DNA from: Oerskovia jenensis
GTDB lineage: Bacteria > Actinomycetota > Actinomycetes > Actinomycetales > Cellulomonadaceae
Direction of reading: 5' to 3'
DNA: 64,000 bases
Assembly (NCBI RefSeq): GCF_016907235.1
Contig: NZ_JAFBBO010000001.1
Coordinates: 1,736,001 to 1,800,000 of the forward strand
Part shown: positions 1 to 64,000 of the stretch, piece after piece
Position numbering within the stretch: position 1 is the first letter of the stretch
Layout of the letters: the number at the start of each line of letters is the position of its first letter
The notes under the pieces: generated by a model
Database searches by the model: none
What the model saw: the letters and a program-made list of their open reading frames with translations, nothing else
Told to the model about the DNA's origin: nothing
Program-made: the position numbers and the translations under genes

Positions 1-880
1 TCCCGGTCTCGAGCTCCTGCGTGAGCGACGGCCGCGTGGGCGACCAGCCCGCCGCACGCGAGCGCGTCGTGGTCGCGGCGCGCTGGTCGAGCAGGAGCGC
101 GTCCGCGAAGGGCGCACCGAGCCGTTCCCGGCTCGCGTCGTCGCTCTCCGGCCCGACGGCGCCGCCCAGCCCGGCAGCACGGCTCGCGGCCCGCGTGAGG
201 TCCGCGACCGTGGCATGGTCGTCGCCCGTGCCGAGGAGGCGCCCCGTGAGCCGCTGTTCGACCGCGAGCACGTAGAGCTCGGCGAGGTCGTCGACGTGGA
301 CCGTCGCCCAGTGCTGGGTACCGCTGCCGACCAGGGTGAGCGCGGCGTCGTCGGGCCCGGTGCGCGGGGCTCCCGCGAGGAGGGGCGGGATGCCCGACCC
401 GTGGCCGTACACGACGCCCGGGACGACGACCGACGCGACCACGGCACCCTGGGCCGCGGCGGCGAGGAGCCGCTCCTCGATCGGGACGCGCCACGCGACG
501 ATCGCGGGCGGGTCCAGGGGCGAGTCCTCGACGATCGCGTCGTTGTTCCCGTAGACCCAGATGCCGCCCGTGTGGACGAACGGCTTGCCCGTGCCGTCGA
601 ACGTCGCGAGGACCGCGTCGACGACCGAGTTGTCGATCGCGAGGCTCGTGCCGTCGGCCGCGGCCGCGGCGTGCACCGCCGCGTCGGCGTCCGCGAGGAA
701 CGTGGCGACCACGGTCGTGTCGGTGAGGTCGGCGACGACCGGGGTCGCACCCGCGGCCTCGACCGCGCGGGCCGCCCCCTCGCTACGGACGAGAGCCGTC
801 ACCTGGTGCCCGTGCGCCGTGAGAGCGGCCAGCACCGCGGACCCGATGTACCCCGTGCCACCCGTGAGCAGAACCTTCAT
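1..880 (-). CDS. NAD-dependent epimerase/dehydratase family protein (3' end cut by window edge)
   Basis: Translation of the minus strand from the ATG at 880 gives an open frame of 293 codons running off the left edge. It begins MKVLLTGGTGYIGSAVL, a Rossmann dinucleotide-binding motif (GGxGxxG) of extended short-chain dehydrogenases, and continues with a typical SDR core including VVVPGVVYGHGSG and HWATVHVDDLAELYVLA, the latter typical of NmrA/epimerase-like members that act on NAD(P)-bound sugars or small carbonyl substrates. The substrate cannot be told from sequence. The gene is divergent from an HxlR regulator and the shared 83-111 bp interval holds a large dyad, so redox or aldehyde-responsive control by that regulator is likely (inference). 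The family is about 300 residues, so only a few C-terminal residues are missing. Confidence 0.85.
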   Translation of the reverse strand, partial: MKVLLTGGTGYIGSAVLAALTAHGHQVTALVRSEGAARAVEAAGATPVVADLTDTTVVATFLADADAAVHAAAAADGTSLAIDNSVVDAVLATFDGTGKPFVHTGGIWVYGNNDAIVEDSPLDPPAIVAWRVPIEERLLAAAAQGAVVASVVVPGVVYGHGSGIPPLLAGAPRTGPDDAALTLVGSGTQHWATVHVDDLAELYVLAVEQRLTGRLLGTGDDHATVADLTRAASRAAGLGGAVGPESDDASRERLGAPFADALLLDQRAATTTRSRAAGWSPTRPSLTQELETG

Positions 881-943
881 GTCAGCCTCCTCGAACCCAC
901 CCCTGCGGGGTGCCGGCGACGCCCGGCGCGTCGCGATGAGGTG

Positions 944-1001
944 ACAGTATCCAGCGGGTACCAATGACTTCAACGTGCCATTATTACCTCATGGATACTG
1001 T
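944..1001. promoter_or_regulatory. 58-bp two-tier inverted repeat, putative HxlR operator
   Basis: Outer arms ACAGTATCCA (944-953) and TGGATACTGT (992-1001) match 10 of 10. Inner arms GGTACCAATG (957-966) and CATTATTACC (979-988) match 8 of 10. Both pairs share the same centre (972.5). The dyad lies between the divergent epimerase and HxlR genes and covers both possible ATG starts of the regulator. On the minus strand TTGAAG (973-968) and GATACT (951-946), 16 bp apart, form a possible promoter for the epimerase gene inside the dyad. Binding by the adjacent HxlR protein is inferred. Confidence 0.6.
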
Positions 1002-1368
1002 GGCGGTCCCGGTCGACGAGGTCCCCGACGTGTTCTCGCCGACCTGCCCCTCGCGGCTCGTCGTCGAACGCCTCGGCGACAAGTGGACCCTCCTCGTCCT
1101 CATGGCGCTGCGACCCGGCGTGCTCCGCTTCGGCGAGCTGCGCGACACGATCGGCGCGGTGACTCCCAAGGTCCTCACGCAGACCCTGCGATCGCTCGAA
1201 CGCGACGGGATCGTGACCCGCACCGTCTACGCCGAGGTGCCGCCGCGCGTCGAGTACTCGCTGACCGACCTGGGCCGTTCCCTGCTCGAGCCCGTCGACG
1301 CGATCCGCGCCTGGTGCGAGATCAACGGCGAGCGCATCGCCGCAGCACGCGCGGCGTCGACCGTCTGA
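991..1368 (+). CDS. HxlR-family transcriptional regulator
   Basis: Winged-helix regulator of the HxlR/DUF24 family. From the ATG at 991 the product has 125 residues; it contains the family hallmark CPSRLVVERLGDKWTLLVLMAL, followed by LRFGELRDTIGAVTPKVLTQTLRSLERDGIVTR, which forms the recognition helix and wing. The cysteine near residue 17 (FSPTCPSR) is at the position used as a redox sensor in YodB/HypR-type members. An alternative ATG at 964 would add nine residues (MTSTCHYYL) but places the start deeper within the dyad; neither start has a clear ribosome-binding site, so leaderless translation is possible. It is divergent from an NAD-epimerase-type gene, the usual arrangement where HxlR proteins control a neighbouring oxidoreductase. 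Confidence 0.85.
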   Translation: MDTVAVPVDEVPDVFSPTCPSRLVVERLGDKWTLLVLMALRPGVLRFGELRDTIGAVTPKVLTQTLRSLERDGIVTRTVYAEVPPRVEYSLTDLGRSLLEPVDAIRAWCEINGERIAAARAASTV

Positions 1369-1377
1369 GACGACCCC

Positions 1378-2172
1378 CTAGCCGAGGGTGAGCCAGGCAT
1401 CGGCTCCGAAGAGGTCCTCCGGGGCCCTCCACGGGGAGTCGGACGGGACCCAGCCCGTGCGCGCCCGGAGGAGCTCCAGCACCCCGGCCACCTCACGGGT
1501 CACGTCCGCACCCTCGGCTCCGACGACGGCCGAGAGCAGCATCATCACGGCGGAGACGGCGGGACGCGGCGGCTCCGCCCCGACGAAGCGTGCCCGGGAG
1601 AGCAGCGCGAGCAGATCAGCGAGGCGGCCGTCGAGGTCCGCCCCGGGTCCACGAGTCGAGCTCGCCGCGACGCACACGGCGTGCAACCGAGCCAGCCCGA
1701 CGGCGAGGCGCGCCCTCCCCTCGACGTCCGGCGTGCGCGTGGCGACCTCCGGCCACAGCAGCGCGTCCAACGGTTCCTCGGCGAACAGGTGCGGGATCCA
1801 GCCCGCCGCGTCGACCGGCAGGACGGGGACGGTCGAGACGGCGCCGGGCGGGACCGCGGCCGGCACGACCACCGGGAACAAGCGCGCCGGGTCCCGCTCG
1901 ACCTCGTCGACCGGCAGCCGTCGCGTCGAGGCCACCATCGCCCTCGCCGAGGCGTACCGGACGTCCAGGAGCGAGACCTGACCCGTCTCGACCAGGTCCG
2001 TCACGAGGCGGCCCACGGTGCGAGCCCTGCGCACGACCCCGTCGTCGTCCGGCCAGGACGCGCAGACCAGCCCCGCGGGCACACCGTCCGTCGAGTACGG
2101 ACCGCCGACGAGCAGCGAGAGCGCGAGTCGTCGCAGCTCCTGCGCGGGCCCCGGGACCCCCGCCCTGCTCAT
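1378..2172 (-). CDS. Conserved-type hypothetical protein translationally coupled to holB
   Basis: The product is 264 residues from the ATG at 2172, which overlaps the holB stop codon (ATGA, 2169-2172), so it is probably translated by coupling. I do not recognise a family. It is soluble, rich in Leu/Ala/Val/Arg, and has no signal peptide or membrane segment; the N-terminal half carries LALSLLVGGPYSTDGVPAGL and the C-terminal part reads like alpha-helical repeats (LARLHAVCVAASSTRG, LADLLALLSRARFVG). It converges with the HxlR gene, ending 9 bp beyond it. Position at the end of tmk-holB says co-expression, not function. Confidence 0.6.
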   Translation of the reverse strand: MSRAGVPGPAQELRRLALSLLVGGPYSTDGVPAGLVCASWPDDDGVVRRARTVGRLVTDLVETGQVSLLDVRYASARAMVASTRRLPVDEVERDPARLFPVVVPAAVPPGAVSTVPVLPVDAAGWIPHLFAEEPLDALLWPEVATRTPDVEGRARLAVGLARLHAVCVAASSTRGPGADLDGRLADLLALLSRARFVGAEPPRPAVSAVMMLLSAVVGAEGADVTREVAGVLELLRARTGWVPSDSPWRAPEDLFGADAWLTLG

Positions 2173-3305
2173 CCCTGCGGGCGCAGCGCGATCGCCATGG
2201 CCTCGAGCGCGAGCAGCGGCGCCACGTTGCCGCCGAGCCGCTCGCGCGCCACGCCGATCGCGTCCATGCGACGCACGGTCTGCTCGGGCGTCGAGTCCTC
2301 CGCGAGCGCCTGCACGGTCTCCGCGAGCTCGGCGTTGACGAGGTCCACCTGCGCTCCGAGCTGCACCACGAGCACGTCGCGGTAGAGCGAGAGGAGGTCG
2401 AGCATCGACCGGTCCAGGACGTCGCGCTGGTGGCGGGTCGCGCGACGCTTCTGGTCCTTCTCGAGATCGGTGAGCTGGGACCGGAGCCGGGGCGGCATGG
2501 TGCCGCCCGGCTCGACCCCCAGGGCGCGCAGGAGCTCGGCCTTCTCGATCGCGTCGCGCTCCTCGGTGGCGGCCTTGGCCTCGGCCTGCGCGACCTCGAC
2601 CAGCTCGCCCGCGGCGACCACGGCGTCCCCGACGCCGCGGATCCGCCGCGCGAGCGACAGCACCGAGGACCTGCGCTCGCGCGCCTTGCCGTCCCGGGCC
2701 AGGCGTCGAGCGAGCCCGATGTGGCTCTGCGCGGCCCGCGCCGCGGCCTCCGCGACGACCGGGTCCACGCCGTCGCGTGCGACGAGCAGCCGCGCGACGG
2801 CCTCGACCGGGGGGACCCGCAGTGCCACGCCGCGGCAGCGCGACCGGATCGTCACCAGGACGTCCTGCGGGCTGGGCGCGCACAGGATCCAGACCGTGCG
2901 GGGCGGCGGCTCCTCGATGGCCTTGAGCAGGACGTTCGTGGTCCGCTCGGCCATGCGGTCGGCGTCCTCGACGATGATGACGCGCCAGCGGCCCTGCGAC
3001 GGGCGCCGGCTCGCGAGGCCCACCAGCTCACGGACCTCGTCGATCGCGATGGTCACCTTCTCGGTCGCGACGATCTTCACGTCGGCGTGCGTGCCCGCGA
3101 GCGTCGTGGTGCACGCCTGGCACACGCCGCACCCGCCCTGCTCGCACTGCAGCGCGGCCGCGAAGGCCCGGGCCGCGTTGGAGCGCCCCGAACCGGGTGG
3201 GCCGGTGAGGAGCCACCCGTGCGTCATGGCTGCGGGGTCGGTCGCCGCGGCCGAGAGCATCTCGACCGCGTGCTCCTGCCCGACGACGTCGTCCCAGACC
3301 GTCAC
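2169..3305 (-). CDS. holB: DNA polymerase III subunit delta' (clamp-loader subunit)
   Basis: A 378-residue AAA+ protein starting at GTG 3305, overlapping the tmk stop (GTGA 3302-3305). It begins [17 protein letters not shown], the typical DnaX/HolB opening, then the P-loop-like [15 protein letters not shown], a four-cysteine zinc-binding cluster [12 protein letters not shown], and [27 protein letters not shown], where the Walker B/sensor region of delta' lies. [12 protein letters not shown] follows (SRC motif of clamp loaders). The protein helps load the beta sliding clamp at the replication fork. The longer upstream frame is a shadow of tmk. The C-terminal region, about residues 240-378, is helical and actinobacterium-like. 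Confidence 0.93.
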
Positions 3306-4135
3306 GGCGCGCCGGTCCCGGTGGCGGCCGGGGTTCCCGTGCCGGGAGCCGTCCCGTCGACGGGGGCGTCGGCCGGGCCGGCCGCAGGGTGCGTGACCGG
3401 GCGCGTGAGCGGGAGCTCCGCAAGGCCGGGGGTGTAGCCGATCGCGGAGTCGGTGTCGTCGAAGCCGTCGTCGGGCAGCGCCTCGACCGTGTCCTCGGCC
3501 TCCTCGACCACGGGCGTGAGCTCGAGCCGGGCCGCGAGGTCCACCCGGATCTGGGCCTGGATGTCCTCGATCGACGCGGTCGCGTCGATCACGACCCACC
3601 GCTCGGGGTCCGCCGCAGCGCGGGACAGGAACGCCTCGCGCGTGCGGCGGTGGAAGTCGATCCCCGCTCGCTCCAGCCGGTCCGGCGTGCCCAGGAGCCG
3701 CTCGGCGGCGACGGCAGGGTCGAGGTCCAGCAGGACGGTCACGTGCGGCATGAGTCCCTGGACGGCCCACAACGAGATGAGCTCGACCTCGTCGACTCCC
3801 AGCTCGCGGCCACCCGCCTGGTAGGCGACCGACGAGTCGAGGTAGCGGTCCGTGACGACCACGGCGCCGCGTTCGAGCGCGGGCCGCACGAGGTGCGCGA
3901 CGTGGTGCGCGCGGTCCGCCGCATAGATGAGGGCCTCGGTGCGGGCGTCCATGTCCCGGCCGTGCAGCACCGCCTGGCGCAGCTCGACGCCCAGCTCGGT
4001 GCCCCCGGGCTCGCGGGTCAGCACGACCTCGCGACCGGTCAGCTCGCCCAACCACTCCCCGAGGAGTCGGGACTGGGTGGACTTGCCGACGGCGTCGCCG
4101 CCCTCGAACGAGATGAAGTAACCGGGTGTGCTCAC
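3302..4135 (-). CDS. tmk: Thymidylate (dTMP) kinase
   Basis: 277 residues from GTG 4135. The N-terminus [20 protein letters not shown] contains the P-loop (GGDAVGKST), followed by [11 protein letters not shown], the dTMP-binding DR(Y/H) motif [13 protein letters not shown], and [11 protein letters not shown]. It phosphorylates dTMP to dTDP with ATP for DNA synthesis. The kinase core ends near residue 215; the remaining about 60 residues form an acidic then Pro/Thr/Gly-rich tail ([18 protein letters not shown], then [17 protein letters not shown]) not needed for the fold, an extension seen in several actinobacteria. It is first of a three-gene unit tmk-holB-unknown with overlapping starts and stops. 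Confidence 0.95.
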
Positions 4136-4202
4136 GCGCCCACGATAGTCGGGCCACCCGACACGCGACGGGCCGCCGGACCCGGCCGGTAGCCTCGGTG
4201 GC

Positions 4203-4934
4203 ATGTCCGTCCTCCCCGCACCCGGCCCCGACCTCCCCGACTCCCCTGCGCTCCCGACCCCGGGCGTCGCGTTCGCGGGGCGCACGTTCGACGCGATCCT
4301 GTTCGACATGGACGGCACCCTGATCGACTCCGTGCCCGCGGTCGACCGGAACTGGCGCCGGTGGGCCCACGAGTACGGCCTGGCGGACGCGGACACCTTC
4401 CAGATCGAGCACGGCACCCCGGCCAGGACGTTCATCGCGCGACTCCTGCCGGCCGACCTGGTCGAGGAGGCGTACCACCGCATCCACGACCTCGAGCTCC
4501 ACGACACCGAGGGCGTGCGCATCCTCCCGGGCACGGTCGACGCGTTCGCGTCGCTCCCCGCGACCCGTCAGGCGATCGTCACGTCGTGCACGCGCCCGCT
4601 CGCCGCGGCGCGCATCGGGGCGTCGGGCCTCGTGCCGCCCGCGGTCGTCGTCACGGCCGACGACGTCACGCACGGCAAGCCCGACCCGGACCCGTTCCTG
4701 CTGGGCGCCGAGCGGCTCGGCGTCGACCCGTCGCGCTGCCTCGTGGTCGAGGACGCGCCCGCCGGGGTCGCCGCGGGCCGGGCGGCGGGGTGCGCCGTGC
4801 TCGTCGTCGAGGGCACGCACACGCTCGCCCAGCTCGCCCAGGCCGCCGTGGCTCCCGACGCCGGGGCGAGCGGGCTCGACCAGGTGCGCTTCGCCGTCGG
4901 GCAGGACGGGTCGATCAGCGTGACCGACGCCTGA
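4203..4934 (+). CDS. HAD-superfamily phosphatase (sugar-phosphatase/phosphoglycolate-like)
   Basis: 243 residues from ATG 4203. HAD motif I is [10 protein letters not shown] (nucleophile first Asp of DMDGT), motif II is [13 protein letters not shown], motif III the Lys of [18 protein letters not shown], and motif IV is [18 protein letters not shown]. The cap domain is helical (subfamily I), as in DogP/GPP-type small sugar or polyol phosphatases such as glycerol-3-phosphatase. There is a roughly 25-residue Pro-rich N-terminal extension before the fold ([17 protein letters not shown]). It is divergent from tmk (67 bp apart) and converges with the next gene (7 bp gap). Exact substrate unknown. 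Confidence 0.85.
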
Positions 4935-4941
4935 CGCGCGC

Positions 4942-5355
4942 TCAGGGCGCCCCAGGGGCCTCGGGCGGCACCTCTTCGACGGCCACGCAGTGGATCTCCA
5001 GCGCGCGCCCGTCCCAGTCCCACCCGAGGCGGATCGCGACGGGATCGTCCGAAGGGATCGCGACGACGAGCGAGACCTCGGTCCCGCCGGGCGCGAGCTG
5101 CGCCCGGTCGGCAACGGTGCGCGCGGGGGCATCTGCGACGTACTCGAGCCTGCGGACCCCCACGCACCGGAGCGAGACGAGCGACGGCACGTCGAGGTCG
5201 TCCCGCAGGACGTCCTTCGACTGCCACACGTGGTCGAACGTCAGCCGGACGCTGTAGCCGAACTCCTCGACGCGGATATCGTCGAGGGGACACTCCTGGA
5301 AGCCGTGCCACCGCGCGAGGATCTCCTGCACGGCGACGGAGGGGGACTCACTCAA
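4942..5355 (-). CDS. Hypothetical protein, 137 aa, TTG start
   Basis: The start is chosen at TTG 5355 because AGGAGGT lies 8 nt upstream on the coding strand; no ATG or GTG is better placed. The product opens LSESPSVAVQEILARWHGFQECPLDD and contains immunoglobulin-like alternating strands (VRLTFDHVWQSKDV, GTEVSLVVAIPSDDPVAIRLGWDWDG). No signal peptide or membrane segment is visible. I do not recognise a family. It is flanked by a convergent HAD phosphatase and a co-directional FUSC gene 98 bp upstream, with no obvious functional link. Confidence 0.6.
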   Translation of the reverse strand: MSESPSVAVQEILARWHGFQECPLDDIRVEEFGYSVRLTFDHVWQSKDVLRDDLDVPSLVSLRCVGVRRLEYVADAPARTVADRAQLAPGGTEVSLVVAIPSDDPVAIRLGWDWDGRALEIHCVAVEEVPPEAPGAP

Positions 5356-5452
5356 GGAACGACCTCCTGATCATGGGCGCCCCGGCGGGCGTCGCGGCCC
5401 AGGCTAGCCGCGCGGCCTCTCGCCGCGCCCGGTCCGCAGGGCTGCGCGTGCG

Positions 5453-6550
5453 CTACTCCCCGGCGAGCGCCGCCGCCCCTCGCGTGATCGCCAGCACGGT
5501 CGCCCCCGCGACGAAGTAGTCCTCGTCCGAGGCGCTGCGCACGTCCCGCACCGCCCGTCGCAGCCGCTCGGTCGTCTCGCGGACCTGGTCGAGCGCCTCG
5601 GGGTCCGCGAGCGCCCCGGCCGTGGACCGCACGGCCGTCGCGTAGGCCCGCAGCGCGTCGCGCGTCAGGGGGCGCAACGGCTCCCCGAACGCGAGGTCGT
5701 CACGGTCCTGCGTCTCCCAGGCCGTGATGAGCCGGGTCAGGTCGCCGACGACCGATGACGTGAGCGAGAGCGCGTCCGCCTGAGCACGTTGGGCACGGGT
5801 CGCGTCCTCGTACCGGCGGGCGCGGCGGTTCGCCCGTGCGGCCTCGCGGGCCTGCTCGGCCGAGCGCTGCGACCGATGGAGCACGGGGTCCAGCAGCATG
5901 CGCCGCTCGTCCCACTCCTCGGGCGAGGGCGCCGCGTCCAGGTCCAGGCCGTCCGCCAGGTGCTCGAGCTGGTCGGCGAGGGCGGTCCGCAGGCGGTCGA
6001 GGGCCACGTCGGAGGCGGCGAGCGGGAGGGGCGGGAAGAGCAGGTTGATCCCGATCCCGATGAGCGCCCCGACCACCACGAGCCCCACGTACGCGCCCAT
6101 GTACCCGACCTTGTCCGCGTTCCCGATGATCAGGACGAACAGCGCCGAGGTCACGGCCCACGAGCCCATGTCGCCCAGCAGCCCCCACCCGGCGACCAGG
6201 ATCGCCACCGCGACGACGAGCGCGATCGACAGCGCGCTGGGGGCGAGCACGAGGTCCGCCCCCCGCGCCACGAGCGCCCCGACGACGATCGCGGCCGCCG
6301 CCTGGAACGACTCCCGGACCGAGCGCGCCACCGTGCTCGTGGTCGCGACGACAGCACCGAGCGGTGCGTAGTAGGGGTAGTCGGAGAAGGGCTCGGGCAG
6401 GACGATCCCGACGACCCACGCGACCGCAGCGGCCACGGCGCCGCGCAGGGCCATGGCCCACCGGGGGTGCAGGTGCCACTGCCGGAGCGCGCCGGCGGCC
6501 AGGCCGCGCGCTCGGGCCGTTCGTGGGTGGGAGACGCTGGGGGAACTCAT
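5453..6550 (-). CDS. FUSC-family (aromatic acid exporter-like) inner-membrane protein
   Basis: 365 residues. The first about 180 residues hold six hydrophobic segments (for example WAMALRGAVAAAVAWVVGIV, SIALVVAVAILVAGWGLLGD, AVTSALFVLIIGNADKVGYM and YVGLVVVGALIGIGINLLF), the arrangement of the FUSC/ArAE membrane domain. The family signature region YYAPLGAVVATTSTVARSV is present. The C-terminal half is soluble and helical with many Arg/Glu residues (AREAARANRRARRYEDATRAQ), as in AaeB/YccS-like proteins. Related proteins export aromatic acids or small organic anions; the substrate here is unknown. It is divergent from a GNAT gene 66 bp away. Confidence 0.8.
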   Translation of the reverse strand: MSSPSVSHPRTARARGLAAGALRQWHLHPRWAMALRGAVAAAVAWVVGIVLPEPFSDYPYYAPLGAVVATTSTVARSVRESFQAAAAIVVGALVARGADLVLAPSALSIALVVAVAILVAGWGLLGDMGSWAVTSALFVLIIGNADKVGYMGAYVGLVVVGALIGIGINLLFPPLPLAASDVALDRLRTALADQLEHLADGLDLDAAPSPEEWDERRMLLDPVLHRSQRSAEQAREAARANRRARRYEDATRAQRAQADALSLTSSVVGDLTRLITAWETQDRDDLAFGEPLRPLTRDALRAYATAVRSTAGALADPEALDQVRETTERLRRAVRDVRSASDEDYFVAGATVLAITRGAAALAGE

Positions 6551-6616
6551 CGCGCCACCCTAGGCACGGCTGGGACACGCCCGCAGAGGCGGGCCCCGGG
6601 TGGGTACGGTGTCGCC

Positions 6617-7078
6617 GTGACGACGACCTGGCGGGTGCGCCCCGTCCTCCTCGACGACGAGCCCGAGTGGCTCGACCTGTACGCGGGCTACCGCGCGTTC
6701 TACGAGCTGCCCGCGGACGCGGCGCGGGACCGCCTGGTCTGGTCCTGGCTGCACGACGGCGCCTCGGGGGTCCGCGGGCTGGTCGCCACGGACGGGGACC
6801 GCCTCGGCGGGATCGCGGTGCTGCGCACGTTCGAGCGCCCGCTCGACGGGTCGCACGGCTGCTGGCTCGACGACCTGTTCGTCGCCGACGACGCTCGTGG
6901 TGCCGGGGTCGGGCGTCTGCTCCTCGGGGCCGTGGGGGTGCACGCCGGGGACCAGGGGGCGAGCGTCGTGCGGTGGATCACGGACCCGGCGAACGCGACC
7001 GCGCGGCGGCTCTACGACTCGGTCGCGACCGCGACCCCGTGGGTCACGTACGACATGTCCCCCGGCACGGGGGCCTGA
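6617..7078 (+). CDS. GNAT-family N-acetyltransferase
   Basis: 153 residues from GTG 6617, read out of a much longer chance frame. It starts TTTWRVRPVLLDDEPEWLDLYAGY and has the GNAT core: strand beta4 CWLDDLFVADDARGAGVGRLLLGAV, where R/Q-x-x-G-x-G/A (RGAGVGRLL) binds acetyl-CoA pyrophosphate, and the C-terminal WITDPANATARRLYDSV, typical of small-molecule or amine acetyltransferases. The length matches single-domain GNATs. No ribosome-binding site is obvious. The gene converges with the first OhrR-type gene (14 bp between stop codons). Substrate unknown. Confidence 0.85.
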   Translation: MTTTWRVRPVLLDDEPEWLDLYAGYRAFYELPADAARDRLVWSWLHDGASGVRGLVATDGDRLGGIAVLRTFERPLDGSHGCWLDDLFVADDARGAGVGRLLLGAVGVHAGDQGASVVRWITDPANATARRLYDSVATATPWVTYDMSPGTGA

Positions 7079-7092
7079 TCCCCCGCGCGCGG

Positions 7093-7629
7093 CTAGATGA
7101 CGCCGGCGCTCAGTGCGGCCGAGACGACCTTCGAGGCCGCGGCGTGGACCTCCATGAGCTCGTCGGGCGTGAGGCCCGTCGCGGCCGTGATGGCGGGCGG
7201 GACCTCCTCGGCCCGGGCGCGCAGGTCGCGTCCTGCCCGGGTGAGCGTCACGTCGACGACGCGGCCGTCCTGCTCGTTGCGCGACCGCGTGAGGTACCCG
7301 GTGGCCTCGAGCCGACGGACGAGCGGGGACAGGGTCGCGGGGTCGAGGTGCAGCCGGTCCGCGAGGGACGTGGCGGTGGTCCGCTCTCCCGCTGCGGCGT
7401 CCTGCCAGAGCGCGAGCATCACGAGGTACTGCGGGTGGGTCAGGCGCAACGGTTCGAGCAACGGCTTGTACATCGCGACCATGGCGCGGGCACCTGCCGA
7501 CAGCGCGAAACAGACCTGGGACTCGAGCGCGAGCGGGTCGGTACCGGACGACGAGTGCTGCGAGGCCGCAGCGGCGGCCGCCACGGGTCCTCGCCCGGAC
7601 GGCGCAGCTCTCTCGATCGAGGTGGTCAT
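7093..7629 (-). CDS. OhrR-type MarR-family regulator (copy 1)
   Basis: 178 residues from ATG 7629. The segment ALESQVCFALSAGARAMVAMYKPLLEPLRLTH aligns with the N-terminal signature of OhrR, in which the Cys of the (L/V)CFAL motif is the peroxide-sensing residue; the winged helix follows (TATSLADRLHLDPATLSPLVRRLEATGYLTRSR). OhrR proteins are repressors that leave DNA when the Cys is oxidised by organic hydroperoxides or hypochlorite. A longer frame begins at 7671, but it would cross the palindrome at 7666-7680, so the internal ATG is preferred. It is divergent from a 74-residue gene across operator-like palindromes. No ohr peroxidase gene is next to it in this window. Confidence 0.85.
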   Translation of the reverse strand: MTTSIERAAPSGRGPVAAAAAASQHSSSGTDPLALESQVCFALSAGARAMVAMYKPLLEPLRLTHPQYLVMLALWQDAAAGERTTATSLADRLHLDPATLSPLVRRLEATGYLTRSRNEQDGRVVDVTLTRAGRDLRARAEEVPPAITAATGLTPDELMEVHAAASKVVSAALSAGVI

Positions 7630-7661
7630 GTGGCCATCGTAGCCAGGGTGGGCATATGCTT

Positions 7662-7695
7662 GGTACACCAATCATTGGTGCACCATGCAATTGCA
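7662..7695. promoter_or_regulatory. Tandem palindromes, putative OhrR/MarR operator
   Basis: Between the divergent OhrR copy 1 and the small gene lie a perfect 7-1-7 palindrome CACCAAT-C-ATTGGTG (7666-7680), extendable to 11-bp arms over 7662-7684 with one mismatch, and a perfect 10-bp palindrome TGCAATTGCA (7686-7695). AATT-centred palindromes of this kind are typical OhrR boxes. Autoregulation and control of the small gene are inferred. Confidence 0.65.
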
Positions 7696-7718
7696 CCGTT
7701 TCTCGTGAGGAGAGGCGC

Positions 7719-7943
7719 ATGGCCGACAAGCAGCGTCGACGCCCCCTGGGCCTGCGCATGACCGAGACGTTCCTGCCGATCTTCGGACCCGCCCAGGTGG
7801 GCAAGCAGGGCTCGTCCGGGCGCGGCGTATCCGCCGCCGAGGTCGAGCGCGACCGCGAGCTCAGGACGCGCTTCGAGTACGTGACCGGTCCCGACGGGCG
7901 CAGCTACGTCGTCGAGCACTCCGACGAGGTCACACCCCGCTGA
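7719..7943 (+). CDS. Small hypothetical protein (74 aa) under MarR-type control
   Basis: ATG 7719 is preceded by GAGGAGAGG about 5-8 nt upstream, a good ribosome-binding site. The product opens MADKQRRRPLGLRMTETFLP, is basic at the N-terminus and acidic later, with FEYVTGPDGRSYVVEH near the end. It has no membrane segment or known motif. Its promoter region carries the OhrR-like palindromes, and it is sandwiched between two OhrR-type regulator genes, so it is probably induced by the same oxidant or electrophile signal (inference). Its 3' end is convergent with regulator copy 2, the two coding ends overlapping by 14 bp. Confidence 0.7.
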   Translation: MADKQRRRPLGLRMTETFLPIFGPAQVGKQGSSGRGVSAAEVERDRELRTRFEYVTGPDGRSYVVEHSDEVTPR

Positions 7944-8412
7944 CCGCGCCGGTGGCCCCCGCAGCCCGGACGGCGGCGACCACCTTGCCCGCCACCGCGA
8001 CGACCTGGGCCACGTCGTCGGGCGACAGCCCTGCCGCGGCAGCGATGGCGCCCGGCACCCCCGCCGCCTCCGCACGCAGCTCCTGCCCGCGGAGAGTGAG
8101 GCCGACCTCCACGACCCTCGCGTCCGTCGGCGAACGCACCCGCGTGACGTAGCCGACGGCCTCGAGCCGCTTGAGCGCCGGGGAGAGCGTCCCGGGGTCG
8201 ATCAGGAGGCGATCGGCGAGGCCCGTGACCGTCGCACGCCCGCCGGCCCCCGCGCCCTGCCACAACGCGACCAGGACGAGGAACTGCGGGTGGGTGATCC
8301 CGAGCGGCTCGAGGAAGGGTCGATACAAGGACACCAGTCCGCGCGCCGCCGCGGAGAGCACGAAGCACGCCTGTGCGTCGAGGTCGAGAGGGTCGTCGCC
8401 CGGTAGGTTCAC
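7930..8412 (-). CDS. OhrR-type MarR-family regulator (copy 2)
   Basis: 160 residues from GTG 8412. The sequence DAQACFVLSAAARGLVSLYRPFLEPLGITHPQF is clearly paralogous to copy 1 (QVCFALSAGARAMVAMYKPLLEPLRLTH) and keeps the candidate sensor Cys; the DNA-binding part is TVTGLADRLLIDPGTLSPALKRLEAVGYVTR. The frame is open to a TTG at 8475, but palindromes at 8448-8477 lie there, favouring the GTG. No clear ribosome-binding site precedes it. Two OhrR-like paralogues within 1.4 kb suggest local duplication and divergence of operator specificity: copy 2 sites contain CTTGGG/CCCAAG rather than CACCAAT. Confidence 0.8.
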   Translation of the reverse strand: MNLPGDDPLDLDAQACFVLSAAARGLVSLYRPFLEPLGITHPQFLVLVALWQGAGAGGRATVTGLADRLLIDPGTLSPALKRLEAVGYVTRVRSPTDARVVEVGLTLRGQELRAEAAGVPGAIAAAAGLSPDDVAQVVAVAGKVVAAVRAAGATGAVSGV

Positions 8413-8447
8413 AACCGGAAACGATAGCGCAATACGCCGCGCATTTC

Positions 8448-8477
8448 CTTGGGACCCCAAGAATTGGCTTCCCAATT
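8448..8477. promoter_or_regulatory. Adjacent inverted repeats upstream of MarR copy 2, putative operator
   Basis: CTTGGG-AC-CCCAAG (8448-8461) is directly followed by AATTGG-CTTC-CCAATT (8462-8477), both with perfect 6-bp arms. They lie 36-65 bp upstream of the GTG start of the second OhrR-like gene. This A/T-rich segment stands out from surrounding GC-rich DNA. Operator function is inferred. Confidence 0.5.
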
Positions 8478-8913
8478 AATTCTCGCCACATCGGGAACAC
8501 TCTCAGGAAACCCACAGGCACGGATCCATATTTCCCAGCAGTTCCCCAGGACGCCGCCCTACGCTCATTGCAACGCAACGTCGCAGAACGGGCAGGGGGC
8601 CTCGCGGTGCAGCACTCATCCACACTTTCGCAGCACGACGAGGACGTCGTCAGATCCGCAGGATTCCGCGGAGAATCGACGGTCTGCCCTGTCGCCCACC
8701 ACAGCCTGTCCCGCGCCGCGACCCTCCGCCTCCCGGCGCGACGGAAGGATTCGGAAGCCCGGCCGCGAACCTCGCAGGAAATCTACCAGCCGGTAGTTGT
8801 TGTTTTCATCATCTCGATTCCTGAGACATCTCTTGCGGACACTTCTCCTTGCCTCATAACCTCCTCGGGACGGACCATTCGGTTCGCCTCTTCACAAATC
8901 ACATGGGGGATTC
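8478..8913. other. 436-bp lower-GC intergenic region upstream of the secreted-peptide gene
   Basis: I see no convincing gene here. Frames that cross it lack a ribosome-binding site and have non-coding character. Composition is less GC-rich than flanks, particularly from about 8780 (TTGTTGTTTTCATCATC). A short inverted repeat CTACC-AGCC-GGTAG sits at 8783-8796. The last 100 bp probably contain the promoter and 5' leader of the small secreted peptide, whose ATG at 8914 follows GGGGGA. Confidence 0.4.
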
Positions 8914-9201
8914 ATGAAGCAGGGAGCAAAGCGTTCCATCGGAACGACCGTCGCAGTGTCCGCGCTCACGATCGGACTCGCCTTGTCGGCGAGCCCCGCA
9001 TCCGCGGCCGGGTACTACACGCTGCACGCCGCCTCGGACTACTCGCAGGCGACCACCACCACCACGAACGGCTGGCAGGGGCGTTCCTACGCCCAGCACG
9101 GCAACCTCTCGGCACTCTCGAGCTGGTACACGGCAAGCTCGTACGCGTTCGCCGACTCCGGCTGGTCGTCGAGCTACTACGCAGCCGTTCAGTTCCGCTG
9201 A
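8914..9201 (+). CDS. Small secreted peptide, lactococcin 972-like bacteriocin candidate
   Basis: 95 residues with a clear Sec signal peptide (basic MKQGAKR, hydrophobic VAVSALTIGLALSA, cleavage after ASA near residue 31) leaving a mature peptide of about 64 residues. The mature part is rich in Ser, Tyr, Ala and Thr, lacks Cys and charged clusters, contains TTTTTNGWQGRSYAQHG and ends SSSYYAAVQFR. That layout (small, Cys-free, secreted, Gly-Trp and aromatic C-terminus) resembles lactococcin 972-family peptides, which bind lipid II; the resemblance is judged by eye and is only moderate. It is followed by a strong hairpin, then lipoprotein, adaptor and ABC genes. It could instead be an unrelated wall-associated peptide. 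Confidence 0.5.
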   Translation: MKQGAKRSIGTTVAVSALTIGLALSASPASAAGYYTLHAASDYSQATTTTTNGWQGRSYAQHGNLSALSSWYTASSYAFADSGWSSSYYAAVQFR

Positions 9202-9208
9202 TCGTCCT

Positions 9209-9246
9209 CCAAGGGTGGGGGTGCGGACGCGCACCCCCACCCTTGG
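9209..9246 (+). terminator. Strong hairpin after the secreted-peptide gene (terminator or attenuator)
   Basis: Perfect 17-bp stem (9209-9225 with 9230-9246; core AAGGGTGGGGGTGCG) and a 4-nt loop GACG, starting 8 bp past the stop codon. There is no T-run, as is usual in this GC-rich group. It would let the peptide transcript end here while some read-through feeds the lipoprotein and ABC genes. Confidence 0.75.
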
Positions 9247-9353
9247 CATGTCCGGAGCCGCACGACCCCGCGCACCGCGCGCCCCGAGCACGTCCCGTCC
9301 GGCGACCGCCGCTCGACACCACCCCAGCACCTCCCGCCGCCCGAGGAGTCCCC

Positions 9354-10019
9354 ATGCCCGACACCAGACCACCCCGGCTGCGCGCCCTGACCCTGGGCCT
9401 CGGCGCCCTGGTGCTCACGACGCTCGCCCTGACCGCCTGCTCGTCCACCGACGGACCCGGCGAGGGCGAGAGCCCCGTCGCCGGACAGAAGATCGCCTCG
9501 AGCCTCACCGCCCTGTTCGAGCAGCGGCTCGAGGAACCGGACCTCTCCGACTTCGAGCGCGAGGTCTTCGAGCGCGCGGTCGAGACCGGTGAGATCTCCG
9601 CCGTCGACTACGAGGAGGCGTTCAACCGCTACCAGGCCTGCATGCTCGACCTCGGCTATCAGGACACCTGGACCAAGGGACCGGACGGTCTCTTCCAGAT
9701 CACTCCCCCGGCATCGATCACCCAGGACCCCAAGGCTGCCGAGGAGTACATGGAGCGCGGCTCGGACTGTGCCGACGGGACCGTCATGCGGATCGAAGCC
9801 ACCTACGGGCAGCAGCAGAACAACGCCGACCTGCTCGCCGATCCCCGCGAGGTCGCGGTCCAGTGCCTGCAGACGCTGGGCGCGGTGCCCGCCGACTACA
9901 GCCCCGAGGACCTCGAGACCGAGCTCCAGGGGGACCTCCAGAAGGCCTCCTTCGACGCCAAGGACCCCGAGGCGAACCAGTGCCTGCGCGGTGCCGGCTT
10001 CGCCATCGCCCTCCAGTGA
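9354..10019 (+). CDS. Lipoprotein of unknown function (export/bacteriocin-like locus)
   Basis: 221 residues from ATG 9354 (GAGGAG 8 nt upstream). A lipobox LALTACSS near residue 24-31 marks lipidation of Cys. The mature part is acidic and helical (PDLSDFEREVFERAVETGEIS) with four further Cys in contexts YQACMLDLGY, GSDCADGT, AVQCLQTLGA and NQCLRGAGF, which could form two disulphides outside the membrane. I do not recognise a family, but the C-x2-D and D-C-L patterns are echoed in the next lipoprotein. Position directly before a second lipoprotein, adaptor, ATPase and permease suggests an accessory or immunity role (inference). Confidence 0.75.
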   Translation: MPDTRPPRLRALTLGLGALVLTTLALTACSSTDGPGEGESPVAGQKIASSLTALFEQRLEEPDLSDFEREVFERAVETGEISAVDYEEAFNRYQACMLDLGYQDTWTKGPDGLFQITPPASITQDPKAAEEYMERGSDCADGTVMRIEATYGQQQNNADLLADPREVAVQCLQTLGAVPADYSPEDLETELQGDLQKASFDAKDPEANQCLRGAGFAIALQ

Positions 10020-10053
10020 GACACCACCCCTCCCCTCGAAAGGACGCTGAATC

Positions 10054-10461
10054 ATGAACGCACAGCGCGTGATCCTCCCCCTCGCCCTCGGCTGCGCCCT
10101 CCTCCTGTCCGCCTGCACGGCCGCGCCCGCACCCGACGCACCCGACGCGATCACCACCTCCGACGCCGGGACCGCTCCAGGCGCCGACGCCGGGACGACC
10201 ACGGGCGGCCAGCAGAAGGGTGGCAGCGACGAACCCGCTGCGGGAACCCCCGACGAGGCGACCCAGAAGTACCTGGACTGCCTGATCGACAACGGTGTCG
10301 ACGCCATCATCGACGGCAGCGGTCGCATCGCCTACGGTGCCGCCGAGAAGGGCGGCTCCATCAAGACCGGCGGGGACACCACCTCGCCCGAGTCCGCCGC
10401 GCAGACCACCTGCCAGGAGCAGGTGCCCGAGTACGTCGCACCGAACGACGACGAGAAGTAG
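10054..10461 (+). CDS. Second small lipoprotein of the locus
   Basis: 135 residues, ATG 10054 with AAAGGA upstream. Lipobox LLLSACTA places the lipidated Cys at about residue 21. A low-complexity Pro/Asp/Ala/Thr/Gly linker follows, then a short domain with YLDCLIDNGVDAIIDGSGR and QTTCQEQVPEYVAP, whose two Cys may pair. The D-C-L motif resembles the first lipoprotein, suggesting related domains. The stop codon directly abuts the ATG of the next gene (10459-10461 then 10462), so the genes are surely co-translated. Confidence 0.75.
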   Translation: MNAQRVILPLALGCALLLSACTAAPAPDAPDAITTSDAGTAPGADAGTTTGGQQKGGSDEPAAGTPDEATQKYLDCLIDNGVDAIIDGSGRIAYGAAEKGGSIKTGGDTTSPESAAQTTCQEQVPEYVAPNDDEK

Positions 10462-11493
10462 ATGCGTACCTTCCGCACCGGCTCCGCCGTCGCCCTGGGA
10501 GGTGTGACCGTCGCCGCCCTCGGCGTCGCCGCCGGCCTCGTCCTGGCCCCGCCCCGCGCCCCCGCCGAGCTCGCCGCGGCGTCCGCCGAGCAGACGGTCG
10601 CCACGTCGACCCAGCAGTTCGACGACAAGCGCACCGTGCCCGTGACCCTGCACGTCTCCGAGTCCACGATCCTCCGCACGGCCGCGACCGGCGTCGTGAC
10701 CGAGGTGACGCTCGGAGCCGCGGGCGAGCTCACCTCCGGCACGGCCCCGTTCGACGTGAACAGCGAGCCCGTCATCGCGCTCCACACGAGCGTCCCGATC
10801 TACCGGGACCTCACCGCGGGAGACCGCGGCATCGACGTCACGGCGCTCCAGTCCGAGCTCGCCCGCCTGGGGTACACCGTCGACGCCAACGGCAGGTTCG
10901 GGCCCCGGACGACAGCCGCCGTCAAGGCGTTGCAGAAGCGCGAGGGCATGTCCAAGCCCAGCGGCTCGGTCGCCCTGGCACAGATCGTGTGGCTGCCCGC
11001 GGCGACCGTGACGCCCGAGACCTGGACCGCGACCCTCGGCAGCGCGATCGACGAGACCGGCGAGCTGGGTACCGTGCCGGCCGCACTCACGGCCGTCTCC
11101 GTGGCGAGCCCGCCCGCGGGCCTCGTGCCGGGCGAGCGGGTGCTCGAGCTGCTCGGCCAGACCACGACCCTCGACGCCAACAACGCGAGCACCGACCCCG
11201 CGTTCCTCGCCGCGGTCATGGCCTCGGCCGAGTACCGGTCGATCCGCCAGTCCGACACCCCGGACGAGGCGACCGCGTCCATCGCCCTGACGACCCCCTT
11301 GACCACGATCAGGGTCCCGCCCGCCGCGGTCTTCGCCGTCGAGGGGGCTCAGGCCTGCATCCAGGTCGACGGCACCGCCGTCCCCGTGACCATCGTCGGC
11401 TCCGGGCTGGGCGCGAGCCTCGTCACGCTCGAGGGCGAACCGCCCACCGAGGTCGACCTCGGCAGCGCGATCACCGCGAGCGCGTGCCGATGA
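10462..11493 (+). CDS. Peptidoglycan-binding adaptor protein (MacA-like partner of ABC exporter)
   Basis: 343 residues. An N-terminal membrane anchor (AVALGGVTVAALGVAAGLVLA) is followed by a region resembling the barrel/lipoyl parts of efflux adaptors (VPVTLHVSESTILRTAATGVVTEV) and, at about residues 120-155, a PG_binding_1 domain (RGIDVTALQSELARLGYTV, then GRFGPRTTAAVKALQKREG). The C-terminal part (TTPLTTIRVPPAAVFAV...) is beta-rich like adaptor membrane-proximal domains. In actinobacteria such proteins often stand with an ATPase and FtsX-like permease, linking a transporter to the wall. Its stop overlaps the ATG of the ATPase gene (ATGA, 11490-11493). Confidence 0.8.
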   Translation: MRTFRTGSAVALGGVTVAALGVAAGLVLAPPRAPAELAAASAEQTVATSTQQFDDKRTVPVTLHVSESTILRTAATGVVTEVTLGAAGELTSGTAPFDVNSEPVIALHTSVPIYRDLTAGDRGIDVTALQSELARLGYTVDANGRFGPRTTAAVKALQKREGMSKPSGSVALAQIVWLPAATVTPETWTATLGSAIDETGELGTVPAALTAVSVASPPAGLVPGERVLELLGQTTTLDANNASTDPAFLAAVMASAEYRSIRQSDTPDEATASIALTTPLTTIRVPPAAVFAVEGAQACIQVDGTAVPVTIVGSGLGASLVTLEGEPPTEVDLGSAITASACR

Positions 11494-12257
11494 CCCGCCG
11501 AGCGCGCCTCGACGCGAAGCAGAACGGCCCGGCGCTCGTCCCGACCGGCGCCTCGGAGGTCCGGGCCGAAGGACTGGGGCACCGGTTCGCCGGGACCCAG
11601 ATGCTGTTCGAGGACCTCAGCTTCACCATCGGGCCTGGGGAGGTGGTCGGGGTGTGCGGGCCGTCGGGCTGCGGGAAGTCGACCCTGCTCTCCATCCTCG
11701 CCGGGTGGGAGACCCCGACGACCGGGACCTTGACCACGGCCGGCATCGCCCGGACGGGCTGGGTCTTCCAGAACCCGTACGGGGTGCCACGTCGTTCGGC
11801 CCTGGACCATGTCGCCTTCCCGTTGCTGACCCAGGGCGCGTCGCGGGCGCAGGCACAGGAGGAGGCCCTGCGGGTCATGCGCCTGTTCAACCTCGAGGCC
11901 ACGGCCGACCGGCCGTTCGCCGCACTCTCCGGTGGGGAGGCCCAGCGCCTGATGCTGGCTCGCGCGGTGTGCACGGCCCCGGACCTCCTGCTGGTCGACG
12001 AGCCGACGGCACAGCTCGACATCCACACGGCGGCGACCGTCAACGAGACGCTGGGCCACATCGCGGAGGCGGGCTCGATCGTCGTCATCGCCACGCACGA
12101 CCCGGACACCCGGGCCGCGTGCACCCGTGTCATCGACATGCTGGACCTCGCACGCCATCACCCGCCCGGGCGCCCGACGGACGACCAGGCAGGCTCGTCG
12201 GCACCCCGCCGGTCCCCTGCCCGACCCCCGTCCCAGCTCGAGGAGAGCAGCACATGA
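11490..12257 (+). CDS. ABC transporter ATP-binding protein (MacB/LolD type)
   Basis: 255 residues from ATG 11490. Walker A is GPSGCGKST, the Q-loop is in TGWVFQNPYGVPRRSALDHV, the signature is LSGGEAQRL, Walker B is LLLVDEPTAQLD and the H-loop ATHDPDT; all catalytic elements are present. The N-terminal about 30 residues (TRRARLDAKQNGPALVP) and the Pro/Arg-rich C-terminal tail are unconserved. It powers the adjacent permease. Both ends overlap neighbours (ATGA at 11490 and 12254), showing a tight operon with the adaptor and permease. Confidence 0.93.
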   Translation: MTRRARLDAKQNGPALVPTGASEVRAEGLGHRFAGTQMLFEDLSFTIGPGEVVGVCGPSGCGKSTLLSILAGWETPTTGTLTTAGIARTGWVFQNPYGVPRRSALDHVAFPLLTQGASRAQAQEEALRVMRLFNLEATADRPFAALSGGEAQRLMLARAVCTAPDLLLVDEPTAQLDIHTAATVNETLGHIAEAGSIVVIATHDPDTRAACTRVIDMLDLARHHPPGRPTDDQAGSSAPRRSPARPPSQLEESST

Positions 12258-13321
12258 GGCTCGCGACCATCCTGTCCGAGTCGGGCCGGAACGTCGCCAC
12301 CGGGACGTCCCACGCGGTGGGGCTCGCTCTGGGGCTCGCGATCGCCTGCGGTCTCCTGAGCGGCGTCGACGCGGTGACGGTCATCGGCCTGGAGCAGGAC
12401 GCCACCGCCTACCAGGCGTCCGCCGCCCACGTCCGCACGGTGTCCGCCCCGGCCGCCGTCGACCCCGACGCGTGCGCCGCGCTCACGGACTCCTCGTCCG
12501 TCCAGGCGGCGGGGGCGCTCGTGCCGACCGAGCCCCTGATCCCGTCGGCGACACCGGCGAACCCGCTGCAGGCGTTCTCCGTGACCACCTCGCTCGGCCG
12601 GGTGCTCGGCGTCGACGCCACGCACCCGGAGGGGGTCTGGGTGTCGGAGACCCTCGCGCAGACCCTTGGCCTGTCCGTGGGGGGAACGCTCGGAACGAGC
12701 GACGGTCCGCTCGTCGTGGCGGGGACGTTTCCCTGGCCCCAGGACGGGCGGGACAGCCGGCTCGCCCTGGCGGTCCTCGTGCCGACCACGGTCGACCAGC
12801 GCTACGACGAGTGCTGGGCTGCCGGGTGGCCCACGACCGGTGCGGTCGACGACCTCCTGCGCACGGTCGTCGACGTCGAGCCGCAGAGCACGGAGGCCGT
12901 GACCGTCGGGCAGGTCAACACGTCGCTCGGCAAGAGCTTCGACGCGCACCAGTCCTTCGAGGAGCGACCCACCCGATTCGCGCCCTGGGGCTGCGCGGGC
13001 GTGGGCTTCGTCCTGGGGTACTGGGGGCTGCGCCGTCGTCGCCTCGAGCACGCCGGGGCGCGCCATGCGGGACAGAGCCGGTCGGCACAGCTCGCGACGG
13101 CGTCGCTCGAGACCGCGGTCTGGGCGGGCGCGGGGGCGATCGTCGGGGGTTCGGCACTGCTGGTCCTGGTGACGCTGTCCGGCGCCCACGATCAGGCGGC
13201 CGTGTTCAGGCTCGCGGCCCAGGGAGTGGCGCTCGGCGCGCTCGGAGCCCTGCTCGGGGCGACGGTCGCGGTCTCGCTCGTGCGGGAGCGTCACCTGTTC
13301 CGCTACTTCAAGGACAGGTGA
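12254..13321 (+). CDS. FtsX-like ABC permease of the secreted-peptide locus
   Basis: 355 residues. One N-terminal membrane segment (HAVGLALGLAIACGLLSGVDA), an extracytoplasmic region of about 200 residues, then three C-terminal membrane segments (FAPWGCAGVGFVLGYWGL, WAGAGAIVGGSALLVLVTL, VALGALGALLGATVAVSL): the MacB/FtsX arrangement. Between segments 2 and 3, LRRRRLEHAGARHAGQSRSA replaces the usual coupling helix. MacB-type permeases do not channel substrate but work mechanically on periplasmic or wall partners; here likely partners are the adaptor and lipoproteins. Possible roles are export of, or immunity to, the secreted peptide. Confidence 0.85.
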   Translation: MRLATILSESGRNVATGTSHAVGLALGLAIACGLLSGVDAVTVIGLEQDATAYQASAAHVRTVSAPAAVDPDACAALTDSSSVQAAGALVPTEPLIPSATPANPLQAFSVTTSLGRVLGVDATHPEGVWVSETLAQTLGLSVGGTLGTSDGPLVVAGTFPWPQDGRDSRLALAVLVPTTVDQRYDECWAAGWPTTGAVDDLLRTVVDVEPQSTEAVTVGQVNTSLGKSFDAHQSFEERPTRFAPWGCAGVGFVLGYWGLRRRRLEHAGARHAGQSRSAQLATASLETAVWAGAGAIVGGSALLVLVTLSGAHDQAAVFRLAAQGVALGALGALLGATVAVSLVRERHLFRYFKDR

Positions 13322-13346
13322 CGCCCCGCCCGTCGCCGGACCGGGA

Positions 13347-14438
13347 CTACTCGCCCGGGTAGACCACCCCGGTCTGGCGGCGGACCTCGTCCATGGTCCG
13401 CATGACGTCGAGCGTGTCCTGCCAGGTCATGCGCGGGCTCTGCGTCAGCCCGGCGTCGAGGCACCGGGCGACCTCGGCCGCCTGGTACTGCTTGCCCTCG
13501 CCCCGGAAGCCGTCGTAGCGCCACTGCGCGCCGTCGTGCCGGATCACGCGGAACGACGTCGGGGCGTAGAACGTGCCCTCGATCTCGATGCGCCCCGCGG
13601 TCCCCGAGATCGAGGCGACGTTGGGCGTCTGCGACCACAGGGTCGTCGACAGCGTGGCCATGGCCCGGCCGTAGCCGAGGGTGATGCCGAGCTGGCCGTC
13701 GACGCCCGTCTCCGTGAGCGCGCCGACCGCCGTGACCGACGACGGCGCCCCCAGCACGTCGTGCGCGAACGACACGGGGTACACGCCCAGGTCGAGCAGC
13801 GCTCCCCCCGCGAGATCGGGGGCGTAGAGCCGGTGCTCGGGGTCGAACGGGAAGAACTGGCCGTGGTCGGCGCTCACGGTGACGATCTCACCGATCTCAC
13901 CGCGTGCGATGACCGCGCGCAGCGCCGCGACGTGCGGCAGGAAGCGCGTCCACATGGCCTCCATGACGAACACGCCCGCGGCGCGTGCGGCGTCGAGGAT
14001 CTCGCGCGCCTCGGCCTCGTTGCGCGTGAACGCCTTCTCGACCAGGACGTGCTTGCCCGCGGCGATGGCCAGCAGGGCGTGCTCGCGGTGGTGGGAGTGG
14101 GGTGTGGCGACGTAGACGACGTCGACCTGGGGGTCCTCGACGAGCTCGGTGTAGTCGGCGTGGGTCGTGTGGATGCCGTGCTCGGTCGCGAAGCGCTCGG
14201 CCCGGACGCGGTCGCGTGATCCCACGGCCACGACGCGCGCGCGGGTGTGGTCGCGTACGGCCTCGGCGAAGGACCCGGCGATGTTCCCGGCGCCGAGGAT
14301 GCCCCAGCGGACGGTCGGTGCGGTCCGGGGATCGGGCACGACGCCGGAGATCACGTCGGGCAGGTCGGCGGCGGTCGCGACGAGGTCGGGCAGGGAGGCC
14401 GGCTCGGTCGGTGCCGCGGTGCGTGCGTCGTTGCTCAT
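13347..14438 (-). CDS. Gfo/Idh/MocA-family oxidoreductase (copy 1)
   Basis: 363 residues. The NAD(P)-binding fold opens VRWGILGAGNIAGSFAEAV (GxGxxA/S), followed by VDVVYVATPHSHHREHALLAI and HVLVEKAFTRNEAEAREIL; the usual EKP triplet is EKA here. The GGALLDLGVYPVSFAHDVLG segment is the conserved C-terminal catalytic region. Such enzymes oxidise or reduce sugars, inositols or dihydrodiols. A roughly 40-residue N-terminal extension (from MSNDARTAAPTEPASLPDLV) precedes the fold. It is highly similar to the next gene upstream, so they are tandem paralogues; a dispersed palindromic repeat lies between them. Confidence 0.9.
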   Translation of the reverse strand: MSNDARTAAPTEPASLPDLVATAADLPDVISGVVPDPRTAPTVRWGILGAGNIAGSFAEAVRDHTRARVVAVGSRDRVRAERFATEHGIHTTHADYTELVEDPQVDVVYVATPHSHHREHALLAIAAGKHVLVEKAFTRNEAEAREILDAARAAGVFVMEAMWTRFLPHVAALRAVIARGEIGEIVTVSADHGQFFPFDPEHRLYAPDLAGGALLDLGVYPVSFAHDVLGAPSSVTAVGALTETGVDGQLGITLGYGRAMATLSTTLWSQTPNVASISGTAGRIEIEGTFYAPTSFRVIRHDGAQWRYDGFRGEGKQYQAAEVARCLDAGLTQSPRMTWQDTLDVMRTMDEVRRQTGVVYPGE

Positions 14439-14517
14439 GGGTTCACGCTAACCCCGTGAGAGCGCACCCACGGGTCATTGCCCGAGGTGTGGTCGCGCGG
14501 CGACCAGGCCGTCAGGG

Positions 14518-14600
14518 ACGAGCACGAGGTTGCGCGCGGTCGAACCCGGCGATCGAGGCCGTGACGACCGCCGGAACGGCGTCAACCCCGTTCTCGGCAC
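14518..14600. repeat. Dispersed palindromic repeat, family A copy 1
   Basis: Right arm CAACCCCGTTCTCGGCAC (14583-14600) pairs with GAGCACGAGGTTG (14520-14532); an inner pair GAGGCCGT/ACGGCGTC lies between. It aligns over about 80 bp with copy A5 at 53610-53688. It lies 30 bp beyond the stop of the second Gfo/Idh gene. Confidence 0.75.
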
Positions 14601-14631
14601 GGGGAGGTCCACGGGGAGGTACCCGTGGAGG

Positions 14632-15666
14632 TCACTCGCCCGGGTAGACGACCCCCAGCTGCGCGCGGGCCGTGTCCATGACCCGCATCAGGTCGAGCGT
14701 GTCCTGCCACGTCATCCGCGGGCTCTCGGTCAGGCCCTCCGCGAGGCACCGAGCGACCTCGGCCGCCTCGTACTGCTTGGCCCCCGTTGCATACCCGTCG
14801 TACTCGCGCCGCGCCCCGTCGGCCCACACCACGCTGAACGTCGTGGGCACCATGAACCGGTCCACGACCTCGATCCGGCCCCCCGTGCCCGCGACCACGA
14901 GCGACGCCGCGGACTGCGCCAGGACCGACGAGGTCAGTGTCGCCGTCGCACGGTCCCCGTACCGCAGCACGACGGTCGACTGCGCGTCCACCCCGGTGGG
15001 AGCCTGCAGGCCGACGGCCGTGACGTCGTCGGGCCTGCCCAGGAGGTCCGTCGCGAACGCGAGCGGGTAGATCCCGATGTCCAGCAGCGCGCCGCCCGCG
15101 AGCTCGGGCGCGAAGAGCCGGTGCGACGGGTCGTACGCCGCGCGCGAGCCGTACGTCGCCGTGACCGACCGGACCTCGCCGATCTCCCCCTGGGCGATCA
15201 GCGCGCGGATCGCCGCGACGTGCGGCAGGTGCCGCGTCAGCATGGCCTCCATGACGAACACGCCCGCGGCCTGCGCCGCGGCCAGGACCTCGCGCGCCTC
15301 GCCCTCGTTGCGCGTGAACGCCTTCTCCATGAGGACCGGCTTGCCCGCCGCGATCGCCAGCAGCCCGTGGTCGCGGTGGTGCGAGTGCGGCGTCGCGACG
15401 TACACGACGTCGACGTCGGGGTCCGCGACGAGCGACGCGTACGACCCGTGCACGGTCGCCGACGGTGCGTGCCGCTGCGCGAAGTCACGTGCCCGGTGCT
15501 CGTCGCGCGATCCCACGGCCGCGACGTGCCCCTGCGTGAACGTCCGGACCTCGTCCGCGAACGTCCCGGCGATCTTCCCCGCCCCGAGGACGCCCCAGCG
15601 CACGGGCGGCGCGTCACCCGGATCGGGCACGGCGCCGAGCACGTTCACCACTGCGTGAGAGACCAT
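14632..15666 (-). CDS. Gfo/Idh/MocA-family oxidoreductase (copy 2)
   Basis: 344 residues. The motif order is the same as in copy 1: VRWGVLGAGKIAGTFADEVR, VDVVYVATPHSHHRDHGLLAI, PVLMEKAFTRNEGEAREVL and GGALLDIGIYPLAFATDLLG. It lacks the long N-terminal extension of copy 1. The shared EKAFTRN motif and ending (copy 1 LDVMRTMDEVRRQTGVVYPGE versus here LDLMRVMDTARAQLGVVYPGE) show recent duplication. Substrate unknown; enzymes of this subgroup are often annotated as dihydrodiol/D-xylose dehydrogenase-like. The ATG at 15666 is downstream of a strong hairpin that ends the upstream LAXTG gene, so it probably has its own promoter. Confidence 0.9.
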   Translation of the reverse strand: MVSHAVVNVLGAVPDPGDAPPVRWGVLGAGKIAGTFADEVRTFTQGHVAAVGSRDEHRARDFAQRHAPSATVHGSYASLVADPDVDVVYVATPHSHHRDHGLLAIAAGKPVLMEKAFTRNEGEAREVLAAAQAAGVFVMEAMLTRHLPHVAAIRALIAQGEIGEVRSVTATYGSRAAYDPSHRLFAPELAGGALLDIGIYPLAFATDLLGRPDDVTAVGLQAPTGVDAQSTVVLRYGDRATATLTSSVLAQSAASLVVAGTGGRIEVVDRFMVPTTFSVVWADGARREYDGYATGAKQYEAAEVARCLAEGLTESPRMTWQDTLDLMRVMDTARAQLGVVYPGE

Positions 15667-15678
15667 GCGTCCACGCTA

Positions 15679-15717
15679 CTGCGGCCCCGGGGTGGACCGG
15701 CCACCCCGGGGCCGCAG
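15679..15717 (-). terminator. Hairpin terminator of the LAXTG protein gene
   Basis: Perfect 17-bp stem (15679-15695 with 15701-15717; core GCGGCCCCGGGGTGG) with a 5-nt loop, 15 bp past the stop codon of the wall-anchored protein gene and before the Gfo/Idh start. There is no T-run. Confidence 0.75.
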
Positions 15718-15731
15718 CCCGCGCGCCGCGA

Positions 15732-17363
15732 TCAGGAGCTCGCCCCCCGGCGACGCAGCGCCACGAGCGTCACGCCCGTGCCGACCAGCAGCGCGGCCGC
15801 ACCGGCAGCCAGGCCTACCGTCGCACCGGTCGTGGCGAGCGACCCGTGCGAGGCCTTCTTCGCCGCATGCTTGACCGGCGGCGCCTTGACCGGAGGGACC
15901 ACTGCGGCCGGCGGCGTGGACGCGGGAGGCTCGGGCGCCGGAGGCGTCGTGGGCGGCGGGGCCGGCGGCTCGACGGGCGGCACGACCGGGGTCACGGGGT
16001 TGTCGAGCGCGACCTCGACCACGCCCTCCACGCCGACGGTGACCTGTGCTCCGCCCTCGACCGAGGTCACCCCCTCACCCGAGAACACGGGCTCGCCCCA
16101 GGTCACGCCGTCGATCGCGGCGGGCGAGACCTCGCTCAGCGTCACCACGGTCCCGGCCGCGAGGCCGGGGATCGTGACGGTCGCGCCGTCGGTCACCGTG
16201 AGGCTGCCCGACGTCGTCGCTCCGTTCCGGTCCGTCGTGTAGTCGACGGTGAACGCGGTGCCCGTCGGGACCGACGCCACACCCTCGCCCGTGACGTGCT
16301 TGGTCAGGCGGAGCTCGCCGTTGCCGTCACCGTTGCCGTCGCCGCCGGCGGCCGCGTACTCGAGCACCTGCTGGTCGTCCCAGCCCGTGCTGCCCTGGAC
16401 CTTGTTCGCGAACGTGTCCCCGTCCTGGACTCCCGTCGGCAGCGTCATCCGGTACGTGAAGATGTACATGCGCGAGCCGTCCGTGACGGGGTCGACGAAT
16501 GCCAGGTCGAACGACGATCCTGCCGCGTTGGGCGTGTAGACGTAGCCGGTCCCCGGGCTGAGGCGTACCGCGCTCGCGCCGTAGTCACCGTCGTTCCAGT
16601 CGGCCAGGGGGACGTACGCGACGACGAGCGAGTCGTCGCGCATGGTCAGTCGCGGGTCGTACGTGTCGGTCACGACCACGGGGCCACCGGCCGAGGCGGC
16701 CAGGAACTCGCTCGGCACGTAGACCTCCCAGACGGCGGTCCTGCCGTCCGTGCTGACCCAGCCGCCCTTGGCGGGCTGCTCCGGGGCGGACCAGCCGCTG
16801 CCCGGGACCACGCCGCCGCCCGGCACGGGGACCTCGATCACCATCTCGTTGCCCGTGGTGAACGTGAACGTGCCGCCCTCGCCCACGCTGCTGACCTGCG
16901 CGTAGAAGAACAGCGTGCCGTGGACGTTGGTCGCGGTCTCGACGTACGGACTGAGCGTGCACGCGAATCCCTCCTGGGTCACGTCGCACGTCCCGACGAC
17001 CGCTCCGGCGGGCGTCTTGAGGTCGAACGTCTGCGCGAAGCCCGTCACGCGAGGCGACTGCGGGAACGCCAGGGTGAACGTGTCCCCCGCGTGCGACCCG
17101 TCGGGCACGGCCCACGTGGCCTCGATCCGCAGCGACTGCCACAGGTGGACCTCGTCGAGGGGCTGGGTGATCGTGACCGTCTTGATGGCGTCGAGCTCGG
17201 CGGCGGACGCCGTGCGGGGCATCGCGACGACGCCCACGAGCACGAGCAGCGCTGCGAGCGCCGTCGACAGCAGGCGCCACGCGAGCGTGGGGGGCCTCGC
17301 CGTGAGAGGCAGTGCCAGCACCGCCGCGTGCCGGGGGGATCCGGCCTGAGTGTGGTTCGTCAT
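15732..17363 (-). CDS. LAXTG-anchored surface protein with Ig-like and DUF5979-type domains
   Basis: 543 residues from ATG 17363. The signal peptide covers about residues 1-53 (WRLLSTALAALLVLVGVVAM, cleavage near TASAAE). The N-terminal half (about 54-330) is beta-rich and resembles the double Ig-like fold of adhesins: ITQPLDEVHLWQSLRIEATW, then VVTDTYDPRLTMRDDSLVVAY. Next comes a module (about 345-455) beginning LRLTKHVTGEGVASVPTGT, typical of DUF5979/SpaA-like repeats. A Pro-rich wall-spanning stretch leads to LATTG (about 509-513), a hydrophobic helix and RRRGASS. The L-A-x-T-G motif is the class E sortase signal of high-GC actinobacteria. No sortase gene is in this window. Probably an adhesin or wall matrix protein. 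Confidence 0.88.
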   Translation of the reverse strand: MTNHTQAGSPRHAAVLALPLTARPPTLAWRLLSTALAALLVLVGVVAMPRTASAAELDAIKTVTITQPLDEVHLWQSLRIEATWAVPDGSHAGDTFTLAFPQSPRVTGFAQTFDLKTPAGAVVGTCDVTQEGFACTLSPYVETATNVHGTLFFYAQVSSVGEGGTFTFTTGNEMVIEVPVPGGGVVPGSGWSAPEQPAKGGWVSTDGRTAVWEVYVPSEFLAASAGGPVVVTDTYDPRLTMRDDSLVVAYVPLADWNDGDYGASAVRLSPGTGYVYTPNAAGSSFDLAFVDPVTDGSRMYIFTYRMTLPTGVQDGDTFANKVQGSTGWDDQQVLEYAAAGGDGNGDGNGELRLTKHVTGEGVASVPTGTAFTVDYTTDRNGATTSGSLTVTDGATVTIPGLAAGTVVTLSEVSPAAIDGVTWGEPVFSGEGVTSVEGGAQVTVGVEGVVEVALDNPVTPVVPPVEPPAPPPTTPPAPEPPASTPPAAVVPPVKAPPVKHAAKKASHGSLATTGATVGLAAGAAALLVGTGVTLVALRRRGASS

Positions 17364-17548
17364 GATGGGCTCCTCGGGTCGTGCCCGGCGGGCAGGGGGG
17401 TCGAGCCGTCGGGTCGCACGGGCGGGTGGTCCGTGGTACCGGTGAAGACCTCCCCTGTCCGCGGTCTTGACGCGAGACGTCACCGATGTGTCGCACGTCA
17501 CCCGTCCCCGGGGCCACGATGGAGACCTTCCGACCGAAGGGAGCTCCG

Positions 17549-18379
17549 ATGGAGCCCGCCCCGTCCCCGTCCGGCCCGCCCGGGTCCTCCCGTCCCGCCA
17601 CCGTCCCGGGCACGGGAGTGCCGTCGACCGCTCTCCCCGCGACCGCGCCACCCGGGACGGCGGCCTGGGCGCGCGACCTCGTCAAGACGTACGGCCAGGG
17701 CGAGACGGTCGTGCGCGCGCTCGACGGCGTCGACGTCGACTTCCGCACGGCCGAGCTCACGGCGATCATGGGGCCGTCGGGTTCGGGCAAGTCGACGCTC
17801 ATGCACTGCATGGCCGGCCTGGACGCACCGACCTCGGGCAGCGTCGTGATCGGCGGGACCGAGGTGAGCCGCCTCTCGCAGCGGCGCCTCACCGCGCTGC
17901 GGCGGACCCGGATCGGGTTCGTGTTCCAGTCGTACAACCTGGTCCCGACGCTCACCGCGGCGGAGAACATCACGCTCCCCCTCGACATCGCCCGCGCCCC
18001 CGTGGACCGGGCGTGGTTCGACGAGGTCGTGGGCGCCGTGGGCCTGGGCGACCGCCTGCACCACCGGCCGTCCGAGCTCTCGGGCGGTCAGCAGCAGCGG
18101 GTCGCGTGCGCGCGCGCCCTGGTGTCGCGGCCGTCCGTGGTGTTCGCCGACGAGCCCACGGGCAACCTGGACTCGCGCTCGTCCGCCGAGGTCCTGGGCT
18201 TCCTGCGGCGCTCGGTCGACGAGCTGGGCCAGACGGTCGTCATGGTCACGCACGACCCGCGTGCGGCGTCGTACGCGCACCGGGTCCTGTTCCTCACCGA
18301 CGGACGGATCACCGCCGACCTCGCGGCCCCGACGCGGCGCGACATCCTGGACGCGCTCGGGCAGGCGGAGGAGGACTGA
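17549..18379 (+). CDS. ABC transporter ATP-binding protein (MacB/LolD type)
   Basis: 276 residues from ATG 17549, chosen because GAAGGGAG lies 6-13 nt upstream; further upstream in-frame GTG/ATG codons lack one. A Pro/Ser/Thr-rich N-terminal stretch of about 35 residues precedes the NBD: Walker A GPSGSGKST, FVFQSYNLVPTLTAAENI, signature LSGGQQQRV, Walker B VVFADEPTGNLDSRS and H-loop VTHDPRA. The Q-S-Y-N-L-(V/I)-P-x-L-T-A motif is diagnostic of the MacB/LolD/FtsE-like subfamily. It overlaps the permease start by one base (TGATG). It is divergent from the LAXTG gene. Confidence 0.95.
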   Translation: MEPAPSPSGPPGSSRPATVPGTGVPSTALPATAPPGTAAWARDLVKTYGQGETVVRALDGVDVDFRTAELTAIMGPSGSGKSTLMHCMAGLDAPTSGSVVIGGTEVSRLSQRRLTALRRTRIGFVFQSYNLVPTLTAAENITLPLDIARAPVDRAWFDEVVGAVGLGDRLHHRPSELSGGQQQRVACARALVSRPSVVFADEPTGNLDSRSSAEVLGFLRRSVDELGQTVVMVTHDPRAASYAHRVLFLTDGRITADLAAPTRRDILDALGQAEED

Positions 18380-20961
18380 TGCTGCGGGTCGCGCTGCGCG
18401 GGGTCAAGGCCCACCTGGTCCGTTTCCTGCTGTCGACGCTCGCGGTGATGCTGGGCGTCGCGTTCGTCGTGGGCACCTTCACCTTCCGGGCCATGCTGTC
18501 CTCGACGTTCGACGAGATCATCGCCACGACGCTGGTCGCGGACGTGTACGTGCGGGGGGCCGAGGAGATCGACGACTCCACGACCGCGGGCAGCACCTTC
18601 GGGACGCCGCACTCCCCGGTCCCGGTCTCGCTCGCGGACACGGTCGCAGGGGTCGACGGCGTCGCGCGCGCCGTGCCCGACGCGTCCGGCCCGATCGTCC
18701 TGGTCGCGGCGGACGGCACGGCCGTCACGACGTCGGGGCCGCCGAGCATCGGGATCGCCGTGGGTCCCGACGAGCCGACCGTGACGCTCGCGAGCGGCGC
18801 GTGGCCCGTGGGTCCGGCGGAGATCGCCCTGGAGGAGAGCGCCGCGTCGACGGCCGACCTGACCACGGGGGACACGACGACGGTGGTTCTCGCGGGCGCG
18901 CCCCAGCCCGTCGCGGTCACGGGGATCTTCGCGATCGAGGCGGCCGCTGCGGGCACGATCCTGGTGGGCCTCGATCCCGCGACCGCGCTCGCGACCTACG
19001 CTCCCGACGGCACGGTCCCCACGATCTCGGTCTACGCCGCGGGCGACGTGTCCGAGCAGGAGCTCTCCGACCGCGTGGCCGAGGTCCTCCCGGCGGGCAC
19101 CGAGTCCCTCACGGGCGAGGCCGTGCGCGAGGAGGCCCGCGAGGGGGTCGAGCAGATCCTGGGCTTCATCGAGACGTTCCTGCTGGTCTTCGCGGCCATC
19201 GCGCTGTTCGTGGGCGCGTTCATCATCGCCAACACGTTCGCGATGTCGGTGCGAGAGCGACAGCGCGAGTTCGCGCTGCTCCGCGCGCTCGGCGCCTCGC
19301 CCGCGCAGGTGTTCGCGTCGATCCTGGCGCAGGCGGTCGCGGTCGGGGTGCTCGGCGCCGCGACGGGGGTCGTGCTGGGGCGGGTGCTGGTCAGCGGGCT
19401 GCGCGCGGTGTTCGGCTCGACGGGCATGGAGCTCTCGGGGCGCGTGCCGCTGAGCGCGACCTCGGTCGTGGTCGCGATCTCGCTGGGCGTCCTGGTGAGC
19501 GTGGTCGCGGCCGCGGTCCCGGGCCGCCGCGCGGCCCTCACTCCCCCGGTCCAGGCCATGCACGACGACGTCGCACCGGACCGCGGGACCGGCACCCGCG
19601 CGGTGGTCGGGCTCGTGCTGGCGGTGCTCGGCGCGGGGCTCCTGGTCCTGGCCTCGCGGCTCGGCAGCTCGGCCTCGGCCGACCCGACCGGGTGGGCCCT
19701 GGTCGACGACCTCAACCCGCGGGTCCTGCTCGCGGTCGGTGCGAGCGCGGCGCTCGTGGGCGTCCTGGTCCTGTCCCCCGCGATCGCCGGGGCGGTGATC
19801 ACGGTGCTGGCCGTCCCGGCCGTGGCCGCGATCCGTCCGCTGGGCCGGCTCGCGCGCGGCAACGTCACGCGCAGCCCGCGCCGCACCTCGAACACCGCGG
19901 GGGCGCTGCTGATCGGGATGGCGCTCGTGAGCGCGACCGGGGTCATCGCGGCCTCGACGCAGGCTTCGGTCCGCTCGATCGTCGACGAGCAGATGCGGGC
20001 CGACTACGTGGTCCAGGCGGCCGCAGCCACGGGTGCGCTCCCGCCAGGGGTCACGGAGGCCGTGACCGGGCTCCCCGCCGTCGGGCAGGCACTTCCCCTG
20101 CGGCTCGGGACGCTCGACGTCGACGGTGAGCCCAGCGGGGCCACGGTCGTGCCGCCCGGGTTCTTCACCGAGGCCCTCGACGCTCCCGTGGTCGAGGGCG
20201 ACCCCGACCGCGCCCTCGTCGACGGCGAGGCCGTGGTCCGCCGGACCGCGGCCCGGGACAACGGCTGGACGGTCGGCGACTCGCTGACCCTCACGAGCGA
20301 CGACGGCACCCGGACCCAGGACGTGACGGTCGGGGCGATCATCGACACCCAGGTGATCTCGTCCGACCTGGTCCTCGCCGACGCGACGTACGCGGACGTG
20401 GGGGCCGCCGAGATCCCGACGTACGCGGTGTACGTCACGGCCGCCCCGGGGATCTCGACCACCGAGCTGCGCGACGCGCTCACCGAGGCGGTCAAGCCGT
20501 TCCTCGTCGTCTCGGTGCTCGACCGCGAGGAGCTCGCCAACGCGGCCGCTGCCCAGGTGGACCAGGTGCTCGTGATCCTCTACGCGCTGCTCGGGCTGTC
20601 GATCGTCATCGCACTGCTGGGCATCGTCAACACGCTCGCGCTGTCGATCATCGAGCGCACCCGGGAGATCGGGCTGCTGCGGGCCGTGGGGCTCGGGCGC
20701 CTCCAGCTCGCGGGCATCATCACGATCGAGTCGGTCCTGACCGCGGTCTACGGGACCGTGCTGGGCGTGCTCACGGGCATCGCGATCGCCGCGGCCCTGC
20801 CGGGGGTGCTCGCCGAGCAGGGCCTGACGAGCCTCGCGATCCCCTGGGGGCAGGTGCTCGCGGTCCTGGGGCTCGCGGTCGTGATCGGGCTCGTCGCGAG
20901 CGTGTGGCCCGGGATCCGGGCGTCGCGCCTGCCCGTGCTGGAGGCCGTCACGGTCGACTGA
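18379..20961 (+). CDS. FtsX-domain ABC permease (two FtsX modules)
   Basis: 860 residues from ATG 18379. The N-terminal helix (FLLSTLAVMLGVAFVVGTF) leads to an extracytoplasmic MacB-like domain, then the first FtsX module (IETFLLVFAAIALFVGAFII, RERQREFALLRALGASPAQVF), a second extracytoplasmic domain (about 520-715) and a second FtsX module (VILYALLGLSIVIALLGIVN, IERTREIGLLRAVGLGRLQL). About ten membrane segments in all, as in BceB/YknZ-like or lipid-exporting permeases of actinobacteria. With the preceding ATPase it forms a complete transporter. Such pairs act on peptides, lipoproteins or lipids; no regulator is adjacent to point to antibiotics. Confidence 0.92.
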   Translation: MLRVALRGVKAHLVRFLLSTLAVMLGVAFVVGTFTFRAMLSSTFDEIIATTLVADVYVRGAEEIDDSTTAGSTFGTPHSPVPVSLADTVAGVDGVARAVPDASGPIVLVAADGTAVTTSGPPSIGIAVGPDEPTVTLASGAWPVGPAEIALEESAASTADLTTGDTTTVVLAGAPQPVAVTGIFAIEAAAAGTILVGLDPATALATYAPDGTVPTISVYAAGDVSEQELSDRVAEVLPAGTESLTGEAVREEAREGVEQILGFIETFLLVFAAIALFVGAFIIANTFAMSVRERQREFALLRALGASPAQVFASILAQAVAVGVLGAATGVVLGRVLVSGLRAVFGSTGMELSGRVPLSATSVVVAISLGVLVSVVAAAVPGRRAALTPPVQAMHDDVAPDRGTGTRAVVGLVLAVLGAGLLVLASRLGSSASADPTGWALVDDLNPRVLLAVGASAALVGVLVLSPAIAGAVITVLAVPAVAAIRPLGRLARGNVTRSPRRTSNTAGALLIGMALVSATGVIAASTQASVRSIVDEQMRADYVVQAAAATGALPPGVTEAVTGLPAVGQALPLRLGTLDVDGEPSGATVVPPGFFTEALDAPVVEGDPDRALVDGEAVVRRTAARDNGWTVGDSLTLTSDDGTRTQDVTVGAIIDTQVISSDLVLADATYADVGAAEIPTYAVYVTAAPGISTTELRDALTEAVKPFLVVSVLDREELANAAAAQVDQVLVILYALLGLSIVIALLGIVNTLALSIIERTREIGLLRAVGLGRLQLAGIITIESVLTAVYGTVLGVLTGIAIAAALPGVLAEQGLTSLAIPWGQVLAVLGLAVVIGLVASVWPGIRASRLPVLEAVTVD

Positions 20962-21116
20962 CGCTCCTCGTCTCGGACCGCGGGACGACGGCGGACGTCA
21001 CACGGCCCCACCGGGCGCCGCGCCCGACTCCGACATAGCGTCGAGAGGTCGCCGGTCCCACGGAGCGACCCTCCACGGCCCGACGACGTCCCGCCCGTTC
21101 TCCGAGGAGGTCACCC

Positions 21117-22262
21117 ATGTCCGAGGTCCCGATCCGCACCCTCATCAGCCCGCTGCGCTACGTGCAGTCGCGTGGCGCGCTGTCCCGGCTCGGTGAGTTC
21201 GTCGCCCCGATCGGCACCAAGCCGCTGCTGGTCGCCGACGACGTCGTCTGGGAGATCGTCCAGGACACCGTCGCCGAGTCGTTCCAGGCCGCGAACCTGC
21301 GCCGCGAGCGCGAGGGCTTCGGCACGTACGCGACCGCCGCGGCCGTCGACCACCTCGCGCGGCGCATCCGTGAGACGGGCTCCGACGTGATCGTGGGCAT
21401 CGGCGGCGGCAGCACGATCGACGCGGTCAAGGCAGCCGGCCACCTCGAGGGCATCCGCTGGGTCTCGGTGCCGACCGTCGCGTCGACCGACGCGCCGTGC
21501 TCCGCGCTGTCCGTGATCTACACCGACGAGGGCGCGTTCGAGGAGTACCGCTTCTTCCCGCACAACCCCGACCTGGTCCTGGTCGACACCCAGCTCGTGG
21601 CCAACGCCCCGGTGAAGTTCCTCGTCGCGGGCATCGGCGACGCGCTCGCCACCTGGATCGAGGCCCGAGCCGTGGCCAAGGCCAACGCGACGACCATGGC
21701 GGGCGGCCTGCCGCTCATCACGGGCACCGCGCTCGCCGAGCTCTCCTGGAAGATCCTGTGGGAGAACTCGCTCGCCGCGATCGAGGCGGTCAAGGAGCAC
21801 CTCGTGACCCCCGCGGTCGACGCCGTGGTCGAGGCCAACACCCTGCTCTCGGGGCTCGGGTTCGAGTCGGGCGGTCTCGCGGCGGCCCACGCGATCCACA
21901 ACGGGCTCACGGCCGCACCGCAGACCCACGGCCTCACGCACGGCCAGAAGGTCAACATCGGCTCGCTGACCCAGCTCGTGCTGGAGGGGGCGCCGTCGCA
22001 GGAGATCCGCGACTTCGTCGAGTTCACGACGCGCGTCGGGCTGCCCAACACGCTCACCGAGATCGGTCTGACGACCGCCGACGTGGGTGACCTGCGCCGT
22101 GTCGCCGAGGCCGCGACGGCGCCGGGCGAGACGATCCACGCCATGCCGTTCGAGGTCCGCGTGCCCGAGCTCGTCGACGCGCTGCGCTCGATCGAAGGGC
22201 TCTCGCGTGCGATCCGCGCGGACGCGGGGCTCCCGGAGCCGGTCCGGTACACCCACCACTGA
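21117..22262 (+). CDS. gldA: Glycerol dehydrogenase (NAD-dependent, metal-containing)
   Basis: 381 residues, ATG 21117 with GGAGG 7 nt upstream. The NAD-binding loop is GIGGGSTIDAVKAAG (residues about 94-108), and WVSVPTVASTDAPCSALSVIY is the GldA/glycerol-1-phosphate dehydrogenase signature. Predicted Zn ligands are Asp175 (GIGDALATW), His258 (AAAHAIHNGL) and His275 (THGLTHGQ), matching the D-H-H set of family III metal-dependent alcohol dehydrogenases. It oxidises glycerol to dihydroxyacetone in the cytoplasm. It stands alone between a permease gene and convergent topA. Confidence 0.92.
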   Translation: MSEVPIRTLISPLRYVQSRGALSRLGEFVAPIGTKPLLVADDVVWEIVQDTVAESFQAANLRREREGFGTYATAAAVDHLARRIRETGSDVIVGIGGGSTIDAVKAAGHLEGIRWVSVPTVASTDAPCSALSVIYTDEGAFEEYRFFPHNPDLVLVDTQLVANAPVKFLVAGIGDALATWIEARAVAKANATTMAGGLPLITGTALAELSWKILWENSLAAIEAVKEHLVTPAVDAVVEANTLLSGLGFESGGLAAAHAIHNGLTAAPQTHGLTHGQKVNIGSLTQLVLEGAPSQEIRDFVEFTTRVGLPNTLTEIGLTTADVGDLRRVAEAATAPGETIHAMPFEVRVPELVDALRSIEGLSRAIRADAGLPEPVRYTHH

Positions 22263-22267
22263 GGTTC

Positions 22268-22328
22268 CGCACGACGAAGGCCCCGGGCCGCTCCCTCACG
22301 GGGGCAGGTCCGGGGCCTTCGTCGTGCG
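22268..22328. terminator. Bidirectional terminator between gldA and topA
   Basis: Perfect 19-bp inverted repeat: CGCACGACGAAGGCCCCGG (22268-22286) pairs with 22310-22328, separated by 23 nt. It begins 6 bp past the gldA stop and lies 48 bp past the topA stop, so it can serve both convergent genes. Confidence 0.8.
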
Positions 22329-22375
22329 CGGAGCCGCCTCGGCAGCCGTCGGTGTCCGCCGCCGAGCCGTGACCG

Positions 22376-25183
22376 CTACTTCTTCTCGGCCGTCGCCTTC
22401 TTGGCCGGAGCCTTCTTCGCCGCAGGCTTCTTGGCCGGCGCCTTGCGGGCCGGGGCCTTCTTCTTGGCCGGTCCGGCCGCGCGCTTCTCCGCGAGGAGCT
22501 CGATGGCCTTCTCCGGGGTGATCGACTCGGGCGTCAGGTCGCGCGGCAGCGTCCGGTTGGTCTCGCCGTCCGTCACGTACGCGCCGAAGCGGCCGTCCTT
22601 GACCACGATGGGCTTGCCCGACGTCGGGTCGTCACCGAGCTCGCGCAACGGCGGCGTGGCCGTCGCTCCGCGGCCGCGCTTGGGCTGCTTGTACAGCTCG
22701 AGCGCCTCCTCGAGAGTGACCGTGAACATGGCCTCCTCGGACGGGAGGGTGCGCGAGTCCGTGCCCTTCTTGAGGTACGGACCGTACCGGCCGTTCTGCG
22801 CGGTGATCTCGGCCCCCGTCTCCGGGTCCGTGCCCACGAGGCGAGGCAGCGACAGCAGGCGCAGGGCGTCGTCGAGCGTCACGGTGTCCAGGCTCATGTC
22901 CTTGAGCAGCGACGCTGTCCGCGGCTTGGGCAGCGCGGCCTTGGCCTTCTTGAGCGCCGCGGCCGACAGGCCCTCGTCGAACTTCGGCTCGGGGAGCTGC
23001 TCGGTCACGTACGGACCGTAGCGACCCGCACGGGCCACGATCGGGTTGCCCGACGCGGGGTCGGTGCCGAGGACACGGCCGTCGTCCGCGCCTGCGGCGA
23101 GGAGCTCGCGCGCCTTGTCGACCGTGAGCTCGTCGGGGGCCAGGTCGTCGGGCACCGAGGCACGCGGCGGGTTCTCGCCCTCCTTGACCTCGACCGAGAG
23201 ATCCTCGACGTACGGACCGTACCGACCGACGCGGAGCTGGATGCCCTCGCCGATCTGGACCGAGTTGATGTCGCGCGCGTCGATGTCGCCGAGGTCGTCG
23301 ACGAGCTGACGCAGCCCCTCGCCCTCCTCACGCCCCGTCCCGTCCCCGAAGTAGAACCGGGTCAGCCACGCGACGCGGTCCTTGTCGCCGGCCGCGATCG
23401 CGTCGAGGTCCGCCTCCATCTCCGCGGTGAAGTCGTAGTCGATGAGCCACTCGAAGTGCTCCTCCAGGAGCCGGATCACGGCGAAGGCGAGCCAGCTCGG
23501 CACGAGGGCCTGACCGCGCGGCAGCACGTACCCGCGGTCCTGGACCGTCGAGATGGTCGACGCGTACGTGGACGGGCGTCCGATGCCGCGCTCCTCGAGG
23601 GCCTTGATGAGGCTGGCCTCGGTGTAGCGCGGAGGTGCGGACGTCGAGTGCCCGTCGGCCGTGAGGTCGCGCCCGTCGAGCAGGTCGCCCTCGCCCATCT
23701 GGGGCAGGCGGGCGTCCTCGTCGTTGCGACGCCGGCCGGACTTCGCGGGGGTGCCGTCGGCCGTCTCCGCGCCGTCGTCGGTGCCCTCCTCGTACGCGGC
23801 GAGGAAGCCACGGAAGCTGATGACCGTGCCCGACGCCGCGAACACGGCCTCCTTGCCGGCGACCTCGGCGTCCGCACCCGCCACGGGCGCGGCCAGCCGC
23901 ACCGACGCCGTCGACCCCTTGGCGTCCGCCATCTGCGAGGCGACCGTGCGCTTCCAGATGAGCTCGTACAGCTTGAACTGGTCGCCGCTGATCTCGCGGG
24001 CCACCTGGGCCGGGGTACGGAAGGAGTCGCCGGCGGGACGGATGGCCTCGTGGGCCTCCTGCGCGCCCTTCGCCTTCGACGCGTAGACGCGCGGCGAACC
24101 GGGCACGAACTCGGGCCCGTACAGCTCGGCGGCCTGGCGGCGCGCGGCGTCCGTGGCCTCGGCCGACAGGGACGGGGAGTCCGTACGCATGTAGGTGATG
24201 TAGCCGTTCTCGTACAGCGCCTGCGCGGTGCGCATGGTCTGCCGCGAGTTGAAGCGGAGCTTGCGGCTCGCCTCCTGCTGGAGCGTCGACGTCGTGAACG
24301 GCGCGGCCGGACGGCGCGTGTACGGCTTGGTCTCGAGGCTGCGGACCGCGAAGTCGGCCCCCTCGAGCCCACCGACCACGAGCGTCGCGGCCTGCTCGCC
24401 GAGCTGGACCACGCCGTCGCGCGCCGCCGCGGGCTTGAGCTGCCCGCGGTCGTCGAAGTCGCGGCCCGAGGCCACGCGCGCGCCGCCGAGCTGGACCAGT
24501 CGGGCGTCGAAGCTCTTGTCGGCGTCCTCGGCCTGCTTGTCGGCGAGCGAGAAGGTCCCCGAGACGTCCCAGTACTCGGCCGCGACGAACGCCATGCGCT
24601 CACGCTCGCGCTCGACGACGAGCCGGGTCGCGACCGACTGGACGCGCCCGGCCGACAGGCCCTGACGGACCTTGCGCCACAGCACGGGCGAGACCTCGTA
24701 GCCGTAGAGACGGTCGAGGATGCGGCGCGTCTCCTGGGCGTCGACCAGGTGCTCGTCGAGGTCGCGCGTGTTCTCGAGCGCCCGCTCGATGGCCTCGCGC
24801 GTGATCTCGTGGAAGACCATGCGGTGCACGGGCACCTTGGGCTTGAGCTCCTCGAGCAGGTGCCACGCGATGGCCTCGCCCTCGCGGTCCTCGTCGGTCG
24901 CGAGGTAGAGCTCGTCGGCGTTCTTCAGGGCGCGCTTGAGCTCCGCGACCTTCTTCTTCTTGTCCGCGTAGACCTCGTAGTACGGCTCGAAGCCGTCGTC
25001 GACGTTGACGGCGAACTTGCCGAACGGGCCCTTCTTCATGTCGGCGGGCAGCTCGGACGGCTGCGGCAGGTCGCGGATGTGCCCGACGCTCGACTCCACC
25101 TCGAAGTCGTCACCGAGGTAGCCCTGGATCTTGCGTGCCTTCGTGGGGGACTCCACGATGACGAGCTTGCGACCTGAGGACAT
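22376..25183 (-). CDS. topA: DNA topoisomerase I (type IA)
   Basis: 935 residues. The TOPRIM domain opens KLVIVESPTKARKIQGYLG and includes LATDEDREGEAIAWHL (DxDxE metal site). The catalytic tyrosine is Tyr331 in ENGYITYMRTDSPSLS. QGLSAGRVQSVATRLV and SRQTMRTAQALYENG are conserved cleavage-domain motifs. The C-terminal third has repeats of topoisomerase C-terminal modules (GRYGPYV...), then a Lys/Ala/Pro-rich tail (AKKKAPARKAPAKKPAAKK), as in mycobacterial TopA, where the basic tail binds DNA. It relaxes negative supercoils. In many actinobacteria topA is next to tmk-holB; here they are 18 kb apart on the same strand. Confidence 0.97.
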   Translation of the reverse strand: MSSGRKLVIVESPTKARKIQGYLGDDFEVESSVGHIRDLPQPSELPADMKKGPFGKFAVNVDDGFEPYYEVYADKKKKVAELKRALKNADELYLATDEDREGEAIAWHLLEELKPKVPVHRMVFHEITREAIERALENTRDLDEHLVDAQETRRILDRLYGYEVSPVLWRKVRQGLSAGRVQSVATRLVVERERERMAFVAAEYWDVSGTFSLADKQAEDADKSFDARLVQLGGARVASGRDFDDRGQLKPAAARDGVVQLGEQAATLVVGGLEGADFAVRSLETKPYTRRPAAPFTTSTLQQEASRKLRFNSRQTMRTAQALYENGYITYMRTDSPSLSAEATDAARRQAAELYGPEFVPGSPRVYASKAKGAQEAHEAIRPAGDSFRTPAQVAREISGDQFKLYELIWKRTVASQMADAKGSTASVRLAAPVAGADAEVAGKEAVFAASGTVISFRGFLAAYEEGTDDGAETADGTPAKSGRRRNDEDARLPQMGEGDLLDGRDLTADGHSTSAPPRYTEASLIKALEERGIGRPSTYASTISTVQDRGYVLPRGQALVPSWLAFAVIRLLEEHFEWLIDYDFTAEMEADLDAIAAGDKDRVAWLTRFYFGDGTGREEGEGLRQLVDDLGDIDARDINSVQIGEGIQLRVGRYGPYVEDLSVEVKEGENPPRASVPDDLAPDELTVDKARELLAAGADDGRVLGTDPASGNPIVARAGRYGPYVTEQLPEPKFDEGLSAAALKKAKAALPKPRTASLLKDMSLDTVTLDDALRLLSLPRLVGTDPETGAEITAQNGRYGPYLKKGTDSRTLPSEEAMFTVTLEEALELYKQPKRGRGATATPPLRELGDDPTSGKPIVVKDGRFGAYVTDGETNRTLPRDLTPESITPEKAIELLAEKRAAGPAKKKAPARKAPAKKPAAKKAPAKKATAEKK

Positions 25184-25440
25184 CCGTTCCTGCTTTCCGT
25201 TGCTGCTGGTGTGGCTCTCGCCCGGAGCGATCTCCGGGTGGGCCGAGGTGCTGGGGGTGGGCTACGGCGTCGGGCAGGGCGTGGCGCTGGACCCCACCGT
25301 CTCGTTCCCACCGGCAGCCTATGACGTTACGCCACTGGCGCCAGGCGGCACCTTATCCGTTGTGGACAGCCCTCGTGACCGGGGCTCGTGGTCGTCCGGG
25401 ACGCCGGGCGCGACACCGTGACCGGACCTGTGGACGACCG

Positions 25441-26322
25441 TCACCTGCGCGGGGGACGGGACGTGGCCTGTCGGAGCAGGAGGAGCGTCGCGAACGAGAT
25501 CGCCGTGGCGGCGACCACCCCCGACGCGCCACCCACGTAGGCCGTGGTCTCCGCCAGGTCCGTCATGCCCCAGCTCGCGGGGTAGACCTCACGAAGGCAC
25601 CAGGCCGCGACGAGCGCGGCCACGAGGCCACCTGCGACGAGGAGCACCGACACGACGACCGACCCCGGGTAGGCGCCGCTCCTGCCGGCGGGGAGCTCGT
25701 CCAGGGCCGAGGTGGGTGTGAACGCCAGGACCAGCGCTCCCCAGGCGAGGACGACGAGCACGGCCGCGACCACGTCGCTCGGTCGGTGCCACTCCCCTAC
25801 GAGCGTCGAGATGCCCGTGGCCGCCGTGTACGTGCCGCCCAGGAGCGCGACGACGGGGCGATAGCCGCGCGGCACCGCCATCAGCAGCGCGACCGACACC
25901 GAACCGGCGACGGTCGTGTGACCGCTGGGGAGGCTGTTGCCGTTCCACCCGCCGATGAGGTCCGGGCGGTCGAGGACGACCTTCTTCGTGAGCTGCGTCG
26001 TGACGTTGGCTCCCACGACGAGGAACGCGACCTGGACCGCGAGGCCCCATCGACGCCGCAGGAGCGCGATGCCCATCGCGGTGCCCAGCCCGAGGACGAC
26101 GAAGGACACGGAGACGACGTCGAGCACGGGGGACGCGAACGACCACAGCGTCCCCTGCCCGTAGTCGGCGCCACGGAAGGCCGCCTGGTCCAGGAACTGC
26201 CCCTGCTCGGTCGCCACGAAGACGTTCCACACCTGCCACGTGAGGACGACCGCGGCGACCGCGGTGAGACCCGCCACGACGCGTCCCGGCACGTTCGTCG
26301 CACCGCTGCCGGGTGCGTGCAC
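25441..26322 (-). CDS. PAP2-family membrane phosphatase
   Basis: 293 residues from GTG 26322 (start uncertain). The PAP2 triad is complete: motif 1 KKVVLDRPDLIGG, motif 2 SLPSGHTTVAGS, motif 3 STLVGEWHRPSDVVAAV, with both catalytic His. Six membrane segments are evident, for example VVAGLTAVAAVVLTWQVWNV and VSVSFVVLGLGTAMGIALL. Such enzymes dephosphorylate undecaprenyl-PP or phosphatidate-type lipids on the outer face of the membrane. It is co-directional with topA, 257 bp upstream of it. Confidence 0.85.
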   Translation of the reverse strand: MHAPGSGATNVPGRVVAGLTAVAAVVLTWQVWNVFVATEQGQFLDQAAFRGADYGQGTLWSFASPVLDVVSVSFVVLGLGTAMGIALLRRRWGLAVQVAFLVVGANVTTQLTKKVVLDRPDLIGGWNGNSLPSGHTTVAGSVSVALLMAVPRGYRPVVALLGGTYTAATGISTLVGEWHRPSDVVAAVLVVLAWGALVLAFTPTSALDELPAGRSGAYPGSVVVSVLLVAGGLVAALVAAWCLREVYPASWGMTDLAETTAYVGGASGVVAATAISFATLLLLRQATSRPPRR

Positions 26323-26631
26323 GGGGCGTGCACCGACGGCCCGCGGGGGGGGCCGACGGGCGTGCGGTCGGCTGCGTCGTCGAAGGAGGGGGGAAGCTCA
26401 CCCGTCCACCGTAGGTCACCGCGTGTGGGGATCCGGCAAAGAGAACGGGCAGGTCAGGGCGTGGCGGCGGGTGGTCTTTCACACCCCCGCCGGGAGCACC
26501 CTGCGACGAGCACGAGCCGGCCGACCCCCGACGCGGGGTGCCGACCGGCTCTGCTCGCGGGGGACGACCGGGCGTCCCCGCGGCCGAGGAGCCACCTGGG
26601 ATCGTCGACCCCGGCGGCCCGGGTACGACCC

Positions 26632-27720
26632 TCAGACGCGCAGCTCCGCGGGGACCTCGCCGTGCCCGTCGTGGAGCAGGCACGCGACCGACCGGCCCGG
26701 TTCGCCGACACCGGGCAGGCCCAGCGACGTGGGGCCCAGCGTCGGGTGGACGTCGGCGCACGCGTCCAGGACGTGCGCGCAGCGGGGCCGGAACGGGCAC
26801 CCGCTCGGCAGGGCCTGGAGGTCGGGCGGAGAGCCCGGGATGCCGACGAGCGGGCGCTTGGGCCCGTGCAGGGGCGGGAACGAGTTGAGCAGCCCGTGCG
26901 TGTACGGGTGGCGCGGGCGCCGGTAGACGTCGCTCGCGGACGCCTGCTCGACGATCTCGCCCGCGTACATGATCGCGATCCGGTCGGCGACCTCGATGAG
27001 CAGCGACACGTCGTGCGTGATGAACACGACCGAGAAGCCCAGGCGGTCGCGCAGCTCGATGATCTGCTCGACGATCTGACGCTGCATGACGACGTCGAGC
27101 GCCGTGGTGGGCTCGTCCATGATGAGCACCTTGGGCTCGAGCGCGAGCGCCATCGCGATCATGACGCGTTGGCGCATGCCGCCCGAGAGCTGGTGCGGGT
27201 ACGCCGAGATGCGGTCCGTCGCGATCCCGACCATGGACAGCAGCTCGGCGGCCCGCTGGTTGCGGTCGAAGCGTGACATGCCGGGGCGGTGCGCCGCGAT
27301 CGCGTCGGTGAGCTGCTTGCCGACGCGGTAGACGGGGTTGAGCGAGTTCATGGCGCCCTGGAACACGATGGCCGTGTCCTGCCAGCGCGAGCGCCGCAGC
27401 TCCTTGTCGCTCATGCGCAGGATGTCGACGGGTTCGTCGCCCGTCGCCCCCACTCCCCCGTGGAACAGGACCTCGCCGCCCGTGATGAGGCCGGGCGGGG
27501 GCAGGAGGCGGGTCGCGGCGTAGACGAGCGTCGACTTGCCGCAGCCCGACTCACCCGCGATCCCGAGCACCTCGCCCTCGTGCAGTGTGAGGTTCACCCC
27601 GCGCAGCGCGCGCACGGGCTCGGGGCCGTAGCCGTACGCGACGTGCAGGTCGCGGATCTCCAGCACGGGTCTGCCGGTCCCGGTGGAGGCCCCGGCGGGG
27701 GAAAGGTCGGTGACGGTCAT
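26632..27720 (-). CDS. Oligosaccharide/peptide ABC transporter ATP-binding protein (OppD/DppD type)
   Basis: 362 residues from ATG 27720, overlapping the permease stop (ATGA). Walker A GESGCGKST, LNPVYRVGKQ after the Q-loop, signature LSGGMRQRV, Walker B VLIMDEPTTALD and H-loop FITHDVSLL are intact. The C-terminal oligopeptide-type extension has the Cys cluster of Opp/Dpp ATPases (GCPFRPRCAHVLDACADVHP). It is last of the GH3-binding protein-OppF-DppB-DppC-OppD series, so it probably powers beta-gluco-oligosaccharide uptake with OppF (inference from the GH3 gene). Confidence 0.93.
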   Translation of the reverse strand: MTVTDLSPAGASTGTGRPVLEIRDLHVAYGYGPEPVRALRGVNLTLHEGEVLGIAGESGCGKSTLVYAATRLLPPPGLITGGEVLFHGGVGATGDEPVDILRMSDKELRRSRWQDTAIVFQGAMNSLNPVYRVGKQLTDAIAAHRPGMSRFDRNQRAAELLSMVGIATDRISAYPHQLSGGMRQRVMIAMALALEPKVLIMDEPTTALDVVMQRQIVEQIIELRDRLGFSVVFITHDVSLLIEVADRIAIMYAGEIVEQASASDVYRRPRHPYTHGLLNSFPPLHGPKRPLVGIPGSPPDLQALPSGCPFRPRCAHVLDACADVHPTLGPTSLGLPGVGEPGRSVACLLHDGHGEVPAELRV

Positions 27721-28928
27721 CGGGCGTTCTCCTTGCGTGCGGTCGTGCCGTCGGTGTCGCGGTCGTCGCGCGTGCTCCCCGGGGTGCCCGGCCCGCCCGG
27801 GGTGGGCGTGCCCGTCCCCCTGCCCGACGGCGTCGCACCGGTCGGGGTGGGCGGCGCACCCGGGCGCGTGGCGCCGTCGGGCCTGCTGGTGCTCGTGGCG
27901 CTCGCCCGGGACGCGACCGGCGCGCCCTCGCGGACCACGGCCGTGAAGCCGATGCGCGGCGAGATGCGGCGCCTGCGCAGAGCACGCGGGCTCGCGCCCG
28001 TCGAGCGCAGACGCGGGTTGACGAACTCGTCGATCCCGAAGTTGATGAGGGTCAGCGCCATACCGAGCATCGCGATGCACAGGCCCGCCGGGACGAACCA
28101 CCACCACGCGCCGCGCGAGAGCGCCTGCTGCTGCTCGGCCCAGAAGAGGATCGTGCCCCAGTTCCAGTCCGAGATGGACGTCACGCCGATGAACGCGAGC
28201 GTCGTCTGCATGAGGATCGCGAACGTCACGGTGCCTACGAAGCTCGACGCCATGATGGCCGTCAGGTTCGGCAGCGTCTCGAACCACACGATGCGCCACG
28301 TCGACTCGCCGTTGGCGCGCGCGGCCTCGACGAAGTCACGGCGGCGCAGCGACAGGGTCTGGGCGCGCAGGATGCGCGCACCCCACGCCCAGCTCGTCGC
28401 CGCCAGGATGAGCGCGACCGTCAGGCCGCCCGCGTCGGGGAGCTGGCCCGCGACGATGATGATGAGCGGCAGGGCGGGGATGACGAGGAAGATGTTGGAC
28501 AACGACGAGAGCAGCTCGTCGCTCACGCCGCCCAGGAAGCCCGCGCTCACGCCCACCAGGATCGACAGGAGCGTCGCCCCGATGCCCGCGACGAAGCCGA
28601 CGATCATGACGCCGCGCGTGCCCACGAGGATCTGGGAGAACACGTCCTGGCCCACGTGCGTGGTGCCGAGCCAGTGCGCGGCGCTCGGGGGCTGCAGGAC
28701 GTCGGGCGACATGGCGCTCGGGTCGTAGGGCGCGATCCACGGGCCGATCACCGCGAGGATCGCGAAGAAGCCCAGGATCGCGAGCCCCGTGAAGGACTTG
28801 CCGTTGCGCAGGAACAGGAGCTTCTGCTTCTTGCGCGTCCCCTTGCGGCGCCGGGGCACCTCGGGGGCGAGCGGCTCGGAGCCGGTGTCGAGCTGGGCGT
28901 GGTCCATCTGGACGGGGATGCCGGTCAT
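27717..28928 (-). CDS. Opp-type ABC permease (OppC/DppC type) with long proline-rich tail
   Basis: 403 residues. An N-terminal cytoplasmic segment (RRRKGTRKKQKLLFLRNGKS) leads to six membrane helices (GLAILGFFAILAVIGPWIAP and others). The inner-membrane permease motif with EAA loop is SLRRRDFVEAARANGESTWRI. HWLGTTHVGQDVFSQILVG is typical of DppC. The last about 85 residues are an odd low-complexity tail rich in Pro, Thr, Gly, Arg and Ser (ending ARKENAR) absent from ordinary DppC proteins. It partners with DppB. Four bases separate it from dppB. Confidence 0.92.
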   Translation of the reverse strand: MTGIPVQMDHAQLDTGSEPLAPEVPRRRKGTRKKQKLLFLRNGKSFTGLAILGFFAILAVIGPWIAPYDPSAMSPDVLQPPSAAHWLGTTHVGQDVFSQILVGTRGVMIVGFVAGIGATLLSILVGVSAGFLGGVSDELLSSLSNIFLVIPALPLIIIVAGQLPDAGGLTVALILAATSWAWGARILRAQTLSLRRRDFVEAARANGESTWRIVWFETLPNLTAIMASSFVGTVTFAILMQTTLAFIGVTSISDWNWGTILFWAEQQQALSRGAWWWFVPAGLCIAMLGMALTLINFGIDEFVNPRLRSTGASPRALRRRRISPRIGFTAVVREGAPVASRASATSTSRPDGATRPGAPPTPTGATPSGRGTGTPTPGGPGTPGSTRDDRDTDGTTARKENAR

Positions 28929-28932
28929 CTTC

Positions 28933-29913
28933 TCAGCCCTCCTGTCGGGTGCGCGGGTCGAGGACCACGTAGGCGAGGTCGGCGAGGATGTTCGCCACGA
29001 GGACGGACAGCGTGATCATGAGGAAGATGCCCTGCATGAGGGGGTAGTCGTGCGCGCCGATCGCCTGCAGGAGCGTGAAGCCCACGCCCTGGTAGGAAAA
29101 GACCTTCTCCATGACGAGCGTCCCGGACACGATGAATCCGAGCGACAGCGCGAAGCCCGAGACCTGCGGCAGGATCGCGTTGCGGGCCGCGTAGCCGAAC
29201 ATCACGCGACGCTCCGAGAGGCCCTTGGCCTGCGCGACCGTCACGTAGTCCTCCGAGGTGACCGTGACCGTCATGTTCCGCATGCCGAGGATCCAGCCCG
29301 CTACCGAGGACAGCACGATCGTGATCGCGGGCAGCGTGCCGTGCTCGATCACGGAGCTGATGAACTCCCAGCTCCACCCGGGCACGAGCCCCGGCTGGTA
29401 GGCGCCCGACGACGGGAAGACCGACCACGTCACCGAGAAGAGCATGATCGCGACCAGGCCCAGCCAGAAGTACGGCACCGAGGAGAAGAAGGTCGTGATC
29501 GGGAGGAGGCCGTCGGCCCACGAGCCGCGCCGCCAGCCGATGACGACGCCCAGGAACGAGCCGAGCAGGAAGCTGATGACCGTCGCGATGCCGACCAGGC
29601 CGATGGTCCACGGCAGGGCCTGCGCGATGACCTCGCTCACGGTGCTCGGGAAGAGCATGATCGACAGACCCAGGTCGCCCGAGAAGAGCATCTTCCAGTA
29701 GTCGACGTACTGCTCCCAGAGGGAGGCGCCGCTGTCGAGCCCGAACAGGACGTACAGGGACTCGCGGGCCTCGGAGCTGATGCGGCCCTGGTTCTTGTTG
29801 ATGAAGGACGACACCGGGTCGCCGTCCATCATGCGCGGGATGAAGAAGTTGATCGTGATGGCCGCCCACGCGGTGATCACGTAGAAGACGATGCGTCGCA
29901 GGAAGTACTTCAT
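28933..29913 (-). CDS. Opp-type ABC permease (OppB/DppB type)
   Basis: 326 residues from ATG 29913, overlapping the OppF-type gene by four bases. The N-terminal helix [20 protein letters not shown] opens the usual DppB topology, and the EAA-like loop is [26 protein letters not shown]. The last helices include [22 protein letters not shown] followed by VVLDPRTRQ, the typical DppB end. It forms the membrane channel with the adjacent DppC-type subunit. Confidence 0.93.
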
Positions 29914-30986
29914 GCCGACACCCCCACTCGTGCAGCGCCGAGCACGGGCAGCAGGTCCCGCTCGGCAGGTTCGACGTCGGACGCTCCCACGTAGCCCCAG
30001 CAGGCGACCTGGCGGCCGTCGCCCACGGGCACGAGGCCGGGGACCGAGCTCCGGCACAGGTCCGTCGCGAACGGGCAGCGCGGGCTGAAGCGGCAGCCCT
30101 CGGGCGGACGGACCATCGACGGCGGCTCACCGTTCGCGCCCGTGCGGTCCTGCGCCGCGAGGTTCTCGGGGTCGGGGGCCGAGCGCACCAGGAGCTGGGT
30201 GTAGGGGTGCGCGGGCTCCTGCGTCACGAGCTCGCTCTCGCCGTGCTCGACGATGCGCCCCGCGTACATGACGCGGGTCTCGTCGGCGAAGTACCGGGCC
30301 GAGGCGATGTCGTGCGTGATGTAGAGGATCGCGATGCCGAGGCGGTCGCGCAGGTCCTTGAGGAGGTTGAGGATGCCGATGCGGATCGACACGTCGAGCA
30401 TCGAGATGGGCTCGTCGGCGAGCAGGACCTCGGGGTCCGCGGCCAGGGCGCGCGCGATCGCGACGCGCTGGCGCTGCCCGCCCGAGAGCTCGTGCGGGTA
30501 CTTGTCGACGTACCGCTCGGGCTGGAGCTGCACCCTGGTGAGCAGCGCCTCGAGGGCGTCCTCGAGCGCCTGCCCGCGCAGCTTCGGCTGGTGGATCCGC
30601 AGCGACCGCGTGAGCGTGTAGCGGATCGTGTGGACCGGGTTCAGCGAGCCGAACGGGTCCTGGAAGATCATCTGCACGCGGCGGCAGTACCGGCGGAAGG
30701 CCCGGCCGCGGTGCGCGGTCACGGGCTCGCCGTGCAGGAGGATCTCGCCCGACGTCTGCGTGTACAGGCGGGCGAGGAGCCGCGCGATGGTCGACTTGCC
30801 GGAGCCGGACTCCCCCACGAGCGCGACGACCTGGCCGCTGCGCAGCGAGACGTCGACGCCGTCGACCGCGTGCACGACGGCGTGGGACCGCAGCCCCTTG
30901 ACGGGGAAGTGCTTGGTGAGCCCGCGGGCCTCGAGGACGGGCGCGTCGGGCGGGGGCGCGGGGGCGTGGTGCGTGTCGGAACTCAT
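29910..30986 (-). CDS. Opp-type ABC transporter ATP-binding protein (OppF/DppF type)
   Basis: 358 residues. Walker [26 protein letters not shown], signature LSGGQRQRV, Walker [17 protein letters not shown] and H-loop [10 protein letters not shown] are intact. The C-terminal region ends with the Cys cluster [20 protein letters not shown] of Opp-type NBDs. The D-loop/Walker B variant [11 protein letters not shown] is seen in sugar-transporting Opp homologues. It starts 102 bp beyond the binding-protein gene, with a strong hairpin in that gap. Confidence 0.93.
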
Positions 30987-31043
30987 GGGTGAACCTGACT
31001 GCTGGGGGGGGAACGGGGTGGAGTCAGCGCTGACCGGCTGCTC

Positions 31044-31077
31044 GCGAGGGGGCGGGGCCGTGGCCCCGCCCCCTCGC
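31044..31077 (-). terminator. Hairpin between the binding-protein and transporter genes (attenuator)
   Basis: Perfect 16-bp stem (31044-31059 with 31062-31077; core GAGGGGGCGGGGCC). It starts 11 bp past the binding-protein stop and precedes the OppF-type start. It probably protects or ends the upstream message, giving more binding protein than permease. Confidence 0.75.
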
Positions 31078-31088
31078 TCACGAGACGA

Positions 31089-32756
31089 TCAGGAAGCCGG
31101 CTTCAGCTTCGTGAGGATCAGCGACGCGTTCGCCGTCGTCGGCTGCGGGTTCGCGTACGGGTCCTCGTCCGAGGGCCAGCCCACGAAGTTCTTGGTCGAG
31201 TACTGGGCCGCGGCCGGGCGTCCGAGGAGCGCGATGGTCGGGACCTCGTCGACGAAGACCTGCTGGACGGTCTCGAGCGCGGCGGTACGGGCTGCCTCGT
31301 CCGTGGCGTTGGCGTACGTGGCCAGGGCCGCGGTCGCCTCGTCGTTCTTGAAGCGGCCGAAGTTCCAGTTGGCGCGCTCGCCGAGCGGCATGTACTGGGC
31401 ACCGTCCATCTGGTTGGAGTAGGTGTCCCAGGGGGTCGCGCCGCCGTCCGTCCAGTGCATGGAGGCCTGGAAGTCGCCTTCGGCGATCGCGGTGAACCAG
31501 GCGTCGGCGTTCTGGCCCTCGACGGTCGCGGCGATGCCGAGGGGCTTGACGGCGTCGGCGACCATCTGGAGCTCGGTCAGGTAGTCGGACCAGCCCGTGG
31601 GGTTGGTGAGCGTGAAGGTCACGGCGTTGCCCTCGGGGTCCTTGAGGGTCGTGCCGTCGAGGGTGTAGCCGGCGTCGGCGAGGACCTTCTTGGCGCCGTC
31701 GACGTCGACCGTGTACTTCTTGCCCTGGAAGGGCGCGGTGATGAAGTCGGTGCCTGCGGGCTCGGGCATGCCGGTGACGTTGAGCAGGGGCGGGAAGACG
31801 CCCGAGGACGCGAGGTCGGAGATCTGCTGGCGGTCGAGGACCATCTGGACGGCCTTGCGGACGGCGACGTCGTCGAACGGCTCGGTCTCGGTGTTGAGGA
31901 AGAGCGTGTCGACGCCGAGGCCCGTGGGGGCCCACTGGTTGTTCACGTCGGGGTTGTCGTCGATGTAGACCTTCTGGTAGTCCGGGATGAAGGTCCATCC
32001 CCACTGCGCCTCGCCCGAGACGAGGGCGTTGGTGAGGGCGTTGTTGTCGTTGTAGGAGCTGTAGCGCAGCTCCTTGACGCCGAGCTCGCCACCCCAGTAG
32101 TCGTCGCGCGCGGTGAGGGTCGCGGCCTGCGCGGTCCAGGACTTGAGGGTGTACGGGCCGGTGCCGACGGGCTCCTCGTTGGTCCAGGTCGTGGGGTCGT
32201 CGACGTCCTTCCAGATGTGCTCGGGGACGATGAAGAGCTGGAGGATCTGGGCCTGCTTGACGAACTGGCCCGAGGTGAAGGAGACCGTGACCTTGTTGCC
32301 GTCGACCGCGATGTCGCCGAAGGGCAGGGCGAACGTGTTGAGGCCCTCGTTGTCCTTGCGGATCTGGAACGAGTAGGCGATGTCGTCGGCGGTGAAGTCC
32401 TCGCCGTCGGACCACGTGACGCCGTCGCGGGCCGTGAGCGTGAGCTGCGTGTAGTCGGCGTTCCACTCCCACTCGCTCGCGAGCCACGGCGTGGGGTCCT
32501 CGGAGGGCCGCACGGTGTTGACCTGGGCGAGCGGCTCGTAGATCGCGAACGCGTAGCCGAGCGACATCGCCGACGACGTGTTCGCGAAGGGGTTCGAGTT
32601 GTCGGTCTGCGGGCCGTTGGGCATGCCGATCGTGAGCACGTCCGAGCTGCCTGCCGACGAGGTGCCCCCGTCGCCGCTGCCGCCGCTGCATGCGGTGGCG
32701 ACCAGGGCGAGGGACGTGAGCCCGATGATCGCCGTGCTGATCCTGCGCTTGTTCAT
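31089..32756 (-). CDS. Family 5 extracellular solute-binding lipoprotein
   Basis: 555 residues from ATG 32756 (AAGGAGG 5-8 nt upstream). The lipoprotein signal has lipobox LALVATACSGG with Cys near residue 23. The fold features of SBP_bac_5 are present: TLTARDGVTWSDGEDFTADD, EEPVGTGPYTLKSW and VRKAVQMVLDRQQISDLASS. The family binds oligopeptides, nickel, or in several actinobacteria and thermophiles beta-glucosides/cello-oligosaccharides. Location next to a GH3 beta-glycosidase supports an oligosaccharide ligand (inference). Abundant Trp (WPSDEDPY, WEWNADYTQ) is in keeping with sugar stacking. Confidence 0.92.
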   Translation of the reverse strand: MNKRRISTAIIGLTSLALVATACSGGSGDGGTSSAGSSDVLTIGMPNGPQTDNSNPFANTSSAMSLGYAFAIYEPLAQVNTVRPSEDPTPWLASEWEWNADYTQLTLTARDGVTWSDGEDFTADDIAYSFQIRKDNEGLNTFALPFGDIAVDGNKVTVSFTSGQFVKQAQILQLFIVPEHIWKDVDDPTTWTNEEPVGTGPYTLKSWTAQAATLTARDDYWGGELGVKELRYSSYNDNNALTNALVSGEAQWGWTFIPDYQKVYIDDNPDVNNQWAPTGLGVDTLFLNTETEPFDDVAVRKAVQMVLDRQQISDLASSGVFPPLLNVTGMPEPAGTDFITAPFQGKKYTVDVDGAKKVLADAGYTLDGTTLKDPEGNAVTFTLTNPTGWSDYLTELQMVADAVKPLGIAATVEGQNADAWFTAIAEGDFQASMHWTDGGATPWDTYSNQMDGAQYMPLGERANWNFGRFKNDEATAALATYANATDEAARTAALETVQQVFVDEVPTIALLGRPAAAQYSTKNFVGWPSDEDPYANPQPTTANASLILTKLKPAS

Positions 32757-32913
32757 GAGTGCCTCCTTGCACTGAAAAAACTGGACGAACCGTACGTGCG
32801 GTCCGCGGTGAACCGGTCATCTTGCTGGTGGGACGGGGTGGGGCTGGGTCGTGCGGGTCGTGCGTTCGGGGAGCTGGTCGAGCGGGTCGCCCTGGTCGAC
32901 CAGCGCCCCGGGG

Positions 32914-35613
32914 TCAGTCGGGCAGGGTCGCCCGGAGCCGGAGGTCGCGGATCGACCGGCCGGCCCGCAGGACGTGCCCGCCCGCAGCGGTGACCCACTG
33001 CTGCGCGGGGACGTCCCAGGTCTGGAAGGCGCGTGCGGGGACGCACACGCGAACCGTGGTGGTCTCGCCCGGCCCGGCGTCCACGACGGCGAAGCCGCCG
33101 AGCCAGCGCACGGGGCGGTGCGGGGCGCCGGACGCGTCGTGCGACGAGGCCGCGCCGGGTTCGACGTAGACCTGCACGACCTCGCGGCTCGTGCGGGTGC
33201 CCGCGTTGCGGACGGTCACGTCGATCAGGACGTTCGAGCCGTCGTCGGGCCCGACGACCGTCGCGCCCAGGTACTCCCACTCGGACCAGCCGAGGCCGTG
33301 ACCGAACGGGGCCGCGGGCGTGGTGCCCGTGCGCTCCCACGCGCGGTAGCCGACGTCGAGCCCTTCGGTGTACTCGACGACGCCCTCGTGCGGGATCGCG
33401 TGCGGGACTGGGACGTCCTCGGCCCGGGCGGGCAGCGTCCAGGGGAGACGGCCCGAGGGCTCGGTCACCCCGAGCAGCGCGTCGGCGAGACCGGTCCCGG
33501 CCTCCTGCCCGCCGAGCCAGGCCCACAGGACGCTGGGGGCGTCGTCGAGCCACGGCAGCAGGACGGGGGCGCCCGCGTTGACGACGACCACGGTCCTCGG
33601 GTTGGCGGCGAGGACGGCCTCGACCAGCCGGTCCTGGTCGCCGGGCAGGTCGAGGTCGGGGCGGTCGTAGCCCTCGGACTCGACCTCCTCGGTCGTGCCG
33701 ATCACGACGATCGCGACGTCGGCTGCGGCGGCCGCGGCCACGGCGTCGTCGAGCAGCTCCTCGGCGCTCGCCCCGGGCAGCCGGTGGACCAGCTCGCCGC
33801 GCACGAACGACGCGTACCCGACCGCGTGGACGACCTGGAGGGTCGCGTCGAGGTGGGTGGTGCGCGGCTCGGCGACCTCGACCGTCACGGTGCGCGCGAC
33901 AGGGTGGTTGTGACCCGAGCTCAGCACGACGTCCTCGTCGACCACGACGTCGCCGGTCGATACGACCTGACCCTCGACCGTGACGGTGTGGACGCCGACC
34001 GTGCCGATGCCGAGCTCGTGCGTGCCGGGCTCGTCGAGGTCGACGTCGGCGCGGACCCGCACGGCCACGGCGTCGGCGCGGACGTCCTGGAGCCAGCCGT
34101 CCCACGTCGGGGCCGTGCGGGAGTCGAGGACGTCGCCGTGGGCGTCGAGCAGCTCGACGCGCAGGCCCGGCGCGCCCGTGAGCGGGTCGCTGCACCGGCC
34201 GGCGACGTCGAGAGCGGGCGGGTTGGAGCGGGAGCGCGCGCCGTCGTGGACGAGGAGGCGCGTACCCTCGGGCAGCCCTGCGCGGATCTCCTCCTCGGGG
34301 GTCGAGACGCGGTCCGGGACCACGAACGACGAGCCTCCGCCCTGCAGGAAGGGGGCCGTCGCGGCCGGGCCGAGGAGCGCCACGGTCAGGGGGCGCCCCG
34401 GGGCCGCGAGGGCGGCGGGGTCGAGGGGGACGAGCCGGACCTCCCCGCCGGGCACCCCGGCACGCGGTGCGACCGGCGAGTTCTTGAGCACGACGATCGA
34501 GCGTGCGACGAGCTCACGGAGGAAGGCGGCCGACGCCTCCTGACCCGTGAGCCCGTCGCGGGCCGACGACGCGGAGGAGGGTGCGCCGTCGGGCTGGAGG
34601 CCGGACTCCGTGCCGGAGCCGGTGCCGGGGGCGGAAGGCCCGCCGAGGTCGAGCGCGCCCACGCGGTGGGCCAGGCGCAGGAGGCGCAGGACCTTGTCGT
34701 CGAGCTCGGCCTCGGCGACCTCGCCCGAGCGGACGGCGTCGAGCAGGCCGTCGCCCCAGGGGCCGTCGGGGCCGGGCATCTGGAGGTCGAGCCCGCCCTC
34801 GACCGCGCCCCGGATCGACCTGGTCGCGACCCAGTCGCTCACGACGACGCCGTCGAAGCCCCACTCGTCCTTGAGGATCCCGGTGAGGAGCGGGCGGTGC
34901 TCGAGGACGGGCGCGGCGGTCTCGCCGTCGTCGACGCCCGAGTAGGCACCCATGACGCTCCAGGCCTGGGCCTCGTGCACGACGCGCTCGAACGGCGGGA
35001 GGTAGACCTCGCGCAGCGTGCGCTCGTCGAGGCGGGCGAGGTAGCGCGTGCGCTCGGTCTCGGAGTCGTTCGCGACGTAGTGCTTGACGCTCATGCCGAC
35101 CCCGTTCTCCTGCGAGGCGCGCACGAGCCGGACCGCGATCTCGGCCGTCAGGTGCGGGTCCTCGGAGTAGCACTCGAAGTGGCGGCCGCCGACGGGCGTG
35201 CGCTGGAGGTTGATCTGCGGGGCGAGGACCACGTGGACGCCGTGGCGCCGGGCCTCGGACGCGAAGAGCGCGCCCGCGCGGGTCGCGAGGTCGAGGTCCC
35301 AGGTCGCGGCGAGCGCGCTGGGGGCGGGGAACATCGCGGAGGTCCGCGCTCCCGCCGCGACGCCGTCGGTCTCGCCGCCCGTGCCGCGCACGCCCACGGG
35401 GCCGTCGGACATCGCGACGGCCCGCAGGCCGATGCGCTCGATCGGGGTCGTGGTCCACATGCCCGCGCCGACGACGAGGGAGACCTTCTCCTCGACCGTG
35501 AGGTCTGCGGTGAGGCGCGCGAGGCGTTCCTCGGTCCCGTCGACGTCGACCGCGCCCTCAGGGCTGACGTCGGGGGTGACGTCGGTCGTGACGTCGTGGG
35601 TCTTCAGTGACAC
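32914..35613 (-). CDS. Glycoside hydrolase family 3 beta-glucosidase
   Basis: 899 residues from GTG 35613, chosen because GGAG lies 6 nt upstream; the frame is open to 35661 but without such a site and into the operator. The N-terminal GH3 domain has GPVGVRG, KHYVANDSETERTR (substrate-binding KH) and the nucleophile Asp260 in GVVVSDWVATRS. The C-terminal domain has IVVLKNSPVAP, ESEGYDRPDLDLPGDQ, which contains the probable acid/base Glu, and a fibronectin III-like end (VQVYVEPGAASS). An insert around residues 480-600 resembles a PA14 module (RVELLDAHGDVLDSR...). No signal peptide is visible, so it acts on sugars brought in by the neighbouring transporter. Confidence 0.93.
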   Translation of the reverse strand: MSLKTHDVTTDVTPDVSPEGAVDVDGTEERLARLTADLTVEEKVSLVVGAGMWTTTPIERIGLRAVAMSDGPVGVRGTGGETDGVAAGARTSAMFPAPSALAATWDLDLATRAGALFASEARRHGVHVVLAPQINLQRTPVGGRHFECYSEDPHLTAEIAVRLVRASQENGVGMSVKHYVANDSETERTRYLARLDERTLREVYLPPFERVVHEAQAWSVMGAYSGVDDGETAAPVLEHRPLLTGILKDEWGFDGVVVSDWVATRSIRGAVEGGLDLQMPGPDGPWGDGLLDAVRSGEVAEAELDDKVLRLLRLAHRVGALDLGGPSAPGTGSGTESGLQPDGAPSSASSARDGLTGQEASAAFLRELVARSIVVLKNSPVAPRAGVPGGEVRLVPLDPAALAAPGRPLTVALLGPAATAPFLQGGGSSFVVPDRVSTPEEEIRAGLPEGTRLLVHDGARSRSNPPALDVAGRCSDPLTGAPGLRVELLDAHGDVLDSRTAPTWDGWLQDVRADAVAVRVRADVDLDEPGTHELGIGTVGVHTVTVEGQVVSTGDVVVDEDVVLSSGHNHPVARTVTVEVAEPRTTHLDATLQVVHAVGYASFVRGELVHRLPGASAEELLDDAVAAAAAADVAIVVIGTTEEVESEGYDRPDLDLPGDQDRLVEAVLAANPRTVVVVNAGAPVLLPWLDDAPSVLWAWLGGQEAGTGLADALLGVTEPSGRLPWTLPARAEDVPVPHAIPHEGVVEYTEGLDVGYRAWERTGTTPAAPFGHGLGWSEWEYLGATVVGPDDGSNVLIDVTVRNAGTRTSREVVQVYVEPGAASSHDASGAPHRPVRWLGGFAVVDAGPGETTTVRVCVPARAFQTWDVPAQQWVTAAGGHVLRAGRSIRDLRLRATLPD

Positions 35614-35648
35614 CAGGTGCTCCGTTCGGACGGCGTTGTCTGCTGGCC

Positions 35649-35683
35649 GATATACAACCACACTTACTTACAGGTCAGTAAGT
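35649..35683. promoter_or_regulatory. Putative TetR operator and GH3 promoter
   Basis: Inverted repeat ACTTACT (35662-35668) and AGTAAGT (35677-35683) around TACAGGTC, between the divergent GH3 and TetR genes. On the minus strand, a possible -10 TATATC (35654-35649) lies 18 bp from CTGACC (35678-35673), a possible -35 within the repeat, so a bound repressor would block it. The site is just 16 bp before the TetR ATG at 35700. Confidence 0.6.
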
Positions 35684-35699
35684 CAACGAAGATCACAGT

Positions 35700-36389
35700 A
35701 TGGTTGCGGTCATGACAGAGGCCATACCGGCGCGCACGCGCCGACCGCGCAAGGGCACCGCCGCCCGGCGCGAAGAGATCCTGCGCGCAGCCATGCGCGT
35801 CTTCGGGTCCAAGGGGTACCACCAGGGCTCGCTCGCCGAGGTCGCCGAGCAGGTCGGGATCACCCACGCCGGGGTGCTCCACCACTTCGGGTCCAAGAAC
35901 CAGCTCCTCATCGAGGTCCTCGAGTTCCGGGACGTCGTGGACGTCGAGCACCTCGAGGGCAAGCACATCCCCGGCGGTCTCGACCTGTTCCGCCACCTCG
36001 TCACGACCGCCCGGATGAACGCCGAGCGCCCCGGCATCGTGCAGGCCTACACCGTCCTGACCGGCGAGTCCGTGACCGACCAGCACCCCGCGCGCGACTG
36101 GGCCACGCGCCGTTTCGCAGGCCTGCGCGGAGACATCACGAGCGCCCTGACCACCGTGATCGCCGAACGCCGCGAGGCCGGCCTCCTGACCCCCGAGGAC
36201 GACGTCGCGCTCGACCCCGTCGCGCTCGACCGCGCGGCCAGCACCATCATCGCCGTCATGGACGGGCTCCAGACGCAGTGGCTGCTCGACCCCGACGCGG
36301 TCGACCTCGCCGGCGCCACGGCCTTCGCGATCGAGGCGATCCTCGCCTCGACGCTCGCCGCCTCGCACCGGGAGCGGCCGCTCGACTGA
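35700..36389 (+). CDS. TetR-family regulator of the GH3/Opp locus
   Basis: 229 residues from ATG 35700 (an ATG at 35712 is an alternative). A basic start (ARTRRPRKGTAARREEILRAAM) precedes the helix-turn-helix GSLAEVAEQVGITHAGVLHHFGSKNQLL. The ligand domain is about 170 residues and includes TTARMNAERPGIVQAYTVL, as in regulators of glycoside-utilisation loci in actinobacteria. It is divergent from the GH3 gene across an inverted repeat, so it likely represses that operon and itself until a sugar signal appears. Confidence 0.88.
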   Translation: MVAVMTEAIPARTRRPRKGTAARREEILRAAMRVFGSKGYHQGSLAEVAEQVGITHAGVLHHFGSKNQLLIEVLEFRDVVDVEHLEGKHIPGGLDLFRHLVTTARMNAERPGIVQAYTVLTGESVTDQHPARDWATRRFAGLRGDITSALTTVIAERREAGLLTPEDDVALDPVALDRAASTIIAVMDGLQTQWLLDPDAVDLAGATAFAIEAILASTLAASHRERPLD

Positions 36390-36767
36390 GGGCACGCCAC
36401 AAGCCTCAGAGCTCCCGCCGCTCGCCTTCGGGTCCGTGAGGGACGGGGCACCGGTACTCAGGCACGTTTCGGCCAACGCCTACATGCGCCATTAACTCCT
36501 CGATCCGCTCCCCACCCCGACCGGACTGGCGTCATTCGTGTACTGGCTTCGTCAGAACCGGAGGAGACGCGACGTAGTCCAGGGGCACTCCCGTGGACGA
36601 AGGTCGTGCGGGCGCTGATTCAAGGAGCGCTCCCGTTGGGACGTGTTCCGTCGGGAGCGATGATGGGGCTCAGCTCGATTCACCTAACGTTCCTGCCGTT
36701 GGCCAGATGGAACTCCCGCCGACGGACCTAGGGGACTTGGTGCCGTGTCTCTGATACCCTCCCCGGC
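36390..36767. other. 378-bp intergenic region with no recognisable gene
   Basis: No reading frame with a ribosome-binding site or recognisable protein lies on either strand. A hairpin CGCTCCCG (36628-36635) with CGGGAGCG (36652-36659) could end a transcript, but it lies 239 bp past the TetR stop. Base composition is less GC-rich than the flanks, continuous with the next lipoprotein gene. Confidence 0.4.
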
Positions 36768-37160
36768 ATGTACAGGCATCGGCGCTTGACCTTTCCCGCC
36801 TTGGCGTGCCTCATGGTGCCTGCCACCTTGATCTCGGGTTGCTCGAGTAATCTTGACTGCCCCGCCGATGGCGCCTCCAACACGCTGGTCGTTTCGTTTC
36901 CCGGTGACCTGCCACCGGGCTCGATCATCGAGGCGAGTTGTGAAGCCACAGAGGCTTGTTTCGGGCGTGAGGCTGGTGGCGACGAAGAATCGCGCACCAT
37001 TAGTTTCCCCGGCTCCGTCCCGGACGAGACAACGATCACCGTCAAGGACGCTTCGGGAACCGTCATATACGCTGACACCTTGAGGATCCCGTGGAAGACC
37101 GAAGAGAACCCGTGCGGCTCCACGGCTACGGCGGAGGTGACTCTGGAGCAGCCTGACTAG
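36768..37160 (+). CDS. Small lipoprotein of unknown function in lower-GC patch
   Basis: 130 residues. The signal ends in lipobox LISGCSSN (lipidated Cys at about residue 25). The mature protein is a small beta-rich domain (NTLVVSFPGDLPPGSIIEAS, TISFPGSVPDETTITVKDA) with Cys at SNLDCPAD, EASCEATEACFG and NPCGSTA that may pair. No family recognised. It stands alone between a TetR gene and a two-component system and is clearly less GC-rich than its neighbours, with codons such as ATA, ACA and AGT that are rare in this genome, hinting at recent acquisition. Confidence 0.7.
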   Translation: MYRHRRLTFPALACLMVPATLISGCSSNLDCPADGASNTLVVSFPGDLPPGSIIEASCEATEACFGREAGGDEESRTISFPGSVPDETTITVKDASGTVIYADTLRIPWKTEENPCGSTATAEVTLEQPD

Positions 37161-37194
37161 CAGTTTCGAATCAAACAAGCAAGAGGGGGCATCA

Positions 37195-37287
37195 GTGAAA
37201 GCAAGAACAACAAAAAGGTCGACTTCGATCGTGGCCGTTTCGATCCGCATGATCCTGCCGAAACGGGGCCTCACAGTCGACTCATAG
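37195..37287 (+). pseudogene. Possible truncated gene start (30 codons) before the two-component system
   Basis: GTG 37195 follows AGAGGGGG by 6 nt, and the frame encodes VKARTTKRSTSIVAVSIRMI before ending at TAG 37285. The basic then hydrophobic start looks like the beginning of an exported protein that stops too early. Codon use is AT-richer than the flanks. It may be a gene remnant or chance; nothing downstream continues it. Confidence 0.25.
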
Positions 37288-37331
37288 GAACAGCACAGGC
37301 GCGGCCGAGACACCGCGCGCACCATGGACCC

Positions 37332-38174
37332 ATGACCACGACCCCCGCGCCCACGGAACCCCTCGTCTCGCCTCGCGCCCCCGAGCGCCTGACCCGGGCC
37401 GACGGCTCCCCCGTGCGCGTCCTCGTGGTCGACGACGAGCCCAACCTCGCCGAGCTCCTCACCTCGGCCCTGCGCTACGAGGGATGGGACGTCTCGACCG
37501 CCCTCGACGGGCAGTCCGCGATCCGCACGGCCCGCGACGTCGGGCCCGACGTGATCGTGCTCGACGTCATGCTGCCCGACCTCGACGGCCTCACCGTGCT
37601 GCGCCGCATCCGCGCGGTCTCCCCCGACGTGCCCGTCCTGTTCCTCACGGCCCGCGACACCGTCGAGGACCGTGTCGCCGGGCTCACCGCGGGCGGCGAC
37701 GACTACGTGACCAAGCCGTTCAGCCTCGAGGAGGTCGTGGCCCGGCTGCGCGGCCTCATGCGCCGCGGCGGCGCGACCGCCGCGCGCGAGGACTCGACCG
37801 TCGTGGTCGGCGACCTGGTCCTCGACGAGGACTCGCACGAGGTGTTCCGCGGGGGCGACCCCATCCACCTGTCGGCCACCGAGTTCGAGCTCCTGCGCTA
37901 CCTCATGCGCAACGCCCGGCGCGTCATGTCCAAGCCGCAGATCCTCGACCGCGTGTGGAACTACGACTTCCGCGGGCAGGCCAACATCGTCGAGCTCTAC
38001 ATCTCCTACCTGCGTCGCAAGATCGACAAGGGCCGCGAGCCCATGATCCACACCCTGCGCGGGGTCGGGTACGTCATCAAGCCCGCCGACGGCGGCTCGG
38101 GCAGCGCGGACACCGCGGGCGCCGACAGCGGCCGGCCGGCGAGCACCACGCCCGACGGCGCCGCGAGGGCCTGA
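37332..38174 (+). CDS. OmpR/PhoB-family response regulator
   Basis: 280 residues from ATG 37332. The receiver domain has acidic Asp34-Asp35, phospho-acceptor Asp78 (VIVLDVMLPDLDG) and Lys128 (DDYVTKPF). The winged helix follows: ATEFELLRYLMRNARRVMSK, then DFRGQANIVELYISYLRRKI and TLRGVGYVIKP. The N-terminal 27 residues and C-terminal Gly/Ser/Ala tail are unconserved. It is similar in layout to TrcR/PrrA-like regulators of actinobacteria. The kinase gene starts 3 bp after its stop. Confidence 0.95.
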   Translation: MTTTPAPTEPLVSPRAPERLTRADGSPVRVLVVDDEPNLAELLTSALRYEGWDVSTALDGQSAIRTARDVGPDVIVLDVMLPDLDGLTVLRRIRAVSPDVPVLFLTARDTVEDRVAGLTAGGDDYVTKPFSLEEVVARLRGLMRRGGATAAREDSTVVVGDLVLDEDSHEVFRGGDPIHLSATEFELLRYLMRNARRVMSKPQILDRVWNYDFRGQANIVELYISYLRRKIDKGREPMIHTLRGVGYVIKPADGGSGSADTAGADSGRPASTTPDGAARA

Positions 38175-38177
38175 CGC

Positions 38178-39869
38178 GTGACCTCACCCCGGGCGTCGCT
38201 CACCGCACGGCCGCGCACGCTGCGCAGGCAGCTCGTCGTGGTCCTCGTCGGCATCCTGCTCGTGCTCAGCGTCGCGCTCGCGGTCAGCTCGACGCTGGCC
38301 CTGCGCACGAGCCTGGTCGACCGTCTCGACGACGAGCTCGTCCAGGCGAGCCAGCGCGCCGAGCGCGGCCCCTTCGACCGTCCTGGCGACGGAACGCCCC
38401 CCGCCCAGGACCCGGGCGCCGGGACCTCCCCGGGCGAGGCGCCGTCGTCGGGCACGGGGAACGACGATCCCCTGCCGCCCGGGCAGGGCGCAGGGACCGT
38501 CAACGTCGTCTACTCGGGCGGCGAGGTGCAGTTCGCCGGGTACGTCGACGACCGGGGCGACCGCCGCGAGCTCGACGCCACGCAGATCGCCGAGCTCGAG
38601 TCGGTCCCCGCGGACGGGAAGCCGCACGACGTCGAGGTCACCGACCTCGGGACGTTCCGCGCCATCTCCACGACGACCGAGCGCGGCGAACCGTCGATCA
38701 CCGCCATGAGCACGGCCTCGGTGACGCAGACCCTCGAAGGATTCCTCCTCGTCGAGGTGCTGCTCGCAGCGGTCGGGATCGCGCTCGCGTCGGTGCTCGG
38801 CACGTGGCTCGTCCGCCGCTCGCTGCGCCCGCTCGACTCGCTCGCCGACGCCGCCGTGCACGTGTCCGAGCTGCCGCTCGACCGCGGCGAGGTCGGCGAG
38901 ATCCCGCGCGTCGACGAGCAGTTCACGGACGAGCGCACCGAGGTCGGCCAGGTGGGGGCCGCGCTCAACCGCATGCTCGACCACGTCGAGGCGTCGCTCA
39001 CCGCGCGCCACGAGTCCGAGACGCAGGTCCGCCAGTTCGTCGCCGACGCGAGCCACGAGCTGCGCACGCCCCTCGCGTCGATCCGCGGGTACTCGGAGCT
39101 CGTGCGCCGCTCCCCCGACCAGGTCCCGCCCGACACCCTGCGCGCGCTCGACCGCATCGAGTCCGAGGCGCTGCGCATGGGCGACCTCGTCGAGGACCTG
39201 CTCCTGCTCGCCCGGCTCGACGCGGGCAGGCCGCTCGACCGGGAGCCCGTGGACCTCGCGGCGCTCGCGATCGACGCGGTCGCCGACGCGCACGCGGCCG
39301 GCCGCGACCACGTGTGGGAGCTGGACCTGCCGGTGGCCGAGAGTGACGGCCCGGTGCTCGACGGTGACGAGGCTGCCGCCGAGGGCGACGTGCTGTGGGC
39401 CGACGGCGACGACACGTTCGACCTCCCCGACGTCACGGTCGTGGGCGACGAGGCACGGCTGCGTCAGGTCTTCGCGAACCTGCTGGGCAACGCCCGCGTC
39501 CACACCCCGCCGGGCACGCGGGTGGTCGTGAGCGTCCGGCCCGACGGCGAGGACCACGTCGTCCTGTCGGTGACCGACGACGGCCCCGGTATCCCGGCCT
39601 CGCTCCGGCCGTCGTTGTTCCAACGGTTCAGCCGCGGGGACTCGGCGCGCAACCGGGTCGGGGGCTCGACGGGGCTGGGCCTCGCGATCGCGCAGGCCGT
39701 GGTCCAGGCGCACGGCGGCGAGATCACGGTGCGCGACGCGGCGGCGACGAACCTCGCCCGGCCGAGCCCTACGGGCACGGGAGCCGACGACGCGGGCCCG
39801 GCTCCGTCGTCGGGCACGACGTTCGAGGTCCGCCTGCCCCGTTCCCTCGGGGGCCGAGAACGGGGTTGA
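38178..39869 (+). CDS. Sensor histidine kinase, partner of the adjacent regulator
   Basis: 563 residues from GTG 38178. Two membrane helices (LVVVLVGILLVLSVALAV and FLLVEVLLAAVGIALASVLG) flank an extracytoplasmic region of about 150 residues with a Pro/Gly/Asp-rich insert. HAMP follows, then HisKA with His293 in ASHELRTPLASIRGYSEL, N-box NLLGNARVHTP, G1 DDGPGIP, F-box RFSRGD and G2 GSTGLGLAI. It has an acidic insert before the N-box (DEAAAEGDVLWADGDDTFDL). Its last codons and stop lie in palindromic repeat A2. TrcS-like architecture; stimulus unknown. Confidence 0.93.
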   Translation: MTSPRASLTARPRTLRRQLVVVLVGILLVLSVALAVSSTLALRTSLVDRLDDELVQASQRAERGPFDRPGDGTPPAQDPGAGTSPGEAPSSGTGNDDPLPPGQGAGTVNVVYSGGEVQFAGYVDDRGDRRELDATQIAELESVPADGKPHDVEVTDLGTFRAISTTTERGEPSITAMSTASVTQTLEGFLLVEVLLAAVGIALASVLGTWLVRRSLRPLDSLADAAVHVSELPLDRGEVGEIPRVDEQFTDERTEVGQVGAALNRMLDHVEASLTARHESETQVRQFVADASHELRTPLASIRGYSELVRRSPDQVPPDTLRALDRIESEALRMGDLVEDLLLLARLDAGRPLDREPVDLAALAIDAVADAHAAGRDHVWELDLPVAESDGPVLDGDEAAAEGDVLWADGDDTFDLPDVTVVGDEARLRQVFANLLGNARVHTPPGTRVVVSVRPDGEDHVVLSVTDDGPGIPASLRPSLFQRFSRGDSARNRVGGSTGLGLAIAQAVVQAHGGEITVRDAAATNLARPSPTGTGADDAGPAPSSGTTFEVRLPRSLGGRERG

Positions 39870-39911
39870 GGTCGTCATCCGTCGGACAACGGCCTCAACC
39901 CCGTTCTCGGC
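39853..39911. repeat. Dispersed palindromic repeat, family A copy 2
   Basis: Arms 39853-39875 and 39889-39911 pair at 22 of 23 positions (core GAGAACGGGGTTGAGG), with a 13-nt loop. It contains the histidine kinase stop codon and ends 16 bp past the jetC stop, so it could terminate both convergent genes. Confidence 0.85.
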
Positions 39912-39927
39912 ACCCGAGACGTGCCGG

Positions 39928-42900
39928 TCAGAGGGCCGCGTGGGCCTCCTTCTCCTGCTGGTACTCCTCGATCGTCAGCGTCCGCAAGCGCGAGTTGCGG
40001 CCCGTCGGGTTGTCGACGTAGCCCACGGCCGAGATGTACGGCTCGATCACGTGGATCTTCTGCAGCGGCGTCACGATGAGGAGCTGCAGGCCCAGGCTCT
40101 TGAAGAGCTCGAGCGCGAACCGCGTCGACTCGTCGGACCCACGGCCGAACGCCTCGTCGATCACGACGAACCGGAACGCCTTGGACCGCACCGCGCCCCA
40201 GTCGAGCTTGAACTGGTACGCGAGCGAGGCCGCGAGGATCGTGTAGGCGAGCTTCTCCTTCTGACCGCCGGACTTGCCGCCCGAGTCGGAGTAGTGCTCG
40301 TGCTCGACGTCGTCCTCGCGCGAGCGCTCCGACGCGGACAGCACGAACCAGCTCCGCACGTCGGTCACGCGACGCTTCCATGCCTCGTCGGCCTCGGCCT
40401 GCCCCTCACGTCCGCGGAAGCGCTCGACGATCGCCTTGACCCGCAGGAACCGCTCCTCCGAGTAGTACGCGACGGTCTCCTCGCCCGTGTCCTCGTCGCG
40501 ACGCCCCTCGAGGTCGAGGCCCAGGGCGCCGTCGGTGCACGCCCGCAGGTCCGCCCGAAACTCGCGCACCTCGGTGTTGGGCGTGGGCGCCATCTCGAGG
40601 CGGATGTACCGACCGGGGTTGTAGTCGATCGCGCGCAGCGAGTCGTTGATGATCTCGACGCGCTCGCGGATCAGGTCCGCCTGCTTGGAGAGCTCGGCGT
40701 GGAAGCCCGCGATGTCGCGGATCGTGTTGGTGTTGAGGTACGTCTTGAAGTCGACCTCGAACCGCGGCAGGTCGTCGCGCGTGAGCCGCTCGTGCAGCGC
40801 CCGGTACTCGGGTGCCGAGCGCACGTCGTTGTCGAGCTCGGTCGTCTCGACCGGGTACGCCGCCCGGAACGCCGTCATCTGCGCGGCGATGCGCGTCCCG
40901 AGCTGGCCCTGCCGGGCCTGCGCCTCCTCGACGCGGCTCGTGAGCCGGGTCCTCAGTGCGCTCTCGACCGCGTCGGGCTCGACGTCGCCGGGCGCGCCAC
41001 CCTGGGCGGTGGCCTGGTCGTCGGCTTCCGCGTCGAACAGCCGGGCGAGCTCGTCGACCAGGGCCGCTTCCAGCGGACCCTGCTCGGTGAGCACGCGCGC
41101 GGACCGGTCGCGCTGCGTGCGCGCGCTGTCGAGAGCGTGCTTGTCGGCGCCGGCCGCCGAGAGCAACGCGTCACGCTCGGATGCGATGCCCGCAGCCCGG
41201 GTCGCGAGGTCGCGGAGCTGGTCGGCGATGCGGCTGAGCTCGGTCGACGCGCCCTCGATGCGGCGCTTCTCCTCGTGGAGCTCGGCGATCGCGCGCACGG
41301 GCTCCTCCCAGTCGAGCTCGCGCCACTCGCGGAACACGTCGAGCCGGTTGAGCGCGCCCGACCGGGAGATCGCCGCGTTCTTCTCGCGCCCGACCTCGTC
41401 GCGCCGTTCCTCCAGTGCCGTGCGCCGCGTCGTGACGTCGGTGGCCTCCTCGAGCAGCGCGTCGATCTTGCCCTGGTTGCTCCAGCCGAGGACGTAGCCG
41501 CTGCGGTCGCGGACCGCGCGACGGTCGTCCTTCTCGTGGTGGCTGGCCGAGTGCTTGACCTGCCCCTCGCGCGTCACGGCGCGCGGCACGCGCTGGAAGT
41601 CGGCGAGCGTGTCGGCGCACACGTAGTCGGCGCGCCGTTCGAGCTCGTCGCTCAGCCAGGTCGCGAGGTCGCCGTCCTTGACCTCGAGCAGGTCTGCGAG
41701 GAGCGGCCCGTCGTCCCGGCTCGCGGGCGTCCCGACGGCGCCGCGCCCCTTCCCCGAGCGGCCGCCGGCGGGCTCGGGCACCCGGTGGTAGACGAGCTTG
41801 GACCGCAGGTCGTGCGAGTTGATCCACGCCGAGACCGCGTCGTAGTGCCGGGCGGGCACGAGCAGCGAGAGCGCGAAGCCGCGCAGCACACGCTCGGCCG
41901 CGCCCTCCCACTCGACGTGCTCGGCGCGCACGCCGATGAGCTCGCCCGCGAAGGGCAGGTCGGCGTCCGTGAGCCCGACGTCGGAGCACAGGCGCGAGCG
42001 CAGGTCCAGGCTCGTGCGGGGCAGGTTGGACTCGCGGTCGGCCAGCGACTTCAGCTCGGCGTTGATCTCGCGGGCCTCGGCCTCGACCGCGCGCAGCTCG
42101 GCCGCGACCTCCCCGGCCCGCCCCTCGATCTCGCCCAGGGCGTCCTGCGCGTCGGACTGCAGGTCGGCCGTGCGCTCGCGCAGGGCCGCGAACTCGTCCC
42201 GTGACGTCACGGGCTCCAGGCCCGCGGCGGCCAGGTAGCGGGTGTGCTCGTCGGCCTTGGCGCGGCGCTCGGCCCGCTCGACCTCGCGGCGCGCGACCTC
42301 GCCCTCGATCTGCGCGAGGCGGTCGCCGCCGTGACCGGCGCGCTCGACCTCGAGGCGCTGGCGCTCGGCGTCGAGCAGCGCGAGCTCCTCCTTGAGGCGG
42401 TCGAGGCCGTCGGCGCGGGCAGTGGTCGACGCCTCGAGCTCGCGGATGCGCGCGTCGAGCGCCTCGACCCGGCGCCCAGCGGTGAAGCCCCGCAGGGCCT
42501 CGCGCTGACCGGTCAGGGTGCGCACCTGCGCACCCGCGGCGTCGTACGCGTCCGCATCGGCGAGCAGGGGCGCGAGCTGGTCGATCTGCGCGCGAGCCTT
42601 GACCACGGCGTCGTGCGCGCTCGTGAGGTCGTCGAAGTGCGCGACGAGCTTTTCGGTCCAGCGGGCCGCGTCGAACGGCTCGAGCATGTGCTCGCGCACG
42701 AACTCGTTGAGGTCGCCCACCGACTTCATCGACACGGTCTGGTGGAACAGCTCCATGGCCTGCTCGGACTCGATGCCGAGCAGGCGCCGGAAGTCGCGCC
42801 CGTACTCCGGGAAGTGGTCGCGGATCTGCGCGCCGGACTCGCGCAGGCGCCGGCGCAGGACGTTGATGTCCCCGTCGAAGCCCGCGAAGTCGTCGGCGAT

Positions 42901-43401
42901 CGTCATGGGCGAGGTGCTCGTGACGTAGAAGCGCTCGGGCTGGCCCTGCGCGCCGTCCTTGAGCCAGAACACCTGCGCCAGCACGGCGCGCGAGTCGAAC
43001 CCGCGGTTGGCGAACTCGCCCAGGATGACCGAGTAGGTGTGGCCGCGGCGCAGGCCCACGTGCCGGGAGGCGCCCGTGACCTCGTTGCGCTCGGACTTGT
43101 AGTGCCCGGCCACGTACGAGCGCAGCGTGCGCTCGCGCGTGTCCGCGCCGGCGGCCTTGTTGTAGCTGATGCGGTTCGCGGGGAGCAGGAGCGTCGTGAT
43201 CGCGTCGACGATGGTCGACTTGCCCGAGCCGATGTCCCCCGTGAGCAGTGCGTTGCGCCCTTCGAGCTCGAAGCTCCACGCGTACTTGTCGAACGTGCCC
43301 CAGTTGAGGACCTCGAGCCGGTCGAGGCGGTAGCCAGACCGCTGGTCCAGGTCCGCCGCCGCGTCGTGCAGCTCGACCGCGCTGAACAATGCCTCGGCCA
43401 T
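39928..43401 (-). CDS. jetC: Wadjet/MksB SMC-like ATPase JetC
   Basis: 1157 residues. The start LNWGTFDKYAWSFELEGRN and Walker A GDIGSGKST (55-63) are the head of MukB/MksB/JetC proteins. Long coiled-coil arms fill the middle (for example EVARREVERAERRAKADEH, AVEAEAREINAELKSLADR). The C-terminal head has the signature SGGQKEKLAYTILAASLAYQF beginning at Ser1044 and Walker B FRFVVIDEAFGRGSDE with Asp1082-Glu1083. Wadjet JetC loops extruded plasmid DNA and presents it to the JetD nuclease. It overlaps jetB by one base. No jetD follows: the gene ends next to a palindromic repeat and a convergent kinase gene. Confidence 0.93.
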   Translation of the reverse strand: MAEALFSAVELHDAAADLDQRSGYRLDRLEVLNWGTFDKYAWSFELEGRNALLTGDIGSGKSTIVDAITTLLLPANRISYNKAAGADTRERTLRSYVAGHYKSERNEVTGASRHVGLRRGHTYSVILGEFANRGFDSRAVLAQVFWLKDGAQGQPERFYVTSTSPMTIADDFAGFDGDINVLRRRLRESGAQIRDHFPEYGRDFRRLLGIESEQAMELFHQTVSMKSVGDLNEFVREHMLEPFDAARWTEKLVAHFDDLTSAHDAVVKARAQIDQLAPLLADADAYDAAGAQVRTLTGQREALRGFTAGRRVEALDARIRELEASTTARADGLDRLKEELALLDAERQRLEVERAGHGGDRLAQIEGEVARREVERAERRAKADEHTRYLAAAGLEPVTSRDEFAALRERTADLQSDAQDALGEIEGRAGEVAAELRAVEAEAREINAELKSLADRESNLPRTSLDLRSRLCSDVGLTDADLPFAGELIGVRAEHVEWEGAAERVLRGFALSLLVPARHYDAVSAWINSHDLRSKLVYHRVPEPAGGRSGKGRGAVGTPASRDDGPLLADLLEVKDGDLATWLSDELERRADYVCADTLADFQRVPRAVTREGQVKHSASHHEKDDRRAVRDRSGYVLGWSNQGKIDALLEEATDVTTRRTALEERRDEVGREKNAAISRSGALNRLDVFREWRELDWEEPVRAIAELHEEKRRIEGASTELSRIADQLRDLATRAAGIASERDALLSAAGADKHALDSARTQRDRSARVLTEQGPLEAALVDELARLFDAEADDQATAQGGAPGDVEPDAVESALRTRLTSRVEEAQARQGQLGTRIAAQMTAFRAAYPVETTELDNDVRSAPEYRALHERLTRDDLPRFEVDFKTYLNTNTIRDIAGFHAELSKQADLIRERVEIINDSLRAIDYNPGRYIRLEMAPTPNTEVREFRADLRACTDGALGLDLEGRRDEDTGEETVAYYSEERFLRVKAIVERFRGREGQAEADEAWKRRVTDVRSWFVLSASERSREDDVEHEHYSDSGGKSGGQKEKLAYTILAASLAYQFKLDWGAVRSKAFRFVVIDEAFGRGSDESTRFALELFKSLGLQLLIVTPLQKIHVIEPYISAVGYVDNPTGRNSRLRTLTIEEYQQEKEAHAAL

Positions 43402-44183
43402 CAGGACTCCTCGTGGGTCGTGCCGGTGCCGGGCTCGGTGCCGAGCATGCGGTAGGCGTCGGATTCAGGCCCGTTCTCGACGTCAACCGCATGCTCGGCC
43501 TGCGACAAACGCATGGTCAGCGCACCCACGGGCGCTCCGCCGTCGGGCACGGGCGCTCCCCCGTCGCGCGACGCGAGCTCGGCCGCGTACTCCGCGAGGC
43601 GCGCGTCGAAGTCCGCGAGCCACTGCCCGTCGACGAACGCCTTGAGGATGCGGCGCACCTCGTACGTGTCCGGGGTGTCGGGCACGGGGCGCAGGAAGCC
43701 GAGCTCGACCACGCGGCGCACGTTGGCCTCGACGCGGTCGCGCGCGCGGGCCTCGTTGCTGGACCCGGGCAGGAAGACCTTGACGAGGTCCACGATCTCG
43801 TCGCGCGTCAGGACCAGGCGCGTGTCGCCGCCCTCGGAGTCGAACTGCGCGAGGCGCTTGCGCAGCAGCGCGAGCAGCAGGCTCACGTCGAACGACAGCT
43901 CGCGGCGCGCGACGAGGCGCGGGATGAACGTGCCGTCGTGCTCGTCCTCGGGCTGCGCACGCAGGTACGCGTACCCCTCGGACTCGTCGATCACGATCTC
44001 CAGGCCCAGCGTCGCGACGAAGTCCCGCGCCTGCGCCTCGAGCGCGAGCAGGTCGCGCCACGTGCGCGTGCCCGCCTCGCGGTAGACGACGCCCTTGACG
44101 AGCGAGGTCACGACGAGCGAGAGCTCGGGGCTGGGCCCACCGGTCTGCCCGGGACGTTCGGTCCGGACGGGCTGCTGGCTCAC
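43401..44183 (-). CDS. jetB: Wadjet/MksE-like accessory protein JetB (DUF4194)
   Basis: 260 residues from GTG 44183, overlapping the jetA stop (GTGA). Winged-helix features of MksE/JetB KITE subunits are seen: SLVVTSLVKGVVYREAG, SFDVSLLLALLRKRLAQFD and LVLTRDEIVDLVKVFLPG, followed by DRVEANVRRVVELGFLRP and YEVRRILKAFVDGQWLADF. The final about 35 residues (from LSQAEHAVDVENGPE) are encoded by palindromic repeat B1 and are probably not part of the conserved fold. JetB bridges the JetA kleisin and the JetC heads. Confidence 0.9.
   Translation of the reverse strand: MSQQPVRTERPGQTGGPSPELSLVVTSLVKGVVYREAGTRTWRDLLALEAQARDFVATLGLEIVIDESEGYAYLRAQPEDEHDGTFIPRLVARRELSFDVSLLLALLRKRLAQFDSEGGDTRLVLTRDEIVDLVKVFLPGSSNEARARDRVEANVRRVVELGFLRPVPDTPDTYEVRRILKAFVDGQWLADFDARLAEYAAELASRDGGAPVPDGGAPVGALTMRLSQAEHAVDVENGPESDAYRMLGTEPGTGTTHEES
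43441..43498. repeat. Dispersed palindromic repeat, family B copy 1, inside jetB
   Basis: CCGAGCATGCGGTAGGCGTC (43441-43460) pairs at 18 of 20 positions with 43479-43498, loop 18 nt. Unlike the other copies it lies within a coding region, the 3' end of jetB, where it is translated in frame. Confidence 0.85.
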
Positions 44184-46045
44184 GGGGTTCCCTCCTGGGG
44201 AGACGGCTGGTCGGACGGCGGGCTGGGCGGGGCGGTCGGCTGGTCGGGTGCGGCGGGCGGCGCCTGCGCGAGCGAGCGGGCGACCGCGCCCGCGAGGTCC
44301 TTGGCCCCCGTCCGGGCGAACGTGACCCGTGGGACGCGCGCGACGCGCACGCGCGGCCCGGTGGGCCTCGCGCGAGACCCGTCGTCCTCCTCGGCAGGGG
44401 CGACCAGGGCCTCGGGGCCGCCGGCGGCCTCGCCCTCCTCGGCGACGGGCGCCCCGCCAAGGCCGCTCGGCACCAGGGCGTCCACGTCGTCCACGACCCA
44501 CCGCACCTCGTCCGTGTGCGCGGGGTCGTGCACGACGGCGAAGCGCGGGTCGTCGAGCGACAGGTACGTCACGAGCTCCGCGAGCCCCTGCTCGAGCGGG
44601 TTCTCCTCGACGAGCTGCGCGAGCGAGACCTGGCCCCGGCGTCGCAGCGCATCGCGGACCGTGCGGCTCAGACGCTCGGGGTCGACGTGGACCTGCGTGA
44701 ACAGGGCCGACGCGTCGAAGTCCGCGACGCCCGCGGTCACGCCCTCGCTCGCGAGCGGCTCCTGGTGCTGGGGCCGGTAGAGGGGGCGCTCGGTCGGCAG
44801 GTGCACGTCGACCGAGGTCGCGTCCATGGTCGTCGCGAGCGGTCCGGTCTCCGCCGCGCCGAGCCGCAGGCGGTCGGGGACGTCCCGCAGCGCGAGGGCG
44901 CGCGACTCGATGCTGCGGAGCACGTCGATCACGCGCCGGTTCTCGAGCCACACCTGGTCGTCGAGGAAGCGGCGCAGCTGCTCGGACAGGACGCGCACGG
45001 TCGACTGCGTGCGCTCGCCCGCGTCGAGCCAGTCGTAGTGGATGCGGCGCAGGCGGCGCCCGGCGGCGCGGCCGGTGACCCCGGGGCCCTCGTCGTCGTC
45101 CCCGACCTGCTCCTCCAGCGCGGGCAGCGACTGGACCTTCTCGACGAGCTCGGCGAACTCCTCCTGCCGCTGGCGGTCCAGGAGGAAGTCGTAGAACGCG
45201 TGGAAGCTGCGGCCCTGGTCCGAGTCCGCGATCGCGGACCTGCTCCCGACGACCGCGTCCAGCAGGTCGCCCTTGGCCCCGTCCCAGCCCGTGATGCGCT
45301 CGCGCATCTCGCGGTCGAGGTTCCGGAAGTTCGCCTCGACCTCGCGGAAGTCCGCGAGCAGGTCCGCGGCCGTGCCCGTGAGCTGCTGGTAGCGGTCGCG
45401 CTGGGCGGCCGCGTCGAGCAACGAGAGCTGGCCCGCGCGCACGCGCTCGATCTCCTCCTCGATCCGCGCGCGTCGCGCCTCGAGCTCGCGCAGGCGTGCG
45501 TCGGCGTCGGACTCGGTGCCGACCGTGAGCTGACGCAGCAGCTCGAAGACCGTGTTGAGGCGCGACTCCGTGCCCACGAAGCTGCGCTCCCGCAGCGCCG
45601 AGACCCACGAGACGGCCTTCTCGACGGCCGGGGTCGCGTCGTAGTGCGCCTCCTCCGAGCCCGTCGGGTAGAACTTGCGCAGCCAACCCTGCTCGGGTGC
45701 GGACCAGTGGTCGAGGTACGCCTTGGGCGCGCGCGGGTACCTGCGTCCCCCGGCCGGGGGCTGCGCTTCGGCGTCCGCCCCCTCCTGCCCGACGACGTCG
45801 CTCCCCACCGCGGGCTCGTCCCCCTCCGGGGCGGGCCGGGGTTGCGCGCGGGCGGGTCGGTCCGGGCCGTCGATCGCGTACAGCGCGTCGTCGAGGAGAG
45901 AGACCAGCTCGGCCTCACCGATCGAGCGGACGTTCTGCTCGACGAAGACGGTGCCGAGGAAGCTCAGCGCGAGCGGCGCGTTGTCCGAGCGCAGGAGACG
46001 CCAGGCGGGGGTGCGCCGCAGGGCGTCGATGTCGTCGTGCTGCAC
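44180..46045 (-). CDS. jetA: Wadjet kleisin-like subunit JetA (DUF3375)
   Basis: 621 residues from GTG 46045. It has DUF3375 features: DALRRTPAWRLLRSDNAPL at the N-terminus, DHWSAPEQGWLRKFYPTGSEE, helical SFVGTESRLNTVFELLRQL and coiled coil RLRELEARRARIEEEIERVR, then GRSFHAFYDFLLDRQRQEEF. Two low-complexity inserts stand out (about 80-110 and the Pro/Ala-rich C-terminal 90 residues). JetA is the kleisin that closes the JetC ring. It is first gene of the jetABC operon; the upstream 264 bp are the divergent promoter region with the membrane-protein gene. Confidence 0.92.
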   Translation of the reverse strand: MQHDDIDALRRTPAWRLLRSDNAPLALSFLGTVFVEQNVRSIGEAELVSLLDDALYAIDGPDRPARAQPRPAPEGDEPAVGSDVVGQEGADAEAQPPAGGRRYPRAPKAYLDHWSAPEQGWLRKFYPTGSEEAHYDATPAVEKAVSWVSALRERSFVGTESRLNTVFELLRQLTVGTESDADARLRELEARRARIEEEIERVRAGQLSLLDAAAQRDRYQQLTGTAADLLADFREVEANFRNLDREMRERITGWDGAKGDLLDAVVGSRSAIADSDQGRSFHAFYDFLLDRQRQEEFAELVEKVQSLPALEEQVGDDDEGPGVTGRAAGRRLRRIHYDWLDAGERTQSTVRVLSEQLRRFLDDQVWLENRRVIDVLRSIESRALALRDVPDRLRLGAAETGPLATTMDATSVDVHLPTERPLYRPQHQEPLASEGVTAGVADFDASALFTQVHVDPERLSRTVRDALRRRGQVSLAQLVEENPLEQGLAELVTYLSLDDPRFAVVHDPAHTDEVRWVVDDVDALVPSGLGGAPVAEEGEAAGGPEALVAPAEEDDGSRARPTGPRVRVARVPRVTFARTGAKDLAGAVARSLAQAPPAAPDQPTAPPSPPSDQPSPQEGTP

Positions 46046-46309
46046 TCAGGCCCTCTCGCGCGTGCTTGTTCGGTGCCGACCGGTGGCTGGGTCGTGCGCC
46101 GGTCGGGGCGGTTGCTGCAAGGAGTCGCACGATCAGCCGCACCGAGCATCCTAGGCGCCGGGTCCCACGATCCAGGGATCGGCACGGTCGTGAGGCGCAC
46201 CCCGTCCCGCCGCCGCGGACCTCCGTCGAGGCGCTCCGTCGAACGATGTACGCGCGGCGAGCGAAGATCGCCGAGGTGGGCGACGCCGTCGGGCGGGCGC
46301 TCGACCAGC

Positions 46310-47068
46310 ATGGACACCATGTCGAGCCTCCTGGAGAACCCGCTGGTCCTGCTGATCCTCGCGTGCGAGGTCGGCTTCTGGGTCGTGCTCGCCGCGGGGC
46401 TGATCACGCGATACGTGCTGCGGCGACAGCGCGTGAGCACGGTCCTGCTGCTCAGCGTGCCGCTCATCGACCTGCTGCTCGTGACCGTATCGATCGCGGA
46501 CGTCGCGAGCGGGTCGCCGCCCGAGGCCGTGCACGGGCTCGCGGCCGTCTACCTGGGGTTCACGGTGGCTTTCGGGCACTCGATCGTCTCGTGGGCCGAC
46601 GTCCGCGCCGCGCACTGGTTCGGCGACGGGCCGGCCCCCGTCAAGCCGCCCAAGGACGGCCTGGCGGGGCTCGTGCACGAGATGCGAGAGCTCGGCAAGG
46701 CGCTGATCGCCGCAGTCATCGCGCTCGGAGTCATCAGCACCCTGTCGGTCGTCGCGGGCGACGGCCTGCTCCCGCCCGCGCAGTGGCCGGGCGACCCGCT
46801 GTGGGGCTGGGCGCTGCGGGTCTCGATCGTGCTCGGGGCGTGGGTCGTGTTCGGTCCCGTGTGGGTGCTGCTGGGGCTCGGGAGCGACGCGAAGGACGCG
46901 GGTGCCGGGCGGGGCGAGGTGCCGGACCCCGTGGACCTCGCCGGGCCGGCTGCGGACCGCGCCGGGGACTCGACGATCCCGGCGGACTCAGTGGGTGGCT
47001 ACCGGTCGGACGGGGCGAACGGCTCGAACGGCGGGCTGTCGCCGAACCGGTCGAACGTGTCGAGGTAG
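46310..47068 (+). CDS. Conserved membrane protein with five predicted helices
   Basis: 252 residues from ATG 46310 (ATG 46319 is an alternative). Hydrophobic segments: PLVLLILACEVGFWVVLAAG, VLLLSVPLIDLLLVTVSIAD, LAAVYLGFTVAFGHSIVSW, LIAAVIALGVISTLSVVAG and VSIVLGAWVVFGPVWVLLGL. The motif GHSIVSWADVRAAHWFGDG with a Pro-Lys-rich loop after it (PAPVKPPKDG) is typical of an uncharacterised actinobacterial membrane family. The C-terminal tail is Gly/Ser/Asn-rich. Function unknown. Its last 70 bp overlap the convergent next gene. Confidence 0.75.
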   Translation: MDTMSSLLENPLVLLILACEVGFWVVLAAGLITRYVLRRQRVSTVLLLSVPLIDLLLVTVSIADVASGSPPEAVHGLAAVYLGFTVAFGHSIVSWADVRAAHWFGDGPAPVKPPKDGLAGLVHEMRELGKALIAAVIALGVISTLSVVAGDGLLPPAQWPGDPLWGWALRVSIVLGAWVVFGPVWVLLGLGSDAKDAGAGRGEVPDPVDLAGPAADRAGDSTIPADSVGGYRSDGANGSNGGLSPNRSNVSR

Positions 47069-47583
47069 CGCGACGCCCACGACACACGGGTGATCTCGTC
47101 GAGCCCGAACCACTTCGGAGCCACCTCCCAGTGTCCGGCCGTGTCGAGGAACCACAGGCCGAGGCCCTCTCCCGTCAGTCCCTCGACCGCCCCGGGAAAG
47201 TACTCACCGGGCGACGTCCGCTCGGCGTGCACGGCGAGCAGGCGGCTCGCGCGGGCGACCGACCGCACGACCCCTTCGACGGAGGCGAGGTCGACGGCGA
47301 GGTCCGGTAGCGGGACCGGCCACGTCCCGAGCCCGGATGCGGCTCGCTCGACGAAACGTTGGTCCGAGCGCCGCGCACGACGGACCCGCGTGACGTCGTC
47401 GGTCCTGATCGCCTCGTAGCCGTCGGTGTGAGCCCGGTCCGCCAACGACCCGACGAGCGTCCAGTGCCCCGTCGCGAGCACCACCCCCTCCAGCAGGTCG
47501 GTGTCGGGGCCCAGGGTGCGGCGGTGGACCGTAACGACGACGCCGGTCGTGCGTGCCTCGTCGAGGGAGATCGTGCGGGACAT
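46999..47583 (-). CDS. Hypothetical protein, about 194 aa
   Basis: From ATG 47583 (an ATG at 47613 adds ten residues; neither has a strong ribosome-binding site). The product starts MSRTISLDEARTTGVVVTVHR and has TLGPDTDLLEGVVLATGHWT and TGEGLGLWFLDTAGHWEVAP, an alpha/beta pattern without signal or membrane segments. I do not recognise a family. The 3' end overlaps the convergent membrane protein gene by 70 bp (46999-47068). Confidence 0.6.
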   Translation of the reverse strand: MSRTISLDEARTTGVVVTVHRRTLGPDTDLLEGVVLATGHWTLVGSLADRAHTDGYEAIRTDDVTRVRRARRSDQRFVERAASGLGTWPVPLPDLAVDLASVEGVVRSVARASRLLAVHAERTSPGEYFPGAVEGLTGEGLGLWFLDTAGHWEVAPKWFGLDEITRVSWASRYLDTFDRFGDSPPFEPFAPSDR

Positions 47584-47681
47584 GCCCGGAGCGTAGCGGC
47601 CGCGGTTCGCCATCGGGAGCGCATTCTCCGCGACCGGTGCGCCGAGGCCGCCCGCGACCGCCCGTGACGACGGCGCCCTGG

Positions 47682-47762
47682 CCGAGCATGCGGTGGGCGT
47701 CAGTCGAGCATGCCGTTGTCGTCCGATCCGGGCCGGATTCCGACCACAACCGCATGTTCGGC
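47682..47762. repeat. Dispersed palindromic repeat, family B copy 2
   Basis: Half-copy CCGAGCATGCGGTGGGCGTC (47682-47701), then arms 47703-47726 and 47739-47762 pairing at 19 of 24 positions with a 12-nt loop. It lies 56 bp upstream of the next stop codon on the plus coordinate, i.e. downstream of the minus-strand end of the kinase-like gene is at 47819. Confidence 0.75.
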
Positions 47763-47818
47763 AGCCGGACCGGGCAGGCCGGGTGGTGCGGGTCGAGGCT
47801 GGGTGCGGGACGGGCTGA

Positions 47819-48325
47819 TCAGACGTCGAGCCAGTCCTTGGCCGCGGCCAGCAGCTCGGCGTCGTCGAGCGAGGCGTCGAGCCGCGCCCTTGGGTCGGTC
47901 CAGGCCGCGAGCGCCCGGGCGCGGTCGGCGAGCGAGTCCCACCCGGGCTCGGGCAGCGCCGGGTAGCGCGAGCCGCGAGTCACGAGACGCTCGCGGTGCA
48001 GCCCCTCGTCCGCGAGGTACACCTCGACGAACCAGAGCCGGGTGCCGACCCGCGTCGCGAGGTCGACCCACTGCTGACGGGCCGCGGGGTGGTCGTTGAC
48101 CGCGTCGACGATCACCGCGTTGCCCAGGAGCAGGTTCTCCTCGGCCGCTGCCTCGACGGCGAGGTACGCGCCCAGGCCGGTGACGTCGTCGTGCACCGCC
48201 CCTGCTCGCAGGAACGCGTCCTCGACGGGGTCGACGCTGAGCATCACCGCCCTCAGGTCGCGCGCGAGGAGGCGCGCGAGTCGACTCTTGCCGGTTCCGG
48301 GCAGTCCCGCCATGGCGATCAGCAC
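47819..48325 (-). CDS. P-loop kinase-like protein (AAA_33/zeta-like)
   Basis: 168 residues from GTG 48325. The P-loop is LIAMAGLPGTGKSRLARLLA, followed by VMLSVDPVEDAFLRAGAV, NAVIVDAVNDHPAARQQWV, WFVEVYLADEGLHRERLVTR and DPRARLDASLDDAELL. This is the small ATP-dependent nucleoside/sugar-kinase-like AAA_33 family, as in gluconate- or chloramphenicol phosphotransferase-like proteins. The frame is open further to 48418, but that part comes from the palindromic repeat A3 and has no ribosome-binding site. Substrate unknown. Confidence 0.78.
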   Translation of the reverse strand: MLIAMAGLPGTGKSRLARLLARDLRAVMLSVDPVEDAFLRAGAVHDDVTGLGAYLAVEAAAEENLLLGNAVIVDAVNDHPAARQQWVDLATRVGTRLWFVEVYLADEGLHRERLVTRGSRYPALPEPGWDSLADRARALAAWTDPRARLDASLDDAELLAAAKDWLDV

Positions 48326-48392
48326 GATCGAGAGACTAGGCCCTTGCCGACCGCGCGGCCCGCCGAACGCGCCAACGTCGTCCGTCGAAGGT

Positions 48393-48451
48393 GCCGAGAA
48401 CGACGTCGAGGCCGCCACGGGACCGCCAGCGACCTCAACCCCGTTCTCGAC
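48393..48451. repeat. Dispersed palindromic repeat, family A copy 3
   Basis: Arms 48393-48415 and 48429-48451 pair at 18 of 23 positions with a 13-nt loop; right arm includes CCTCAACCCCGTTCTCG. It ends 19 bp past the stop of the upstream hypothetical gene (48471). Confidence 0.8.
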
Positions 48452-48470
48452 CGACGCCCCGACGTCCTCG

Positions 48471-49142
48471 TCAGTGCTCCGCCGCGACGTAGGTCAGCCC
48501 GGCCGGTCCCACGACGAGATGCGCCCGGTCCCGTGGAGCGGCGGGAGCGAGCCGGTCCGGCCCGTCCACGCCGTCGCCGTCGCCCGCGACCTCGAACCCG
48601 ATCACGGCGCGACGGAACGGGACGGTCCGGTGCACCGAGCGACCGACTCCGGCCAGCCATTCGTCGAGGGGGCGGCGCCAGGTGAGGGACTCGGCCCCCG
48701 AGCGGTCGTCGAACGGGAACCCGTCGACCTCGACACCGCCGGCGTCGAGCCCCGCGAGGGGAAGGTGGAGGACCAACCAGTCGAGGTCCACGACGTCGAG
48801 GCCAGAGCCCGAACCGCGAGCGTCGCCGTCGTCGCGCTCACCCCGAAGGAGCAGGATCCCGCACGAGGACTCGCCACCACCGGGAAGGCGCACCACGCCG
48901 CGCAGGTGCGCCCCTCGGACGAGCGCCCCACCGGCGGCCCGGACCGCCGCCCGGTCCTCCGAGGCCACACGGGCCTCGACCGTGCCGTCGACGACCGTGA
49001 GGCGGGAGAGGCCGACGGCGGCGACGAGGGCGGCGACCCGGTCGTCGAGGCGGTCGTCGTCGGCGCGCCCCACCAGCAGGGCGAGCTCGTAGAAACCCCC
49101 CGCCCAGTGCCGAGGGCTCATCGGGTCGTCGCGTCGAGTCAT
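48471..49142 (-). CDS. Hypothetical protein, 223 aa
   Basis: From ATG 49142 (ATG 49121 in SPRHWAGGFYELALLVG is an alternative). The first part, HWAGGFYELALLVGRADDDR and VAALVAAVGLSRLTVVDGT, is a small alpha/beta domain; the second has GILLLRGERDDGDARGSGSG and VVDLDWLVLHLPLAGLDAG, with ESLTWRRPLDEWLAGVGRSV near the end. No signal peptide, membrane segment or known motif. It lies between palindromic repeats A3 and A4. I cannot assign a function. Confidence 0.55.
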   Translation of the reverse strand: MTRRDDPMSPRHWAGGFYELALLVGRADDDRLDDRVAALVAAVGLSRLTVVDGTVEARVASEDRAAVRAAGGALVRGAHLRGVVRLPGGGESSCGILLLRGERDDGDARGSGSGLDVVDLDWLVLHLPLAGLDAGGVEVDGFPFDDRSGAESLTWRRPLDEWLAGVGRSVHRTVPFRRAVIGFEVAGDGDGVDGPDRLAPAAPRDRAHLVVGPAGLTYVAAEH

Positions 49143-49219
49143 GGGACGACGATGCAGGGTGCGAGGCACTGTGTCCACGGACCGTGCCGATCGACCACGC
49201 CGTCGTCGTCGCCGCACGT

Positions 49220-49279
49220 GCCGAGAACGAGGCCGAGGCCGCCACCGGACCGGTGGCGACCTCGACCCCCGTTCTCGAC
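49220..49279. repeat. Dispersed palindromic repeat, family A copy 4
   Basis: Arms 49220-49242 and 49256-49279 (one extra base in the right arm) with a 13-nt loop CACCGGACCGGTG that is itself nearly self-complementary. It lies 11 bp past the protease stop codon (49291), consistent with a terminator role. Confidence 0.8.
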
Positions 49280-49290
49280 CGAGGCCGCTG

Positions 49291-50778
49291 CTACGGCGTC
49301 GTCGCTCCCAGCGTGTACGCGCCGGAGCCCGCGTACGCGTTCACCGCGTACCGGTAGTACCCGGCGGTGCCGGTGTACGTGAGCGCCTCCGCGGCGCCGG
49401 AGGACGTCGACTGCGCGACGTTCGCCCACGCGGAACCGTTCCACTTCTGCAGGTACAGGTCGAGGTCCGTGCCGGCCGGACCGCTCAGGCACACGCGGTG
49501 CACCCCGCTGTTCTGGACCGTGACGTACGAGCCGTTCGGCTGGGCGACCGTGGCTCCGGCCGAGACGCTGCCCTGGTAGGTCCGCGCATAGCCCGGGCAC
49601 CCGGCCGGCGGCGGCTCGTTGCCCCCTCCGCCCGAGGTCACGAGCGTGAGGCCGTAGGCCGAGAGCGCCTCGTTGACGGGCTGGAAGTACGTCGTGCCGC
49701 CCGACGAGCAGTTGCCCGACCCGCCCGACGTCAGGCCCTGTGCCTGGTTGCCCGCGAGGAGCGAGCCGCCCGAGTCGCCCGGCTCGGCGCACACGTTGGT
49801 GCGGATGAGCCCCGAGACGGTCCCCTGCGGGTACGTCACCGAGCTGTTGTAGGCCGCGATCGTGCCGCAGCGCCAGCCCGTCGTGGAACCGGACCGGCAG
49901 ACCGAGGAACCCACGGGTGCGGCCGTCGAGCCCGCGACCGCGACGCGTCCACCGCTGTAGTTGTTGACGGCCCCGACCGGGGTGTTCCCCGCGTCGACCT
50001 GCACCCAGGCGTAGTCGTTGCCGGGGAAGCTCGACCCGCGGAACGTGCCGCCCGGCCCCGAGGTGCGGGTGCCCACCGTCCCGCAGTGGCCTGCGGTGAC
50101 GAAGCCGCCGTTCACCGCGAAGCCCACCGAGCAGCGGCCACCTGAGCCCATGGTGTACGCGTTGCCGCCCACCACGTCGATCAGCGGACGGGGATCCTCG
50201 GTCGTGGTCACGTAGGTGATGGCGTCGGCGGGCACGCCTGCGTCCGCGGCCGCTTGTTCGGCGAGGGCGCGGCCGTCGTCGTGCACGTTGACGACGACCT
50301 GGTTGGTCGTGACGTCGACGTACCAGCTCGGGACCGCGGCCGGGTCGGTGAGCTCGCCGTCGAGCGCCGCCTTCCACGTGTCGAGCTCGGCGAGCGTGTG
50401 GTCGACGACCACGGGCGTCGCGCCTGCCGCACGGACCTCCTGGGTCTCGGTACCGTCGGCGACGCCCACGTACAGGGTGTTCTTCGCGGGGTCGACCCAG
50501 GCGCCCGCGTAGGCGTCCAGGCTCTCGGCGAGAGAGTCCTCGGTGCTCGCCGCGTCGGACTGGAACGCCAGACGCTTCGTCGCGTCCTTGGCGCTCAGCC
50601 CCAGGTCGCGCTGGAGGGCGCGCAGCACCTCGGGCGCGACCTTCGGGGAGGTCTGGGGAGAAACGGTCGGGGTGTCGGGGGTGGGCGGCGCCGCGTTCGC
50701 GGTGAGCGCCGCAGGTCCGGCCACGAGTGCCGTCGCGGCGCACGCCGTGGCGAGCGTCTTCCAGAGTGATCGTGCCAT
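49291..50778 (-). CDS. Secreted trypsin-like serine protease (alpha-lytic/69B4 type) with C-terminal PPC domain
   Basis: 495 residues. The signal peptide is residues 1-30 (LATACAATALVAGPAALTANAA). An alpha-lytic-type prodomain (about 40-195: VLRALQRDLGLSAKDATKRL) acts as a folding chaperone. The mature domain (from about 199) starts LIDVVGGNAYTM and has the triad His231 (TAGHC), Asp255 (NDYAWV) and Ser336 (GDSGGS) with six Cys likely in three disulphides. It resembles the Cellulomonas 69B4-type alkaline protease (SFPGNDYA, TVCAEPGDSGGSLLAGNQAQ-like). A Gly/Pro linker leads to a C-terminal PPC beta-domain (394-495). It is downstream of a LysR gene on the same strand. Confidence 0.95.
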   Translation of the reverse strand: MARSLWKTLATACAATALVAGPAALTANAAPPTPDTPTVSPQTSPKVAPEVLRALQRDLGLSAKDATKRLAFQSDAASTEDSLAESLDAYAGAWVDPAKNTLYVGVADGTETQEVRAAGATPVVVDHTLAELDTWKAALDGELTDPAAVPSWYVDVTTNQVVVNVHDDGRALAEQAAADAGVPADAITYVTTTEDPRPLIDVVGGNAYTMGSGGRCSVGFAVNGGFVTAGHCGTVGTRTSGPGGTFRGSSFPGNDYAWVQVDAGNTPVGAVNNYSGGRVAVAGSTAAPVGSSVCRSGSTTGWRCGTIAAYNSSVTYPQGTVSGLIRTNVCAEPGDSGGSLLAGNQAQGLTSGGSGNCSSGGTTYFQPVNEALSAYGLTLVTSGGGGNEPPPAGCPGYARTYQGSVSAGATVAQPNGSYVTVQNSGVHRVCLSGPAGTDLDLYLQKWNGSAWANVAQSTSSGAAEALTYTGTAGYYRYAVNAYAGSGAYTLGATTP

Positions 50779-50881
50779 CTCGATGTCCCTTCGTCGGGTC
50801 CCGGGATCGCCGGGCGAACGAGGCTCACGCTAGGGAGCGGGACGTGGGCGGCACAGATGGCAACCTGGGCATATCGGAGCG

Positions 50882-51835
50882 TTATGTGAGGGTCTCCCCG
50901 TAGGCGTCGAGCCAGCACAGGTAGCGCGGGCTGCGGCTCGCGGCGTCGTGGTGGGAGCGGACGGCGGCGTCGACGAGCACCTCGACGGGCAGGTGCGCCG
51001 AGCCGCTGCGCCAGCCCACGTAGTGCGCCCAGCGCAGGGGCGCACCGTCGAGCGGCACGACCTGCGTGCCCGGGGTGTCGGGGAACGTCGGCTGGACCAG
51101 GGCGACCGCGTGCCCGGCCTGGACGAGGTCGATCACGGTCGGGCGGTCGGCCTCGCTCAGGCCCGACGGCGTGAAGCCCGCCCGCGCGCACGCCTGCGCG
51201 AAGCAGCGCTCGAAGCACCCCTCCCCGGGCCCGCTGAGCCACACCTCGTCGGCGAGCTCGCCCAGGGCGACCGACGGACGGTCTGCGTGCCGGTGCCCTG
51301 CGGGGACGAGCACGAACACGGGGTCGACGTCGACACGCCACCACGCGACCCCTCCCGTCGTGGGCGGGGTCGCGTCCGAGCACAGGCCCACGAGCGCGAC
51401 GTCGAGCGTGCCTGCCGCGAGCTGCTGCGCGGTGTCGTCCACGGACCAGCTCGTCGCGGTCGTGAGCCGGACGTCGGGCAGGGCCGTGACGAGCCGGTGC
51501 ACGAAGCGGCCCGCGAGGGCGCTCGCCACGGTCCCGACCCGCAGCGTCCCCGGGCCGTCCTCGTCCCGGTTGACGTGCTGCTGGACGTCGTCGAGCAGCG
51601 AGGTCATGGCGGGCAGCACCATGCGGGCGCGGCCCAGGACGAGCTCACCGAGGGCCGTGGGGTGGGCACCGCGCTGGTCCCGGGTGAAGACCTGTCCGCC
51701 GAGCGCACGGTCGATGCGGTTGAGCTGCGCGGTCAGCGCGGGCTGCGCGATCCCGAGGGCCGCCGCGGCCCGCGTCACACTCCCCTGGTCCGCGACGGCC
51801 ACGATCAGCCGCAGGTGACGGAGCTCGAGGTCCAT
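50882..51835 (-). CDS. LysR-family transcriptional regulator
   Basis: 317 residues from ATG 51835. The N-terminal winged helix is LELRHLRLIVAVADQGSVTR, then AALGIAQPALTAQLNRIDRA. The substrate domain has TLRVGTVASALAGRFVHRLV, DVALVGLCSDATPPTTGGV and SEADRPTVIDLVQAGHAVAL. It is 103 bp upstream of and co-directional with the secreted protease gene; the frame open further upstream runs into repeat B3. It may control the protease or the divergent DUF2867/TetR genes (uncertain). Confidence 0.88.
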   Translation of the reverse strand: MDLELRHLRLIVAVADQGSVTRAAAALGIAQPALTAQLNRIDRALGGQVFTRDQRGAHPTALGELVLGRARMVLPAMTSLLDDVQQHVNRDEDGPGTLRVGTVASALAGRFVHRLVTALPDVRLTTATSWSVDDTAQQLAAGTLDVALVGLCSDATPPTTGGVAWWRVDVDPVFVLVPAGHRHADRPSVALGELADEVWLSGPGEGCFERCFAQACARAGFTPSGLSEADRPTVIDLVQAGHAVALVQPTFPDTPGTQVVPLDGAPLRWAHYVGWRSGSAHLPVEVLVDAAVRSHHDAASRSPRYLCWLDAYGETLT

Positions 51836-51916
51836 GCGCCCGAAACTAGCGCGGCGGGTGACGTTTCGCGCCTCGTCGGGGGTGGCCGGTTGCCGCGCCG
51901 CAGGCCCCCTTGCGCT

Positions 51917-51996
51917 GCCGAGCATGCGGTTGCTGTCGGTCGAGCATGCGGTTGGCGTCGAGAATCGGCGGTTTCGAGACGCCAACCGCATGCTCG
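51917..51996. repeat. Dispersed palindromic repeat, family B copy 3
   Basis: Half-copy CCGAGCATGCGGTTGCTGTC (51918-51937), then CGAGCATGCGGTTGGCGTC (51941-51959) pairing perfectly (19 of 19) with 51978-51996; loop 18 nt. It starts 17 bp beyond the stop of the DUF2867 gene (52014). Confidence 0.88.
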
Positions 51997-52013
51997 GGAA
52001 CGAAGGGGAGGGT

Positions 52014-52478
52014 TCAGCCGAGGCGGCGGGCGGCCCCGCGGAGCATCGCCCTGAGCACGGGTCCGTGAGCCAGGCGCACCGGGACGAAGTAGGCGCGCCC
52101 CCTCCAGCCGTGCAGGCGCACGACGGTCGTGACGCGCACGAGGCGAGCGGCGCCGTCGACCCCTACCGCGCAGCGGAAGTCCAGGTGCGTGTCGTCCGCG
52201 ACGATGAGCGCCTCCTCTCCCTCGACGCGCGAGACGTCGAAGACGTCCCGGTCCGCGGGGCGCACCCCGATGAGCGGGACGAGGACCTGTCGGAGCCCCA
52301 GCGCGACGCGTACCCACAGGGGCGTCGAGCGGACGTCGAAGATCGCGCGGGCCCAGGTCGCCGGGTCGGTCGTCGCACGGGCCGGCAGGGGGACGACGAC
52401 GACGTCCGCGTGGTCGGGCTGCGGGACGTCCTCGAACGCGAGCGAGGAGAAGTGCGGCTTCACGGGTGCTGCGGTCAT
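52014..52478 (-). CDS. DUF2867-family protein
   Basis: 154 residues from ATG 52478. It begins with a helical stretch (DYADVV-like PDHADVVVVPLPARATTDPA), then WARAIFDVRSTPLWVRVALG and the SRPBCC-like beta sheet VFDVSRVEGEEALIVADDTH, DFRCAVGVDGAARLVRVTTVVR, ending YFVPVRLAHGPVLRAMLRGA. This is the DUF2867 (lipid or hydrophobic-ligand-binding fold) pattern. Function unknown. It is divergent from a TetR gene across two perfect operator copies, so it is probably the regulated target. Confidence 0.75.
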   Translation of the reverse strand: MTAAPVKPHFSSLAFEDVPQPDHADVVVVPLPARATTDPATWARAIFDVRSTPLWVRVALGLRQVLVPLIGVRPADRDVFDVSRVEGEEALIVADDTHLDFRCAVGVDGAARLVRVTTVVRLHGWRGRAYFVPVRLAHGPVLRAMLRGAARRLG

Positions 52479-52501
52479 GGGAACGCCTTCCTCGAACCGG
52501 A

Positions 52502-52544
52502 TCCGTACGCCACCGTACGGACACTCCGTACGGTAGCGTACGGA
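52502..52544. promoter_or_regulatory. Two perfect tandem TetR operators
   Basis: Two 20-bp copies of TCCGTACG-N4-CGTACGGA, at 52502-52521 (spacer CCAC) and 52525-52544 (spacer GTAG), separated by 3 bp (centres 23 bp apart). All arms are identical and perfectly symmetric. The second ends 2 bp before the TetR ATG at 52547, and both lie between the divergent DUF2867 and TetR genes. Binding by the adjacent TetR is inferred. Confidence 0.8.
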
Positions 52545-52546
52545 GC

Positions 52547-53113
52547 ATGCCGCCGACCACCCGCCTCGACGCCGCCGCCTGGGTCGACGCCGCCTACGAC
52601 GCGTTCACGACCGCCGGGCTCGACGCCGTCAAGGTCGAGCCCGTCGCGCGCGCGCTCGGCGCGACCAAGGGGTCGTTCTACTGGCACTTCGCCGACCGGC
52701 AGGCCCTCGTCGACGCCGTCCTCGCCCGCTGGGAGGCCGAGACCGCGCGGATCGTCGAGGAGGTCGAGGCCACGCCCGGCAGTCCCGCGGACCAGCTCGC
52801 CGCGCTCTTCACGGCGGTCACGCGCCGCCGCTCGCCCCGGACGGGCGAGCAGCTCCTCTACGCGCAGACCGACCTCCCGGGCGTCGCCGAGGCCATGTCC
52901 CGCGTCACGGCCCGACGGCTCGACGTCGTCACGCGCCTCCTGCGGTCGGCGGGTTTCACGCCCGCCGAGGCCCGGGCGCGCGCGACCATCGCGCTCGCGA
53001 CCGTCGTGGGAGCCGAGCACCTGACGCTCGCGACCCCGGAGCTGGCGCCCACCGGGGACGACGCCCGCACCGTGCGCGAGCTGAGCCTCGCGATGATCCT
53101 CGGGCGGGACTGA
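52547..53113 (+). CDS. TetR-family regulator, divergent from the DUF2867 gene
   Basis: 188 residues from ATG 52547. N-terminal helix-turn-helix: AAYDAFTTAGLDAVKVEPVA, then RALGATKGSFYWHFADRQALV. The ligand-binding domain is short (about 130 residues) with EQLLYAQTDLPGVAEAMSRV and GFTPAEARARATIALATVVG. The ATG is directly after two perfect operator copies, so it is probably self-repressed and controls the DUF2867 gene. The signal molecule is unknown; this shape is common in regulators of hydrophobic-compound responses. Confidence 0.88.
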   Translation: MPPTTRLDAAAWVDAAYDAFTTAGLDAVKVEPVARALGATKGSFYWHFADRQALVDAVLARWEAETARIVEEVEATPGSPADQLAALFTAVTRRRSPRTGEQLLYAQTDLPGVAEAMSRVTARRLDVVTRLLRSAGFTPAEARARATIALATVVGAEHLTLATPELAPTGDDARTVRELSLAMILGRD

Positions 53114-53135
53114 CGGGGGCCGAGCGGGGTGCGGA

Positions 53136-53552
53136 TCAGCCGCCCTGGGCCGCGACCTCGGCGTCGCTGCGCAGGATGCAGAACTCGTTGCCCTCGGGGT
53201 CCGCGAGCGTGATCCACCCGGAGCCGTCGGGGCGTCTGTGGTCGGCGAGCCTGGTCGCCCCCAGGCCGACGAGCCGTTCGACCTCCTGCTCGCGCGTCCC
53301 GTCGGTGGGCCGCAGGTCCAGGTGGAGCCGGTTCTTGATCTCCTTGCCCTCCGGGACCTCGATGAACAGCAGGCGCCCGCGGGACTCGGCGGGGGCGTCG
53401 GCGCCCGCGGGCGGGAAGATCATGCACTCCTCGTGGCCGGGCAGGTTCGGGTCGTCGGGGTCCTCGACGTAGCCGAGGACCCCGCGCCACCAGACCGACT
53501 GCGCGTGGGCGTCGCGGGCGTCGAACGTCGTGTGCTGGATGCGAGAGGTCAT
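53136..53552 (-). CDS. VOC-superfamily (glyoxalase-like) protein
   Basis: 138 residues. Typical VOC repeats: TTFDARDAHAQSVWWRGVLG and EGKEIKNRLHLDLRPTDGTR, with RLADHRRPDGSGWITLADPEG and GNEFCILR at the end. The HLDLRP and DPEGNEF motifs mark glyoxalase-like dioxygenase or resistance proteins. The metal site has His in RLHLD and Glu in NEF; the first-repeat His (IQHTTFDA) is also present. The actual reaction is unknown. It converges with the TetR gene (22 bp between stops). Confidence 0.85.
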   Translation of the reverse strand: MTSRIQHTTFDARDAHAQSVWWRGVLGYVEDPDDPNLPGHEECMIFPPAGADAPAESRGRLLFIEVPEGKEIKNRLHLDLRPTDGTREQEVERLVGLGATRLADHRRPDGSGWITLADPEGNEFCILRSDAEVAAQGG

Positions 53553-53609
53553 GGGCTCAACCTAGGGAGGCGCGGCGCCCGCCGCACGGCCTTTCCGGTC
53601 GCTGCGGCC

Positions 53610-53688
53610 GACCACGAGGTTCCGTGCGGTCGAGCACGAGGTTGAGGCCGTCATCGCCGGGAGAACGGCCTCAACCCCGTGCTCGGCA
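53610..53688. repeat. Dispersed palindromic repeat, family A copy 5
   Basis: Half-copy GACCACGAGGTT (53610-53621), then arms 53631-53651 and 53665-53685 pairing at 20 of 21 positions (core CGAGCACGAGGTTGAGGCC) with a 13-nt loop. It is 21 bp past the stop of the methyltransferase gene (53710). Confidence 0.88.
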
Positions 53689-53709
53689 CCCCAGAGGCAA
53701 CCCCGAGCG

Positions 53710-55296
53710 TCACGGGAGCAGGAAGCCGTCCCGCACCAGGCCGCGCACCGCCGGGAGCAGCTCGCCCGCGAGGTCGCCGGCCGGGACCTCGAACAGCGAC
53801 GCGATCGCCCCGATGAGCTGCCCCACGGTCAGCTCGCCGTCGCTCGCCCCCACGAGCGCCGCCAGCCCGGTCGACGCCTGGATCCCGCGGCCCAGGCCGT
53901 CGCCCTGCCGGACGATCACGACGTTCGGGTCCTCGGCGCCGGGCGTCAGGTAGCGCTCCTCGGTCACGTCGGGCGCCACGGACAGCCGCGACGACGCGAG
54001 CGCGGCGTCGTCGCGCGCCTCGAGCCAGTCGTGGGCCGCGAGCGAGGCCGCGAGGTGCCCGCCGAGCGGCTGGCGCACCGACCCCGTGTGCTCCTCGAGG
54101 CGGCGCAGGCTCACGCCGTGGCCCGCGGCGGGCTTGCGGAGCGTCACGATCCCGAACCCCACGGCCTCGACGTCGCGCGTCGCGAAGTCGTCGAGCCACG
54201 CCTCGTACGACGCGGCCCAGGCCCCGGGCTCGCGCTCGGGGGTCGTGCCGCCGTCGCGGATCCACGTCTCGGCGTACTCGGCCGGGTCGAGGACCTCGCG
54301 CTGGATGATCCAACCGTCGAGCCCGGCCTCCTCGAGCCAGGCCCCGACGCGCTCGGTCCAGGGCTCGCCCCGCCGGTGCTCCCAGTTGCCGAGCATCTGC
54401 GCGACACCGCCCGGTGCGAGCACGTCCCCGACGCCCAGGATCAGGTCGCGCACCAGGTCGTCGCCCGCACGGCCGCCGTCGCGGTACTCGTACTCGGGAA
54501 GGGCGCTGGTCGCTCCCGAGGCCCCGCGCGGCGTGATGACGAACGGCGGGTTGGAGACCACGAGGTCGAACTGCTCGCCCGCGACAGGGTCCAGCATCGA
54601 CCCTTCGCGCAGGTCCAGGCTCACGCCGTCGAGGGCCGCGTTGAACTCGGCGAACCGCAGCGCACGCCGGGAGATGTCGGTCCCGACGACCGACTGCGCG
54701 TGCCGCGAGGCGTGCAGCGCCTGGATACCGCAGCCGGTCCCGAGGTCGAGCACCCGGCCCACGGGCGTGCGCATCGTGACCTGCGCGAGCGTGATCGAGG
54801 CGCCGCCCGCGCCGAGGACGTGGTCGCCCGCGAGACGTCGCCCGGTCGCGAGCTCGCCCAGGTCCGAGGCCAGCCACCACGTGACCGGACCGGCCGCGTC
54901 GGCCGCGGCGTAGGGGCGCAGGTCCGCCAGGGCGCGGACGCCGTCGTCGGGCCCGTTGCCCGCCGCGGCCACGAGCCCGAGGCGAGCGGCGCCGTCTGCC
55001 CCGACGCGCGGCAGGGCGGCGTCGAGGTCCGCGCGGCGGACCTCGAGGCCCAGCAGGAACAGCGCGGCGAGCACCGCACGAGGGTCCTTGCGGCCCGACG
55101 ACGTCGCACCCGTCGCGTCGCCGAGCGCGGCCCGGGCGACACGCAGGGCGGGGACGGCCTGCTCGCGGTGCAGGGCCGCGGCAGCGAGCGGACCGAGGAA
55201 GTCCTCGACCCCGTCGACCGTGTAGGAGGCGGCCGCGAGGTCGTCGCGCAGCAGCGGCAGGAGGCGTGGGTCGATCGTGGGTTCACCGAGGGACAT
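53710..55296 (-). CDS. Class I SAM-dependent methyltransferase (HemK/PrmC-like) with N-terminal extra domain
   Basis: 528 residues. The SAM motif is RVLDLGTGCGIQALHASRHA and the catalytic NPPF motif is LVVSNPPFVITPRGA, which marks N6-adenine, glutamine or rRNA-type amino methyltransferases. The N-terminal about 160 residues (LLRDDLAAASYTVDGVEDFL...) form the extra helical domain of this actinobacterial methyltransferase group, and the C-terminal about 200 residues are also specific. It may modify RNA or a protein; the target is unknown. Confidence 0.85.
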   Translation of the reverse strand: MSLGEPTIDPRLLPLLRDDLAAASYTVDGVEDFLGPLAAAALHREQAVPALRVARAALGDATGATSSGRKDPRAVLAALFLLGLEVRRADLDAALPRVGADGAARLGLVAAAGNGPDDGVRALADLRPYAAADAAGPVTWWLASDLGELATGRRLAGDHVLGAGGASITLAQVTMRTPVGRVLDLGTGCGIQALHASRHAQSVVGTDISRRALRFAEFNAALDGVSLDLREGSMLDPVAGEQFDLVVSNPPFVITPRGASGATSALPEYEYRDGGRAGDDLVRDLILGVGDVLAPGGVAQMLGNWEHRRGEPWTERVGAWLEEAGLDGWIIQREVLDPAEYAETWIRDGGTTPEREPGAWAASYEAWLDDFATRDVEAVGFGIVTLRKPAAGHGVSLRRLEEHTGSVRQPLGGHLAASLAAHDWLEARDDAALASSRLSVAPDVTEERYLTPGAEDPNVVIVRQGDGLGRGIQASTGLAALVGASDGELTVGQLIGAIASLFEVPAGDLAGELLPAVRGLVRDGFLLP

Positions 55297-55345
55297 GCCC
55301 CTATCCTCCCCCGGTCGACCCGCGCGGCGCCCCGACCGACGACGA

Positions 55346-55383
55346 GGGGCCGGCCCCGCAGCGCGTGCTGCGGGACCGGCCCC
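55346..55383 (-). terminator. Hairpin terminator of the 146-aa lipoprotein gene
   Basis: Arms 55346-55362 and 55367-55383 (core GGGGCCGGCCCCGCAGC) pair with one mismatch around a 4-nt loop GCGT, 18 bp past the stop codon at 55402 on the minus strand. It separates this gene from the methyltransferase. Confidence 0.7.
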
Positions 55384-55401
55384 GTCGGGCGGGTGCTCGG
55401 G

Positions 55402-55842
55402 TCAGGCCGTGCAGTTCTCCGCGGAGAACGTCTCGAGGTTCTTCATCGCGGCCGTCACCTTGTCGCTCTGGATGTCCTCGCCGACCGCCGTGGCCTTGTC
55501 GAGGAAGGCCGGGTCCGTCGGGTCGAGGTCGTTGAGCTCGGTGAAGGCGTCGCCGGCCCCGGACATGGCGTCGGTGAGGACCGTCCAGTCCGCGGCGACC
55601 TCGTCGGGGGCCGTGATCTTCTTCATCTCGGCGGCCAGGGTCGTGAACGCGTCACCCGTGCTGGCGAGGTCCGAGGGGTCGACGTCGGACATGGTCGAGT
55701 CGAGGTCCTCGCCCGCCTTGCAGAACGCGGCGACGTCGGCGCCACCGCCGCTGCAGGCCGCGAGCGAGAGGGTCAGGAGGACGGCGGTCGCGAGGCCGCC
55801 GACGGTCGTGGTCGAGCTTTTTCGGTTGGTCACGGACCCCAT
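55402..55842 (-). CDS. Lipoprotein (copy 1 of a pair)
   Basis: 146 residues. The signal ends with lipobox LSLAACSGGG (lipidated Cys near residue 31). The mature helical domain contains AAFCKAGEDLDSTMSDVDP and ends ENCTA; the two Cys probably pair. Its general build, two Cys bracketing a helical bundle with PDEVAADWTVLTDAMSG, matches the upstream gene. Function unknown. There are 64 bp to the next lipoprotein, so they are probably one unit. Confidence 0.75.
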   Translation of the reverse strand: MGSVTNRKSSTTTVGGLATAVLLTLSLAACSGGGADVAAFCKAGEDLDSTMSDVDPSDLASTGDAFTTLAAEMKKITAPDEVAADWTVLTDAMSGAGDAFTELNDLDPTDPAFLDKATAVGEDIQSDKVTAAMKNLETFSAENCTA

Positions 55843-55906
55843 CCTGGAGCATTGCTGTGAGCAACGTCGCCAGAATTCGCCCGCAGGGGAGTTCTCCCCA
55901 TCCGAT

Positions 55907-56482
55907 TCACCCGGTGCAGGTGGTGTCCAGGTACGTCGTCACGCGCGCCGAGGCGGCCGTCATCGCCTGGGTGTCGAGGTCCTTGCCCGCGTCGTCGAGC
56001 GCCTTGACGATCTCCTTCGGGGAGTCGCTGTCGGCCTTCGCGAGCGCCTTGGCCGCGGTCGAGACGTAGCTGGTCACCGTCTTCCAGTCGGTCGCGACGT
56101 CCGCAGGAGGCTCGACGCTCGTGAGCGCGACCCGGGCGTTCTCGAAACCGGTCACCAGGGTGCGCGGGTGGTCCACGCTCATCGAGACCTGCGCGGTGTT
56201 GGCCGCGGCCCACGCGGCTTCGATCGGCGCGCAGAACGAGGTGTCGACGGCGGGTGCCGCGTCCCCGCCCTCCGCCGCGGCTGCTGCTCCGGCGTCCGCG
56301 TCGGCTGCCGAAGCGGCATCGGTCGCGGCGTCGACGGCAGCACTGTCGGCCGCGCTCTCGCTCGCGGCCGCCTTCGGCGATGAGGCGGACGACGCGGCGT
56401 CGTCGCCTCCCGAGCAGGCCCCCAGGGCGAGCAGCGCGACGACGGCGAGCGCCGACGTCGGGCGCAGGAACGAGGTCTTCAT
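55907..56482 (-). CDS. Lipoprotein (copy 2 of a pair) with Ala/Ser-rich linker
   Basis: 191 residues from ATG 56482. Lipobox ALLALGACSGG. A 55-residue Ala/Ser/Asp-rich linker (SSASSPKAAASESAADSAAV...) precedes a helical domain: TSFCAPIEAAWAAANTAQVS, VEPPADVATDWKTVTSYVST and TYLDTTCTG. The P(P/D)-x-V-A-(A/T)-DW motif and terminal Cys are shared with the downstream lipoprotein, so the two are paralogues. Possibly substrate-binding or wall-associated helical proteins; unknown. Confidence 0.78.
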   Translation of the reverse strand: MKTSFLRPTSALAVVALLALGACSGGDDAASSASSPKAAASESAADSAAVDAATDAASAADADAGAAAAAEGGDAAPAVDTSFCAPIEAAWAAANTAQVSMSVDHPRTLVTGFENARVALTSVEPPADVATDWKTVTSYVSTAAKALAKADSDSPKEIVKALDDAGKDLDTQAMTAASARVTTYLDTTCTG

Positions 56483-56617
56483 CCCTCCATGATGCGGGCT
56501 GGTGACCCTGCGCAGAAAATCCGCCACCGACCCCGCTCCCGCCCTGCCCCGCGACCGTCACCGGTCCGTCACGGCGATCGTCGCCCCCTTGGTCCGATTC
56601 CTCCCTAGGATGACCGC

Positions 56618-57337
56618 GTGAGCGCGACGCAGCGAGAGACGGTCGACCCCTCCCACGACACCGGGCCGGAGGGTGCACCCCTCCTCGTGCGCCCCGACAC
56701 TCCCCTCGCCGGCCCCCCGGACCTCGCTGCGGGCGCCCGCCGCCGGAGCACCGACGCGCGCATCCCCGTCCAGGCCCGCAGCAGCGATCGCCAGCGCGCC
56801 ATGGTCGAGGCCGCCGCGCGGCTCCTGCTCGCCGAAGGGTTCCCCGCAGTGACCCACCGACGGGTCGCCCGGGCGGCGGGCGTGCCGCAGGGCTCCGCCT
56901 CGTACTACTTCCCGTCGAGCTCCTCGCTCGTCACAGCCGCCGTCGAGGCCGCCGAGGAGCTGCGCGGCACGGCCGCGACCGAGAAGGCCGCAGGCCTGGC
57001 GCGACGCGACCGCTCGACCGCGAGCACGGCTCGGCTGCTCATCGAGACGTTCTACGCACCCTCGGTCGACGACCAGGTCGTCGACGTCCGGCTCGACCCC
57101 GTGCTCACCGCGATGCGCGACCCCGCGCTGCGCCCCATCCTGCGCGCGTCCCGCCCCCGGCTGCTCGCGGCCCTGCGGACCGTGCTCGAGGCGAGCGGGT
57201 ACGACCACGTCACCGACGTCGACCTCCTGGGCCACTTTATCGACGCAGCACTCCTGTCCGCGGCGGCCGACGGGACCGAGGACGTCCTCGACAAGGCGAC
57301 GGGGACGACGGCGCGGCTGCTCGAGCACTGGCGCTGA
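56618..57337 (+). CDS. TetR-family regulator with long N-terminal extension
   Basis: 239 residues from GTG 56618 (no obvious ribosome-binding site; Pro/Asp-rich first 50 residues such as RETVDPSHDTGPEGAP may be partly untranslated). Helix-turn-helix: MVEAAARLLLAEGFPAVTHR, then VARAAGVPQGSASYYFPSSS. C-terminal domain: LLIETFYAPSVDDQVVDVRL and LLGHFIDAALLSAAADGTED. It is divergent from the lipoprotein pair and convergent with the pyrophosphatase gene. Confidence 0.85.
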   Translation: MSATQRETVDPSHDTGPEGAPLLVRPDTPLAGPPDLAAGARRRSTDARIPVQARSSDRQRAMVEAAARLLLAEGFPAVTHRRVARAAGVPQGSASYYFPSSSSLVTAAVEAAEELRGTAATEKAAGLARRDRSTASTARLLIETFYAPSVDDQVVDVRLDPVLTAMRDPALRPILRASRPRLLAALRTVLEASGYDHVTDVDLLGHFIDAALLSAAADGTEDVLDKATGTTARLLEHWR

Positions 57338-57362
57338 CGCGGGCGGCCCACCCGGCACGCGG

Positions 57363-57408
57363 CCTGTCAGAACGAGCGTGACCTCGAGGTCACGCTCGTT
57401 CTGACAGG
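57363..57408. terminator. 46-bp perfect palindrome between convergent genes
   Basis: The 23-bp arms 57363-57385 and 57386-57408 are exact reverse complements with no spacer (left arm core CAGAACGAGCGTGACCTC). It is 26 bp past the TetR stop and 40 bp past the hppA stop, a likely bidirectional terminator, or a protein-bound palindrome. Two direct repeats TCGACGCAGGAGG follow at 57409-57421 and 57424-57436. Confidence 0.75.
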
Positions 57409-57447
57409 TCGACGCAGGAGGGCTCGACGCAGGAGGACCTGTGGACC

Positions 57448-59751
57448 TCAGCCCGCGCGCACCGCCTGCGGCTCCTCCGACATCTGCTCGCGGTCCACGC
57501 GCGCCGCACGCAGCCTCGACAGGATGACGGCCCCGAACGCGATGCCCGCCGCGACCACGGCGATCCCGATGCGCAGCGCGTGGTTGGCGTCCGCGGGCAC
57601 GCTCAGCGCGACCACGGCGGGAGCGATGAGCACCGCGACCAGGTTCATGACCTTGAGCAGCGGGTTGATCGCCGGACCGGCCGTGTCCTTGAACGGGTCG
57701 CCCACGGTGTCGCCGACGACGGTCGCCTCGTGCGCGGGCGACCCCTTGCCGCCGTACGCGCCGTCCTCGACGATCTTCTTCGCGTTGTCCCACGCACCGC
57801 CCGAGTTCGCCAGGAAGACGGCCATGAGCACGCCCGCCCCGATGGCCCCCGCGAGGAAGCCCGCGAGCGGTCCGACGCCGAGCCCGAAGCCCACCGCGAT
57901 GGGTGCGAAGGCGGCCAGGAGGCCCGGCGTCGCGAGCTCGCGCAACGAGTCGCGCGTGCAGATGTCGACGACCTTGCCGTACTCGGGGCGCTCGTCGTAC
58001 GTCATGATCCCGGGGTGCTCGCGGAACTGGCGGCGCACCTCGTAGACGATCGCGCCGGCAGCGCGGGTCACGGCGTCGATCGCGAGGCCCGAGAACAGGA
58101 ACACGGTCGCGGCGCCGAGGATCACGCCGACCAGGGTGATCGGCGAGATGATCGAGTAGTCGAGCATCGAGACGACGAGGCCGCCGGCCGGGTTCGTGAT
58201 GTCCGCGAGCGCCCCGCCCACCGCGTCGGCGTAGGACCCGAACAGCGCGGTCGCCGCGAGGACGGCGGTCGCGATCGCGATGCCCTTGGTGATGGCCTTG
58301 GTCGTGTTGCCCACGGCGTCGAGGTCGGTGAGGATCTGCGCGGCCTCCGGGTCGCCGTCACCGGCCTCGCCGACGGACATCTCGTAGATTCCTTGCGCGT
58401 TGTCCGAGACGGGCCCGAACGTGTCCATCGCGACGATCACGCCGACCGTCGTCAGGAGCCCGCAGCCGGCGAGCGCGATGAGGAAGAGCGACAGCCACAC
58501 CGAGCCGCCCGCGATGAGGAAGACCCCGCAGATCGCTGCCGCGATGATGCCCGCGGTGTAGACCGCGGACTCGAACCCGACCCCGATCCCGGACAGGACG
58601 ACCGTGGCAGCACCCGTGCGCGAGGTGGCGGCGACGTGCAGGGTGGGCTTCGACGTCGTGCCCGTGAAGTAGCCCGTGACCCACAGGATGATGCCCGCCA
58701 GGACCACGCCGATGAGGACGGCGAGCGCCGCGACCACGCGCGGGTCGCTCGTGACGTCGCCCAGGTCCGCGGTGCCCGACAGCTCCGAGAACGACGACGG
58801 CAGGTACGCGAACGCCGCGACGCCTGCGAGGACCGCGCCGAGCAGCGCCGAGAGGTAGAACCCGCGGTAGATGGCCCGCAGGCCGTTCTCCTCGCCGCGG
58901 ATACGCGTGATGAAGACGCCCAGCACCGCGACGAACGCGCCGATGGCCGTGACGATCAGCGGGAAGACGAGCCCCTGCTCGCCCATCGCGGCCTTGCCGA
59001 GGATGAGGGCCGCGACGAGCATGACGGCGTAGGACTCGAAGAGATCCGCGGCCATGCCCGCGCAGTCGCCCACGTTGTCGCCCACGTTGTCCGCGATGGT
59101 CGCGGCGTTGCGCGGGTCATCCTCGGGGATCCCCTGCTCGACCTTGCCCACCAGGTCGGCACCGACGTCCGCCGCCTTGGTGAAGATCCCGCCGCCCACG
59201 CGCATGAACATCGCGAGCAGTGCAGCCCCGAACCCGAACCCCTCGAGCACCGCCGGAGCGTCTCCTCGGTACAGCAGCACCACGCCGGCCGCACCGAGCA
59301 GACCTAAACCCACGACGGACATCCCCACCACGCCTCCGGTGCGGAACGCGACGCGCGCGCCCTCGGCCCGCCCCCCGGGTCTGGTCGCGGCCGACGCGAC
59401 GCGCACGTTCGCGCGCACCGCGAGCCACATCCCCAGGTAGCCGATGCACGCGGAGAACCCGGCACCGACGAGGAACGCGACCGACCGTCCCACCTTGATC
59501 CCGGCGTCGCCGGGGAGCAGGAACAGTAGTCCGAAGACGATCACCGCGAACAGCGCCAGGGTCCGGAACTGCCGGTTGAGGTAGGCCGAGGCCCCCTCCT
59601 GGATGGCCTGGGCGATGTCCTGCATCTTCGCGGTGCCCTCGGGAGCGGCCAGGACCTGGCGTCTGAGGACGAACGCGAAGACGAGCGCGGCGAGACCTAT
59701 GGCCCCGATCACCGCGACGATCGTGAGACTGGTGGAGCTGAGCGTGAGCAT
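57448..59751 (-). CDS. hppA: Proton-translocating membrane pyrophosphatase
   Basis: 767 residues with about 16 membrane helices. The PPi-binding motifs are FTKAADVGADLVGKVEQGIP and EDDPRNAATIADNVGDNVGD. AVGNTTKAITKG has Lys after TT, the sign of K+-independent enzymes (K+-dependent ones have Ala). GGAWDNAKKIVEDGAYGGKG and EATVVGDTVGDPFKDTAGPA are the C-terminal catalytic motifs. It couples pyrophosphate hydrolysis to proton export, helping energy economy. It ends by a 46-bp palindrome and is divergent from dtxR. Confidence 0.96.
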   Translation of the reverse strand: MLTLSSTSLTIVAVIGAIGLAALVFAFVLRRQVLAAPEGTAKMQDIAQAIQEGASAYLNRQFRTLALFAVIVFGLLFLLPGDAGIKVGRSVAFLVGAGFSACIGYLGMWLAVRANVRVASAATRPGGRAEGARVAFRTGGVVGMSVVGLGLLGAAGVVLLYRGDAPAVLEGFGFGAALLAMFMRVGGGIFTKAADVGADLVGKVEQGIPEDDPRNAATIADNVGDNVGDCAGMAADLFESYAVMLVAALILGKAAMGEQGLVFPLIVTAIGAFVAVLGVFITRIRGEENGLRAIYRGFYLSALLGAVLAGVAAFAYLPSSFSELSGTADLGDVTSDPRVVAALAVLIGVVLAGIILWVTGYFTGTTSKPTLHVAATSRTGAATVVLSGIGVGFESAVYTAGIIAAAICGVFLIAGGSVWLSLFLIALAGCGLLTTVGVIVAMDTFGPVSDNAQGIYEMSVGEAGDGDPEAAQILTDLDAVGNTTKAITKGIAIATAVLAATALFGSYADAVGGALADITNPAGGLVVSMLDYSIISPITLVGVILGAATVFLFSGLAIDAVTRAAGAIVYEVRRQFREHPGIMTYDERPEYGKVVDICTRDSLRELATPGLLAAFAPIAVGFGLGVGPLAGFLAGAIGAGVLMAVFLANSGGAWDNAKKIVEDGAYGGKGSPAHEATVVGDTVGDPFKDTAGPAINPLLKVMNLVAVLIAPAVVALSVPADANHALRIGIAVVAAGIAFGAVILSRLRAARVDREQMSEEPQAVRAG

Positions 59752-59913
59752 CCGTCCTCCTTGACGACTGCTGGACCGGGGTCACCGGCTGGTCCTCCGG
59801 CACCCCCGGAGGATGCGCCCGAGTCTAGTCATGTGTGGCGTGGGTCACGAGACGTCGTGCGTGGCGCCTCCGACGGGCGTCGACCCGTCTCGCCACGGGT
59901 GCGCACGTGGCGT

Positions 59914-59941
59914 AACATTTGGAGATGTTCCAAGATTGGAA
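59914..59941 (+). promoter_or_regulatory. Paired short palindromes upstream of dtxR
   Basis: AACAT-N6-ATGTT (59914-59929) overlaps TTCCAA-GA-TTGGAA (59928-59941), both perfect, in an unusually AT-rich stretch 28 bp or more upstream of the dtxR GTG. TAACAT at 59913-59918 could be a -10 element. It is not a clear DtxR consensus box. A regulatory role is inferred from position and symmetry. Confidence 0.4.
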
Positions 59942-59968
59942 TCCTTCAACTTTAGCCCGGAGTGCGAC

Positions 59969-60685
59969 GTGACCGACCTGATCGACACCACCGAGATGTA
60001 TCTGAAGACGATCTACGAGCTGGACGAGGAGGGGATCGTCCCTCTGCGTGCGCGGATCGCGGAGCGGCTGGGTCATTCGGGTCCGACGGTCTCTCAGACG
60101 GTGGCGCGCATGGAGCGTGATGGTCTGGTCGTGGTGACGGGGGATCGTCATCTGGAGCTCACTCCTGAGGGTCATGCGAAGGCGCAGCGGGTGATGCGCA
60201 AGCACCGGTTGGCGGAGCGGTTGTTGACCGATGTGATCAAGCTGGACTGGGAGTTCGTGCACGTGGAGGCGTGCCGGTGGGAGCACGTGATGAGCGAGCT
60301 CGTGGAGAAGCGGTTGATCGGTCTGCTGGACCACCCCCACCACGACCCGTACGGCAACCCGATCCCGGGTCTGTCGGAGCTGGGCGAGGACATCGTGGAG
60401 ATCGAGTACCTCGACGGGGTCGTGGCGTTGCCCGCGTTCGTGGCCGCGGCCGACCGTGCCGGGCGCGCGCCGGGCGCGCTGCGCGTGGTCGTCCAGCGCA
60501 TCGCCGAGCCCCTGCAGACCGACACGGACCTGCTCGCGCGCCTGGCGGCCGCGGGCATCCTGCCCCGCCAGGAGGTCACGATCACCCCCGAGGCCGGGGG
60601 GTTCACCGTCTGGGCCGACGGCGCCGAGACCGTCCTGGACCTGCCCGACGACGTCGCCCGCCACCTCTTCGTCACCGCCCCCTGA
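59969..60685 (+). CDS. dtxR: Iron-dependent repressor of the DtxR/IdeR family
   Basis: 238 residues from GTG 59969 (GGAG 6 nt upstream); the start gives VTDLIDTTEMYLKTIYELDE, the exact DtxR opening. Metal ligands of DtxR are all present at matching numbers: Met10, Cys102, Glu105, His106 (primary site) and His79, Glu83, His98 (ancillary site). The recognition helix is SGPTVSQTVARMERDGL, and GNPIPGLSELG precedes a C-terminal SH3-like domain. It represses iron-uptake genes when Fe(II) is bound. It differs from mycobacterial IdeR in VTGDRHLELTPEG-type wing residues. Confidence 0.95.
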   Translation: MTDLIDTTEMYLKTIYELDEEGIVPLRARIAERLGHSGPTVSQTVARMERDGLVVVTGDRHLELTPEGHAKAQRVMRKHRLAERLLTDVIKLDWEFVHVEACRWEHVMSELVEKRLIGLLDHPHHDPYGNPIPGLSELGEDIVEIEYLDGVVALPAFVAAADRAGRAPGALRVVVQRIAEPLQTDTDLLARLAAAGILPRQEVTITPEAGGFTVWADGAETVLDLPDDVARHLFVTAP

Positions 60686-60773
60686 CCACCACCCACCCCA
60701 CACACCCCCGCACCGCCCCGCACCCCCCACCCGGGACGCGGGGCGACGTGCGTCACGCGCCGGACTTCACCCC

Positions 60774-60799
60774 CAACGATCCGCGGGCGCCACGCGTCA
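60774..60799 (+). promoter_or_regulatory. Putative ECF-type promoter of sigma operon 1
   Basis: CAACG (60774-60778), 16 bp, then CGTCA (60795-60799), preceded by CTTCACCCC. The same layout recurs before the second sigma operon. AAC at -35 and CGT at -10 are typical of ECF promoters. The predicted start would leave a leader of about 50 nt. Autoregulation is inferred. Confidence 0.55.
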
Positions 60800-60853
60800 T
60801 GATCAGTGACACCGCCCACCAGGGGCGGTCGGGCTGAGGACGAAGGGGGAACG

Positions 60854-61594
60854 GTGGCCGACTGGGACGACGAGCTCACCGCGCTGAGCATCCGGCGCGG
60901 TGCTGCGCTCGTGGGATACGCCTACCTGCTCTGCGGGAACAGGCGTGACGCGGAGGACGTGGTGCAGGACGCGCTCGTCAAGGTGTTCTCCAGGCTCCGC
61001 GGAAGGGGCCCGACGACGGCGCGGCAGACCGCGTCCGGCGCACCTGCGGGCGGGACGCGGCTCTTCACGCTCGACGACGACGACGGCCAGGAGGCCGACC
61101 GAGACGTCGCACACCTCGAGGGGTACGTGCGCCGCGCCATCCTCACGCTGTACCTCGACGGGTACCGGCGCCGGCGCCACTGGCTCGGGCTACGGCATCT
61201 CGTCGGCCAACGGGAGGGCGTCCCCGGACCGGAAGCCCCCGCCTCGGCCCGCGCGGACACCGCCCGCGCCCTCGCAGGCCTGACGCCGCGCCAGCGGGCG
61301 TGCGTCGTGCTCCGGTACTACGAGGACCTCACGGTCCCGCGCATCGCCGAAGAGCTCGACTGCGCCGAAGGGACCGTCAAGCGTCACCTGTCCGACGCGA
61401 TGGCCGTCATGCAGCAGACGCTGGGCGCCGGTACCCCGAGGACGGTCGCCGCCCCGACGAGCACGGCGTCGGCTCCGACCCCCCGGACCACGCCCGACAC
61501 GGCACACCCAACCCCGGCCCGCGGGCCGGCTCCAGCCTCGACCCGGATCACAGGGACGGCACCGCGCACGACGAACGGGAGGACCACGAAGTGA
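60854..61594 (+). CDS. ECF sigma factor (SigE-like family), copy 1
   Basis: 246 residues from GTG 60854 with AAGGGGG 5-11 nt upstream. Region 2 is GYAYLLCGNRRDAEDVVQDA, and region 4 LTPRQRACVVLRYYEDLTVP with IAEELDCAEGTVKRHLSDAM as the -35-recognising helix-turn-helix. The family (SigE fam1 in actinobacteria) has such GYAYLL(C/T)G starts. There is an odd Pro/Thr-rich tail of about 60 residues (TPRTTPDTAHPTPARGPAPA). The partner membrane protein overlaps its stop (GTGA). Confidence 0.92.
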   Translation: MADWDDELTALSIRRGAALVGYAYLLCGNRRDAEDVVQDALVKVFSRLRGRGPTTARQTASGAPAGGTRLFTLDDDDGQEADRDVAHLEGYVRRAILTLYLDGYRRRRHWLGLRHLVGQREGVPGPEAPASARADTARALAGLTPRQRACVVLRYYEDLTVPRIAEELDCAEGTVKRHLSDAMAVMQQTLGAGTPRTVAAPTSTASAPTPRTTPDTAHPTPARGPAPASTRITGTAPRTTNGRTTK

Positions 61595-63042
61595 GCACCA
61601 CCGACCACGGCCCCTCGAACCACGAGGACGACCTGGGCCGCGCCCTGCGCGACCTGGTCGACGACGCGTCCCTGCCCGGCCTCGACACCCACCTCGCCGT
61701 CGTCCGCGGACGGACGCGGCGCCGTCGGGCAGCGAAGAAGGTCGCCCTCGGGGCGACGACGCTGTGCGTCGCGGGGGCGCTCGGCGTCGCCGCGATCTCC
61801 CTGCCCCAGACCGTCCGGCCCGAGCCGGTCGCACCGGCGGAGTCGCCGTCGCCCACGTCCGTGCCGACCTTCCCGACTCCTCTCACCGCGCAGGACCTCG
61901 CATGCCAGCAGCCGGCCCCCACCCCGACGGGCGACGACCTGCCCGCACGTCTGCGCATCGACGCGACCGGACTGACGGTGCAGAACCTCGACCTCGTCGA
62001 CACCACGGTCACGACGACCTTCACCGACGACGCGCGGATCAACCTCGCCGAGGAGAAGCTGCCGGGTGCCTACGTCGTCGTGCAGGACGGGCTCATCGTC
62101 AGCTCGGCGCTCCCCCTTCCGGAGACCACAGGCACTCTCGCCCCAGAGCCGGGGTCGTCGATCTCCTGGGAGATGAGTATCGACTCGTTCGCGTCCTGCG
62201 ACCCCGAAGGGCTCGACGACCACTCGCCCTCGATGCTGCCCGGCGACTACCAGCTGTTCGCGCTGTACCGGTTCCAGCTCGACTCCTGGGCGCACATCCA
62301 GCCCGACGGCTCCGTGGGGCCGGAGACGACAGGGTCGCTGTTCGACGGCTGGCTCGTATCGGAGCCCGTCCCCTTGACGGTTACTGCCGAGCCCGACCCC
62401 GCTCCGATCGAGGTCCGTGACGTGATCGGCGACGACGACTCGGCGGTCTTCGAGGCCCTCCGAGGTGCGGCGACGACGGGCGTCCCGGCCGCCGTGGACC
62501 TCGCATTCGTCGTGACCTCGGACTGGCAGGTCGTCGAGGTCGTCGAACAGGGCGAGACCCGACGACTGACGCTGCCCGCCAAGGCTGAAGACCTCGGCCG
62601 CGATCGCACCACCAGCGACGACGGCTGGGCCATGGAAGTGCACGGCGGCTCGCTCTTCTCCGACGCGTTCACGAGCTCCTGGCCGTCCAACCGCCTCGTC
62701 GGGACATACGAGGTGGTGCTCGACGAATCGGGAGACCAGCCGACCTTCACCCTCCGAGTCCTCGACGGCGGGACCCCAGCCACGGCTCCTCCCACGAGAG
62801 ACGGCGAGATCTGCGAGGCCATCACCGAGTCGGTCACGACCCGCTCTGCCTATCCGGCCGACCTGGCCGCCGATCTCCGGTATCTCGTCGATCACCCCGT
62901 ACCGGGCGACAGGTCCCCCCGGCACGACGAGATCCGGGCACGGTGGATCGACTCGCCGCGGGTCTGGTGGGCGATGCAGATCGATGTGGCGACCCGGAGC
63001 ATCGACCCGGTCCCGCTCGCCAAGATCCTGCAGGTCTGCTAG
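61591..63042 (+). CDS. Membrane-anchored partner of ECF sigma 1, possible anti-sigma or sensor
   Basis: 483 residues from GTG 61591, overlapping the sigma stop. The cytoplasmic N-terminal about 45 residues are short and Arg-rich (VVRGRTRRRRAAKKVALG) before one membrane helix (GATTLCVAGALGVAAISL). The extracytoplasmic part is beta-rich with ITESVTTRSAYPADLAADLR at the end. It has no zinc-binding HxxxCxxC of ZAS anti-sigma factors. Coupling to the sigma gene suggests a signalling role; an anti-sigma function is inference. Function otherwise unknown. Confidence 0.8.
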   Translation: MSTTDHGPSNHEDDLGRALRDLVDDASLPGLDTHLAVVRGRTRRRRAAKKVALGATTLCVAGALGVAAISLPQTVRPEPVAPAESPSPTSVPTFPTPLTAQDLACQQPAPTPTGDDLPARLRIDATGLTVQNLDLVDTTVTTTFTDDARINLAEEKLPGAYVVVQDGLIVSSALPLPETTGTLAPEPGSSISWEMSIDSFASCDPEGLDDHSPSMLPGDYQLFALYRFQLDSWAHIQPDGSVGPETTGSLFDGWLVSEPVPLTVTAEPDPAPIEVRDVIGDDDSAVFEALRGAATTGVPAAVDLAFVVTSDWQVVEVVEQGETRRLTLPAKAEDLGRDRTTSDDGWAMEVHGGSLFSDAFTSSWPSNRLVGTYEVVLDESGDQPTFTLRVLDGGTPATAPPTRDGEICEAITESVTTRSAYPADLAADLRYLVDHPVPGDRSPRHDEIRARWIDSPRVWWAMQIDVATRSIDPVPLAKILQVC

Positions 63043-63053
63043 CCGTGGCCGGA

Positions 63054-63088
63054 GGGCCGTGCGTTGCTTGCACAGCGGCGCACGGCCC
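63054..63088 (+). terminator. Hairpin after the sigma-1 operon
   Basis: GGGCCGTGCG (63054-63063) pairs perfectly with 63079-63088 around 15 nt, 11 bp past the stop codon; flanking CCGGAG and CTCCGG extend it with a bulge. It is followed at once by the promoter of the next operon. Confidence 0.55.
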
Positions 63089-63104
63089 CGCTCCGGCTTC
63101 ACCC

Positions 63105-63130
63105 CAACGTTTCGTCGGTGGTGCTCGTTG
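63105..63130 (+). promoter_or_regulatory. Putative ECF-type promoter of sigma operon 2
   Basis: CAACG (63105-63109), 16 bp, then CGTTG (63126-63130), preceded by CTTCACC. Same spacing and flanks as the first operon's promoter. A leader of about 35 nt is expected. Confidence 0.55.
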
Positions 63131-63171
63131 AGAGCGGTGACAGGGCACGCTGATCGACGCAGGAGGACTTC

Positions 63172-63720
63172 ATGGCCCGTTGGGAACAGGTGCTGGACGA
63201 GATCGTCCGCACCCGTCGGAGAGCGCTCGTGGGGTACGCGTACCTCCTGTGCGGCGACCTGCGGGAGTCGGAGGACCTCGTCCAGGAAGGACTCGTGCGC
63301 ACGTTCCGGCGCGGACGTGCCGCGATCGACTTCCAGCTCGCCGAGAGCTACGTCCGCAAGGCGATCCTCACGACCTACCTCGACGGGTTCCGACGACGAC
63401 GCCACTGGGAAGGCGTCCGACACCTGTTCACCGGGTCGGACGAGCCCGAGACGACCGGCCCCGGAACCCCCGCCGCCACGGACGCCCGCCTCGACGTGCA
63501 GAAAGCACTCATGACGCTCTCACCCCGCGAACGCGCATGCGTCGTCCTGCGCTTCTACTCCGACCTCACGGTCCGCCAGGTCGCCGACCAGCTCTCCCTC
63601 AGCGAAGGCACCGTCAAGCGCTACCTGAGCGACGCGAACAGCAAGCTCGCAGCCTGCCTCGGCCCGATCGACACGCCGTCCGACGACCTCGACGTCACTC
63701 CCCTGGGAGGAGCCCGATGA
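63172..63720 (+). CDS. ECF sigma factor (SigE-like family), copy 2
   Basis: 182 residues from ATG 63172 (AGGAGG 7 nt upstream). Region 2: GYAYLLCGDLRESEDLVQEG; linker TTYLDGFRRRRHWEGVRHL, nearly the same as in copy 1 (TLYLDGYRRRRHWLGLRHL); region 4 LSPRERACVVLRFYSDLTVR with LSLSEGTVKRYLSDAN. The two sigma genes are clear paralogues with the same operon form. The tail is shorter than in copy 1. Confidence 0.92.
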   Translation: MARWEQVLDEIVRTRRRALVGYAYLLCGDLRESEDLVQEGLVRTFRRGRAAIDFQLAESYVRKAILTTYLDGFRRRRHWEGVRHLFTGSDEPETTGPGTPAATDARLDVQKALMTLSPRERACVVLRFYSDLTVRQVADQLSLSEGTVKRYLSDANSKLAACLGPIDTPSDDLDVTPLGGAR

Positions 63721-64000
63721 ACGACAAGCACCTGCCACCGACTCCCCTGCACCTCGACACCGCCTTCTCCGACATCGCCGCCAGCGCGGGCGCCGCCGCC
63801 ACCGACGGAACCACCGGGACCCTCGAGGTCCGCCGCCTCGTCAAGCGATCCCGCCGCCAGCGCGCCACCGCCCTGGGAGCGAGCGGATTCGTCGTCCTGG
63901 GCCTCGCAGGCATCGGACTCTCCGGACTCCTCACCCCGGCACCCATCGAGATCCTCCCCGCTCCCCCGATCACCCCCTCACCCACGACGAGCGTCGAACC
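63717..64000 (+). CDS. Membrane partner of ECF sigma 2 (cut by window edge)
   Basis: Read from ATG 63717, overlapping the sigma stop (ATGA); 94 codons to the window edge. It begins MNDKHLPPTPLHLDTAFSDI, then Arg-rich VRRLVKRSRRQRATALG and a membrane helix (ASGFVVLGLAGIGLSGLL), then Pro-rich extracytoplasmic sequence. The layout is the same as the partner of sigma 1, though the sequence differs more. No C-terminal part is available, so the family cannot be given. Confidence 0.7.
   Translation, partial: MNDKHLPPTPLHLDTAFSDIAASAGAAATDGTTGTLEVRRLVKRSRRQRATALGASGFVVLGLAGIGLSGLLTPAPIEILPAPPITPSPTTSVE

Follow-up and report, generated by a model that had tools for sequence, protein, structure and literature searches.

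The usual explanation for REP-like repeats is a RAYT transposase, an enzyme described mainly in other phyla. Mycobacterial interspersed repetitive units, which lie between genes in Actinobacteria and touch stop codons, resemble in this respect the palindromes that we describe here from a 64,000-nucleotide stretch of the Oerskovia jenensis genome (the window) and from the genome as a whole, but they are not known to be palindromic. One window copy, B1, lies in frame within a protein tail, as do Rickettsia palindromic elements, although just 3 of 80 Oerskovia copies are called inside coding sequence. With RAYT-associated REPs and REPINs the family has in common that its members are short, dispersed, mostly intergenic palindromes with compound forms and several sequence types per genome. 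It differs from them in having neither a RAYT match nor a REP tag, in longer stems (about 20-28 bp against 6-13 bp), in a span fixed at 55-58 bp across Oerskovia and a second genus, in the third arm that 25 of 80 Oerskovia copies carry at 22 bp, and in its occurrence in Actinobacteria; the first part of the Results of PMC3733652 gives 6-13 bp for GTAG and 8-9 bp for CGTC repeats, and the phyla lists there do not name Actinobacteria. SPRITE, RUP and BOX of Streptococcus pneumoniae are likewise small dispersed elements, some of them terminator-like, that cluster and can adjoin, and SPRITE is described as Rho-independent terminator-like in PMC10969869; compared by that description only, the Oerskovia hairpins differ in mostly lacking a U-tract. 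Closer in this regard are the 353 U-lacking, highly structured RNA 3' ends of Streptomyces clavuligerus (against 182 U-rich ones), which PMC8269248 likens to 'I-shaped' terminators and which also have a stable, GC-rich hairpin followed by fewer than three U. That class is delimited there by its fold and its number of U, whereas the Oerskovia copies share sequence and geometry.

The eight palindromes of the window are real and form a single family. The first-pass annotation had placed eight copies there and had read them as a related, dispersed family as opposed to unrelated or chance terminators. All eight are present as matches to a covariance model, R1, and by their arm pattern, and the relationship is borne out by the strict pattern, by arm covariation and by R1 matches throughout the genome. 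The genome-wide search which that annotation had proposed gives at least 74 palindrome places in the complete genome of 4.45 Mb (R1, E<=0.0015), and 80 palindrome copies were taken into the analysis. Genome-wide E-values on the better strand are 1.2e-4 for A1, 3.1e-18 for A2, 6.9e-14 for B1, 4.5e-12 for B2, 5.2e-12 for A3, 4.0e-14 for A4, 1.2e-13 for B3 and 1.9e-16 for A5, all except that of A1 being low partly by construction, because the R1 training set included the other seven window copies and left A1 out. A count that is independent of R1, that of the strict two-arm pattern, gives 15 copies genome-wide and 0 with the reversed control. The family is present in all seven Oerskovia genomes. 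Rfam yields no covariance-model match at gathering score in the window, no title or abstract opening among the PMC matches inspected describes the repeat, and a literal literature search with six arm strings returned a single match, an unrelated salmon paper.

The arm unit is 14 bp long, CGAGNANGNGGTTG, and is followed by about 11 bases. In 72 of 80 copies the two inverted arms, which constitute the terminal inverted repeats, together cover 55 or 56 bp, and 25 of 80 have an additional arm in direct orientation, exactly 22 bp further out; this outer arm was sought at 15-32 bp, and in every one of the 25 cases it was found at 22 bp and was of the same type as the copy. Direct pairs are most often separated by this distance in other Oerskovia as well (53 of the 62 that fall within 90 bp), and in genome G005 it accounts for 17 of 18 pairs. 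The outer direct arm explains both A1 and the 'extra half-copy' that had been noted before some palindromes: the extra sequence is a further arm in direct orientation, placed exactly 22 bp away. It had also been claimed that A1 and A5 align over their full length, which they do because both carry three arms, the middle arm of A1 having decayed to 6 of 11 fixed core positions in a by-eye count. The arms covary, with 75 cells changed on both sides among 19 copies against 30.4 in shuffles and none of 500 shuffles as high; in the same test, two of the five measures are only moderate, with 42 and 31 of 500 shuffles reaching them, and in the modelled stem the four outermost pairs are frequently not paired.

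Within the window, A1 (14519-14596, 78 bp) is a three-arm copy with its outer arm at 14519-14532, the decayed middle arm at 14541-14554 and the right arm at 14583-14596; its R1 match, 14515-14600, ends 31 bp from the stop of the minus-strand gene 14632-15666. A2 (39855-39909) is a two-arm copy of 55 bp between convergent genes, such that the plus-strand kinase gene 38178-39869 ends at a TGA within its left arm and the stop of jetC (39928-43401, minus strand) lies 14 bp from its R1 match. B1 (43442-43497; two arms, 56 bp) has a possible decayed third arm on the right, with 3 mismatches, and sits inside the jetB reading frame (43401-44183, minus strand), in the tail behind the conserved DUF4194 domain. 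The three-arm copy B2 (47683-47760) has arms at 47683 and 47705, 22 bp apart, and an inverted arm at 47747, and its R1 match is 54 bp from the stop of gene 47819-48325 (minus strand). A3 (48395-48449; two arms, 55 bp) and A4 (49222-49277; two arms, 56 bp, the right arm with one inserted base) have R1 matches 17 and 9 bp from the stops of the minus-strand genes 48471-49121 and 49291-50778. B3 (51919-51996) and A5 (53609-53685) again have three arms, at 51919 and 51941 with an inverted arm at 51983, and at 53609 and 53631 with an inverted arm at 53672, the direct arms of each being 22 bp apart; their R1 matches lie 13 and 20 bp from the stops of genes 52014-52478 and 53710-55296, both on the minus strand. 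Thus the earlier statement that most copies lie 11-56 bp past minus-strand stops applies to seven of the eight, at 9-54 bp from the R1 match, but not to B1, which is within the jetB frame. The reported clustering is also upheld, as none of 5000 uniform-placement simulations reaches seven copies in 14 kb.

Another genus of the same class carries a family of the same geometry behind its genes, with a span of 57-58 bp and CGATCATGAAGTTG-like arms, at 0-34 exact copies per genome (41 genomes). This separate lineage resembles the Oerskovia family in layout and position, and the palindrome seems to have spread through the genomes of Oerskovia and of this other genus. A class-wide R1 search, which scored 21 candidates per genome and is not a census, matched 19 of 246 genomes. 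Some of the class-wide matches look like coding sequence or chance.

Copies show a strong preference for gene 3' ends: 27 of the 80 are in convergent, 42 in tandem and 6 in divergent gaps, with 3 in coding sequence and 2 at locus edges, and 39 of the 42 tandem copies are closer to the upstream stop. Predicted folds are below -23 kcal/mol in 96/96 gene-hairpin pairs (median -45.8), as they are in 35/96 shuffled controls (median -21.6). From position and folding it is plausible that the copies are reused as terminators, and the palindrome probably marks the ends of messages. Of the 8 nt that follow the 63-nt element, at least three are T in just 6/96 pairs (behind CTCG, 3/96), and therefore these are not canonical intrinsic terminators, even though a stable hairpin does stand behind the gene; a terminator scan of 38000-56000 lists none at any palindrome copy. 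One could still suppose that they are ordinary terminators of some kind, alike merely through a GC-rich genome and selection on stems, given that they lie behind stops and in convergent gaps, are predicted to fold very stably, and share the window with other gene-end hairpins of unrelated sequence. We consider this quite improbable, since it sits poorly with a strict pattern found 15 times against 0 in the reversed control, with the fixed lengths and 22-bp spacing, with rates of evolution that differ among stem positions, and with 90/96 gene-hairpin pairs that lack three T in 8 nt. Sequence identity and spacing refute ordinary terminators as a full account, but the term may still describe function.

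The first-pass annotation had read the palindromes as REP- or MITE-like, and a dispersed family at gene ends is indeed what we see; the RAYT route, a GTAG or CGTC tag and a classical MITE with target duplication or a parent IS find no support. Mobilisation by an IS200/IS605-type tyrosine transposase (TnpA-REP) would suit copies that are dispersed, mostly intergenic, palindromic, often compound and clustered. The RAYT gene whose presence that annotation had suggested checking did not appear, as PF01797 (Y1_Tnp), which we take to cover RAYTs, was found in 0/14 genomes (13 carriers and G149, which lacks exact copies), while a control search gave matches in 5/14 named genomes. No GTAG or CGTC tag was seen by eye at the hairpin ends in the 19-copy alignment with four flanking bases, whose outer bases are often GTGC/GCAC, and the stems of about 20-28 bp exceed the 6-13 bp (GTAG) and 8-9 bp (CGTC) given in PMC3733652. 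The RAYT route is thus very improbable, and largely refuted for Pfam-detectable transposases. A minimal MITE, bounded by a pair of terminal inverted repeats, in some copies with another binding site at a distance of 22 bp, and mobilised in trans by a DDE transposon, is unlikely but deserves more weight: 14-bp arms set at constant distances, inverted as well as direct, resemble a transposase binding-site set, and exact copy number varies from 0 to 34 between congeners of the other genus. Against it, 72 copies (boundaries 0-13 bases out, lengths 2-9) show no target site duplication beyond a weak 2-base excess, the twelve best rows all being 2 bases long and the best having 24 seen against 15.6 expected; among the 15 solitary strict cores of 82, the sole facing pair within 20 kb lies 14 kb apart; and there is no exact strict match on IMG/VR viral contigs. 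PLSDB plasmids gave none with a single type-B query, and grouping the 267 neighbouring proteins into families (one cluster of 12, two of 3) gave no sign of a mobiliser. In Neisseria and Haemophilus, inverted pairs of uptake words serve as terminators, and the Oerskovia hairpins, too, are two inverted copies of one word. That they are built from inverted copies of a DNA uptake word, or of some other short signal, is nevertheless barely credible, as the word is rarely alone: 67 of the 82 strict cores in the genome are in or beside copies and 15 are solitary, the reversed control gives 4, and the idea is refuted at the level of the strict core.

Comparison of occupied and empty sites, another suggestion of the earlier note, was informative: among Oerskovia species we see occupied, empty and deleted sites, and orthologous sites show gain and loss as well as, in some cases, a switch from type A to type B. 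Of 51 sites comparable with G005, 41 hold the same type and 3 more the same untyped hairpin, and two of the five that lack a type have no hairpin; most of these copies are simply inherited, and copying is therefore rare. Some arm positions change more slowly than others. When the 19-copy table of the genome itself is used to class stem positions as fixed or free, one-sided changes occur at 24/612 fixed and 90/544 free positions in 68 orthologous pairs, and at 17/315 and 44/280 in G005 alone; by another definition, fixed arm positions change at 6.4%, not far below the 9.5% of mixed flanks. In vertical descent, one-sided changes affect 104 pairs, with 22 more at unpaired places, and two-sided changes keep pairing in 16 cases and do not in 15. 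That changes are mostly one-sided argues against strong selection for perfect pairing.

We think it reasonably likely that the palindromes are a REP-like dispersed, non-coding family without a RAYT, copied by a putative enzyme and kept behind stops as an mRNA 3'-end hairpin. New copies would arrive as near-perfect palindromes via a putative copying process, in which a putative protein most likely recognises the arms at their fixed spacing, and would survive mainly behind stop codons. There the transcript may fold into a very stable hairpin behind the stop, without a U-tract, which could fix or protect the mRNA 3' end on both strands; the terminator-like role would most likely be a consequence of where copies are retained. 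Among the points that weigh against this account, the location bias could arise from selection against insertions elsewhere, and neither a mobilising gene (PF01797 in 0/14 genomes) nor a target duplication (72 copies) was found. More tentatively, we speculate that this might be an undescribed actinobacterial copying system. A putative dedicated protein would read 14-bp arms at fixed distances of 22 bp and 55-58 bp, place bidirectional hairpins after genes and be able to overwrite an existing one with another type. The system would work independently of RAYTs, and two or more actinobacterial families would have it in common, using different arm words. The REP-like family that we favour is built more strictly, is clearly tied to the 3' ends of genes and gave no RAYT match, and it occurs in a phylum many of whose RNA 3' ends have no U-tract. 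Its defined motif set can be used to look for the copying enzyme and to ask if hairpins without a U-tract terminate transcripts in GC-rich bacteria, and the switching of type at conserved sites means that comparing strains can test how copies are made.

The best case for an insertion boundary is O. turbata L138 against G000 and G005, in which a three-arm B copy is surrounded by about 140 additional bases and an unambiguous target duplication was not found. An apparent duplicate copy at L026/L027 was rejected as hairpin transposition: the two places share 453 bp at 97%, including a short gene, so the copy moves together with that gene and this is not transposition of the hairpin alone. By eye, the accompanying short gene resembles a ferredoxin gene.

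The palindromic hairpins of the window belong to a family that is real, rigidly built and dispersed. The window (64 kb, GC content 72.8%) is G000:C1:1736001-1800000, part of a complete Oerskovia genome, G000, of 4.45 Mb. All eight copies that a first-pass annotation had reported there (A1-A5 and B1-B3) are found in its sequence where they had been placed. A strict two-arm pattern gave 15 matches in G000 versus 0 for a reversed control, and the genome-wide covariance search that the annotation had proposed, run with a model (R1) trained on 19 copies, located at least 74 places at E<=0.0015, plus one at 0.15 (at least 148 matches with both strands counted; 150 candidates scored). A rescan of 52 sources around these places added six weaker copies, some of which may not be true members (L186:4554 and L203:3479 resemble neither arm type), and brought the set analysed to 80; it excludes three weak places (E 0.003-0.006) and the two truncated duplicates with which loci L010 and L011 end. 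Two inverted 14-bp arms face each other across a CGAG-to-CTCG span of 55 bp in 45 copies and 56 bp in 27, together 72 of 80, the other spans being 57 (2), 58 (2), 78 (2), 42 (1) and 45 bp (1). The arms are of two types, A (AACGGGG, CACGAGG and similar) and B (CATGCGG). When we searched 15-32 bp outside each hairpin for a third arm in direct orientation, allowing at most two mismatches, 25 of the 80 copies had one (18 of 26 type B, 7 of 48 type A, 0 of 6 untyped), in all 25 at an offset of exactly 22 bp and of the hairpin's own type.

A similar geometry recurs elsewhere. Among direct pairs within 90 bp and with at most one mismatch, the 22-bp spacing accounts for 53 of 62 in 76 loci of other Oerskovia, for 17 of 18 in 40 loci of the congener G005, and for 4 of 5 in the 5 Sediminihabitans loci among the matches listed. 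Also among the matches listed, 19 Cellulosimicrobium loci have spans mostly of 55 bp (18) and direct pairs one at 22 and one at 17 bp, and 5 Promicromonospora loci have spans of 55 bp (5) and 51 bp (1) and no direct arm pairs; loci of these named genera were selected by strict-pattern match and so inform on spacing, not abundance, and the matches listed include lone, chance-like ones of other lengths in unrelated organisms. R1 has a match at E<=0.01 in 47 of 59 genomes, our own included, with at least 88-90 matches (both strands counted) in each of seven Oerskovia genomes, and outside Oerskovia more than 10 in only four of the set (G008 11, G013 32, G017 42, G027 20). Following up the more distant R1 matches, several of which resemble coding DNA or chance, brought up hairpins whose arms are CGATCATGAAGTTG-like. 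Among 246 class genomes the exact CGATCATGAAGTTG-type pattern occurs 27 times in G249, twice in G265 and twice in G000, and is absent from the remaining 243; within the genus of G249, 18 of 41 genomes carry exact copies, the number per genome across the 41 running from 0 to 34. The complete set of 34 from one of these, G316 (L300-L333), has spans of 57 bp (31) or 58 bp (3), and three recurrent motifs (GGAGATC, ACAAA-CGGAC, GCGACACGCC) account for 28 of the 34 loops, with hairpin length nearly constant. Of these copies 15 fall between convergent genes, 15 between tandem genes (13 of them closer to the stop), 3 between divergent genes and 1 within coding sequence; the gaps of 70 bp or more at these loci number 18 convergent, 30 tandem and 18 divergent. 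Loop direction relative to the gene is mixed in the 11 motif-bearing tandem copies (7 same, 4 opposite). A direct arm at 22 bp was found in none of the 34, and in G265 direct arms lie 30-32 bp apart in four pairs (4 loci, partly overlapping). From arm pattern, span and location, we infer that the Oerskovia and CGATCATGAAGTTG-arm families may share common descent.

A role at gene 3' ends is likely, judging from place and predicted fold. By a codon-usage gene caller made for this analysis, 27 of the 80 copies sit in convergent gaps, 42 in tandem and 6 in divergent ones, with 3 in coding sequence and 2 at locus edges; these loci have 32 convergent, 80 tandem and 36 divergent gaps that reach 70 bp (convergent versus divergent, p=3e-4). 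The upstream stop is closer than the next start for 39 of the 42 tandem copies (medians 20.5 versus 105.5 bp). B1 lies in frame within jetB (43401-44183), downstream of the DUF4194 domain in the C-terminal tail of JetB. That gene is part of a Wadjet/Mks-like operon, jetA-jetB-jetC (39928-46045, minus strand; PADLOC JetA1, JetB1, JetC1); seven proteins scanned in this region gave no match to JetD. For four copies the gene caller ends an adjacent gene at one common arm position (offset -19), the TGA inside the arm having been read directly in sequence for A2 only. Folding energy is below -23 kcal/mol in all 96 gene-hairpin pairs (median -45.8); mononucleotide shuffles have a median of -21.6, and 35 of 96 pass that threshold too. 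At least three T follow within eight bases of the 63-nt element in only 6 of the 96. By the criteria of the S. clavuligerus term-seq paper (PMC8269248), the Oerskovia hairpins would count as "highly structured, U-lacking" ends. The window also contains gene-end hairpins of unrelated sequence.

Paired cells make up 86.2% of the 19-copy set, in which the outermost four stem pairs are frequently open, and 75 cells carry two-sided changes, a number that none of 500 shuffles reached (mean 30.4); with 19 copies, the excess is moderate for pairs with a two-sided change (15 versus 12.8, reached by 42 of 500) and for further pair types (35 versus 30.9, reached by 31 of 500). Across 37 orthologous pairs aligned gap-free we counted 104 one-sided changes, a further 22 at unpaired places, and two-sided changes with pairing kept in 16 (8 in one switched copy) and not kept in 15, a mostly one-sided pattern that fits decay of once-perfect palindromes. 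Stem positions defined as fixed or free from the 19-copy table differ when scored on orthologous pairs: one-sided changes affect 17/315 fixed versus 44/280 free positions in 35 G005 pairs (p=2e-5), and 24/612 versus 90/544 over 68 pairs (p=3e-14, which is optimistic because pairs have ancestry in common and some loci duplicate one genome). Another split, its free positions partly post hoc, gives 62/748 fixed versus 59/272 free changed, with A (4.5% versus 27.5%), G (3.7% versus 26%) and T (4.9% versus 6.1%) in the same direction and C reversed (19.5% versus 16.4%). A third split, on 34 G005 pairs, gives change rates of 6.4% in fixed positions, 14.5% in loops and 9.5% in flanks (coding and intergenic mixed), and indels number 32 per 1877 core bases versus 163 per 3672 flank bases. 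Part of the fixed/free pattern could come from recopying off other family members.

Both occupied and empty sites, a comparison that the annotation had suggested, are found among the six congeners (G001-G006) in which the window region was compared, the alignable sites differing from genome to genome. All five congeners that align on both sides of site A2 carry a copy there; G006, G004 and G001 share type A with G000, and G005 and G003 have type B. At A5, G001 has type B and five genomes, G000 among them, have type A. At B3 the copy of G000 is type B and that of G002 type A, and nothing is inserted in G005 or G003. G000, G003 and G001 have B1, G005 and G002 keep it in reduced form, and G006 and G004 lack it. 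G006 also lacks B2, and G005 carries both A3 and A4. Over the whole genome, 51 of the 80 copies have both flanks in fetched G005 stretches, which were picked for carrying copies, so that the counts are no measure of occupancy: 41 are of the same type (the B1 remnant included), 4 switched from A to B within flanks 94-98% identical, 3 are the same hairpin without a type, 2 lack the element and 1 is unresolved. The G005 ortholog is as similar as the best paralog, or more so, in 30 of 46. Inheritance thus accounts for the majority of comparable copies, and some have been lost, gained or replaced; the type switches have a serious alternative explanation in recombination, either among copies or among strains.

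The RAYT gene that the annotation had suggested looking for did not appear: PF01797 was found in none of 14 genomes searched, 13 of them carriers. Neither a target duplication at the copies nor a close pair of solitary arms was found, IMG/VR held no exact pattern match, and PLSDB had no match for one type-B query. The Oerskovia hairpins are like REP elements in kind and not members by the tests made. Their spread in G000 is uneven, with 2 to 18 of 74 copies per 371-kb bin and density peaks near 1.5-1.9 and 2.6-3.0 Mb. A short ferredoxin-like gene is duplicated together with its hairpin at 97% identity (L026:1491-1943 and L027:1492-1943), the two lying far apart in G000, near 1.30 and 2.41 Mb. 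Two adjacent tandem paralogous GFO/IDH/MocA oxidoreductase genes occupy window positions 13347-15666, with 84% DNA identity along one 262-bp stretch.
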